Positions 1-38,292 of a stretch of 38,292 nucleotides of DNA are shown piece by piece. The translations under genes and the position numbers were made by a program. Under the pieces are notes generated by a model. That model was not told where the DNA came from. It did not search any database and saw only the letters and a list, made by a program, of their open reading frames with translations. The DNA is from Bacteroidaceae bacterium. GTDB taxonomy: Bacteria > Bacteroidota > Bacteroidia > Bacteroidales > Bacteroidaceae. How positions within the stretch are numbered: the first letter of the stretch is position 1; the number at the start of each line of letters is the position of its first letter. The stretch lies in contig JAFXTO010000042.1 of the NCBI GenBank assembly GCA_017535725.1, forward strand, positions 1-38,292. Direction: 5' to 3'.

Positions 1-79
1 CGACATAGACATAACCGCCTTGAATGATTTCAGAGAATGTCTGAATACCTACTGGATAGTATCTTTCCATTGCTTCCAT
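1..79 (-). CDS. AAA-ATPase/PD-(D/E)XK family protein, N-terminal fragment
   Basis: Only the first 26 codons are in the window; the gene runs leftward off the edge. Starting from the ATG at 79, the protein begins MEAMERYYPVGIQTFSEIIQ followed by GGYVYV. This is the characteristic opening (YPVGIQTF...GGYVYVDKT) of the large Bacteroidales family of predicted AAA-ATPases (PF09820) that carry a C-terminal PD-(D/E)XK nuclease-like domain. A second in-frame ATG at 70 is possible. A TACCTTTG box on the same strand at 112-105 gives a short leader of about 20-25 nt. The family is often multicopy and of unknown function. The family call rests on the opening motif alone. Confidence 0.7.
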   Translation of the reverse strand, partial: MEAMERYYPVGIQTFSEIIQGGYVYV

Positions 80-104
80 AGGGCCAAATCTTTATATTTT
101 TGTG

Positions 105-136
105 CAAAGGTAATGCCGAACACCCTGTCTTCCAAA
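105..136 (-). promoter_or_regulatory. Promoter of the AAA-ATPase gene
   Basis: On the minus strand, TACCTTTG (112-105) matches the Bacteroidetes -7 consensus TAnnTTTG. A TTTG at 136-133 lies about 20 bp upstream, matching the -33 element. The start codon at 79 follows at the expected distance. Confidence 0.7.
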
Positions 137-177
137 TTTCCCGCGTTAAAAACTCTTTTTCGGCACATAAAATCCAC

Positions 178-236
178 AAAAAAGGCCGAACCGCGTTGGA
201 TTTACTACTTCCAACGCGGCTCGGCCGCATGTTTTT
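178..236. terminator. Strong hairpin, probable bidirectional terminator
   Basis: A 16-bp stem with one mismatch (184-199 with 211-226) is flanked by a six-A run at 178-183, which gives TTTTTT for leftward transcripts, and by TGTTTTT on the plus strand. No intact gene ending here is visible, so it may insulate the leftward AAA-ATPase promoter or be left over from a lost gene. Confidence 0.65.
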
Positions 237-254
237 GGAGTACATTTAGAACGA

Positions 255-292
255 TTGCCGAGACCCCGAAAGGAGCCTCGGCGGCGGTCTTT
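255..292 (+). terminator. Truncated copy of the regulator-gene terminator (module 1)
   Basis: This is a near-identical copy of the terminator behind the second TPR/AraC regulator (23671-23714), but its left arm is cut short: only GCCGAG at 257-262 remains to pair with CTCGGC at 277-282, before TCTTTTGT. It marks where homology to module 3 begins, and implies that a regulator gene once lay upstream and has been lost. Confidence 0.6.
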
Positions 293-321
293 TGTCCCCT
301 TTCTGTAGATTTTCCAAATAT

Positions 322-376
322 GATACATATTTTTCCTAAATTGATACATCCGTTTTTCCGGCTCGCCGTACCTTTG
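322..376 (+). promoter_or_regulatory. Module 1 promoter with AraC-type direct repeats
   Basis: GATACA at 322-327 and 343-348 are 21 bp apart start to start. The second lies 20 bp before TACCTTTG at 369-376, a Bacteroidetes -7 box. Two direct half-sites two helical turns apart, abutting the -33 region, fit a directly repeated AraC-family activator site. The same geometry recurs at 13710-13764 and 23741-23795. Confidence 0.65.
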
Positions 377-392
377 CCCCCGATAATCGGCA

Positions 393-467
393 AATGCCAC
401 GCTGGGACGCTTCATCGATGAGAACGAGCGGATGCGCCGGAAGATAGAGCGCGCGGGGATTATTTAA
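393..467 (+). pseudogene. Remnant of the small single-pass membrane protein (module 1)
   Basis: The frame from AAT at 393 to TAA at 465-467 encodes NATLGRFIDENERMRRKIER and then AGII. This is the C-terminal half of the 60-residue protein encoded at 23897-24079. The start codon, the membrane helix and the YQQWQIGDK segment are missing. The deletion joins sequence just after the module promoter directly to mid-gene, so the promoter is intact but no protein can be made. Confidence 0.75.
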
Positions 468-540
468 CAATTGTACCAAATATACTATATTAATGTGTAC
501 TATTGCAACAAAAACAAGAAAAAGCAGTTCACAATGAACG

Positions 541-567
541 TTTTTTGCAGAATAATGCGTACCTTTG
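541..567 (+). promoter_or_regulatory. Leader promoter of giant surface protein 1
   Basis: TACCTTTG at 560-567 is a consensus Bacteroidetes -7 element. TTTTTTG at 541-547 is a plausible -33 element. The flanking bases GCAGAATAATGCG are identical in the module 3 copy (24173-24180). Initiation a few bases downstream would give a leader of about 310 nt before the ATG at 886. Confidence 0.65.
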
Positions 568-831
568 CACCGTGCTACGCGAAATGCGTGGCATACATAG
601 CATCGGAAGCGTTGTGCTTTTTCCACACCGAGAACTTCGACAACTCTCAAGAGAAAATGGAAAAGCAAGGACGTTCTTCCCTTGGTGTTGATTTAATTGG
701 ATGCATTCCATTGACGTCATACAAGGGTGTGAGCTGTTCTTCTAATCTTTTCTCAGGCAGTCGAAGGCCATCGGTGGATTAGTGGACACAGAGTCACACC
801 TTCTTTTGTCGTGCTGTATGGAACAGGAAAC
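568..831 (+). ncRNA. Structured leader RNA, copy 1
   Basis: This stretch is non-coding and is duplicated at 24181-24522 with high identity. Two long-range stems are visible. TGCTTTTTCCA (615-625) pairs with TGGAAAAGCA (658-667). AAGGGTGTGA (723-732) pairs with TCACACCTT (794-802), which is followed directly by a U-rich run (CTTTTGT), so this stem could act as an attenuator. It precedes the 9.5-kb surface-protein gene and probably controls it in cis. I do not recognise it as a known riboswitch. Sequence from 485 to 560 is also part of the duplication. Confidence 0.5.
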
Positions 832-885
832 CAACATACAAGAGAATAACAAATAACAGTATTAATCATAAAAAATTTCACTTTT

Positions 886-3800
886 ATGAAAAGCTTTATT
901 ACTACTACATTTGTGCGGGCTGGCGGATGGCTGGCCGGAGCAAGAAGAGTGAGGGCGGCAATGACGCTGCTCATGGTGCTCACGACCGCCTCGGCGTGGG
1001 CACAGACAGAAGGGCCGTGGACGTACTATTCACATCGCTGGGGTTCCTGCGGCAACAACGATATCCCTAACATACCTTTTGGCGGCCTGGGCAATGCCAC
1101 TGCTTGGAGTAATTACAATCTCTATCTGTACCATGACAGTGACGGCATCGGCTTCACGTCGGATGGAAAATCTGCGTCCAATTCCAAGAATGGCGTATTC
1201 TCTATTTATACGCATACTGAGAATGTTCCGGCTTACACGCGAAAGGTTCTGATATGGAACTATGAATTGAGGGCGAAATCCGACCATTATCAGACCACAG
1301 CCTTATATGCCAGAGACAATCTTGATGCGCTACAGAGCACGTGGGTAGATTTCACTGAGCGATATACAGATGGGAGCGGATCACAGTATCTCTTGAGTCG
1401 CATGACCCAAACTTGGGCGGGGACGAATACGGACGCGTTTACAAGATCCTTCTGGTTTGACAATAGAAGTTCCGGCTCTGCGAAGAACATGACTGTGGCA
1501 TTGTTGCTGACACATGTCATCGGAAACTCCGGCAGTGGTAGATCTGTGCATCAATGGGCCGGTTTCAAGAATATCAGCTACTCTTGGGAGAATTATTACT
1601 ATAAATATATTACCTTCAACAGCAATGGCGGCAGCGGATCCATGTCGAAGCAGACCATTGAGAATAGTGGCAATCTGCAGGCCAACACCCTGACCCGCAA
1701 TGGTTACTACTTCAGTGGATGGAACACCAAGTCAGACGGCAGCGGCACCGCCTATGCCGACAAAGCGACCATCATTGCTAATTCTGATCAGAAAGGTAAT
1801 GTAGAGCTGTATGCACAATGGGTGAAGATAGCGGATGACCTGCAGGCTAATTTCAGTCAAACTGAGCGCAAGGTGACACTGACATGGAAGGTGAAAAAGG
1901 GTCTGCCAAATGGCACATTTTACATTTATCGTAATGGCACGCAGATCAGTTCGCAGTCGTTTACGTCCATTAATAGCGAGTCCGCAGACTTTTCCTATGA
2001 AGATACGAATACAAAAACAGAAACCAATTTCCCTTACGAGACCGATGTCAACTATGATGTCTATTTCGTGTTGAGCGGAGGCTCAATGCGCGATGACTAT
2101 AAAACATCTGTAACGGTGAACACCACGCGAAGGGTTCCGGTGAACAACTTAAATGCCTTTAGACAGAACGACCGCATCGTATTCACTTGGACATCGGACG
2201 GCTATCCCGAAAATTGGGGCAATCAGTTCAAGATTTATGTGGATGACGAAACGGAGCCTATCTATACTATTACGCCGACAGACGGGCAGACGAGTTTCCA
2301 GTGGGAGCACCGCACCACTGACAAGCACAGCGATCGTCAGAGCTTTACAGACGCGACGACTGGTGTGCCTTACACTGAGGAGCCGCTGAACGCCTGCACG
2401 CCACACAAATACCACATCGTGGGTGTCATCGGCGACAAAGTGCTCAGCAATACCAAACCGCTTACCAACCAGGCTATCGGCACGGGCACCCTATTCTACT
2501 CGCTTGATGCCACCAAGGGTACCTATCCCGGCACGGTGAAGCTGCAGTGGCACGTCAATCGGCAAGGCTCCACCGCAGCCAAAACTTACATCGTGGAACG
2601 TCGGCGTGCAGAGAAGGACGACGAGGAGTGGGTGACGCTCTACCGCACGTCGAGCGATGAGGACTACTTGATGTACACCGACGACACACCGCTGCCTGGC
2701 GTCTTCTACAAATACCAAGTGACGGTGCAGGACAAGTGCGACGACGGTACCATCATCCCCAATGATATCACCGACATCGGCTTCGCACAGACAACGGGCA
2801 CCATGAGCGGCCGCATCACCTTCGGGGCGACGGGCAGCTCGGTGGCAAACGTGGATGTGGAGGCCCGCAGGACGGGCGCGTCGGATAATGCAGAGGAGCA
2901 GTACCACGCCATGCGCTTCACCGGCAACAACGGCGCGGTGACGTGGACCTATCCCTCGACGACCTACGCCGCCGGCAAGTTAGCTACAGGCGACTTCACC
3001 ATCCAAATGTGGGTGAACCCCGAGACATTAGGTGAGGCTAAGATGGTGCGCCTGAACGGCGAGACCTGCTACGTGGGTATGGATGCCTACGGCAAGCTGA
3101 CGCTGGTCAACGGCGAGACAACCTATACTTTCGACAATGCCGTGCTGACCGCCGGACAATATAACCACGTGGTGCTGACGCGTAGCGGCTCGACCGTTAC
3201 CGCCAGCGTGGTGGGAACAGACGCTGCCGGTGTGGCCGTGCTGAACAGCAGCACGCAGACCTTGGACGGTGAGTTGACGCTGACCGATGCCGCACAGCTG
3301 ACGTTAGGTCACTTCGTGGGCTATGTGGATGAGTTCCGTCTCTGGACGAAGGCGCTCACCGAGGCCGAAATCCTGGAGAACTACGACCACCTGCTGGTGG
3401 GCAACGAGAAGCAGCTGGAGACGTACTGGACCTTCGACGAGGGCCTGAACACACAGTTCTTCGACTATTCGCGCGACGGTACCGTCTATCACCAGCACCA
3501 CGGTCTTGTTGGCAGCAATGCCCAGCCGTCGAACCTGACACCCACACAGCTGAAGTTGAAGGCCAAGACCGACCGCGACGGCAACTACATCATCCAGGGT
3601 GTGCCGTTCACGGGCGAGGGTACGACCTACGCCGTCATCCCCACCTTGGGCATCCACCAGTTCAATCCGACGCAGCAGTTGCGCTTCGTGGGCAACAACT
3701 CGCTGGTACACAACGGCACTGACTTCACCGACATCTCGTCGTTCCCTGTGCGTGGTACCATCCGCTATGCCAATACCGACTACCCCGTGGAGGGCGTGAA

Positions 3801-6800
3801 CTTCTACGTCGATGGGCAGATCTGCGCCAAGGAGGGCCAGCCCATCACGACGAATGCCTATGGTGAGTACGAAATCTCTGTACCCATTGGCGAGCACTAC
3901 ATCACCGTGCAGAAGCAGGGCCATGAGTTTGCCAACGACGGGCGCTATCCCGCCGACCCGAACAAGACGGGGCTGACGGTGAACTACAACGACGCCGTGT
4001 CGAACCTCGACTTCGAGGACGTGACGCTGGTCACCGTGGCCGGTCGTGTGACGGGCGGCAAGATTGAGGAGGCGAAGCCGCTGGGCTTCGGCGAGAGCGT
4101 GAACAACATCGGCCAGGCCACCATCACTCTGGGCATCGATGGCTATCGCCTGAACGTGGTGCGCAACGTGGAAGGCACCACCGTGAGCTACGACAACAAC
4201 CCGGACGACTTGGCTGTCAGCTCGCCCACGACCGACGTACAGAGCGTGACGGTGCGTCAGGGCGGTGATGCCGACGATGTGAAGAAAATCATCATCAAGA
4301 CCGACCCGCAGACGGGTGAGTTCGCCGCACTGTTGCCGCCCATCGACTACCGCGTGGAGAGCATCGTGATAGAGAGCAACCAGCAGATTACCTTCGACGG
4401 TCTGCCCGTCATCTATGCCAGCGACCCGACGCAGACAAGCACTGATACGCTCGTGACGGACGATGGCACGAAGAAAGAGTTCGACTACGTAGCCAAAATG
4501 ATTCAGAGCTACTACACCGACCCCGTGCTTGAGGTGACACAGAAGGGCCGCACGGACAGCTCGTTCGGTGAGCAGACCTATACCTACAGCGACAAGTTGA
4601 CACCCGAAACGAAGGTGGACCTCTACACTGTGACTGACGGTTCCCCCGTCAGCTACACCTTCGACTACCCGCTGTTCAAACAGCAGAACACCTATATATT
4701 TAATGTGCGTGGTTACGAGACCTACGTTAACAACGACGGCGAAAGTCCCGTTATCTACGAAGTGCCGCTGCGCGACGTACCCGTGACTTTCTCGAACCAG
4801 ATGGGCACAGGCCAGCAGGTGGTCATCGACCCTGAACTGACAGCTGAAGACGACGAGCGCGGCGACGTGGTGGGCGAACCGACTCCCGACCGGGTTACGC
4901 TGGACGAGAACGGCACGGCACAGTATGAATGGATGGCCGGTCTGCCCAACATCACTTGGCCCTACACCCTGTCGCTCAATGCCACCTTCGTGCAGAACGG
5001 CAAGACCTACACGTGGGACGGCGTGAATGCCGACAACAGTTTGGCTGGCGTGGTAATAGGTGCCCTGCCTACGGGTACCAACTTTGTAACCTCCGGCCCC
5101 GACCAGGTGACGATGATCCTGCGCGACCCTGCCGGTTCTGCATCGCAGGCCTACTGGGAGGCTGGCAACACGGTGACAAGCACCGTGACCACCGAGCAGT
5201 CGTTTGGCAGTGAGCGTGAGGAGATGACCCATACGGAGATAGGCGTTGAGCTGACAACATTTACTGGTGCGGGCGTTGGGGCCTTTGCGGGCGTCATCCA
5301 AACTAACAAGCAGATGGCATCGGTCGATATAGGTATTGTTACTGAAATATCGGATGCAACCTCCAACTCGATGACTTTTAGCACCACTACGACCAAGCGC
5401 GTGAGCACCAGCGACCAGCCGGAGTATGTGGGCGCACAGGGTGACGTGTTCATCGGCAACGCCACAAACATCCTCTTCGGCAACGCCCGCAGCGTGGGAC
5501 TGGAGAAGAACGGCGAGAACTACACGTTAGCGGCCATGGACAACTATGTGACGGGAACGGAGTTCAGCACAACGTTCAACTATACGCAGAACTACATCGA
5601 AAACGTCATGATTCCTAACTTCATCAGACTGCGCAACAAATACCTCAGCAAGGGATATGACGAAGAGGGCATGATCTATGCTTCGACTGTCGGTAAGGAC
5701 AACGAAAACTACGGCGCCAAGGGCTATTACACCTGTGACAAGCCTGCCAACGCCACGAAGCCCCTCTATACCGACTCTGTGGCCTACTACAATGAGCAGA
5801 TCAAGAACTGGGAAAGCGTGCTGGCCTATAACGAGGAGATGAAGGTGAAGGCCATCAACAACCGCAAGACGTACATTGACTCGAACCAGAGCTTCGACTC
5901 AGGTTCGTTCATCGAGGCATCAACAACATACACGACGGGCATCACCCAGAGCTATACCACCAACTTCGAAGCCCATGTGCTGTTAGGTTTGGGTACCGAT
6001 ATCACCATCTTCGGACAGGACGTGAACGTCAACGTACAGAACACCGTCTCGTATGGCAACTCCGAGACTGACGAGTATGGCTACGAGCGCACCGTCACCA
6101 CGGGCTACACCTTGATGGAAACGGGTGACGACGACGCGCTGACAGTGGATGTCTATAAGGCTCCCGACGGCATGGGCGCCATCTTTGTGACACGCGGTGG
6201 ACAGACCTCTTGCCCGTATGAGGCAGAGCAGCGCACCAAGTACTACGAGCCAGGCAGGCATGTGATCGCCACCGCCACAATGCAGATTGAGAAGCCTGCC
6301 ATTGCCGTGGAGAATGCTGCCAACCGTGCCGTGGGCGTGCCCGCCGGCAAGAAGGCATCATATAACCTGCTGCTGACCAACGAGAGCGAGACGGGCGAGG
6401 ACTGCTACTTCAGCCTCTTCGCCATCGACGAGACAAACAAGGAGGGCGCCAAGCTGACCGTCAACGGCGATCCCTTTGACAATGGCCGCCGCGTGCTGGT
6501 GCCCGCAGGTGGCACGGTGCGCATGAACCTGGAACTGGCGCAGAACAACACGGGCGGACTGGTCTATGAGGACATCGCCATCGTGCTGGCCTCGGAGTGC
6601 CAGAGCGACCCTGCCAGCACATGGAACGTTATCGGCGACACGGTGCTGATCTCGGCTGAGTTCGTACCTACGAGCACCGACGTGGCACTGCGCATCGACA
6701 ACCGCGTGGTGAACACCTCGACCAAAGGTATGCTGCCACTGACGGTGACGGGCTACGATCCGAACTACGACGGACTGAAGTACATCGCCGTGCAGTATCA

Positions 6801-9800
6801 GGGCGTGGGAGAAAGCACGTGGCACGATGCCCGCAAGTATGTGATGAACGAGCAGGCCATCCTGAATGCTCAGATAGAGGAGGTGCTGCCCACCAACGGC
6901 ATCATCAACCTGAACTACGACATGACCAACGGTGCCGTGTTCCCCGACCGCACGTATAAGTTCCGTGCCCTCTCCGCCCGTACCTACGGCAACGGCGAGG
7001 TGACCAACGCGAGCGATGAGATTCTGGTGGTGAAGGACATGAACCGTCCGAAGCCGCTCGGACAACCACAGCCCACCGACGGCATCCTCTCGGCTGGCGA
7101 CGAGTTGAGCGTGCTCTTCAATGAGACCATCCTCAACGGTGAGCTGACGAAGGACCAGAACTTCCGCGTGACGGGTGTGCTGAACGGCTCCACCGTAGCT
7201 CACCAGACGGCACTGGAACTGGAGAATACAGCACAGACTGCCGCTACCGAAGCTAACATCAACCTCGCCAACAAGGACTTCTCCGTTGATATGTGGGTGA
7301 AGGCCAACGGCGCAGGCACGCTGCTGAGTCACGGCACGGGAACGCAGAAGCTGACCGTAGGCGTGGATGCCGACAGCAAGTTAGTAGTGAAGATTGGCGA
7401 CCAGACCTATACCTCTTTGGAGAATGTACCGCAGAATCAGTGGGCATTCCTGACACTGAGCATGACACAGGACGGCAAGTTGAGCGCCAGTGTAGCCACT
7501 GACGCCACCACCACGACACTGTTCAGCGACAAGGAAGCCGTGGCCTACGAGGGCAACGGTCCGCTCGCCGTGGGTCAGGAGATGACGGGTGCCATGCACG
7601 AACTACTGCTCTGGGATGAGGCCCGCGACGTGACCACCGCCCTGCAGCAGCGTTCCGTGACCAAGACCCCATCGACGCAGGGTCTCATCGGCTACTGGAA
7701 GATGAACGAGGGCGAGGGCACGAGCATACGCGATTATGCCCGCAACCGTCACATGACAATGACTGCCGAGACGTGGCATATCGAAAACGAGAACAAAGCC
7801 GTGACACTCGATGGCTCGCACTATGTGGGTATCAACACCACCGAGATTCCGCCCATGCCGCAGGACGACTATGCCGTGGAGCTGTGGGTGAAGGCAGGAG
7901 AGCAGACTGCTGATGCTCAGTTGTTGCAGTTGGGCGAGGTAGGCCTTAGCCTCGATACCGAGGGTAAACTTCAGTTGGAGAATAAGAATTCTCAACTCTC
8001 AATTGTCAATTCTCCATTAACCGACAACGCCTGGCACCATGTGGCCCTGAGCGTGCTGCGCGGCGGCAATGCCAACGTCTATGTGGACGGTGTGGCCAAG
8101 GCCACCGTGAGTGCCGACAATGTGGGTTCGTTAGGTAGCGACCAGTTGCTCATCGGTGCACGCCGCACCTTGCAGGATGTGCAGAGTTCCGAGGTTCTCT
8201 ATACCTACGACCGTCCTCTGACCGCCACTATTGACGAGGTGCGTGTATGGAACGCAACCATGAACGGCGACCAGCTGAAGAAGCAGCGTAAGGTGCGCCT
8301 CACGGGCACAGAGCCGGGCCTCGTGGCCTACTATCCTTTCGAGGTGAAGACGCTCAACGCACAGAACCAGGTCGTCACCAACGGCAGCGCCGCCGACCTA
8401 GCAGGCAGCAGCTATAAGGCACAACTCAGTGCGCTCGGCGGTTCGCCCGCCGAGGTGGCAACCTTCACCGATGAGGCTCCTGCCCTCCGTGTGAAGCCCG
8501 AGGAGGAGAACGTCAGTTTCACCTTCACCGCTTCGGACAACAAGATTGTGATTGACGTCGACGAGGCACCCGCCCGCATTGAAGGCACGACGCTGAACTT
8601 CACCGTCCGCGACGTGCACGACCAGAACGGCAACCTCTCTGAGCCCGTCAGCTGGAGTGCCTTCGTCAGCCTCAACCCGCTGGCATGGAAGGAGAGTTCT
8701 GTAAGCAGCACCAGCAAAGTGACCGACGGTGCCACCCTCACCGCCACCCTCGTGAACAAGAGCGGACGGCAGCAGGTGTGGACGATGAGTGACCTGCCCT
8801 CGTGGCTCGAGGCAGACATGACCTACGGCGACCTGCAGCCCCTGGCCGAGCAGACCATCACCTTCGCCGTGAGCGAGGCAACGCCCATCGGCAAGTACGA
8901 GCAGACGGTCTATGTGAAGGGCAACGACGGTATCGAGACACCGCTCACGCTGAACATCACCGTGACAGGCAACGTGCCCGACTGGGCTATGAACCCGCAC
9001 GACTTCGAGACATCGATGAACGTCATCGCTGTGCTGAAGAAGGACGGCACGCCCATGACCGACACCGACGATATCATGGCTGCCTTCATCGGCGAGGAAT
9101 GTCGCGGACTGGCTAACGTGGAGTATATTGATGAATATGGCAACTACTATGTCACGATGGATATCTATGGCAACAGCAGCGAGGCCGGACAGGAAGTGAC
9201 CTTCCGCGCTTACGATGCCTCGACGGGAACGGTCTATCCCGTGGTGACGCTGGAGAATAACGAGGCGTTCACCTTCGTTCCGCTCACTCTGATGGGAACC
9301 TATGCCAAGCCTAACGTGTTCATTATCCGAAACATGATAGAACAGGAATTGGAATTGAAGGCTGGTTGGAACTGGGTATCGTTCAACGTTACGGCAGACG
9401 ATATGACAGTGCCGGCACTCTTCGAGAAGATTGCCGACGATGTGGTGACGGTGAAAAGTCAGATGAGTGGATATCGTTATTATGAGAATGGTACATGGGG
9501 TGGAGACCTGACGGGTAATCTCTCCAACACCGAGATGTATGCTGTGCAGATGATAGCCGACCGCAAGTTACGTGTCGTGGGTACCAGCGTCAATACGCCT
9601 GTGTCCGTCCATACAGGTTGGAACTGGCTGGGTTACTATGGTCGTCAGGTGGCTTCGCTCGGTGATGCCTTTGCCGGTATGGAGAAGGAGAATGGTGACA
9701 TCGTGAAGGGCCAGCGTGGCGTAACCTACTGGGATGTGAACAACTCAAAATGGTTAGGTTCACTGAAGATGATAGAACCCGGCAAGGGTTATCAGCTGAA

Positions 9801-10362
9801 GAACACTGCAGAGGCTCAATCGTTCTACTATCCTGGCACCTTCGCTGGCTCAGGGTTTCAACATTCACCGGTATTCAAGGCAAAGCAAAAGGCTCAGACC
9901 TTCAAGACCTTCGCGCCCGTCAACTTCCGAAACTATCCTGACAACGCTATTATGGCCGTGAAGGTGGTAGCTGACAGCAAGACACTTGCTGGCGTTGAGG
10001 TGGCCGCTTTTGCTGGCGACGAGTGCCGCACGGCAGCCGTCACCAATGCGAGCGGCATCGCCTACCTCACCATCCCAGGTGAAGAGGAATGTGAACTGTC
10101 GTTCCGCGTAGCCATTGACGGCGAAGTGATGATAGCACCCCTCACGCTCACCTACGAAACCGATGCCATCTACGGTACGCCCAAGCATCCTGTGGTGATG
10201 AACCTCGGCGACGCGAATTCAATTCAAAATGCACAACTCAAAATGCATAATGGCGACACCATCTACGACCTCAGCGGACGCAAGGTTCGTCTGGATGACC
10301 AAACCCGCAAGTTGCAGAAGGGTGTTTACATCATTAACGGACAAAAGCATACTGTGAAATGA
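886..10362 (+). CDS. Giant exported LamG/InlB-repeat surface protein with T9SS sorting domain (3158 aa)
   Basis: A signal peptide (residues about 1-40, ending AWAQ) targets it for export. In order I see a Listeria-Bacteroides (InlB B) repeat at about 240-312 (GYYFSGWNTKSDGSG...LYAQW), fibronectin-III-like segments to about 650, a LamG/concanavalin-like domain at about 669-880, carboxypeptidase-regulatory-like beta domains at about 890-1040, a long unassigned region around 1420-1830, two more LamG-like domains at about 2100-2290 and 2295-2485, then repeated beta domains containing AAFIGEECRG and AAFAGDECRT. The C-terminus (YDLSGRKV...GVYIINGQ) is a T9SS type A sorting signal, so the protein is probably attached to the cell surface or released, as an adhesin or glycan-binding protein. 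The start follows a leader of about 310 nt, and the stop overlaps the next gene by 4 bp. Two short AT-rich repeat inserts sit in frame (residues about 2365-2378 and 3110-3122). Confidence 0.85.
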   Translation: MKSFITTTFVRAGGWLAGARRVRAAMTLLMVLTTASAWAQTEGPWTYYSHRWGSCGNNDIPNIPFGGLGNATAWSNYNLYLYHDSDGIGFTSDGKSASNSKNGVFSIYTHTENVPAYTRKVLIWNYELRAKSDHYQTTALYARDNLDALQSTWVDFTERYTDGSGSQYLLSRMTQTWAGTNTDAFTRSFWFDNRSSGSAKNMTVALLLTHVIGNSGSGRSVHQWAGFKNISYSWENYYYKYITFNSNGGSGSMSKQTIENSGNLQANTLTRNGYYFSGWNTKSDGSGTAYADKATIIANSDQKGNVELYAQWVKIADDLQANFSQTERKVTLTWKVKKGLPNGTFYIYRNGTQISSQSFTSINSESADFSYEDTNTKTETNFPYETDVNYDVYFVLSGGSMRDDYKTSVTVNTTRRVPVNNLNAFRQNDRIVFTWTSDGYPENWGNQFKIYVDDETEPIYTITPTDGQTSFQWEHRTTDKHSDRQSFTDATTGVPYTEEPLNACTPHKYHIVGVIGDKVLSNTKPLTNQAIGTGTLFYSLDATKGTYPGTVKLQWHVNRQGSTAAKTYIVERRRAEKDDEEWVTLYRTSSDEDYLMYTDDTPLPGVFYKYQVTVQDKCDDGTIIPNDITDIGFAQTTGTMSGRITFGATGSSVANVDVEARRTGASDNAEEQYHAMRFTGNNGAVTWTYPSTTYAAGKLATGDFTIQMWVNPETLGEAKMVRLNGETCYVGMDAYGKLTLVNGETTYTFDNAVLTAGQYNHVVLTRSGSTVTASVVGTDAAGVAVLNSSTQTLDGELTLTDAAQLTLGHFVGYVDEFRLWTKALTEAEILENYDHLLVGNEKQLETYWTFDEGLNTQFFDYSRDGTVYHQHHGLVGSNAQPSNLTPTQLKLKAKTDRDGNYIIQGVPFTGEGTTYAVIPTLGIHQFNPTQQLRFVGNNSLVHNGTDFTDISSFPVRGTIRYANTDYPVEGVNFYVDGQICAKEGQPITTNAYGEYEISVPIGEHYITVQKQGHEFANDGRYPADPNKTGLTVNYNDAVSNLDFEDVTLVTVAGRVTGGKIEEAKPLGFGESVNNIGQATITLGIDGYRLNVVRNVEGTTVSYDNNPDDLAVSSPTTDVQSVTVRQGGDADDVKKIIIKTDPQTGEFAALLPPIDYRVESIVIESNQQITFDGLPVIYASDPTQTSTDTLVTDDGTKKEFDYVAKMIQSYYTDPVLEVTQKGRTDSSFGEQTYTYSDKLTPETKVDLYTVTDGSPVSYTFDYPLFKQQNTYIFNVRGYETYVNNDGESPVIYEVPLRDVPVTFSNQMGTGQQVVIDPELTAEDDERGDVVGEPTPDRVTLDENGTAQYEWMAGLPNITWPYTLSLNATFVQNGKTYTWDGVNADNSLAGVVIGALPTGTNFVTSGPDQVTMILRDPAGSASQAYWEAGNTVTSTVTTEQSFGSEREEMTHTEIGVELTTFTGAGVGAFAGVIQTNKQMASVDIGIVTEISDATSNSMTFSTTTTKRVSTSDQPEYVGAQGDVFIGNATNILFGNARSVGLEKNGENYTLAAMDNYVTGTEFSTTFNYTQNYIENVMIPNFIRLRNKYLSKGYDEEGMIYASTVGKDNENYGAKGYYTCDKPANATKPLYTDSVAYYNEQIKNWESVLAYNEEMKVKAINNRKTYIDSNQSFDSGSFIEASTTYTTGITQSYTTNFEAHVLLGLGTDITIFGQDVNVNVQNTVSYGNSETDEYGYERTVTTGYTLMETGDDDALTVDVYKAPDGMGAIFVTRGGQTSCPYEAEQRTKYYEPGRHVIATATMQIEKPAIAVENAANRAVGVPAGKKASYNLLLTNESETGEDCYFSLFAIDETNKEGAKLTVNGDPFDNGRRVLVPAGGTVRMNLELAQNNTGGLVYEDIAIVLASECQSDPASTWNVIGDTVLISAEFVPTSTDVALRIDNRVVNTSTKGMLPLTVTGYDPNYDGLKYIAVQYQGVGESTWHDARKYVMNEQAILNAQIEEVLPTNGIINLNYDMTNGAVFPDRTYKFRALSARTYGNGEVTNASDEILVVKDMNRPKPLGQPQPTDGILSAGDELSVLFNETILNGELTKDQNFRVTGVLNGSTVAHQTALELENTAQTAATEANINLANKDFSVDMWVKANGAGTLLSHGTGTQKLTVGVDADSKLVVKIGDQTYTSLENVPQNQWAFLTLSMTQDGKLSASVATDATTTTLFSDKEAVAYEGNGPLAVGQEMTGAMHELLLWDEARDVTTALQQRSVTKTPSTQGLIGYWKMNEGEGTSIRDYARNRHMTMTAETWHIENENKAVTLDGSHYVGINTTEIPPMPQDDYAVELWVKAGEQTADAQLLQLGEVGLSLDTEGKLQLENKNSQLSIVNSPLTDNAWHHVALSVLRGGNANVYVDGVAKATVSADNVGSLGSDQLLIGARRTLQDVQSSEVLYTYDRPLTATIDEVRVWNATMNGDQLKKQRKVRLTGTEPGLVAYYPFEVKTLNAQNQVVTNGSAADLAGSSYKAQLSALGGSPAEVATFTDEAPALRVKPEEENVSFTFTASDNKIVIDVDEAPARIEGTTLNFTVRDVHDQNGNLSEPVSWSAFVSLNPLAWKESSVSSTSKVTDGATLTATLVNKSGRQQVWTMSDLPSWLEADMTYGDLQPLAEQTITFAVSEATPIGKYEQTVYVKGNDGIETPLTLNITVTGNVPDWAMNPHDFETSMNVIAVLKKDGTPMTDTDDIMAAFIGEECRGLANVEYIDEYGNYYVTMDIYGNSSEAGQEVTFRAYDASTGTVYPVVTLENNEAFTFVPLTLMGTYAKPNVFIIRNMIEQELELKAGWNWVSFNVTADDMTVPALFEKIADDVVTVKSQMSGYRYYENGTWGGDLTGNLSNTEMYAVQMIADRKLRVVGTSVNTPVSVHTGWNWLGYYGRQVASLGDAFAGMEKENGDIVKGQRGVTYWDVNNSKWLGSLKMIEPGKGYQLKNTAEAQSFYYPGTFAGSGFQHSPVFKAKQKAQTFKTFAPVNFRNYPDNAIMAVKVVADSKTLAGVEVAAFAGDECRTAAVTNASGIAYLTIPGEEECELSFRVAIDGEVMIAPLTLTYETDAIYGTPKHPVVMNLGDANSIQNAQLKMHNGDTIYDLSGRKVRLDDQTRKLQKGVYIINGQKHTVK

Positions 10363-11561
10363 AACTGATGAATAGATTCTATAGCCTGCTGGCACTCCTC
10401 CTTGTGGGGAGCGCCAGCCTTCAGGCGCAGAGCGACCCCTTCCCTGATATAAGTACAGTTGCATATAAATATTATGGAACTATGACGTGTACATCGCAAG
10501 TCGTGATGAACGGCGAAATAGTCACTGATGCCGTCGTGGCCGCCTATTGCGGCGATGATTTCAGGGGAAAAAACAGCACAGGGAAAGATCCAGACCATCC
10601 CAATCATGTTTGCCTGACTATCTACGGCGACCATACGATTGAAAAACAGTATATACACTTTAAGGTATATATGCAGGGGAAGATTTTCACCTACAATCAC
10701 GACCCGGCCTTTGTCTATACCTTCAATGGCATTGTGGGGGCTACCGCGAATCCCTACATCATCGACATCACCCCCGTCAGCCTGGCCAACGATGCAGACA
10801 ACACGACAACACTGACAACATATAAAGATGAGACCTGCGACATCGCACTCACCGGTCGCACGCTCTACAAGGACGGCAACTGGAACACGCTGTGCCTGCC
10901 GTTCCCAATGACCGCCGAACAGATTGCCACTACGGACCTGGCAGGAGCTACCATCATGGAGCTGGATGCTACGGGTACCTACGCTGATGACAAAGGTGAC
11001 CACCAGACGGGCTTCGACGCTGCCAGCGGCACACTCTACCTCTACTTCAAGACGGCAACAAGCATCGAGGCCGGCAAGCCTTACATCGTGAAGTGGACCA
11101 GCGGTTCGGACATCACCAATCCCGTGTTCCCCGGCGTGACGGTGACGGGTACCCCTGCCGGCACCGTGGAGGCAAAGAACAGCGGCCTGAACACCGTGCA
11201 GTTCATCGGCACCTACAGCCCGACACCGCTCACTCCTAACGACAAGAGCAACCTGTTCCTCGGCACAGGCAACACCCTCTACTATCCCAACGGCGCCAAT
11301 AACGCTGACGGAAATTATGATGTGAACGCCTGCCGTGCCTACTTCCATGTAGATCTCGACGGCTCTGCCGGTGTGCGTGCCTTCGTGCTTAACTTCGATG
11401 AGGAGGAGACAGGAATCAAGCCCCCCAGCCCCCTAAAGGGGGAGCATCTTTCACCCCCTTCAGGGGGTTGGGGGGCTACTCTCAGCGGTGTGCGCCTCGC
11501 CGCCAAGCCCACAGCCCGCGGATTGTACATATATAATGGAAGAAAGGTCATCATCCCCTAA
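10359..11561 (+). CDS. Exported protein with T9SS-type C-terminus (400 aa), partner of the giant protein
   Basis: It starts inside the stop codon of the giant gene (ATGA), so translation is probably coupled. A signal peptide ends near residue 23 (SASLQAQ). The N-terminal domain (VVAAYCGDDFRG) resembles the domains with AAFIGEECRG at the end of the giant protein. The next 200 residues (GRTLYKDGNWNTLCLPF, GTGNTLYYPNG) are homologous to the C-terminal part of giant protein 2. The end, GLYIYNGRKVIIP, is a T9SS sorting motif. The linker before it carries two GC-rich palindromes read in frame (about 11418-11482). It is likely secreted with, and perhaps assembled with, its upstream neighbour; its function is unknown. 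Confidence 0.8.
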   Translation: MKLMNRFYSLLALLLVGSASLQAQSDPFPDISTVAYKYYGTMTCTSQVVMNGEIVTDAVVAAYCGDDFRGKNSTGKDPDHPNHVCLTIYGDHTIEKQYIHFKVYMQGKIFTYNHDPAFVYTFNGIVGATANPYIIDITPVSLANDADNTTTLTTYKDETCDIALTGRTLYKDGNWNTLCLPFPMTAEQIATTDLAGATIMELDATGTYADDKGDHQTGFDAASGTLYLYFKTATSIEAGKPYIVKWTSGSDITNPVFPGVTVTGTPAGTVEAKNSGLNTVQFIGTYSPTPLTPNDKSNLFLGTGNTLYYPNGANNADGNYDVNACRAYFHVDLDGSAGVRAFVLNFDEEETGIKPPSPLKGEHLSPPSGGWGATLSGVRLAAKPTARGLYIYNGRKVIIP

Positions 11562-11574
11562 TGAACAATTTTTG

Positions 11575-11637
11575 TCTAAGGAATTAAGGAATCAAGGAAG
11601 GCTGGCGCCGCAAGCGTAATTCCTAAATTCCTTAGAA
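11575..11637. repeat. Long inverted repeat between coding regions
   Basis: CTAAGGAATT followed by AAGGAAT faces ATTCCT followed by AAATTCCTTAG, with flanking T and A runs that extend the stem. The T-run lies before rather than after the stem on the plus strand, so this is not a standard terminator. It may be an RNA-processing hairpin or a small palindromic repeat insertion. Confidence 0.45.
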
Positions 11638-11687
11638 AAAAACTTTGAGCAGAACAAGAATAATATTTTTTAATAGAATATTGCAAT

Positions 11688-11882
11688 ATGAAAAGAGAAT
11701 ATATGAAGCCCACCACATTGGTGATTGAACTGAGACACAAGGCCGGTCTGCTGTTGCAAACCAGCGTTAACAGCATGAGCACCAACCTGAACGAAGGTGA
11801 CGCCATTGACTACGGCGGCGGAAGCAACGGCCCCGCTCGCGCCCGCAGCTACGGAGGCATCGACTGGGACGACTGGGAATAA
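11688..11882 (+). CDS. Small peptide with C-terminal WDDWE motif (64 aa)
   Basis: The peptide begins MKREYMKPTTLVIELRHKAG, has a central SMSTNLNEGDAIDYGGG stretch and ends GGIDWDDWE. It has no cleavable signal or membrane helix. It resembles short, annotation-poor Prevotella peptides (KPTxxV...NSMSTNLNE...WDD) that I recall lying near exported proteins; their function is unknown. It sits in the same direction 26 nt before the regulator gene, consistent with one operon. An alternative ATG exists at 11703. The conserved N- and C-terminal pattern argues that it is real despite its size. Confidence 0.55.
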   Translation: MKREYMKPTTLVIELRHKAGLLLQTSVNSMSTNLNEGDAIDYGGGSNGPARARSYGGIDWDDWE

Positions 11883-11907
11883 GAATGACAGAGAACAAAC
11901 GAATAAC

Positions 11908-13608
11908 ATGCGACACTCACTATACCTTATATTATTATGCGCCGCGCTGGCGTTGATGGCGGGCTGTACGAAGCCTGACCGAAGCGAGGAGGTGACACAG
12001 CTGAAGCAAGAGCTGCAGGAACTGTTGTACAAGAACCCCGAACGGGCATTGGTGCGGGTGGACAGTGCTGAGCAGGCAGGCGTATTCTCGGCAGCAATGG
12101 CCAACCTCCTCAGAACCAACATCTACGGGACAATGGGACAAACGCGGTTGGCTGTATTCTACGGTGAACAGATATTGAACGAACCTGAACTGAAGCGTGA
12201 GGGCGACACCTATTATTCGGCTCTCCTCATGCTCTGCGGATTGGTGGAGAGAAATGGCGAATACGGCAAGGTGATCCGTCTGTCCGACGAGATTATTGCC
12301 GACGTGGACAATGAGCGGAAGCAGGGCGGCGGCATCTCCGGCATCAGCGAAGAGGTGGCATTGCGGGTGAAAAGCCGTGCGCTGACCTTCAAGGGTGATT
12401 GCGAGCACCATCTGGATCATCCCGACGAGGCCGAGCGCTACTACTTAGAAAGCATCAACCTGATGATGGACGGTGTGACGCAATCCGATGATTACTGGGT
12501 GATAGACGGCATGTTCACCGCCATTTTAGAGACCACAGAGTTCTATCTTGAGCAGGGCAAGGCAGATAAGGCGCTGGCCTTGGTGGCAAAAGGCGACACG
12601 GCCCTGGCCCGTCTGGACCGCTGTCCTAACGTGCCCGACCACGTTCACCACATCCGCCATAACAACGTAACCATCGGCCAGGCCATGATCTATGCTGCTA
12701 ATGGTCAGCGCGACAAGGCCGAGGCACTCTACCTGAAGCACCGGCAGGCAGCAACCCCGACGGTATATGACATCGGCGCCGATGCCCGCTATCTGGCAAT
12801 GACCGACCGCTACGACGAGGCCATCCGCCTGTTCCGTCAGGCCGACTCCCTCTATTTGGCCAAGGGAAACGCCATCAACACTGTGTACATCAAGAACTAC
12901 ATGATGAACCAGTATCGGGCGTTGCAAAGCGCCGGACGCAAGGACGAGGTTCTTGCTCTTGCCGACCGCATGCGCCAGCTGACCGACTCCATCCACCTGC
13001 AGGAACGGAAGATAGACGTGGAGCAGCAGCAGGAAATCCGCCAGAAGGAGGCAGAGATTGCCGGCCGCCGCCAGTCACTCGTCATCCTCCGCATCATCCT
13101 CGTATCCGCCATCCTCATCATCCTGCTCGTAGCATACTTGCTTTGGCGTTCTTATAAATATAATAAGGTGCTGACGGAGAAGAACCGCCGCTTGTTGGCC
13201 GAAATAGAGCAGCGCGAACAGGAGCAGCAACAGGCCATCGAAGAGTTGGAGGCCGCGCCCGAAGCTGAACTCACCACCGAGCAGCAACTCTACCGCCGCC
13301 TGTGCGAATTGATGAAGCAGCCAGACGTCTTCACAGAACCCGAAACCAACCAGGACACGCTGGCCCGACTTCTCGGTACCAACCGCACCTACGTTTACGA
13401 AGCTCTGCGCGAGTGTGCTGACCAGACACCTGCCGACTTCATCAACGGCTATCGTTTGCGCCATGCCACCCACCTGCTGGCTACCACCAACGACTCTGTA
13501 GCCCTCATCGCCGAACTCTGCGGACTTTCCCGCCCTACCTTCTATCGTCTTTTCAGCGAGACCTACGGTATGTCACCGTCGGATTATCGTAAAGTGGCGA
13601 GTAAGTGA
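11908..13608 (+). CDS. Membrane-spanning TPR/AraC-family regulator 1 (566 aa)
   Basis: The N-terminus (MRHSLYLILLCAALALMAGC) is a lipoprotein-type signal with a lipobox-like LMAGC. Residues about 25-385 are TPR-like helical repeats (for example AEQAGVFSAAMANLLRTNIY, GDCEHHLDHPDEAERYY), probably periplasmic. A membrane helix spans about 390-412, followed by a charged coiled coil (EKNRRLLAEIEQREQEQQQ) and a C-terminal AraC-type double helix-turn-helix (about 455-566; SRPTFYRLFSETYGMSPSDY). This is a one-component transmembrane sensor-regulator. I chose the ATG at 11908 because the signal sequence begins there, rather than the in-frame GTG at 11797 inside the preceding gene. It is 33% or more similar by eye to the regulator at 21990-23654, and lies directly before the GAGACA promoter of module 2. 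Confidence 0.8.
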   Translation: MRHSLYLILLCAALALMAGCTKPDRSEEVTQLKQELQELLYKNPERALVRVDSAEQAGVFSAAMANLLRTNIYGTMGQTRLAVFYGEQILNEPELKREGDTYYSALLMLCGLVERNGEYGKVIRLSDEIIADVDNERKQGGGISGISEEVALRVKSRALTFKGDCEHHLDHPDEAERYYLESINLMMDGVTQSDDYWVIDGMFTAILETTEFYLEQGKADKALALVAKGDTALARLDRCPNVPDHVHHIRHNNVTIGQAMIYAANGQRDKAEALYLKHRQAATPTVYDIGADARYLAMTDRYDEAIRLFRQADSLYLAKGNAINTVYIKNYMMNQYRALQSAGRKDEVLALADRMRQLTDSIHLQERKIDVEQQQEIRQKEAEIAGRRQSLVILRIILVSAILIILLVAYLLWRSYKYNKVLTEKNRRLLAEIEQREQEQQQAIEELEAAPEAELTTEQQLYRRLCELMKQPDVFTEPETNQDTLARLLGTNRTYVYEALRECADQTPADFINGYRLRHATHLLATTNDSVALIAELCGLSRPTFYRLFSETYGMSPSDYRKVASK

Positions 13609-13642
13609 GAAAATCCCCCATTTCATCGATAAAATGGAGCCC

Positions 13643-13685
13643 GCTGTCTCATGGCGGTCTTCGTTTTTTTACGCCATGAGACAGC
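13643..13685 (+). terminator. Perfect 14-bp inverted repeat behind regulator 1, containing operator half-sites
   Basis: The arms at 13643-13656 and 13672-13685 pair perfectly, and a seven-T run lies in the 15-nt loop rather than after the stem. The arms contain TGTCTCA and TGAGACA, the same half-site as the direct repeats at 13710 and 13731. It may terminate the regulator transcript and also serve as an auxiliary operator. Confidence 0.45.
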
Positions 13686-13709
13686 CGGAAATGCAAGTTT
13701 TGCGAAATT

Positions 13710-13764
13710 GAGACAAAGATTTGTAGGAGCGAGACACCTGGTTTCTGGACTTGCCGTACCTTTG
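13710..13764 (+). promoter_or_regulatory. Module 2 promoter with AraC-type direct repeats (GAGACA)
   Basis: GAGACA at 13710-13715 and 13731-13736 (21 bp apart) is followed 20 bp later by TACCTTTG at 13757-13764. The geometry is identical to modules 1 and 3, but the half-site has G where the others have T. The promoter drives the small membrane protein, the 177-residue protein and probably giant protein 2. Confidence 0.7.
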
Positions 13765-13822
13765 CCCCCGAAAATCGGCATATAGCCAGACAAATTGTAA
13801 ATTGTAAATCGTCAAATAGTAA

Positions 13823-14017
13823 ATGGAACTAAGTCTTATCCTCAGTGTAGCCCTCGCCGCCGCCATGATTGTTATTGTGCTGGTGCTCGTGGCAGTCATC
13901 GTCTATCAGCAGTGGCAGATTGGCGACAAGAACGCCACGCTGGGCCGTTTCATCGACGAGAACATCGAACTGCACAAGAAATTGAATAGGGTAAAAATGA
14001 CAAGGAGCAGAATATGA
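13823..14017 (+). CDS. Small single-pass membrane protein (64 aa), module 2
   Basis: One hydrophobic helix (about residues 6-27) is followed by a conserved basic/acidic tail beginning YQQWQIGDKNATLGRFIDEN. The tail is nearly identical to the module 3 copy (23897-24079) and to the module 1 remnant (393-467), while the helix sequences differ. This suggests selection on the tail. It is the first gene after the AraC-type promoter in each module. Its stop overlaps the next start (ATGA), which suggests coupling. Its function is unknown; a partner of the membrane-spanning regulator or of the export machinery is possible. Confidence 0.7.
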   Translation: MELSLILSVALAAAMIVIVLVLVAVIVYQQWQIGDKNATLGRFIDENIELHKKLNRVKMTRSRI

Positions 14018-14547
14018 ATATGATTATAGATTCGAATGATAGCAACTGGCGCTTAGGGGAACTTGTCTGCCTTAAGTGGAATGACGAACAGATAAAAAAG
14101 AGTGGTCAGAAGTCATATGCATACTGTGCTGTTTCGAGTTATATTTGTGTTCGCGAGGCAACCGACAGGCAGTATGGCATCTTGGTGAAAGTCCTTGGTA
14201 AGATTTCCAAGGAACACATTATGTTTGTGAACGGGGAGCCGTTTTGCAAGGATGAAAGGGAGGACCTTTTAAAGGGCAAGTGCTACTACAGCTTCCCATT
14301 CCCTACGCTGAACGCCTTGAAGGAGGTCTTGGAGATTGTCAACTCGAACGAAGCCCTCAAGGGCAGGTTCGAAGCAGAGTCGATGAAATTCAACCCCGCC
14401 TCCACTTTCTGGGTTCGCGAGGCAGCAGGCGGTTTCCTGTCGAAGAAGCCGCAATACTATGATGCCTCTTCCGGCCAGGTCTGCAAGGCAACGGCTGGCA
14501 CCGCACACTATCGCCTGTCGATAGCCTACTTCAACAAGAACAAATAA
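14014..14547 (+). CDS. Protein of unknown function (177 aa)
   Basis: I do not recognise this protein. It has no signal peptide or membrane helix, so it is probably cytoplasmic. It contains several aromatic-rich stretches (KCYYSFPFPTLNALKEVLEI) and a C-terminal region with STFWVREAAGGFLSKKPQYY. It overlaps the small membrane protein gene by 4 bp and ends 20 bp before giant protein 2, so all three are almost certainly co-transcribed. Module 1 has the structured leader instead of this gene at the equivalent position. A second ATG two codons downstream could be used. Confidence 0.65.
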   Translation: MNMIIDSNDSNWRLGELVCLKWNDEQIKKSGQKSYAYCAVSSYICVREATDRQYGILVKVLGKISKEHIMFVNGEPFCKDEREDLLKGKCYYSFPFPTLNALKEVLEIVNSNEALKGRFEAESMKFNPASTFWVREAAGGFLSKKPQYYDASSGQVCKATAGTAHYRLSIAYFNKNK

Positions 14548-14566
14548 AATTAATATTCCTATAATT

Positions 14567-17500
14567 ATGAAAAGAATCTTTCGGAAAACAGAGTTTATTC
14601 ACAGGGCAGCGATAATACTGCTCCTGCTTGTGACCTCCATAACCGTACAGGCGGTCTCGGATAAAGAAATCGTGGCCTACCGAAGTCATCGGCCCATCGG
14701 CCACATAGAAAGCATCGAAGCGAAGCATGGATCCCTTATAGTCAAGGGGTGGGGACTGGACTTGGATGGCTATCACTCAACCAATGTGTCTATCATTCTG
14801 AAACAGAATGGTACGAAGAAGTACGAATTTGTGTCAGAGACCACCGAATTTCGCTACAGCTTCAGCGGCAACGCTTTTTTCAGGGGCTATCACGGGTTCA
14901 CCTTGAAGGGCGAGAGGGTGAAACCGGGCGATTACCAGCTTTCTGGAATTGTGCGTAACTCAGGGCAGCCACATAGAGATATGCCGATGACGTTCGAAAT
15001 GGACGGTGTCGATCCATATACTGTTGACCTAATTCAAGTGACGACCATAGAGAAGCCCATCACCATCCTGCCGTATGTAGAGCAGGTCACCTTCGACTGC
15101 AACTACGAAGGCGGCACCAATCCGGATCCTCTGTTAATATGCGATGATGCATGGACCTATTTACCCACCAACAATGTTTCCCGTCCGGGCTATACCTTCG
15201 TCTGCTGGACTCCCAGCAGTGTAAGGGGCGAAAGTGTCACGGCGAAGGCCCATTGGTTGCCTGGAACCGGTACGAAGGAAGACCCGTGGCGAATCACTTG
15301 TCAGGAAGACTGGGATAGCTTCGTCCTTATGTGTTCCGAGTCAACAGATGTTACACATCCCTCAAAATCGTCGAAGGTGCCACACCCCGTCCCTGACCCT
15401 AATTCGCACGTCAGGCTTGAGATGGACGTCACCATGGGGAGCAAAGGTATATTGGGAAAATTTATGGGAGAGTTCGACGGCAATGGGCACACCATTACCC
15501 TCAACAACCCATATTCAGCCCCGTTCTGGGCAGCTCACGATTGCTATATTCACAACCTGACGGTGAATGGTTCTATTACCCCCGGAGGTGCAAACAACGA
15601 CACCATGGGTGGGCTTGTTTATCAATTTTCACCAAAAGGCGGAGGATACCAGAATAGCGGCGAAAGCATAGTGGAAGACTGTGTAGTCAGTGTTGACCTT
15701 AAACCAAACTACAGAGATGCCGTCTCTTTAGGCGGTATTTTGGGCAAGGTAAGTTATAATGTGAATGGCAAAGTGATTCTTCGGAATTGCATCTTCAATG
15801 GCACCTTGCCCAGCTCCAATATCCAAATGGCCGGCATGGTGTCTAAAACCTATTTCAAAAGTACAACTTATAGTAATTGTATTGAATACGAGAACTGCTT
15901 CTTTGCGCCAAAGAAGGTGGGGACAGAACCCCTATACACCTTCAGCGATACTTATCTCGAATCCAGCCGTGGTATGTACTACACCATAGCCGGTACCAAT
16001 ATCCAAGGCGAGCAGGTCTTTGCAGAACTGCCGTCCGGCGGTGTATCTGCCATCCTCTCGGCTGCTGACGGTACTCAGTACTACCTACCTCAGAGCAACG
16101 TCAGTTTCTCCGGCCTGAACAATTATTATGTTCACACGGGTTCGCCCATCGCCATCAGCTATGGCGTCAGCCGCAACGGTTCTGACCTGGAAGTGAACGA
16201 CTATACGGCTGTCATCAAGAATGAAGCGGGCGAAACCGTGACCTCCCTACAAGATATAGGTCAGTACAGGCTTGAAGTCACCATTCCCGACGAAGGTACA
16301 TACACCCGTCTCTTCTATGTGAGAGCTCCGCTGACAATGGACGGCGACGTGCATCTGATCAACAATATGACCGACTGGGTGACCTTTACCGAGAACTTGG
16401 CTGACTACCGTACTGCGTCACTGCGGCTCAACGCCGACATCACCACGGATACGATGGTGGGCCGCGAGGACTGCAAGTTCAGTGGCACTTTCGACGGCAA
16501 CGGCCACACGCTGACCTACAACTATACCTGTTATAACACAATATATGATCCTGCCGAGGACGGGCGTGCTCCATTCCGATACATCGAAGGTGCCACTATC
16601 TGCAACCTCACCGTGGCGGGAACCACCGTCAGCACGGGGCGTGAAATGGGCGGCTTAGTGGCTTACGCCTACGGCAATAACAACATCACCAATTGCATCG
16701 TGCAGGCATCGCTCATCAGCCGCATAGGCGGCGATGCCACCAATGGCGGTTTCATTGCCCACGCGAAAGATTATGGTACGAACTCTTTCAGCGGTTGTGT
16801 ATTCAATGGCTATCTGATTAGCGGGCCCTCCTGTCGTTGCAACGGCGGCTTCGTGGGATGGAGCAACGGCCATCTGAGTTTCTCCGACTGTCTCTTCGAC
16901 CCCGTCTGTGTGACGATGGCTGCCAACGAAGGCAGCACCTTCGCCCGTGGTTTTGGAGTCGAGGAAAGCTCCTTCAGCAATACTTTCTACACCACCGCCT
17001 TTGGTGCAGCACAGGGCATACAAGCCTGTATGTCGCCGCAGGATTGCGTATGTGAGAAAAAGACAATGGCCAACGGCAGCGAGATTTACGCTGTCCGCGG
17101 CACTTCCATTGTGGGACTGGCGGATGCTTACCCATACAACGACGGTGCAGCGGTCACCGTCAGCGGTTTTGCCGTCCAAAATAACGGCGAGCAGCTTCCC
17201 GCCGACAAATACAGTGTCACCTTCCGCAACGAGGCGGACGAGGTGGTCGATGCCCCCACGGAGGTGGGCGTCTATACGCTGACCGTCACTGGTTATGAAA
17301 ACTTTGGCTACTATGGCTCTTTGTCGAAGACATTCTGGGTGGCAAAGACGCTCAGCACCGATGCCAACGGTTTCTACCTCATCCGCGACAATGACGACTG
17401 GCTTTCATTGGACTGCAACATCAAGTCAAATCCCGCTTTTGCCGGTAGCAAAGTGAAACTGGCCAACGACCTAAGCATCACCACCATGATTACCGACGAG

Positions 17501-20500
17501 GACCATCACTTCAAAGGCATCTTCGACGGCGGCGGTCATACGCTGACCGTCAACCTGCAAGGCACGGGTATGGCGGCACCCTTCCTGTATGTCGATAACG
17601 CCACCTTCACCAACTTGCACGTCGCCGGTACTATCCGCGCCACAAACGATGAAGCATTCTTAGGGGGTGTCGTGGCATTCTCGATAGGTAATCACGACTT
17701 CATATCCTGCCGCAGCAGCGTCGATATCGGGTGTACGAACATGGGCTGTGCAGGTGGTTTCGTGGGCTTTGCCGGCAATCGCGAGAACCATGCCATCTCG
17801 ATGACCGACTGCCTCTTCGACGGCATTCTCAGGGGCAAGGTGGGATACGCCAGCGGATTCATTGGCTACCATTACACCGAGCGGCCCGGCACCACCGTCA
17901 GCATGACCAACTGTCTGATGAACGGTGCGACAGATGCCTCGCTTGGTGCCATTGTCATTGCCTGCCCGTTCTATGGTTATCCCAACCTTCCCACACCAGA
18001 GTACTACACGCTCACCAACAGCTACTACACGTCGGAGACGATGCCCAACTGCAATAGGTTCAATGGCGACCAGGGCAGCTACACTGCGCTATATGGCACC
18101 GAGCTTAAGGACCTGTTAGGCGATGGCTGGACGCTGGACGCCAGCGACGAGGTCGTTCCCGCCTCGGCATCGTTCTACACGAGGAGCATCACCATTGCCG
18201 ACGGCATCACCCACGGCAAGGTGGAATGTGCGGTCACAGGCATCCCCGGCCAGCCAGTCACCGTGACCCTCACCCCCGAAGAGGGTTACGAGACGACTGC
18301 CATCAGTTATAACGATGGTGACGTTCATCCCATAACACCTGTAAATGGCGTTTACAGCTTCAACATGCCAGATGCCGATATCACCATCAGCGTCACTTTC
18401 AGCCTCAACCCGAATGCCGTCGGCTATGTGGCCTACAACACGGAGACGAAGGCGTTTGAGAACCATCGCCACATCAGCCCCACAGCCATCACAAGCGCAA
18501 CGACTACCTTGGGAACTGTCGGCAAGGAGACCTGGTACATGGTGAACAGCAATGTCACCGTCAGCAGCCGCATGACAACCCGCGGCACCGTCCACCTTAT
18601 TCTCTGCGACGGCAAAACGCTGACCGCCGAGAAAGGCATCACCGTAAGCGACAATAACCAACTCGCCATCTACGGACAGGAGGCTGGCACAGGTGCTATC
18701 GTGGCCACCGGAGCCAACAGTTCTGCCGGCATCGGTTTGGAGGGTAATGATAGTTATAGCTCCAAGGTGGGAGGCGTCATCACCATCCATGGCGGGCATA
18801 TCACAGCCCAAGGTGCTGCTTGGTCGGCCGGCATTGGCGGTGGCGTGAACTGTGGCGGCGGTACGGTTCTTATCTATGGAGGTTCAACATACGCCTCAAC
18901 CGCTCAGGAGAACAGCGGAGACGCAGTAGCCATTGGACGTGGAAGCGGCTGGGATGACTCTGGCACAAGGACCCTCGTCGATGGTGTGTGCGTAAAGGTG
19001 GGCAGCAGTACCACACCAGTTGACTATGCTGCCCGCAACAGCAGTTTTACCAACAAAAACCTCACCGTGGAGCGTTGCATTGAGCACAACTGGGTTGAGA
19101 ACCTCTGCACCTACTGCGGTCTTCAGCACCACTATACGGTTACCTACGTTGCCAACGCTGATGTCATCGGCGATGTGCCACCAGAAGAGACGATTCTCAT
19201 TGGCGGCGACATGACGGTTACCGTCAGCGGCAACACGGGCGAAATGGAACGCACGGGTTACACCTTTGCGGGTTGGAACACGGCAGCTGACGGTAGCGGC
19301 ACCAAATATGCCGTGGGGAGCACCTTCACCATCAGCGAGACGGTAACACTCTACGCCCAGTGGACGCCCATATCTTATCTCATCGGCTATGACCTCGGCA
19401 GCGGCACGGCTACAGGCAACCCTGATAGCTACACCATCGCCGATGGAGATATAACCCTCAACAACCCCGCCCGCGAAGGCTACGACTTCAAGGGCTGGAC
19501 AGGTACTGACCTCTACGATGCTTCGATGAGTGTCACCATCCCCGCCGGTTCTATGGGTAACCGCTCCTACACCGCCACATGGGAATGGAGAATACCGCGC
19601 CCCTACGGCATGGAGATTGACCGCGACTATCGGCCGGATGAAGCCGGGTATTACTACATCAACATGCCGGGAAATGAAAATAAAATCTATCAATATAATG
19701 AGGAAACTGGTGAAGATGAATGCATAGAAACCATCCCTGCCGAACATAATCCCAAAACCATAAACATCACCGAAGGATTCCTCTATAGTTTCAAGGTGTA
19801 TGACAGTGGCGGAAAGAATTACGATTACCAAGAATCTTGGTGGGATTGGAATCAAGATTACAATAATCATGATTCTGGGGATATGTACAGCACCCTCACA
19901 CTGACCTGTCCCGAAGGCTATGTGTTCAGTGTGCAAGGCACAATCGACACTCCCGATGACTGTGATTATCTGACCATCTACGACGGTGCTTCTACAAGCG
20001 GTGAGACACTTCTTGACGAAGCTTGGGGAGAAAGGAACGTTGGCCCCATCATCAGTTCCAGCAACAGCATCACATTCTACTTTGTGCATGACGGTCAGTA
20101 TTGCGAAGACGGCTTAGACCTGACTGTGGCAGTCATAGACCCGCCGACCGTCATCTCTCTGGTTGAAAACAGTCTCACTCCTTACGGTGCCACAGTAAGC
20201 TGGACGGGAATCTCAGACAGCTATATTCTGGAGATTGCCGAGGGTACACCTGATGGAGAAGAATCCGCACTGGATTGGACTACTGTGGACGATGATGCCG
20301 CCAGCCCTTATACCTTTGACAATCTTAAACTCGAGACCACATACTCGGTGCGGGCGACTGGCGTTATCGAAGGTGTGCAAGGCGATCCAAGCAACATCCT
20401 CAGCTTCACCACGCTGGGAAAATGTCCGGTGCCGACCAATCTTGACATCGTCGAAAACAGCCTCACCGCTTATAGCGCCACCGTGAACTGGAAGGGCTTC

Positions 20501-21841
20501 TCTGACAACTACAACATCAAGTTAAGGGAAGTTAATTACCTCGTCTATGCAGACTTCGAGACAGGTGACCTTAGCCAAGCCACGTTCACTACCACAGGCG
20601 ACTATCCTTGGACGGTGGTGGAAAACAACCATAACGGTTCCTTGTGCGCCAAGAGTGCTTCTGGTAATGATAACGAAACATCTGCCTTGGAGATTCAGAT
20701 AACCTTAGAAGCTGAAAGAGTCCTTACCTTCTCGGCGAAGGTTTCATCGGAAGAAGGTTGGGATAAAGCTTACTTCTATATCGATGAAGACGTTAAGATC
20801 GATGGCATTTCAGGCGACGGCGAATGGATTGATTATTCATATTCCCTTACCGCCGGTACTCACACACTCTGCTGGTATTATACCAAGGACGACAGCTATG
20901 GCAATAACGACGATTGCTTCTACGTGGATGACATACGACTCTTAGATGGATCTACGGAGGTGGGCATTTATAGGTCAGACACCGAAAGCTACACCCTCAC
21001 TGGTTTGAGCGCTGGGTCAACCTACGAAGTTCAGGTGCAAGCCGACGCCGGTACCGATGGCACCAGCCAATGGAGCAGCCCAATTATGTTCACCACCAAT
21101 TTCGACCTCATATTGGCTAACGCTGCGGACAACAGCGATGCCATCCGTATGGCAGCCACCAACGGAGGTGAATATAAGGTCACGCTCGCTGGCCGCACGC
21201 TCTGGAAGGACGGTGACTGGAACACGCTGTGCCTGCCCTTCAACCTCGGCAACCCACAAGCTGAAGAGGGCCATTACTTCGACGGCACGCTGCTGGAAGG
21301 TGCTACGGTGAAGACGCTCGAAAGCACGGACTTCAGCGACGACGGCACACTGACGATGAACTTCGTCGATGTCCACGAAATCGCTGCCGGCACACCCTAC
21401 CTCGTGAAGTGGACCAGCGGCGAGAACGAGGTGAACCCCGTGTTCACGGGTGTTACCATCAGCAATGCCACCGCAAACGTCTCGACCAACTACGTGGACT
21501 TCGTGGGCACTTACGGTTATATGGGCTTCAACGCCGACGACCGCAGCATCCTCTTCCTCGGCACAAAGAACACCCTCTACTATCCGCAGAGCGGTGCCAG
21601 CATCGGATCCTGCCGCGCCTACTTCCAGTTGAAGGGCCTCAACGCTGGAGACATACAGCATGACGTGAAGATGTACTTCGGAGAGGAGGAGGCTACGGGA
21701 ATAAGCCTCACCCCCAACCCCTCTCCTGAAGGCGAGGGGAGAACCGCGGCGTGGTTCGACCTGAACGGTCGCCGACTAAACGACAAGCCGACATCGAAGG
21801 GATTGTACATCTATAATGGAAGAAAGGTCGTCATAAATTGA
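14567..21841 (+). CDS. Giant exported surface protein 2 with T9SS sorting domain (2424 aa)
   Basis: A signal peptide (about 1-29) precedes a beta domain (about 40-155). Then come three long repeats, each starting with a DxDW-type segment and containing FDGNGHT/FDGGGHT and GLUG-like GGLV/GGFV motifs (about 225-480, 590-830, 940-1200). Next are an InlB B-type repeat (about 1520-1605; GYTFAGWNTAADGSGTKY), a second divergent one to about 1670, a CUB-like domain (about 1745-1860; CDYLTIYDG), fibronectin-III-like domains, a MAM/jelly-roll-like segment with DFETGDLSQATF, and a module shared with the 400-residue protein of module 1 (GRTLWKDGDWNTLCLPF). The protein ends with FDLNGRRL...GLYIYNGRKVVIN, a T9SS signal. 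One GC-rich palindrome is read in frame just before it as LTPNPSPEGEGR. It is likely a surface adhesin or glycan-interacting protein. Confidence 0.85.
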   Translation: MKRIFRKTEFIHRAAIILLLLVTSITVQAVSDKEIVAYRSHRPIGHIESIEAKHGSLIVKGWGLDLDGYHSTNVSIILKQNGTKKYEFVSETTEFRYSFSGNAFFRGYHGFTLKGERVKPGDYQLSGIVRNSGQPHRDMPMTFEMDGVDPYTVDLIQVTTIEKPITILPYVEQVTFDCNYEGGTNPDPLLICDDAWTYLPTNNVSRPGYTFVCWTPSSVRGESVTAKAHWLPGTGTKEDPWRITCQEDWDSFVLMCSESTDVTHPSKSSKVPHPVPDPNSHVRLEMDVTMGSKGILGKFMGEFDGNGHTITLNNPYSAPFWAAHDCYIHNLTVNGSITPGGANNDTMGGLVYQFSPKGGGYQNSGESIVEDCVVSVDLKPNYRDAVSLGGILGKVSYNVNGKVILRNCIFNGTLPSSNIQMAGMVSKTYFKSTTYSNCIEYENCFFAPKKVGTEPLYTFSDTYLESSRGMYYTIAGTNIQGEQVFAELPSGGVSAILSAADGTQYYLPQSNVSFSGLNNYYVHTGSPIAISYGVSRNGSDLEVNDYTAVIKNEAGETVTSLQDIGQYRLEVTIPDEGTYTRLFYVRAPLTMDGDVHLINNMTDWVTFTENLADYRTASLRLNADITTDTMVGREDCKFSGTFDGNGHTLTYNYTCYNTIYDPAEDGRAPFRYIEGATICNLTVAGTTVSTGREMGGLVAYAYGNNNITNCIVQASLISRIGGDATNGGFIAHAKDYGTNSFSGCVFNGYLISGPSCRCNGGFVGWSNGHLSFSDCLFDPVCVTMAANEGSTFARGFGVEESSFSNTFYTTAFGAAQGIQACMSPQDCVCEKKTMANGSEIYAVRGTSIVGLADAYPYNDGAAVTVSGFAVQNNGEQLPADKYSVTFRNEADEVVDAPTEVGVYTLTVTGYENFGYYGSLSKTFWVAKTLSTDANGFYLIRDNDDWLSLDCNIKSNPAFAGSKVKLANDLSITTMITDEDHHFKGIFDGGGHTLTVNLQGTGMAAPFLYVDNATFTNLHVAGTIRATNDEAFLGGVVAFSIGNHDFISCRSSVDIGCTNMGCAGGFVGFAGNRENHAISMTDCLFDGILRGKVGYASGFIGYHYTERPGTTVSMTNCLMNGATDASLGAIVIACPFYGYPNLPTPEYYTLTNSYYTSETMPNCNRFNGDQGSYTALYGTELKDLLGDGWTLDASDEVVPASASFYTRSITIADGITHGKVECAVTGIPGQPVTVTLTPEEGYETTAISYNDGDVHPITPVNGVYSFNMPDADITISVTFSLNPNAVGYVAYNTETKAFENHRHISPTAITSATTTLGTVGKETWYMVNSNVTVSSRMTTRGTVHLILCDGKTLTAEKGITVSDNNQLAIYGQEAGTGAIVATGANSSAGIGLEGNDSYSSKVGGVITIHGGHITAQGAAWSAGIGGGVNCGGGTVLIYGGSTYASTAQENSGDAVAIGRGSGWDDSGTRTLVDGVCVKVGSSTTPVDYAARNSSFTNKNLTVERCIEHNWVENLCTYCGLQHHYTVTYVANADVIGDVPPEETILIGGDMTVTVSGNTGEMERTGYTFAGWNTAADGSGTKYAVGSTFTISETVTLYAQWTPISYLIGYDLGSGTATGNPDSYTIADGDITLNNPAREGYDFKGWTGTDLYDASMSVTIPAGSMGNRSYTATWEWRIPRPYGMEIDRDYRPDEAGYYYINMPGNENKIYQYNEETGEDECIETIPAEHNPKTINITEGFLYSFKVYDSGGKNYDYQESWWDWNQDYNNHDSGDMYSTLTLTCPEGYVFSVQGTIDTPDDCDYLTIYDGASTSGETLLDEAWGERNVGPIISSSNSITFYFVHDGQYCEDGLDLTVAVIDPPTVISLVENSLTPYGATVSWTGISDSYILEIAEGTPDGEESALDWTTVDDDAASPYTFDNLKLETTYSVRATGVIEGVQGDPSNILSFTTLGKCPVPTNLDIVENSLTAYSATVNWKGFSDNYNIKLREVNYLVYADFETGDLSQATFTTTGDYPWTVVENNHNGSLCAKSASGNDNETSALEIQITLEAERVLTFSAKVSSEEGWDKAYFYIDEDVKIDGISGDGEWIDYSYSLTAGTHTLCWYYTKDDSYGNNDDCFYVDDIRLLDGSTEVGIYRSDTESYTLTGLSAGSTYEVQVQADAGTDGTSQWSSPIMFTTNFDLILANAADNSDAIRMAATNGGEYKVTLAGRTLWKDGDWNTLCLPFNLGNPQAEEGHYFDGTLLEGATVKTLESTDFSDDGTLTMNFVDVHEIAAGTPYLVKWTSGENEVNPVFTGVTISNATANVSTNYVDFVGTYGYMGFNADDRSILFLGTKNTLYYPQSGASIGSCRAYFQLKGLNAGDIQHDVKMYFGEEEATGISLTPNPSPEGEGRTAAWFDLNGRRLNDKPTSKGLYIYNGRKVVIN

Positions 21842-21989
21842 AAGATTGAACTTTTGGAGCAGCGAGCGCCATCAAGCTTGCTTGAAATGGCCGAGTCGTG
21901 AAAGGCTACGGGTAGGCGAGCAAAGCTCGGGAATCAAAAGTCAGCGAAGCTAAATATTGAAAAGGATCATATAATATGAAACGAAAAAC
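21842..21989 (+). other. Spacer with small hairpins before regulator 2
   Basis: The spacer contains an imperfect hairpin around 21869-21890 (GCCAT...ATGGC) and AGCGAGC/AGCAAAGCTCG-like palindromic fragments. No TAnnTTTG promoter is evident, so the downstream regulator is probably read through from the giant gene. Confidence 0.35.
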
Positions 21990-23654
21990 ATGCGACACTT
22001 CCTACATTATTCATTAGTCGTCGTATTCGCCCTGCTGACCATCGCCACCGCCTGCACCGACCGCAAGGCTGAAGACAACGTGAGCGAGGTGGTGCGCACG
22101 GCACGTGCAGATCGCAAACAGGCCATTGAATACGACGGGCTGTGGCAGATGCGGCTGGCGGAGATGTATTACAGGAAGGCTTACGAGGCACTGCAGGACG
22201 ACCCGTCGCAGGACTGGTTCACCTACGGCGACGCTGGCTACAGGTACGCGTTTCTTACATGCAACCGTGGTGATGTTGAAGGGGCATTGGCCATCGTAGC
22301 GAAAATCATGGATCGGATTGAGAAGAATCCCAAGACCGAGCCCGAGGTGCCGCCAATAGTCGTGTCAGCGCTCCTCTCGCTCATGGCCGAGTGCCAGATG
22401 CAGCTGTCGATGACCGACGAGGCCAAGCAGACATTCGCCCGTTCCTACGAGGAGGTGAAGAAGGCCTACGGCGGTGAGTGCCGAGGCAAATTCAATATGG
22501 TCATCGCATGTTATGACCTTTTCCAGTCCTTCCTACAGATGGACGACTACGACGCGGCAGAGCGATGGATGCACCGTGGCGAAGAGGAATTTGCGGTCTG
22601 GGAGGAGATGACCATGAAGGGCAAGGCCGAGAACAGACGATGGCGGAGCGACTCCCTCCTGTTAGAGGAATACCGCGGGCACAGAGCGCTCAGCCGGACG
22701 CTTCTCCTGCAGGCAACGGGTCACGCCCAAGAAGCTGCCGCCACGTATGACGCCATCCCTCGCAGCCGTATCTTCAATCCGCTGACCATCTCCAGCGCAG
22801 CACGCTACCTGATGGCTGCCGGGCGCTACGACGAAGCCGCCGACATGTATGCCCGTCTCGACACCACCTACGCTGCCGCCGACAGCGCACGTATGACGTT
22901 TGATAAGATCAGCGAATGTCTCGCTCCGCGCTATGCGGCCAATCGCAAGGCCGGTGTCATCGCCGAAGCCTTAGCCACCGCCGACAAGATGAGCGCAGCC
23001 ATCGACTCTGCCCTCGTGTGGCAGAAACGGAACGATGCCGCTGAGCTGGCAGTCATCTACCAGACGCACGAAAAGGATATGCAACTGGCGAACCAGCGAT
23101 TCACCATTTCCCTGCACCGCCTTTTCGCCGTCGCCCTCGTCGTCATCCTCCTGCTCATAGCCTGGCAGCTTTGGCGCTTCCATATATATAATAAGGTATT
23201 GTCTGCGAAGAACCGCCACCTGCTGGCCAAGATTGAGAAGCAGGAGCGAAAAAAGCTGCAGGCCATCGAACAGTTGAATGCCGAACCCGAGGAAAGCCTC
23301 ACCGCCAGTCAGCAATTCTACCGCCGCCTCTGCACCATCATGTCTGAACAGCGACCCTACACCAATGAGGCGCTGAACCGCGATACGCTGGCACAGCTTC
23401 TCGGCACCAATGCCAAGTACGTGGAGCAGGCCATCCGCGAGTGTTCCGACGGAGAGACCGTCGGTGACTTCATCACCCGCTACCGTCTGGAGTATGTGAG
23501 CCATCAGCTGAGAACCACCGACGATTCCATCAGCCTTATCGGTGAGCTATCGGGCATTCCCAACCGTGCCACCCTCGCCCGCCTCTTCCGCAACGCCTAC
23601 GGCATGACTTGCAGCGAGTACCGACAAGCCGTCAAGTCGAAAGCAAAAAAATAA
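21990..23654 (+). CDS. Membrane-spanning TPR/AraC-family regulator 2 (554 aa)
   Basis: A paralogue of the protein at 11908-13608 with the same layout: an N-terminal signal with a possible lipobox (LLTIATAC), TPR-like helices to about 370 (AEMYYRKAYEALQDDPSQDW), a membrane helix at about 374-396, a charged linker and a C-terminal AraC-type double helix-turn-helix (about 445-554; NRATLARLFRNAYGMTCSEY). The second recognition helix differs from regulator 1 (ATLARLFRNAYG versus PTFYRLFSETYG), as expected if the two read different half-sites. It closes module 2 and lies immediately before the GATACA promoter of module 3. The ATG at 21990 gives a full signal sequence. Confidence 0.8.
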   Translation: MRHFLHYSLVVVFALLTIATACTDRKAEDNVSEVVRTARADRKQAIEYDGLWQMRLAEMYYRKAYEALQDDPSQDWFTYGDAGYRYAFLTCNRGDVEGALAIVAKIMDRIEKNPKTEPEVPPIVVSALLSLMAECQMQLSMTDEAKQTFARSYEEVKKAYGGECRGKFNMVIACYDLFQSFLQMDDYDAAERWMHRGEEEFAVWEEMTMKGKAENRRWRSDSLLLEEYRGHRALSRTLLLQATGHAQEAAATYDAIPRSRIFNPLTISSAARYLMAAGRYDEAADMYARLDTTYAAADSARMTFDKISECLAPRYAANRKAGVIAEALATADKMSAAIDSALVWQKRNDAAELAVIYQTHEKDMQLANQRFTISLHRLFAVALVVILLLIAWQLWRFHIYNKVLSAKNRHLLAKIEKQERKKLQAIEQLNAEPEESLTASQQFYRRLCTIMSEQRPYTNEALNRDTLAQLLGTNAKYVEQAIRECSDGETVGDFITRYRLEYVSHQLRTTDDSISLIGELSGIPNRATLARLFRNAYGMTCSEYRQAVKSKAKK

Positions 23655-23670
23655 AGGACTACCAGAAAGG

Positions 23671-23714
23671 CCGCCGCCGAGACCCCGAAAGGAGCCTCGG
23701 CGGCGGTCTTTTGT
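23671..23714 (+). terminator. Terminator of regulator 2
   Basis: CCGCCGCCGAG (23671-23681) pairs with CTCGGCGGCGG (23696-23706), followed by TCTTTTGT. A truncated copy lies at 255-292. Confidence 0.8.
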
Positions 23715-23740
23715 CCCCTTTCTGCAGATTTTCCAGATAT

Positions 23741-23795
23741 GATACATATTTTTCCTAAAATGATACATCCGTTTTTCCGGCTCGCCGTACCTTTG
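23741..23795 (+). promoter_or_regulatory. Module 3 promoter with AraC-type direct repeats (GATACA)
   Basis: GATACA at 23741-23746 and 23762-23767 (21 bp apart) is followed 20 bp later by TACCTTTG at 23788-23795. The sequence is nearly identical to the module 1 promoter region at 300-376. Confidence 0.7.
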
Positions 23796-23825
23796 CCACC
23801 GATTTAACAATCGATGGCGAGAACG

Positions 23826-23870
23826 GGCTGCGCCTCAGCAAAGAGCGAGCTCTCTGCATTCGGTTTGCAC
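23826..23870. repeat. Interspersed palindromic element, copy 1
   Basis: GGCTGCGCCTCAGCAA, a central GAGCGAGCTC palindrome and a TTCGGTTTGCAC end. The same framework recurs at 24203-24250. Here it lies in the 5' untranslated region of the small membrane protein gene. Confidence 0.6.
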
Positions 23871-23896
23871 CGTCCTTGCCCCAAAATTCATACAAT

Positions 23897-24079
23897 ATGG
23901 AAACATCATTTGTTATAGCAGTGGCATTGGGGGTAGCCATCGTGGTGGTTATTCTGATATTGGTGGGAACCATCGTCTATCAGCAGTGGCAGATTGGTGA
24001 CAAGAACGCCACGCTGGGTCGCTTCATCGACGAGAACGAGCGGATGCGCCGGAAGATAGAGCGCGCGGGGATTATGTAA
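23897..24079 (+). CDS. Small single-pass membrane protein (60 aa), module 3
   Basis: It starts METSFVIAVALGVAIVVVIL, one hydrophobic helix, then the conserved tail YQQWQIGDKNATLGRFIDEN followed by ERMRRKIERAGIM. It is a paralogue of 13823-14017 and the parent type of the remnant at 393-467. I chose the ATG at 23897 over one seven codons upstream because the membrane helix then begins at residue 4, as in the paralogue. No giant gene follows, so this copy is an orphan. Confidence 0.7.
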   Translation: METSFVIAVALGVAIVVVILILVGTIVYQQWQIGDKNATLGRFIDENERMRRKIERAGIM

Positions 24080-24150
24080 CCTTTTGAAGCGACTATAATA
24101 TATAATGTGTACGATAGCAACCCGAAATAAGAAAAAACAGCTCACAATGA

Positions 24151-24180
24151 ACGTTATTCGCAGAATAATGCGTACCTTTG
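24151..24180 (+). promoter_or_regulatory. Leader promoter, module 3 copy
   Basis: TACCTTTG at 24173-24180 has the same flanks (GCAGAATAATGCG) as the module 1 promoter at 560-567. It now drives only the orphan leader copy. Confidence 0.55.
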
Positions 24181-24522
24181 CACGCCAAAGCGTGCGAAAC
24201 TCGGCTGCGCCTCAGCAATTGGAGCAAGCTCCATTGCGTTCGGCTTGCACGAGCTTTGCAAGCGAAAACGTGCCTGAACTGGCACGCATTGCATCGGAAG
24301 CGTTGTGCTTTTTCCACACCGAGAACTTCGACAACTCTCAAGAGAAAATGGAAAAGCGAAGACGTTCTTCCCTTGGTGTTGATATCATTGGACCCGTTCC
24401 ATTGACATCATACAAGGGTGTGAGCTGTTCTTCTAATCTTTTCTCAGGCAGTCGAAGGCCATCGATGGATTAGTGGACATAAGTTCACACCTTCTTTTGA
24501 TGTGCATTATAGAACAGGAAAC
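24181..24522 (+). ncRNA. Structured leader RNA, copy 2 (orphaned)
   Basis: A second copy of the leader at 568-831. Both long-range stems are kept: 24306-24316 with 24349-24358, and 24414-24423 with 24485-24493, followed by CTTTTG. A 78-nt longer 5' section holds a palindromic element (24203-24250). Homology to copy 1 stops at GAACAGGAAAC (24522), where truncated integrase sequence begins, so no downstream gene remains for it to regulate in cis. Confidence 0.5.
24203..24250. repeat. Interspersed palindromic element, copy 2
   Basis: It has the same ends as the copy at 23826-23870 (GGCTGCGCCTCAGCAA and TTCGGCTTGCAC) with a different central palindrome (GGAGCAAGCTCC). It is inserted in the leader of module 3 and absent from the equivalent place in module 1. 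Confidence 0.6.
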
Positions 24523-24953
24523 ATGAGGTCGGCAAAAGTCTGTATCCGGCCAAACTCAATCAGCCCTGTCAGAATCACTTCGCGCGAGGTGCGCGTACTT
24601 TTCTGTATCTGCTCCTTCTTGATGGCCTCAGTCATATAGTCAATAAAACTCCCGTTGACATCAACCTCCTTCTTCTCCTTCTTGGTGATGCCCAACTTGC
24701 TGTTGAGGTTTGCAAGGGTCATTTCCTCGCCGAGAAACACCATCGCTGAGACAATGGCCTCATAGCGGCCAATGGCCTCACTCAGCTCCGCGCTGTTTTG
24801 ATACACCAACCACTCCTGCGGTGTCACACGTTTCATCGGGATAAGCTTACGACATTTCAGGGAAACGTAGATAAGAATCTCCACGCTTCCTGTTCCTTTC
24901 TTTTCGACTTCTTTACGCCTGTCGAACACTGCGGTTACAAATTTCTTTGCCAT
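24507..24953 (-). pseudogene. Truncated tyrosine recombinase (integrase), N-terminal 148 residues
   Basis: It begins MAKKFVTAVFDRRKEVEKKG, typical of the arm-binding domain of Bacteroidetes conjugative or mobilizable transposon integrases. It continues into the SAM-like core-binding domain (GSFIDYMTEAIKKEQIQKST, EFGRIQTFADL). The catalytic domain with the R-H-R-Y residues is absent: the frame stops five codons after FADL, and those five codons come from the module leader repeat (24507-24522). Full members are around 400 residues. The break is therefore a recombination junction, not a simple stop mutation. The start at 24953 is the family start; the upstream in-frame extension has no family similarity. 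Confidence 0.8.
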
Positions 24954-25066
24954 GGTTAAAATTGGTTTTGTAATGGCGAAGAATGGGCTGTGAGCATTAA
25001 AAGAGTAAGATGTAAGCGTTTCATAGAGTACTGATAATGAGAACCATATTAAATCATGCAATTTGT

Positions 25067-25151
25067 AGCAAGCTTGAAAACATTGTAGCAAACGCTTGAT
25101 TATTTAAGCAAACGCCTGATTATTGAAGCAAATGCCTGACTTTCGTAGCAA
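25067..25151 (-). repeat. Five direct repeats at exact 20-bp spacing (probable integrase arm sites)
   Basis: AGCAA occurs at 25067, 25087, 25107, 25127 and 25147. The three middle units share about 15 of 20 bases around AAGCAAACGCCTGATTATT. They lie about 110 bp upstream of the integrase start, the usual place for arm-type binding sites of a tyrosine integrase. Three looser GTAGCA copies follow at 25262-25297. Confidence 0.6.
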
Positions 25152-25313
25152 CATATCTGATGTCAGAACAGGCGTTAGAACTACCTCTCATTTCCTTTTT
25201 TCCTAAAAAACGCACTTTTAAGAGTCATCACGCCTGATTTCTCTCCTTGCCGTCAACCTTGTAGCAAATCTCACAATTTGTAGCATGGCTTGTAGCAAGC
25301 ATCTTGTCCTTTT

Positions 25314-25341
25314 CAGTCCATAACAGTCCATCTCAGTCCAT
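25314..25341. repeat. Three tandem CAGTCCAT repeats, 10-bp period
   Basis: CAGTCCAT occurs at 25314, 25324 and 25334 with two-base spacers. The one-helical-turn period suggests a protein-binding array on the integrative-element remnant. No gene is visible between 24954 and 25815. Confidence 0.5.
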
Positions 25342-25417
25342 TTAGTTAGATGAATGGGTGCTACATAAATGGATTGAGGATGAAAAAGATAACATGTAAC
25401 CGATTGTCTTTTAATAT

Positions 25418-25453
25418 AAAAAAGGGAACCTCGCTATGAGATTCCCATTTTTA
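25418..25453 (-). terminator. Terminator at the end of the tRNA-Asp array
   Basis: GGGAA-CTC pairs with GAG-TTCCC (25424-25446), and AAAAAA on its left gives a T-run for leftward transcripts from the tRNA region. The right side (ATTTTTAT) could also terminate rightward transcripts. Confidence 0.65.
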
Positions 25454-25461
25454 TGTCTGGC

Positions 25462-25816
25462 GTTGCGTACGGGGCTCGACTTGCGAAGCTTGATGAGGCT
25501 TGTCCGAATAGCCCTGACCCGAAGGGGCACGGGTGAGAGCCTTTACGCATCAAAAAAAACCCCCTGAAAGGAGGCTTTGCGGTGCGTACGGGGCTCGACT
25601 TGCGAAGCTTGATGAGGCTTGTCCGAATAACCCTGACCCGATGGGGCACGGGTGAGAGCCTTTACGCATCAAAAAAGCCCCCTGAAAGGAGGCTTCGCGG
25701 TGCGTACGGGGCTCGACTTGCGAAGCTTGATGAGGCTTGTCCGAATAACCCTGACCCGAAGGGGCACGGGTGAGAGCCTTTACGCATCAAAAAAGCCCCC
25801 TGAAAGGAGGCTTTGC
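25462..25816 (-). repeat. Three tandem 118-119 bp units carrying the 3' end of tRNA-Asp
   Basis: Units begin at 25462, 25581 and 25699, and the intact tRNA starts the next period at 25817. On the minus strand each unit ends in TCGAGCCCCGTACGCACC, identical to the tRNA T-arm and acceptor end, then has its own terminator hairpin. The remaining 70 or so bases are not tRNA sequence, yet each unit starts GATGCGTA, which can pair (7 of 8) with TACGCACC to form an acceptor-like stem. The units could be attachment-site scars or tRNA-like transcripts. Confidence 0.75.
25789..25815 (-). terminator. tRNA-Asp terminator
   Basis: On the minus strand AGCCTCC TTTCA GGGGGCT is followed by TTTTT, directly after the tRNA. 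The same hairpin is repeated at about 25671-25697 and 25551-25579 within the tandem units. Confidence 0.75.
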
Positions 25817-25890
25817 GGTGCGTACGGGGCTCGAACCCGTGACCCCATGCGTGACAGGCATGTATTCTAACCAGACTGAACTAACGCACC
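25816..25890 (-). tRNA. tRNA-Asp (anticodon GTC)
   Basis: The minus strand folds as a cloverleaf: acceptor GGTGCGT with ACGCACC, D-arm GTTC/GAAT, anticodon stem CATGC/GCATG around the loop CTGTCAC (anticodon GTC), T-arm ACGGG/CCCGT with loop TTCGAGC, and discriminator G. CCA is not encoded. The intact tRNA heads an array of partial copies on its 3' side. Confidence 0.95.
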
Positions 25891-25941
25891 AAATTAGACA
25901 GATTATACCCCTTTTAAGAGGTCTTTTGCCTTTTGCGGTCG

Positions 25942-25949
25942 CAAAGGTA
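25942..25949 (-). promoter_or_regulatory. tRNA-Asp promoter (-7 box)
   Basis: TACCTTTG on the minus strand, about 50 bp upstream of the tRNA 5' end. Confidence 0.6.
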
Positions 25950-26118
25950 GGGCCTTTTCTTCGTATGACCAAATTATCTTACAAGAAAATGCTCGCAGAG
26001 AGGCCAAAAACACAAAAAAAGTGCATTTTAGCCCTGTTTTGGACTTAAATTCCCTTTCCAATTGTTCCTAACAGACACTTTTCTGTCGATTTCCTTGTTC
26101 ATTGTTAAAGCATTTTGT

Positions 26119-26126
26119 ACTTTTGC
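26119..26126 (+). promoter_or_regulatory. mfd promoter (-7 box)
   Basis: TACTTTTG matches TAnnTTTG about 30 bp before the mfd start codon. Apart from this box and the tRNA promoter, nothing is evident in the spacer. Confidence 0.6.
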
Positions 26127-26155
26127 ACTCGGTGTTCACAGAACACCTACTTATA

Positions 26156-29100
26156 ATGGAAATAAAGGAATTACAGGCGCTGTATACACGGCACCCGCAG
26201 GTGCGGGCGCTGACTCGTGCGTTGAACAAGGAGTCGGTACGCAAGATTCGGCTGTCTGGATTACAGGCAAGTTCGGCTGCGATGGTATTCGCAGCGGTGG
26301 GGAGAGGGAATCATCCTTTCCTGTTTATTCTTGATGACCCAGAGGAGGCCGGGTATTTCTACCACGATTTGGTGCAGGTGATGGGCGAACAGCAGGTGCT
26401 GTTCTTTCCGTCCTCGTTCCGACGTGCCGTGAAGTTCGGACAGCGCGATGCTGCCAATGAGATCCTACGGACGGAGGTCTTGGCAAAGACCCTATCCACG
26501 CGCCCACGTGACGGGGAGGGTACAGCCTCGCTCGATAGTAGCGCGTCACATGACACTTCTTCCTTACAGGAAGGGTCGGGGGACGGGCTTATGATTGTGA
26601 CCTACCCCGAGGCACTGGTAGAACGTGTGGTGTCCAAGCAAACGCTGGACGAGCGCACCTTGCAACTTCAGAAAGGCGAACTCGTGGACCTCATGTTTGT
26701 TCAGCAGATGTTGTTGGAATTCGGCTTCCAGCGTACGGACTACGTCTACGAACCTGGGCAGTTTGCCGTACGCGGGTCGTTGGTGGATGTATTCTCGTTC
26801 TCCAATGAATACCCCTATCGCATTGATTTCTTCGGGAATGAGGTGGACAGCATCCGCACCTTTGAAGTGGAGAGCCAGCTGAGCCGCGAGAACGTGGATG
26901 CCATCACCTTGGTGCCCGAATTGAGTGAACAGCAGGAGGAACGGGTGTCGCTGGCAACGCTGCTGCCCGAAGACACAGTGATTGTCACCAAGGACTTGGT
27001 GTATGTGACCGAACGCATCGGACAGATCTGGGATGAAGGGTTCAGCAAGCAGGCAAAGATTGCAGAAGACTCTCCCCCCGCCCTCCCTGTTAGGGAGGGA
27101 GCGGTTACCTCTGCCGCAGATGTTCTTGACAAGTATCGCCTGTTAATTGATGCGCAGACCTTTGAACACGACTTCGCAGCTTTCAAACGGATTGAATTAT
27201 CTGCCTCTCAAATACATTCCGCTCCCTCCTTGAAAGGTGGTTCGAAGGCGGAACTATTAAGTGTTCCGACTGGAGAAGCTGCGGGGGGAGAGTCTTCTTC
27301 CATTTCCTTCTCCACCTCCTCCCAGCCTATCTTCCACAAGAACTTCGACCTTGTCACAAAGACCTTCGAGGATTACCTCGCACAAGGTTACACCATATAT
27401 ATATTAGCAGACTCCGCCAAGCAGACAGACCGATTGAAGGCGATATTTGAAAGCCTCTCCCCCGACCCCTCCCCTGTTAGGGAGGGGAGAGTAGGCCGAG
27501 CGAGGGAGGGGAACTCTTCCGATCACAGTAGAAACTTTGCCCCCCTCCCTAACAGGGGAGGGGCCGGGGGTGGGGCTAATTCTCCCCTCCCTAACAGGGG
27601 AGGGGATGGGGGTGGGGCTCCCTTTCCCCCCGTCTCTAAGACCCTCCATGCGGGCTTTGCTGACAACGACCTGAAGGTCTGTTTGTTTACAGACCATCAG
27701 ATCTTCGACCGCTTCCACAAATATAACCTCAAGAGTGATCGTGCCCGATCGGGCAAGGTGGCATTGTCACTGAAGGAACTACAGGAGTTTGAGGTGGGTG
27801 ACTACGTGGTACACGTGGATCATGGTATCGGACGCTTCGGCGGACTCATCCGCGTGCCGGTTAACCAGTCTCCCCTCCCTAACAGGGGAGGGGCCGGGGG
27901 AGAGGCTCCCATGCAGGAGATGATCAAGATCATCTACGACCACGACGACGTGGTTTATGTATCTATTCATGCCCTGCATAAGGTGTCGAAATACAAGGGG
28001 AAGGAAGGGGAGCCGCCACGCATCAGCCGTCTGGGCACGGGTGCCTGGGAACGTATGAAGGAACGCACGAAGGCCAAAATCAAGGACATAGCCCGCGACC
28101 TCATACGCCTCTACTCGCGCCGCCGTGAGGAACGGGGATTTGCCTTCAGTCCCGACTCGTACCTGCAGCACGAGCTGGAGGCCAGCTTCCTCTATGAGGA
28201 TACGCCCGACCAGCTCAAGGCCACCACCGATGTGAAAGCTGATATGGAACGTTCGCGACCCATGGACCGACTGGTGTGCGGCGACGTGGGCTTCGGAAAA
28301 ACCGAAGTCGCTGTGCGAGCCGCCTTCAAGGCTGCCGTGGATGGCAAGCAGACGGCGGTGATGGTGCCCACGACGGTGCTGGCGTACCAGCATTTCCACA
28401 CATTCTCCGACCGGTTGAAGGATCTGCCCGTGCGCGTGGATTACCTGAGCCGTGCCCGTACACCCAAACAAACGAAGGAGCTGCTCGAGGATTTGGCAGC
28501 AGGAAAGATAGATATCATCGTCGGCACCCACAAGCTCATAGGCAAGTCGGTGAAGTTCAAGGATTTGGGGCTGCTCATCATCGACGAGGAACAGAAGTTC
28601 GGCGTCGCCACCAAGGAGAAGCTGCGCCAGATGAAAGTCAATGTGGACACGCTGACGCTGACGGCAACGCCGATTCCGCGCACGCTGCAGTTTTCCTTGA
28701 TGGGTGCCCGCGACCTCAGTGTCATCCAGACGCCTCCTCCCAACCGCTATCCCATTCAGACCGAGGTGCATACGTTCTCAGCGGAACTCATCGCCGAGGC
28801 GGTGAATTTCGAGATGAGCCGCAACGGACAAGTGTTCATCGTCAACAACCGTATCTCCCAGTTGCCCGAACTGGAACAGATAGTCAGAAAATATGTACCC
28901 GATGCGCGTGTGGCGATAGGCCACGGACGCATGCATCCCGAGGAACTGGAACGGGTGATGATAGCCTTCGCCTCCTACGATTACGATGTACTCATCTCCA
29001 CGACCATCATTGAGAGTGGACTGGATATCCCGAACGCCAATACCATCATCATCTGTGGCGCCAACAACTTTGGGCTGAGTGACTTGCATCAGATGCGCGG

Positions 29101-29890
29101 CCGTGTGGGACGTTCGAACAAGAAGGCGTTCTGCTACCTGATGGCTCCTCCGTTGGGAGCCCTGCCGCAGGATGCCCGCCGCCGTCTGCAGGCCATCGAG
29201 AACTTCTCGGACCTGGGAAGTGGCATCCATATCGCCATGCAGGACCTCGATATTCGTGGAGCGGGTAACCTGCTGGGCGCCGAGCAGAGCGGATTCATCG
29301 CCGACCTGGGCTATGAGACCTATCAGAAGATTCTCTCGGAGGCGGTAAAGGAACTGAAGAACGAGGAGTTCAAGGACCTCTTCGCCGAACAAGTGGCGAG
29401 CGGCGAGGTCACCAGCGGCGAGGACTTCGTGGACGAATGCCAGCTGGAAAGCGATATGGTGATGTCGTTCCCCGAGACTTTCGTGCCCGGCAGCACGGAA
29501 CGCATGCTGCTTTACCGCGAGCTCGACGGACTGGAGACCGACGAGGCCGTGGAGGCTTTCCGCAAACGTCTCATGGACCGCTTCGGACCGATTCCCGAGG
29601 AGGCAGAGGAACTGATTCGCGTGGTGCGCCTGCGCCGCCTCGGAAAGCATTTCGGCGCGGAGCGTGTGATGCTGAAGAACGGTCGCATGCGCCTGTACTT
29701 CCTGAAAGACGAGGATTCACCGTTCTTCCAGTCGGAAGCTTTCGGACAGTGTATTTCCTACGACACCATCCACGTGGCCGACTGCCGCTTCGACGAGGTC
29801 AAGGGACGTCGCTCGATGCTGATACAGGGCGTGGAAAGTGTCAAAAGAGCCTGTGAGATACTGGAGGAAATGCAGGCTATCGCTTCCTGA
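26156..29890 (+). CDS. mfd: Transcription-repair coupling factor Mfd (1244 aa) with in-frame palindromic insertions
   Basis: Mfd is a cytoplasmic ATP-dependent translocase that removes stalled RNA polymerase at DNA lesions and recruits UvrA. I see the UvrB-like N-terminal region (QQVLFFPSSFR...), the RNA polymerase interacting CarD-like domain (about 547-620; VGDYVVHVDHGIGRFGG), Walker A GDVGFGKTE (about 709-717), the Walker B motif IIDEEQ (about 807-812), TATPIPRTL, and motif VI QMRGRVGRS (about 977-985), then the C-terminal Mfd domain. ATG 26156 matches the family start (MEIKELQALY). By my recollection Bacteroidales Mfd is nearer 1100-1130 residues; the excess lies in low-complexity inserts at about 117-142, 305-320, 358-385, 432-452, 461-492 and 571-586, most with PLPNRGG or PSPVREG motifs from GC-rich palindromes. 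The motor motifs are intact, so it is probably active. Confidence 0.95.
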   Translation: MEIKELQALYTRHPQVRALTRALNKESVRKIRLSGLQASSAAMVFAAVGRGNHPFLFILDDPEEAGYFYHDLVQVMGEQQVLFFPSSFRRAVKFGQRDAANEILRTEVLAKTLSTRPRDGEGTASLDSSASHDTSSLQEGSGDGLMIVTYPEALVERVVSKQTLDERTLQLQKGELVDLMFVQQMLLEFGFQRTDYVYEPGQFAVRGSLVDVFSFSNEYPYRIDFFGNEVDSIRTFEVESQLSRENVDAITLVPELSEQQEERVSLATLLPEDTVIVTKDLVYVTERIGQIWDEGFSKQAKIAEDSPPALPVREGAVTSAADVLDKYRLLIDAQTFEHDFAAFKRIELSASQIHSAPSLKGGSKAELLSVPTGEAAGGESSSISFSTSSQPIFHKNFDLVTKTFEDYLAQGYTIYILADSAKQTDRLKAIFESLSPDPSPVREGRVGRAREGNSSDHSRNFAPLPNRGGAGGGANSPLPNRGGDGGGAPFPPVSKTLHAGFADNDLKVCLFTDHQIFDRFHKYNLKSDRARSGKVALSLKELQEFEVGDYVVHVDHGIGRFGGLIRVPVNQSPLPNRGGAGGEAPMQEMIKIIYDHDDVVYVSIHALHKVSKYKGKEGEPPRISRLGTGAWERMKERTKAKIKDIARDLIRLYSRRREERGFAFSPDSYLQHELEASFLYEDTPDQLKATTDVKADMERSRPMDRLVCGDVGFGKTEVAVRAAFKAAVDGKQTAVMVPTTVLAYQHFHTFSDRLKDLPVRVDYLSRARTPKQTKELLEDLAAGKIDIIVGTHKLIGKSVKFKDLGLLIIDEEQKFGVATKEKLRQMKVNVDTLTLTATPIPRTLQFSLMGARDLSVIQTPPPNRYPIQTEVHTFSAELIAEAVNFEMSRNGQVFIVNNRISQLPELEQIVRKYVPDARVAIGHGRMHPEELERVMIAFASYDYDVLISTTIIESGLDIPNANTIIICGANNFGLSDLHQMRGRVGRSNKKAFCYLMAPPLGALPQDARRRLQAIENFSDLGSGIHIAMQDLDIRGAGNLLGAEQSGFIADLGYETYQKILSEAVKELKNEEFKDLFAEQVASGEVTSGEDFVDECQLESDMVMSFPETFVPGSTERMLLYRELDGLETDEAVEAFRKRLMDRFGPIPEEAEELIRVVRLRRLGKHFGAERVMLKNGRMRLYFLKDEDSPFFQSEAFGQCISYDTIHVADCRFDEVKGRRSMLIQGVESVKRACEILEEMQAIAS
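27450..27630. repeat. Cluster of GC-rich palindromic elements inside mfd
   Basis: Three copies of a palindrome built on CCCTCCCTAACAGGGGAGGG or its complement (about 27462-27500, 27540-27575 and 27585-27620) are read in frame in two orientations, giving PSPVREGR and PLPNRGG. Further copies lie at about 27073-27105 and 27870-27905. Confidence 0.8.
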
Positions 29891-31343
29891 CGGGGTCGCA
29901 GGTAAGGCCAATTCCCAGTTTCTTGAAGATCTTGCGATCCACCTCACCGAGCATCACGGTCGTATGCACCTGACAGTTTTTCAGTAAGGGCAGTGCCTCG
30001 AGAGCGCGACGGCATTCTTCGTCCTGCGTGCTCAGCACGGCCAGGGCCACCAGCACCTCATCGGTATGCAGGCGTGGGTTGTGGCCTTGCAGCCCTTCGA
30101 TTTTCATGCGCTGAATAGGCACAATCATGCTCTGCGGAATCAGCTTCTTCTCGTGGTCAATGCCTGCCAGGTATTTGGTGGCATTGAGCAACAGGGCAGC
30201 ACTGCAGCCCAGCAGCTCGCTGGAACCGGAGGTGATGATGGTGCCGTCGCTGAGTTCGATGGCAGCACAGTTGCTGTCACCGGTCTCGTCCTTGCGCTTG
30301 TGGGCGGCTACGGTGGTGCGGCGGAAGTCGGTGGTGATACCCGCCTGACGCAACAGCAGGGCTATCTTCTTTACTTCGGAGTCATCGGAGACGCCCGTGG
30401 CAAACTTGTTCAGGGCCAAGTAGTAGCGGCGCACAATCTCGTCCATGGAGGCGTGGCTGCATACCTCGTCGTCGCTGATGCAGAACCCGACCATGTTCAC
30501 ACCCATATCCGTGGGGGACTTGTAGGGATTGTGGCCGTAGATACCTTCGAAGAGGGCATCGAGGACGGGGAAAATCTCGATGTCGCGGTTGTAGTTGATG
30601 GCAATCTTGTTGTAGGCTTCGAGGTGGAAGGGGTCAATCATGTTGACGTCATTGAGGTCTGCCGTGGCAGCCTCGTAGGCGATGTTCACGGGGTGCTTCA
30701 GGGGCAGGTTCCAGACGGGGAAGGTCTCGAACTTGGCATACCCAGCCTCGATGCCGCGCTTGTGTTCGTGGTAGAGCTGGCTGAGACAGACGGCCATCTT
30801 ACCGCTGCCAGGACCAGGCGCCGTCACGATGACCAGCGGACGGGAGGTTTCTACGTAGTCATTCTTGCCAAAACCCTCGTCGGAATCAATGAACGACACG
30901 TTATGGGGATAGCCTTCGATGAGGTAATGGAAGAAGAAGCGGATGCCCAAGCGCTGCATGCGCTCGCTGAAGGACACAGCACTGGCCTGACCGTTGTAGT
31001 GGGTGATGACGACGGAACTGACCAGGAACCCGCGGTTCTGGAACTCCGAGCGCAGGCGCAGCACGTCCTCGTCGTAGGTGATGCCCAAGTCTGCACGTAC
31101 CTTGTTCTTCTCGATGTCAGCGGCACTGACGACGATGACGATTTCCGCATGGTCGCGCAACTGACTGAGCATACGCAGCTTGCTGTCGGGCTCGAACCCG
31201 GGTAGCACGCGGCTGGCATGGTGATCATCGAAGAGCTTACCGCCCAGTTCCAGATAAAGTTTGTTGCCAAAGGCGGCAATGCGTTCCTTGATGTGCTCGG
31301 ATTGTATCTTGACATATTTGTCGTTGTCGAAACCTATTTCCAT
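29877..31343 (-). CDS. DUF1846 family protein (488 aa)
   Basis: The protein matches the DUF1846 family along its length: it starts MEIGFDNDKYVKIQSEHIKE, contains VTAPGPGSGKMAVCLSQLYH (about 180-200), a GxGSGK-like loop, and later regions such as DMGVNMVGFCISDDEV and GLQGHNPRLHTDEVL. The family is widespread in Firmicutes and Bacteroidetes, cytosolic, and has no established function; an NTP-binding role is plausible from the loop. I chose ATG 31343 because family similarity begins there. It lies 7 bp behind the HdeD-like gene, so the two form an operon. Its last 14 bp overlap the 3' end of mfd, which converges on it. Confidence 0.85.
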   Translation of the reverse strand: MEIGFDNDKYVKIQSEHIKERIAAFGNKLYLELGGKLFDDHHASRVLPGFEPDSKLRMLSQLRDHAEIVIVVSAADIEKNKVRADLGITYDEDVLRLRSEFQNRGFLVSSVVITHYNGQASAVSFSERMQRLGIRFFFHYLIEGYPHNVSFIDSDEGFGKNDYVETSRPLVIVTAPGPGSGKMAVCLSQLYHEHKRGIEAGYAKFETFPVWNLPLKHPVNIAYEAATADLNDVNMIDPFHLEAYNKIAINYNRDIEIFPVLDALFEGIYGHNPYKSPTDMGVNMVGFCISDDEVCSHASMDEIVRRYYLALNKFATGVSDDSEVKKIALLLRQAGITTDFRRTTVAAHKRKDETGDSNCAAIELSDGTIITSGSSELLGCSAALLLNATKYLAGIDHEKKLIPQSMIVPIQRMKIEGLQGHNPRLHTDEVLVALAVLSTQDEECRRALEALPLLKNCQVHTTVMLGEVDRKIFKKLGIGLTCDPVRKR

Positions 31344-31350
31344 AAGTATG

Positions 31351-31977
31351 CTATGATTGAGAAGTTGTCGTATCTGTGAGTAAGGTCGCTTCGGGGATAT
31401 CAGTATCATCCTCCTTGATTTCTTCCGCCTCCACGAACTGGGCGTCGTAGGCTTTCTGCATCCGCCAGAGTCGGATGCCCACAAAGAGCTCGTTCACACC
31501 GTAGAAGATGGCCGCAATGCCCAGGACCAGGAAGGGCAGCGAGGCCGACTCCGTGGGATAGAGCAGAATCATCACTCCCGCAGCAACGACCACCAACAAG
31601 GGAATCAGGAACAGCGAGAAGCTGACAGGCGCCACCTTTCGGTTCACGAAGAGGGACCACATCTGGTTCAACCCTAACAGCAACAGCAGAGCGCCGATGA
31701 CATACATGAAGACTTCCTTGAAGAACTCGGGCCACAGCAACAGGACTACACCGAAGGCCAGCGACCCGATACCCACAAGGGGGAAGACCGGACGGAGAGC
31801 AGAGCCACGGTTCATCCGGCTGGAGAAATAACCGAGGAAGGCGGCAATGCCCGAGAGGGCAAACAAACCACCCACAATCTGGATAAGCAGGTTAGCCATC
31901 GTGGAAGGATTACTCACGAGCAGGAAACCGGCAGCTATGGCGCACAGCGCACGAAGAAGATAGGTGAAGAGGCGCAT
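31351..31977 (-). CDS. HdeD/DUF308 family membrane protein (208 aa)
   Basis: It starts MRLFTYLLRALCAIAAGFLL and has about six hydrophobic helices in pairs separated by short loops (for example LLIQIVGGLFALSGIAAFLG, VLGIAAIFYGVNELFVGIRL), then an acidic C-terminal tail (EAEEIKEDDTDIPEA). This is the HdeD/DUF308 pattern of short repeated helix pairs. HdeD was linked to acid resistance in E. coli, but the role here is unproven. I chose ATG 31977 because the longer frame would run through the promoter box. It heads an operon with the DUF1846 gene. Confidence 0.8.
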   Translation of the reverse strand: MRLFTYLLRALCAIAAGFLLVSNPSTMANLLIQIVGGLFALSGIAAFLGYFSSRMNRGSALRPVFPLVGIGSLAFGVVLLLWPEFFKEVFMYVIGALLLLLGLNQMWSLFVNRKVAPVSFSLFLIPLLVVVAAGVMILLYPTESASLPFLVLGIAAIFYGVNELFVGIRLWRMQKAYDAQFVEAEEIKEDDTDIPEATLLTDTTTSQS

Positions 31978-32025
31978 AGGACAGATGAACGTATTTACAG
32001 ATGAACGAATTTTCTTTTTTCGGCG

Positions 32026-32033
32026 CAAAAGTA
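32026..32033 (-). promoter_or_regulatory. Promoter of the HdeD-DUF1846 operon
   Basis: TACTTTTG on the minus strand, about 50 bp before the start codon at 31977. It is divergent from the Nif3 promoter about 120 bp away. Confidence 0.65.
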
Positions 32034-32150
32034 CAAAAAAATAATGAAAATCCACACGCACCATCTTATAAAATAAGGTAAAAAGATAAAAAAAAAGGTG
32101 CGAAAGCAAAAAATCTTCTGACTTTAAACGCTAAACTCTCAACTTTTTTG

Positions 32151-32158
32151 TACCTTTG
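32151..32158 (+). promoter_or_regulatory. Promoter of the Nif3-like gene
   Basis: TACCTTTG lies 21 bp before the GTG at 32180. It rules out the longer frame that would begin at the TTG inside this box (32156). Confidence 0.65.
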
Positions 32159-32179
32159 CGCCGCAAAAACTCACAAGAC

Positions 32180-32977
32180 GTGAAAATCAAGGAAATCATT
32201 ACCGCCCTTGAGCAATTCGCGCCTCTGCCCTTGCAGGAGAGCTATGACAATGCCGGCCTGCAATGTGGATTGACAGAGGTGGAGGCTTCAGGGGCATTAT
32301 TGTGTTTAGACGTAACCGAGGAAGTGCTGCGCGAGGCCGTGGATCTCGGCTGCAACCTGGTAGTTAGTCACCACCCATTGCTCTTCCACGGTGTCAAGCA
32401 GGTGTGTGACGCCAACCTCGTCCAGCGCTGCCTGCGCATGGCCATCCAGAACGACCTCTGCATCTATTCCGCCCACACCAACCTGGACCGCGTGGAAGAT
32501 GGGGTGAATTTCCGCATCGCCGAAAAGCTGGGACTCATCGACGTACAGCTGCTGGATGCAAGTCCCATGACCGTGGGAACCCGCACGGTGAAGGCTGGCA
32601 ATGGGGTCCTGGGCTATCTGCCCGAGGCCGAGAACTCCCTGGCATTCCTCCAGCGAGTCAAGCAGGCTTTCGGAGTAGAAGCCTTGCAACACAACCAGCT
32701 GCTGGAACGCCCCGTGCAGTCGGTTGTCATCTGCGGTGGTGCCGGTGACTTCCTCCTCTCCCAAGCCATCCAAGCCGAAGCCGACGCATTCCTGACTGGC
32801 GAGATGCACTACCACACCTGGTTCGGACATGAACAGGAACTGCAGATTGCCGTGCTCGGACACTACGAGAGCGAACAATTCACCCGCGAAATCTTCCGCG
32901 AAATCATCGAACACACCGCCCCCCAACTACCCCTCTACGACACCGAAGTCCACACCAACCCCATCCAAATTCTCTAG
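32180..32977 (+). CDS. Nif3-like dinuclear metal centre protein (265 aa)
   Basis: The Nif3/YbgI family signatures are present: SYDNAGLQCG near the N-terminus, SHHPLLFHGVKQ (about 63-74), IYSAHTNLDRVEDGVNFRIA (about 95-114) and TGEMHYHTWFGHE (about 207-219). The histidines and glutamate form the two-metal site. Substrate and reaction are unsettled in the family. It is the short form, without the insertion domain found in roughly 370-residue members. The start is the GTG at 32180, because upstream codons overlap the promoter. A C4 zinc-ribbon coiled-coil gene follows, a pairing common in bacteria. Confidence 0.88.
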   Translation: MKIKEIITALEQFAPLPLQESYDNAGLQCGLTEVEASGALLCLDVTEEVLREAVDLGCNLVVSHHPLLFHGVKQVCDANLVQRCLRMAIQNDLCIYSAHTNLDRVEDGVNFRIAEKLGLIDVQLLDASPMTVGTRTVKAGNGVLGYLPEAENSLAFLQRVKQAFGVEALQHNQLLERPVQSVVICGGAGDFLLSQAIQAEADAFLTGEMHYHTWFGHEQELQIAVLGHYESEQFTREIFREIIEHTAPQLPLYDTEVHTNPIQIL

Positions 32978-33088
32978 AAAATCTAGCAATCTAGCTCATC
33001 TAGTCCTTCTAGAATATCTAGCCCATCTAGTCCACCTAGTCCACCTAGAATATCTAGCCCATCTAGCCCTCTAGCCCATCTAGAATAA
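32972..33088 (+). repeat. CTAG-rich 9-bp repeat array
   Basis: Thirteen CTAG tetranucleotides occur in about 115 bp, mostly at 9-bp spacing (CTAGcccat, CTAGtccac, CTAGaatat). The first supplies the TAG stop of the Nif3-like gene. Confidence 0.8.
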
Positions 33089-33136
33089 AACTCTAAACTC
33101 TACACTCTACACTATCATCTCCCTGCTCTAAACTCC

Positions 33137-33242
33137 TCAACTACTCTACACTATTTCAACGTTTCAATATTTCAATATTTCAATTTTCCCTCGCTCTAAA
33201 CTCTAAACTCTAAACTCTAAACTCTAAACTCTAAACTCTAAA
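33137..33242 (+). repeat. Dispersed AT-rich repeat and CTCTAAA heptamer array
   Basis: A segment of about 55 bp (CTACTCTACACTATTTCAAC... to ...TTTTCCCTCGCTCTAAACTC) recurs at 35730-35797. It runs into seven perfect CTCTAAA copies (33194-33242) that end 27 bp before the ATG of the next gene. Confidence 0.75.
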
Positions 33243-33269
33243 CTCCATAATTACTCTAAACTAAAATAA

Positions 33270-34097
33270 ATGGCACGAGAACGCAAAGACCCCTCAGACC
33301 TCTCTATCGAGGACAAGCTGAAGAACCTCTATCAGCTACAAACCATGCTTTCGGAAATCGACAAGATCAAGACCCTCCGCGGCGAACTGCCCTTGGAAGT
33401 ACAGGACTTGGAAGATGAAATCGAAGGCCTCACCACCCGCATCGAGAAGATTCAGGAAGAAATCGCCGCCCTACAGCGCGACACTGCAGGACGACGCATC
33501 ACCATCCAGAACAACAATGCAAACATCGAGCGCTACAAAAGCCAGCTCGACAACGTGCGCAACAACCGCGAATACGAGAACCTCACCAAGGAAATCGAAT
33601 ACCTGGAGTTGGACAACCAGTTCAACGAAAAGAAGATTCGCGAGAACAGCGACCTGATGGAGCGCAAGAGCGAGGAGATACGCAACTGTTCCGACACCGT
33701 CACAGAACGCCGCACCGACCTGGATATCAAGAAGAGCGAGCTCGACGAGATTATCTCCGAGACACGTGCTGAGGAGGAGAAACTGCGCGAGCGCAGCAAG
33801 AGCCTCGAGGCCACCATCGAACCCCGTCTGCTCTCCGCCTTCAAGCGCATCCGCAAGAACTCCCGCAACGGACTCGGCATCGTCTATGTCCAGCGCGATG
33901 CCTGTGGCGGCTGCTTCAACAAGATTCCGCCCCAGCGCCAGCTCGATATCCGCATGCGCAAGAAAATCATCGTCTGCGAGTACTGCGGACGCATCATGAT
34001 TGACCCCGAACTCGCAGGCATACAGGTGCAAGGCAAGACCGAGGAGAAGCCCAAACGTCGCCGTCGTAAGACGACCGACAAGAAGGGCGAGGAATAA
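33270..34097 (+). CDS. C4-type zinc-ribbon coiled-coil protein (275 aa)
   Basis: Residues about 10-190 are long heptad-rich coiled coil (LEDEIEGLTTRIEKIQEEIA, REYENLTKEIEYLELDNQ). They are followed by a C4 zinc ribbon with Cys212, Cys215, Cys236 and Cys239 (CGGC...CEYC) and a basic tail (PKRRRRKTTDKK). This is the zf-RING_7-type C4 zinc-ribbon family, usually next to Nif3 as here. Its role is unknown, with nucleic-acid binding likely. The start is preceded by the heptamer array rather than a recognisable promoter, and a strong terminator follows. Confidence 0.85.
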   Translation: MARERKDPSDLSIEDKLKNLYQLQTMLSEIDKIKTLRGELPLEVQDLEDEIEGLTTRIEKIQEEIAALQRDTAGRRITIQNNNANIERYKSQLDNVRNNREYENLTKEIEYLELDNQFNEKKIRENSDLMERKSEEIRNCSDTVTERRTDLDIKKSELDEIISETRAEEEKLRERSKSLEATIEPRLLSAFKRIRKNSRNGLGIVYVQRDACGGCFNKIPPQRQLDIRMRKKIIVCEYCGRIMIDPELAGIQVQGKTEEKPKRRRRKTTDKKGEE

Positions 34098-34122
34098 GCC
34101 CATTTCCCTCACTCTACGATAC

Positions 34123-34166
34123 ATGGCGGCATCACATCTTCCCGTGTGATGCCGCCATGTTTTTTC
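34123..34166 (+). terminator. Terminator of the zinc-ribbon gene
   Basis: A perfect 14-bp stem (ATGGCGGCATCACA with TGTGATGCCGCCAT, 34123-34136/34145-34158) is followed by GTTTTTTC. Confidence 0.9.
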
Positions 34167-34250
34167 TAATGACAAATCAAAAAAACTTGTTTCCCCGCCG
34201 ATTTAACATTGTTTAACTTGATGTTGCAAAATATTCGTTAAACTTCTCCG

Positions 34251-34426
34251 TACCTTTGTACGCATTTTTGAATGCATAACTATCGACAGGTTCGGCTGTC
34301 AGTTGGGAAGAAGGCACTTTTTTGCCCTTCAAGTCCCGAAGGTAAGCAGGTTTACCGGCACTCGCAACCATTTGTAAAACAAGCAACTGTCTTACCAGCA
34401 TCATCTGGTCAAGACAAGGGAAAGAT
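34251..34426 (+). promoter_or_regulatory. Promoter and about 165-nt leader of the UpxY-like gene
   Basis: TACCTTTG at 34251-34258 is the -7 box. The leader holds small hairpins, including GACAG/CTGTC just after 34280, GGTAA/TTACC near 34340-34356 and CCAG/CTGG near 34396-34409. GGGAAAG just before the ATG is a possible ribosome-binding site. No open frame is supported in the leader. Confidence 0.5.
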
Positions 34427-35551
34427 ATGCAAGTACATCAAGATTCACAAACGTCCTATCTGAACAGGACTCATTGGTATGTGTTGACACATCTGGAACC
34501 GGAATGGTTAGAGGCACGCCTAATCGAACAGCAGACTGCGGAAGATGGTGATGCCAGGATGCCGCTACGCTATTTCATCCCCTATCTGCTCCTGAACCGG
34601 AAAAAGGTCACTAAGGAGGTTCTGGACGACTATGTCGATCCACCATCTGACCATCAGGTATCGGTTCGTGACCAGGTAAACAACGAAATACGCAATGCAC
34701 TCCGTCGCTACGTCTTCCTCCGTGCCACGCAGAAAGAAATTGACAGGATTATCAGTGAGGACTGGAACAAGGGTCGCGTGCGCCTGTGTTATTATAAAGG
34801 TATAGACGGCGGTCATGCTGTCGTGGACGATAGCCTGATGCAGCAGTTCATCAATGTATGTATCCAGCAGCGCGAGCGCTTCGACATCCGCCCACACGTG
34901 CGGCGTTTGGAGAAAGGTGTCAGGGTACTCATCCGGCAGGGCGTCTTCAAGGACGTGCAGGCCGAGGTCTTCAGCATCAGTCATACCGCCTCTGGTATCC
35001 GGCTGACGCTCTCCGTAGAGTTCTTCGGAGGAACACAGGACATCCGGCTCTATGACAAGACGCCAGACGACGTCGAGATGCTGGCGGACGAATGCTTTGC
35101 CATCAACAACGAGTACATCTCACAGGTCGAACAGACCATCCTCACAGCCCTCGAACACAAGGTGTCGAAGTACGAAGGGCTGGACGTTGTCCGGGAGCGT
35201 ACTGCCGACATGAGACGCCTCAACCTCATCTACACCTACAATTCGGTGGAGATATCCGACCACCTCCTATCCACCCGCTACAATGCCCTCATGCTCATCT
35301 GTGCATCCCTGCGCCAAGACCGCGAGGGACGGTCTGCCTACAACAGAATCGCCAAACAACATATCAGGGACATGGAAGCGCCATCCGGACAGCATCCCAC
35401 CGTCGACGCCCTCACCTACCTCCACCTCGCCCTCTTCGTCAGCACCAAGGACCCCGCCTTCCGCCAACAAGCCAAGCAACTCTTCAAACAACTCCCCTCT
35501 CCCACCCCCACCCTCCACCGATTCATCAAGTGCATCTGCAAGATGAAATAG
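34427..35551 (+). CDS. UpxY/NusG-like transcription antiterminator, long form (374 aa)
   Basis: An N-terminal NusG-like domain is suggested by HWYVLTHLEPEWLEARL (about 16-32) and RYFIPYLL (about 48-55). A KOW-like segment VRVLIRQGVFKDVQAEVF lies at about 165-182. The remaining 170 residues are helical and not assigned. Classical UpxY proteins of capsule loci are about half this length and lie at the head of polysaccharide operons. Here no polysaccharide gene follows within the window, so either its target lies elsewhere or it has another role. The family assignment is moderate. Confidence 0.55.
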   Translation: MQVHQDSQTSYLNRTHWYVLTHLEPEWLEARLIEQQTAEDGDARMPLRYFIPYLLLNRKKVTKEVLDDYVDPPSDHQVSVRDQVNNEIRNALRRYVFLRATQKEIDRIISEDWNKGRVRLCYYKGIDGGHAVVDDSLMQQFINVCIQQRERFDIRPHVRRLEKGVRVLIRQGVFKDVQAEVFSISHTASGIRLTLSVEFFGGTQDIRLYDKTPDDVEMLADECFAINNEYISQVEQTILTALEHKVSKYEGLDVVRERTADMRRLNLIYTYNSVEISDHLLSTRYNALMLICASLRQDREGRSAYNRIAKQHIRDMEAPSGQHPTVDALTYLHLALFVSTKDPAFRQQAKQLFKQLPSPTPTLHRFIKCICKMK

Positions 35552-35575
35552 GTTGCTCCCATTTTTGTCTTTTTC

Positions 35576-35800
35576 AACTCTAAACTATTAAACAACTCTA
35601 AACGCTAAACTCTACGCTCCAAAACTACTCCACACTATATTCAACGTTTCAATATTTCCGCTCGGCGCCTTGCGACGCTTCACGCTTGAAGAATATTTCA
35701 ATTTTCCCTGCTCTCCACTCTAAACTCCCCAACTACTCCACACTATTTCAACGTTTCAATATTTCAATATTTCAATTTTCCCTCGCTCTAAACTCTACAC
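35576..35800 (+). repeat. AT-rich repeat region behind the UpxY-like gene
   Basis: Repeated CTCTAAAC, ACTACTC(C/T)ACACTAT and TTTCAATATTTCAA units; 35730-35797 is a second copy of the repeat at 33137-33207 and 35620-35660 is a partial third. I see no supportable gene from 35552 to 36174. Confidence 0.7.
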
Positions 35801-35907
35801 TCTTCCCCTCCTCGCGCAGCTGTTTTTCAATGAAGCGTAGCGGCGCTCGGCCCTTGGGACGCTTTCACAAAGCAAAGCGACTGAAAGAATAGTGTTTTTT
35901 CCATTGA

Positions 35908-36013
35908 AGGAACTGACCCGTAGGGTGGTGATGGAGACTCTCATTTTAGCTGGGAGCTCGCTCACAAGAAAAATGAGAGCTGCAGCACCGAGGACTCATA
36001 GAGTCCTGTTCCT
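35908..36013 (+). other. Candidate structured element (three-stem fold)
   Basis: An outer stem AGGAAC/GTTCCT (35908-35913/36008-36013) encloses CTCTCATTTT/AAAATGAGAG (35938-35947/35970-35979, extended by GGTG/CACC) and GGACTC/GAGTCC (35992-35997/36001-36006). No gene or promoter is attached to it. Confidence 0.35.
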
Positions 36014-36138
36014 GAAAATGGTGTTTTTCCTGTTTTTGTTCAGTCCTCTGCCCTCTGTGTTCACGAAGTAAATTACCCGTGTTCTCGCTTGCATCGAAAA
36101 TAAACATAAGAAAATTTGGTCATTACGAGAAAAGTCCC

Positions 36139-36146
36139 TACTTTTG
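36139..36146 (+). promoter_or_regulatory. Promoter of the antitoxin-like gene
   Basis: TACTTTTG, 28 bp before the ATG at 36175. Confidence 0.65.
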
Positions 36147-36174
36147 CGGCGAATTATAGTTAATTAGCACCAAC

Positions 36175-36468
36175 ATGTGTACATATAATATCACTTTAGA
36201 AGACTCGTTGATTGAGCGTGTACGTCCTGCTTTCAGGAGTGAGGATGCACTGCAGCAATGGATGACGGAAAAGATGAGAGCTTTGCTTTTGAGTTTCCCA
36301 ACAAGCTCATCTGTTCCTCCTTGTTCTTATTCTGACGAGGAGATGTCTTCTATTGTTAAGAGCCGTCTGCAGAGTCTGGAGTGCGGAACAGCAGAGTTGA
36401 TAGATGGAGATGAGATGTTCTCTCAAATACGTACACGATATGGCATTAAAGCAGAGGTGGTTTGTTGA
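36175..36468 (+). CDS. Antitoxin-like protein (97 aa), toxin partner broken
   Basis: The protein begins MCTYNITLEDSLIERVRPAF and continues SEDALQQWMTEKMRALLLSF. This resembles short Bacteroidales antitoxins with a strand-helix-helix DNA-binding N-terminus (TFNVxxDDxLxExARxAF pattern). The C-terminal half (LIDGDEMFSQIRTRYGI) is the expected toxin-binding tail. It has its own consensus promoter. A toxin gene would be expected to overlap its 3' end, and only a short decayed frame is found there. The antitoxin may therefore be a solitary regulator or a protector against related toxins. Confidence 0.6.
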   Translation: MCTYNITLEDSLIERVRPAFRSEDALQQWMTEKMRALLLSFPTSSSVPPCSYSDEEMSSIVKSRLQSLECGTAELIDGDEMFSQIRTRYGIKAEVVC

Positions 36469-36604
36469 AGCAAACAGACATTCTCATGCCCCGATAATTC
36501 GTCATTTTTCTTTCGCTCGACCCCATCGCTTCATATTGGTCCACCCTCGCACTCCATACCCATCCAGCAAGCCTTGTTTTTCTGGGCAAGCCCGATGTTC
36601 TTGA
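36440..36604 (+). pseudogene. Probable remnant of a RelE/ParE-type toxin gene
   Basis: The frame starting MALKQRWFVEAN overlaps the antitoxin 3' end in the usual antitoxin-toxin arrangement, and its first dozen residues resemble toxin N-termini of this class. After that it becomes unrelated low-quality sequence. The match is short, so the call is tentative. Confidence 0.35.
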
Positions 36605-37021
36605 AAAATCAAGCACGGTGTCAATCTTTAAGCGGAAGTTCGTTGCTCTGATGGTGTCAGTGTTTCGTAGAAACTGTTATCGAATTGCGAAAGATTGCGA
36701 GAGCTCGCTCTCAGGCACTCGGGCGTAAGACGAAAACGATGGCCGTAGGCCACAGACGCAATCTGAGTGTTTTTACTGTTTTTGTCAAACTCTACACACT
36801 CTACAGATTCCTTCATCCGCAGGCCTCTGCGTGCTCAGCATAAGCTGAAAGTTGCGTAGCGTTTCAGCTGCCTCCTGCGCCCTCACGCGATAGCGTCAAC
36901 AGCATTGAAATTTAGCGCCCTCTCCACTACTGAGCACTCCGCGCCACTGCGCTTCTGCGTTGAAAAAATAACTTTCAAATATTTGATTTGCGGATGAAAA
37001 GATACAGAAAAAGATTCAAAC

Positions 37022-37072
37022 TGCACTAAATTCAGTGCATATTTTTCATAAAACTGCACTAAACCCAGTGCA
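37022..37072. promoter_or_regulatory. Two operator-like palindromes, 33 bp apart
   Basis: TGCACTaaattcAGTGCA (37022-37039) and TGCACTaaacccAGTGCA (37055-37072) have identical 6-bp arms and a fixed AAA start to the spacer. They look like dimer binding sites or paired RNA hairpins. Confidence 0.45.
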
Positions 37073-37139
37073 AAATAGCACTTTTTTTCCACCAAATGAC
37101 TAAAAAACAGGATAAGTGACGGTTGTGCTGAGGCATACA

Positions 37140-37268
37140 GTAACAGTAAATACAGTAGATTTTGAAAGTTGATAGAGTTAAAAACGAAAATCGTTTTTGA
37201 AAAATAAAAGTTCCTGCGCGTGCGCGTGAACAGTTTAAAAACTACTGTATTTACTGTATTACTGTTAC
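37140..37268. repeat. Inverted repeat CAGTAAATACAGTAG / CTACTGTATTTACTG
   Basis: 15-bp perfect arms at 37144-37158 and 37242-37256, with outer GTAACAGTA/TACTGTTAC arms (37140-37148 and 37260-37268) offset by a few bases. An inner AAAACGA/TCGTTTT hairpin lies near 37181-37197. Confidence 0.65.
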
Positions 37269-37490
37269 CATTCAGAGTACTACCACCCAACTGCATCGCG
37301 CCGCCCATGTTTTTCAGCACGAAGTGCGTTGTTCTTGAGAAATCAAGCACGGAGTCAATTTTTCAGCGGAAGTTCGTTGCCTTCAGCGATGTCTGAGTCC
37401 ATGGCCTTGGCCAAGGACTTGTGGGGTGGAGGCTTAGGAAGCGAGAGCTCATACATCGAAAAGGGTTTTTCTTGTTTTTTTCTTTTTCCA

Positions 37491-37540
37491 CTCGACCTTT
37501 GGTCGCTTCATTCCTGAAGCGCTCGACCTCTGGTCGCTTT
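37491..37540. repeat. Tandem CGACC-T/CT-GGTCG palindromes
   Basis: Two near-identical units, CTCGACCTTTGGTCGCTT and CTCGACCTCTGGTCGCTT, each a short hairpin, lie about 32 bp apart just before the last gene. Confidence 0.55.
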
Positions 37541-37579
37541 GATACCTCAAAGAACTCTAAACTAAACAGCCCCTTCATC

Positions 37580-38292
37580 ATGATCTACCAAGAAGGCAAG
37601 CCCGATTCCAGCGATCTGTCAGAAGACTTTGCGGAGTTCCTGCAGTACGACACCGTCCACAACCTCAAGAAATCCTTCGGGCTGATGGGTCGGCGTTTCA
37701 TCGGCCAGCCGCGGAAGAAACAGATAGCCCTCGGCATAGCAAGGTACGTCCGTGAGCATCCCTTGGATGTACTCCATCAGTGTGCCGCAGACACCCTGAT
37801 GTTCATCCTGGAGATGATAAAGAAGGGCAAGGGCAGCAATGTCATTATTGGCGAACCCCATGTCTGTGACATGCAGATTCAGCGGATGAACCTGGTGCTC
37901 ACCTACTACAATGCGCTGAACCGCAACACCGAACTCTACCTCCTCGATGAGCTCCACGACCTCTTCGCACCCCATATAGAAGAAGCCTACCACCATCCCT
38001 CAGACACCCTGCAGGCCGACATGGTGAAAGGCCTGGAAGACCTGGCAGAGATTGCTAAAGGCTGCTATACCGAGGACGACTTCATCAACAAGCTGAAGAG
38101 CACCTTCCCCGAGATAGACTTTGATGAGATCTTTGCTGAGGACAATGAAGAGGAGACCAAAGACGAAGATCCCAAGGACGGAGATTCCGCACAAGACCTC
38201 TTTGGCCCAGGCGGATTCAGCTATTCCTGCAGCCTCCCCATGATGGAAGACATCCGCAAGCTCTCGTACCAAGGACAGGCTACCGTCATCAA
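37580..38292 (+). CDS. Protein of unknown function, 3' end outside the window
   Basis: The open frame runs from ATG 37580 to the window edge (more than 237 codons). It begins MIYQEGKPDSSDLSEDFAEF, has a helix-rich middle (GRRFIGQPRKKQIALGIARY, LVLTYYNALNRNTELYLLDE) and a very acidic stretch near residues 190-212 (FAEDNEEETKDEDPKD). It has no signal peptide or membrane helix. I do not recognise the family. Codon use and absence of stops favour this strand over the two shorter opposite-strand frames. No TAnnTTTG box is clear upstream. Confidence 0.6.
   Translation, partial: MIYQEGKPDSSDLSEDFAEFLQYDTVHNLKKSFGLMGRRFIGQPRKKQIALGIARYVREHPLDVLHQCAADTLMFILEMIKKGKGSNVIIGEPHVCDMQIQRMNLVLTYYNALNRNTELYLLDELHDLFAPHIEEAYHHPSDTLQADMVKGLEDLAEIAKGCYTEDDFINKLKSTFPEIDFDEIFAEDNEEETKDEDPKDGDSAQDLFGPGGFSYSCSLPMMEDIRKLSYQGQATVI

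Follow-up and report, generated by a model that had tools for sequence, protein, structure and literature searches.

What is the unit repeated along this contig, and how could newly acquired genes for surface or secreted proteins be kept under control in it? The window analysed is one whole contig (C54, 38,292 nucleotides) of a 76%-complete MAG, and it carries an array of three tandem modules of one gene unit. We read the array, with a probability of roughly 0.6, as tandem regulator-headed secretion cassettes to which an independent leader-RNA layer is added in modules 1 and 3. All features given below are on the + strand unless stated otherwise.

Module 2 is complete and has the gene order R1-S2-P177-G2, in which R is a regulator, S a small membrane protein, P177 a companion protein, and G2 a giant cargo protein. 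Module 1 is composed of a truncated S, the leader, and giant G1, and is without R; module 3 is R2-S3-leader, with the cargo absent. Modules 1 and 3 align collinearly in one piece apart from two large gaps. A preliminary description of this DNA put the regulators at the ends of modules 1 and 2. In relatives, the order is R, then S, then variable cargo, and therefore the regulators begin modules: R1 opens module 2 and R2 opens module 3. An ORF of 148 aa on the - strand (24507-24953), with its stop inside the leader tail, marks the point of the missing cargo of module 3; searches of it against Pfam, NCBIfam, and plasmid sequences gave nothing. The repeats in the window are the promoter, S, and leader blocks, and a Pfam scan that covered part of the window ORFs showed no integrase.

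R1 (11908-13608) has a lipobox-like N-terminus, TPR-like repeats, a TM segment, and an AraC HTH, and R2 (21990-23654) is of the same regulator type. They are 31% identical (E 1e-68), and R2 is the best of 14 matches to R1 in the genome; the two paralogous TPR/membrane/AraC regulators of the preliminary description are thus confirmed. The C-terminal HTH_18 domain is above the Pfam cut-off in both (E 3e-16 and 6e-11), and most TPR matches of the window regulators are below their gathering scores in Pfam. Cys20 is present in all 19 rows of the R alignment. Residues 265-417 of R2 aligned to positions 245-393 of the NCBIfam FimS model with E 5e-4 and 18.4 bits, far under the cut-off of 600. The predicted fold of R1, of low confidence (pLDDT 58.7), consists of helices throughout, a single long one spanning the TM segment. 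Neither a histidine kinase nor a receiver domain was found in R1 or R2 by Pfam. On these sequence features, R is classified as a one-component regulator of TPR-TM-AraC architecture whose sensor half weakly resembles FimS. Among the literature matches listed, none dealt with a regulator of the TPR-AraC type that has a small membrane protein as partner.

The head of module 1 (257-384) contains a terminator-like hairpin, a 21-bp tandem operator, and a TAnnTTTG-type promoter. It is 97% identical to the head of module 3 (23676-23803), where the hairpin lies behind R2 and is followed by operator and promoter. The R2-type operator, TGATACAT x2, is located at 321-349 in module 1 and at 23740-23768 in module 3, and its pattern has these two occurrences only in 2.9 Mb of genome sequence. 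The promoter block of module 2 (13609-13822) has the same layout with different half-sites: two GAGACA elements 21 bp apart at 13709-13736, upstream of the S2 promoter, with 0 mismatches and 0.07 matches expected by chance. Of the three promoter-block copies described earlier, two are therefore near-identical and that of module 2 is only analogous. Tandem half-sites 21 bp apart sit in the R-S gap. A spacing of 21 was among the best shifts in 18 of 24 head regions, whereas 60 composition shuffles gave 2.2 on average and never more than 5, the head regions being homologous and not independent trials in this statistic; the remaining six were without 21 as a best shift. The spacing is kept across heads while the half-site sequences vary. 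Each cassette had been proposed to be self-regulating, and the operator architecture is the one part of this proposal that was borne out.

Three genes for a small membrane protein had been counted, and all are present, intact twice and as a remnant once. S2 (13823-14017) and S3 (23897-24079) are single-TM proteins of 64 and 60 aa, respectively, with 58% identity. The remnant in module 1 (390-468) retains the C-terminal ~25 codons; its stretch 393-468 is 95% identical to 24005-24080, and ~200 nt before it, the S N-terminus included, are missing in comparison with module 3. A fourth match to S in the genome (E 0.31) falls within an AraC regulator. The S model had seven matches in long ORFs, six of them with an AraC HTH and five with TPR matches, and the seventh protein with TPR only. 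S looks like the membrane/juxtamembrane segment of related regulators, as judged from these matches; the similarity to the segment of the cassette R was weak in hhalign (probability 59%). S was also considered as FtsL and this was rejected, the NCBIfam match being far under the cut-off.

Cargo 1 of the array is G1 (886-10362), a secreted-type protein of 3158 aa with Laminin_G_3 and List_Bact_rpt domains recognised by Pfam; its matches below the cut-off were disregarded. It is followed by X400 (10359-11561), a 400-aa protein whose C-terminal ~258 residues are common to G2 (40%). In module 2, P177 (14014-14547) precedes cargo 2, G2 (14567-21841), a secreted-type protein of 2424 aa with List_Bact_rpt, InlB-like, and fn3 domains in Pfam. 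P177 also occurs in the cassettes of genomes G010 and G089, and its single-sequence fold prediction was uninformative. Both giants of the preliminary description are thus present, and their assignment to the T9SS type was unconfirmed, with no T9SS sorting-domain model of Pfam or NCBIfam matching G1, G2, or X400. The genome encodes the T9SS core protein GldM/PorM (GldM 547.7 bits, cut-off 180), the sole T9SS component searched. By eye, the C-termini of the giants resemble sorting tails. A giant adhesin had been taken as a defining part of the cassette; this was not supported, as the cargo of relatives is varied and includes C10, C11, M4, M13, S41, and C2 peptidases, MACPF, and lipoprotein-like proteins, with proteases being frequent.

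The claim that the unit recurs in other genomes and duplicates in tandem was upheld by contigs of relatives with multiple S copies: four on one contig of G092, and two each in G075, G011 (between three giants), and G357. Reshuffling of cargo is also seen, since R1-S is followed by different cargo in G123 and G089 although its chromosomal location appears to be shared. The expected co-occurrence of the components is found for S with R, the giant protein not being constant. All 10 S-bearing genomes of the genus fall among the 22 of 139 with strong R (1.2e-9, a value inflated by relatedness and by the contribution of these loci to the R model). Of the 30 R loci in the genus, 12 have S no more than 1.5 kb downstream, and one more locus has a weak match; the other 17 had no S in 1.5 kb, one of them being without downstream sequence and three having only 186-1014 nt of it. 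In G072 and G096, S is located 2-3 kb downstream of R. There is no R directly before the second, shortened S of G357 or the S-like gene of G487, and the sequence of G438 ends at its S-like gene.

Two other explanations of the array were weighed. R may control something else in a hotspot of surface genes, with S a companion of the cargo, such as a secretion or quality-control helper, and not of R. Many of the cargo proteins that were typed come from families of secreted enzymes, and S stands with no R beside it immediately ahead of giants in G011 and ahead of other cargo in G092, as this explanation would have it. The solo S copies of G092 nevertheless retain tandem GAGAC half-sites, one S follows R directly in all six genomes outside the genus with true S, and the resemblance of S to regulator membrane segments also speaks for R as its partner, which makes the cargo-companion explanation unlikely. 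We regard it as very unlikely that the array is nothing more than ordinary, functionally unlinked surface genes that were recently duplicated and have decayed. The loss of R and most of S from module 1 and of cargo from module 3 would fit such decay, but the same head was found in other genera with different cargo, and the 21-bp spacing is conserved between heads whose half-sites differ.

In the preferred reading of regulator-headed cassettes, R would be an inner-membrane one-component regulator, a topology suggested by the lipobox-like N-terminus, the TPR-like sensor region, and one membrane helix, and its AraC DNA-binding domain would be cytoplasmic. R would bind the two half-sites that closely follow its own gene and may thereby turn on the promoter of S and of the cargo behind it. 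R2 probably also drives module 1, ~22 kb away, because the only other R2-operator site in the 2.9 Mb of genome sequence lies there. S, apparently a stand-alone copy of the regulator membrane segment, would most likely pair with R in the membrane and tune it, and cargo genes would be exchanged behind the constant head.

The leader forms a layer of its own. Its promoters in modules 1 (512-570) and 3 (24125-24183) are 92% identical and conserved in relatives. The leader common to these modules, as had been described, is 91% identical between 589-831 and 24280-24522 and is a separate structured RNA of ~220 nt, with copy 1 at 591-812 and copy 2 at 24282-24503; both copies match the RNA model, and no cargo gene follows copy 2 on the + strand. 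The conserved secondary structure shows compensatory changes, and in copy 1 the assignment likewise rests on covariation; the structure-wide covariation was reached by none of 500 shuffles. A kissing loop of 7 bp between the 5' hairpin and the terminator-like loop is kept in 33 of 34 sequences, a number partly selected because the first leader model included this helix, and in 18 of 19 order-level sequences, which are free of such selection because the model that found them left these pairs out. The kissing helix is 99.6% paired, and five of its seven pairs changed on both sides. The terminator-like stem covaries, and so do the antiterminator-like helices, which have columns 168-170 in common with the extended terminator-like stem. 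The U-rich tail of the terminator-like hairpin is short. Default folding of eight leaders gave three with the terminator-like hairpin and five as a rod. A rod-only structure was rejected, as part of the rod is, in the 34-sequence alignment, the kissing helix and an alternative to the terminator-like stem; the rod was kept as one conformation. The closest leader copies have a common open frame (24105-24473 in the window), and a coding region was rejected by eye, since the frame from the conserved ATG stops within a few codons in RUG107 and G121 and is broken by indels.

The numbers of genomes with the leader, both lower bounds, are 83 of 399 in the family and 46 of 295 in the order. A TAnnTTTG motif lies at most 60 nt upstream at 28 of 29 family-level and 16 of 19 order-level loci (control windows 45/1260 and 21/868, respectively). 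A same-strand ATG ORF of at least 80 aa starts at most 220 nt downstream at 26/29 and 12/19 loci, in comparison with 35/236 and 32/164 controls; among divergent windows, the family-level figure is 3 of 28. The leader was considered as part of the adhesin cassette, and this specificity was rejected because R or S lies within ~1.5 kb at none of the 29 family-level and none of the 19 order-level loci. Six of the first eight leader copies adjoin R or S. The downstream genes are diverse, and no common pathway was seen among 10 proteins scanned; a radical SAM gene follows leader L109, with similar N-termini after L119 and L156. A known Rfam family was rejected: at the gathering score, Rfam 15 gave tRNA only in the window and 20 leader loci, and a permissive search of window positions 1-900 and nine loci gave no leader match above chance level. 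A plasmid- or phage-borne repeat was likewise rejected, one leader having no blastn match in either collection. The leader RNA was described nowhere among the literature matches listed.

The leader could instead be a stand-alone small RNA, with its own promoter and terminator, acting in trans, the downstream gene being incidental. Its promoter motif and terminator-like 3' end would suit such an RNA, as would the diversity of genes behind it, the module 3 copy with no gene after it, and the 5 of 19 order-level loci without an ATG ORF of at least 40 aa in the downstream window. We consider it rather unlikely in view of the excess of downstream ORFs over control and divergent windows at family level. 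In addition, the terminator arm and the sequence that follows the leader are more complementary than chance would give, with runs of at least 5 in 30 of 53 cases (shuffled mean 15.3, maximum 23). A role in transcription attenuation is most likely on this sequence evidence. As the second, independent layer of modules 1 and 3, the leader would adopt one of two structures, an antiterminator-like stem or a terminator-like hairpin with its loop kissing the 5' hairpin; covariation supports the helices, and their alternation would most likely make the leader a gate on transcription into the cargo.

Taken together, a tentative and still doubtful reading is that the leader represents a new Bacteroidales-wide class of regulatory RNA, absent from Rfam 15, that has the kissing loop and a third element ahead of the start codon and serves as a portable on/off gate in front of accessory genes of unrelated kinds (surface proteins, radical SAM genes, FRG and zinc-ribbon proteins), and that the small peptide of the cassette head (60 aa) comes from the membrane segment of a tethered AraC regulator and acts to tune it. 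If such tuning were true, cargo could be swapped with control kept. A constant head of tethered sensor, operator, and membrane peptide with exchangeable cargo would be a testable answer to how newly acquired surface or secreted genes are controlled in the order. The leader is the wider point, as present annotation may be missing in it a layer of control over accessory genes. Both are testable in cultivable gut relatives.

Among known systems, the hybrid two-component systems (HTCS) of Bacteroides combine a membrane sensor and AraC-type output in one chain, together with a kinase and a receiver. R has the same combination, but no histidine kinase or receiver domain by Pfam. Like the AraC/XylS family, R has HTH_18 and direct-repeat half-sites separated by about two turns of the DNA helix; it differs in being membrane-tethered and in having a TPR-like sensor region instead of a soluble ligand-binding domain. 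In FimS-FimR of Porphyromonas gingivalis, according to the excerpt of PMC11053733, a membrane-tied periplasmic TPR sensor controls a surface-structure gene cluster, and FimS is a TPR sensor kinase required for fimbriae. R2 shares with it a weak, below-cut-off match to the FimS model, whereas the cassette regulator has its AraC DNA-binding output in the same chain, in which no kinase was found, and is accompanied by a partner gene of 60 aa and by exchangeable cargo. Two Bacteroidetes candidate RNAs, HMP2_1881 and HMP2_4205 (108 and 132 bp), lie near radical SAM and TPR genes, respectively (excerpt of PMC8040213); leader L109 also precedes a radical SAM gene, and these candidates are possibly identical with part of the leader. 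With attenuating leader RNAs and riboswitches, the leader shares the 5' position, its own promoter motif, mutually exclusive covarying stems, and a terminator-like 3' hairpin; it differs from them in having no Rfam 15 match and no common pathway across 10 scanned downstream proteins, and in the kissing loop that joins its 5' hairpin to the terminator-like loop.

The window is the entire contig C54 of a metagenome-assembled genome (MAG) of 2.9 Mb in 72 contigs, which is 76% complete. Modules 1 and 3 of its cassette array are collinear from the terminator-like hairpin behind regulator gene R2 to the end of the leader, a structured RNA of about 220 nt with its own promoter; four blocks align with 97, 95, 92, and 91% identity, interrupted by two large gaps. 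Module 1 is without about 200 nt, among them the N-terminal half of the small membrane protein gene S, and module 3 carries an additional palindromic insert 5' of the leader. Module 2 has a matching layout but a different operator. The repeats of promoter block, S, and leader recognized in the preliminary description are thus real, and a MAG-wide search placed S at three genomic sites, all inside the window. Regulators R1 and R2 are 31% identical, and R2 is the best match of R1 in the genome. A palindromic element (GGCTGCGCCTCAGCAA...) is present twice in module 3, at 23826-23880 and 24199-24257. Its first copy lies within the stretch deleted in module 1, its second copy is missing there, and the element is present also in the module heads of relatives G075 and G114.

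The gene for R, a TPR-TM-AraC regulator, lies directly 5' of S in relatives G123, G022, G089, G075, G010 (contig C111), G092, and others, as well as in all six genomes outside the genus that have a true S (G264, G301, G312, G357, G478, and G485). No R directly precedes the second, shortened S of G357 or the S-like gene of G487, and the G438 sequence ends at its S-like gene. G123 and G089 share a run of ORFs upstream of R, as judged by matching lengths and termini, which we take to be rnhB and suf genes. The cargo behind R and S is unlike in these two genomes: one has M13 and M4 peptidases and other proteins, the other companion protein P177 with a G1-like giant. As relatives place R first, R1 (11908-13608) opens module 2 and R2 (21990-23654) opens module 3, and the regulators do not end modules 1 and 2 as originally proposed. 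Module 1 is accordingly a head without R, followed by the giant G1 and the 400-aa protein X400. In module 3, the head includes R, and cargo is absent; an opposite-strand ORF of 148 aa ends inside the leader tail of this module at 24507.

S is a protein of 60-64 aa with one TM segment, a short charged tail, and no Pfam match. An alignment search of 399 family genomes gave matches in 18 of them: a true S in eight, an S-like gene in two, a fragment with a stop in one, and matches inside long ORFs in seven. The latter seven fall in the membrane and juxtamembrane segment; six of these ORFs have an AraC domain and five have TPR matches, the one without AraC having TPR only. Because the search was genome-wide, this apparent specificity for regulator membrane segments may be considered informative. 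A profile-profile match of S to the corresponding segment of cassette R was weak. Co-occurrence of S and R in other genomes, as expected from the preliminary description, was supported in the genus, where all 10 S-bearing genomes (of 139) belong to the 22 that have a strong R (hypergeometric 1.2e-9, a value inflated by relatedness and by an R model built partly from the same loci). S was located within 1.5 kb downstream in 12 of 30 R loci, with a weak match in one and none in 17, one of these being without downstream sequence and three having only 186-1014 nt of it. S lies 2-3 kb beyond R in G072 and G096, and some S-less loci retain tandem repeats.

R has one TM segment, an AraC helix-turn-helix domain, and TPR-like Pfam matches mostly below cut-off; a portion of R2 resembles the model of sensor kinase FimS, scoring far under the cut-off of that model. 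Cys20 is invariant in all 19 aligned rows, and by eye its surroundings read as a putative lipobox. An AlphaFold model computed from two rows is all-helical with a long helix over the membrane segment, at low confidence (pLDDT 58.7). At L039:3452-5527, an R2-like sensor half is joined to a SpoIIE phosphatase where R2 has its AraC domain.

A 14-bp self-comparison of the R-S gap ranked a shift of 21 among the best in 18 of 24 regions, compared with 2.2 regions on average and at most five in 60 composition shuffles, the regions being partly homologous and the trials therefore not independent. R2 and its G075 and G033 orthologues have TGATACAT as half-site, most other regions have GAGAC, and G478 has GAAAC; the half-site of G485, TTTTGCGGCT, is unrelated. 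Despite the non-independent regions, a spacing held constant across unrelated half-sites argues that the 21 bp are probably under constraint. The shift was not best in module 2 of the window, one G092 copy, the first S of G075, G264, C111 of G010, and G072, although module 2 has an exact GAGACA pair 21 bp apart, missed by the self-comparison score. When two mismatches or fewer are allowed, the pattern of the R2 operator has two matches in the 2.9 Mb of the MAG, at modules 1 and 3, and its reversed control has none; therefore, R2 is likely the controller of both modules.

Cargo in relatives includes a C10 peptidase with its I69 inhibitor, C11 clostripain, M4, M13, S41, and C2 peptidases, a MACPF protein, small lipoprotein-like proteins, and giants. 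Contrary to what had been suggested, a giant putative adhesin is therefore no fixed part of the cassette, and "adhesin" names at most one of several cargo types. The proposed reshuffling is supported by P177, found behind differing heads in the window, G010, and G089, and by G1-like giants behind an R1-type head (G089), other heads (G010 and G011), or directly behind the leader (window and L056). The mfd gene (26156-29890) contains, at 27070-27910, several palindromic inserts that keep the reading frame and encode stretches such as SPLPNRGGAGGG, and similar-looking inserts are in the C-terminal linkers of X400 and the giant G2. Three tandem 118-bp units at 25460-25890 adjoin tRNA-Asp, each apparently duplicating the 3' end of this tRNA gene; integrating elements could leave such copies. 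Adjacent 9-bp (ATCTAGCCC) and 7-bp (CTCTAAA) tandem arrays lie between two ORFs at 32954-33263.

Both leader copies of the window have more stable folds than their shuffles (z -4.3 and -3.9). In 33 of 34 sequences, the loop of the 5' hairpin has a 7-bp complement in the loop at the apex of the 3' hairpin, in five sequence versions; most of the sequences were found with a first model that included this kissing helix. On the alignment it is 99.6% paired, and both sides changed in five of seven pairs. With a second model lacking the kissing helix, 18 of 19 order-level sequences (all except L167) keep a run of at least 7, with further versions, and the observed sum of 132 was reached by none of 2000 shuffles (mean 85.7). 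The covariation score of the 22-pair structure was reached by 0 of 500 shuffles and its number of pair types by 3 of 500, and slid controls collapse. Covariation is also seen in a second stem pair (96-101 with 178-183, 107-110 with 167-170). Columns 168-170 of this pair are used by the extended 3' hairpin as well, which prevents both from forming completely at once. Each of the eight initial copies can form the 3' hairpin, with energies of -29.7 to -32.6 kcal/mol, while default folds gave a rod in five and this hairpin in three. A short U-rich stretch follows it, and complementarity of the terminator arm to the stretch before the start codon is above chance.

By DNA similarity, the leader is present in 4 of 139 genus genomes. 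A pattern scan recognized it on six contigs, three apparently overlapping these four genomes; all six are from MAGs labelled Prevotella, Prevotellaceae, Bacteroidaceae, or Bacteroidales, three of them from sheep or goat stomach compartments. Covariance models, scoring the best five or seven candidates per genome with rough E-values, found it in at least 83 of 399 family genomes (18 of 30 genera, E 0.01, model from eight copies) and at least 46 of 295 order genomes (35 of 184 genera, E 1e-5, second model from 34 copies), both being lower bounds. Six of the first eight copies adjoin R or S (two in the window, G092, G033, L056, and L057), and those of G121 and RUG107 do not; neither gene was found within about 1.5 kb of the leader at the 29 family-level and 19 order-level loci fetched. 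Two same-strand copies about 150 bp apart are located in G790 (C8:72493-72712 and 72862-73071). In L104, L105, and L170, from different genera, the leader is 66-285 nt behind an ORF of about 195 aa which by eye resembles a short tyrosine recombinase.

The motif TAnnTTTG lies within 60 nt upstream of the leader in 28 of 29 family loci (45 of 1260 control windows) and 16 of 19 order loci (21 of 868). Within 220 nt downstream, 26 of 29 family loci (35 of 236 windows elsewhere) and 12 of 19 order loci (32 of 164) have the start of a same-strand ATG ORF of at least 80 aa; with a 40-aa limit, the counts are 28 of 29 and 14 of 19. The most economical reading, less firm at the order level, is a 5' leader gating transcription, and it would act by termination or antitermination in response to some signal. 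Ten downstream proteins were scanned, and five have Pfam families above cut-off (FRG, radical SAM/SPASM, zinc ribbon, DUF805, and SHOCT), two have weak matches, and three none. In L145 and L133, the conserved stretch of the leader promoter (AACAGCTCACAATGAACG...), or one close to it, is downstream of R without leader RNA.

An AraC-fused TPR regulator with a small partner and a 21-bp operator was not found among the papers listed in a literature search. Rfam gave no credible match for the leader. FimS, a TPR sensor controlling surface genes, is already known (PMC11053733). Among the candidates of a structured-RNA survey (PMC8040213) are some from Bacteroidetes that lie close to radical SAM and TPR genes, and one of these may be a fragment of the leader. 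Overall, cassette and RNA vary on known kinds, and the leader RNA is the more surprising half of the finding.
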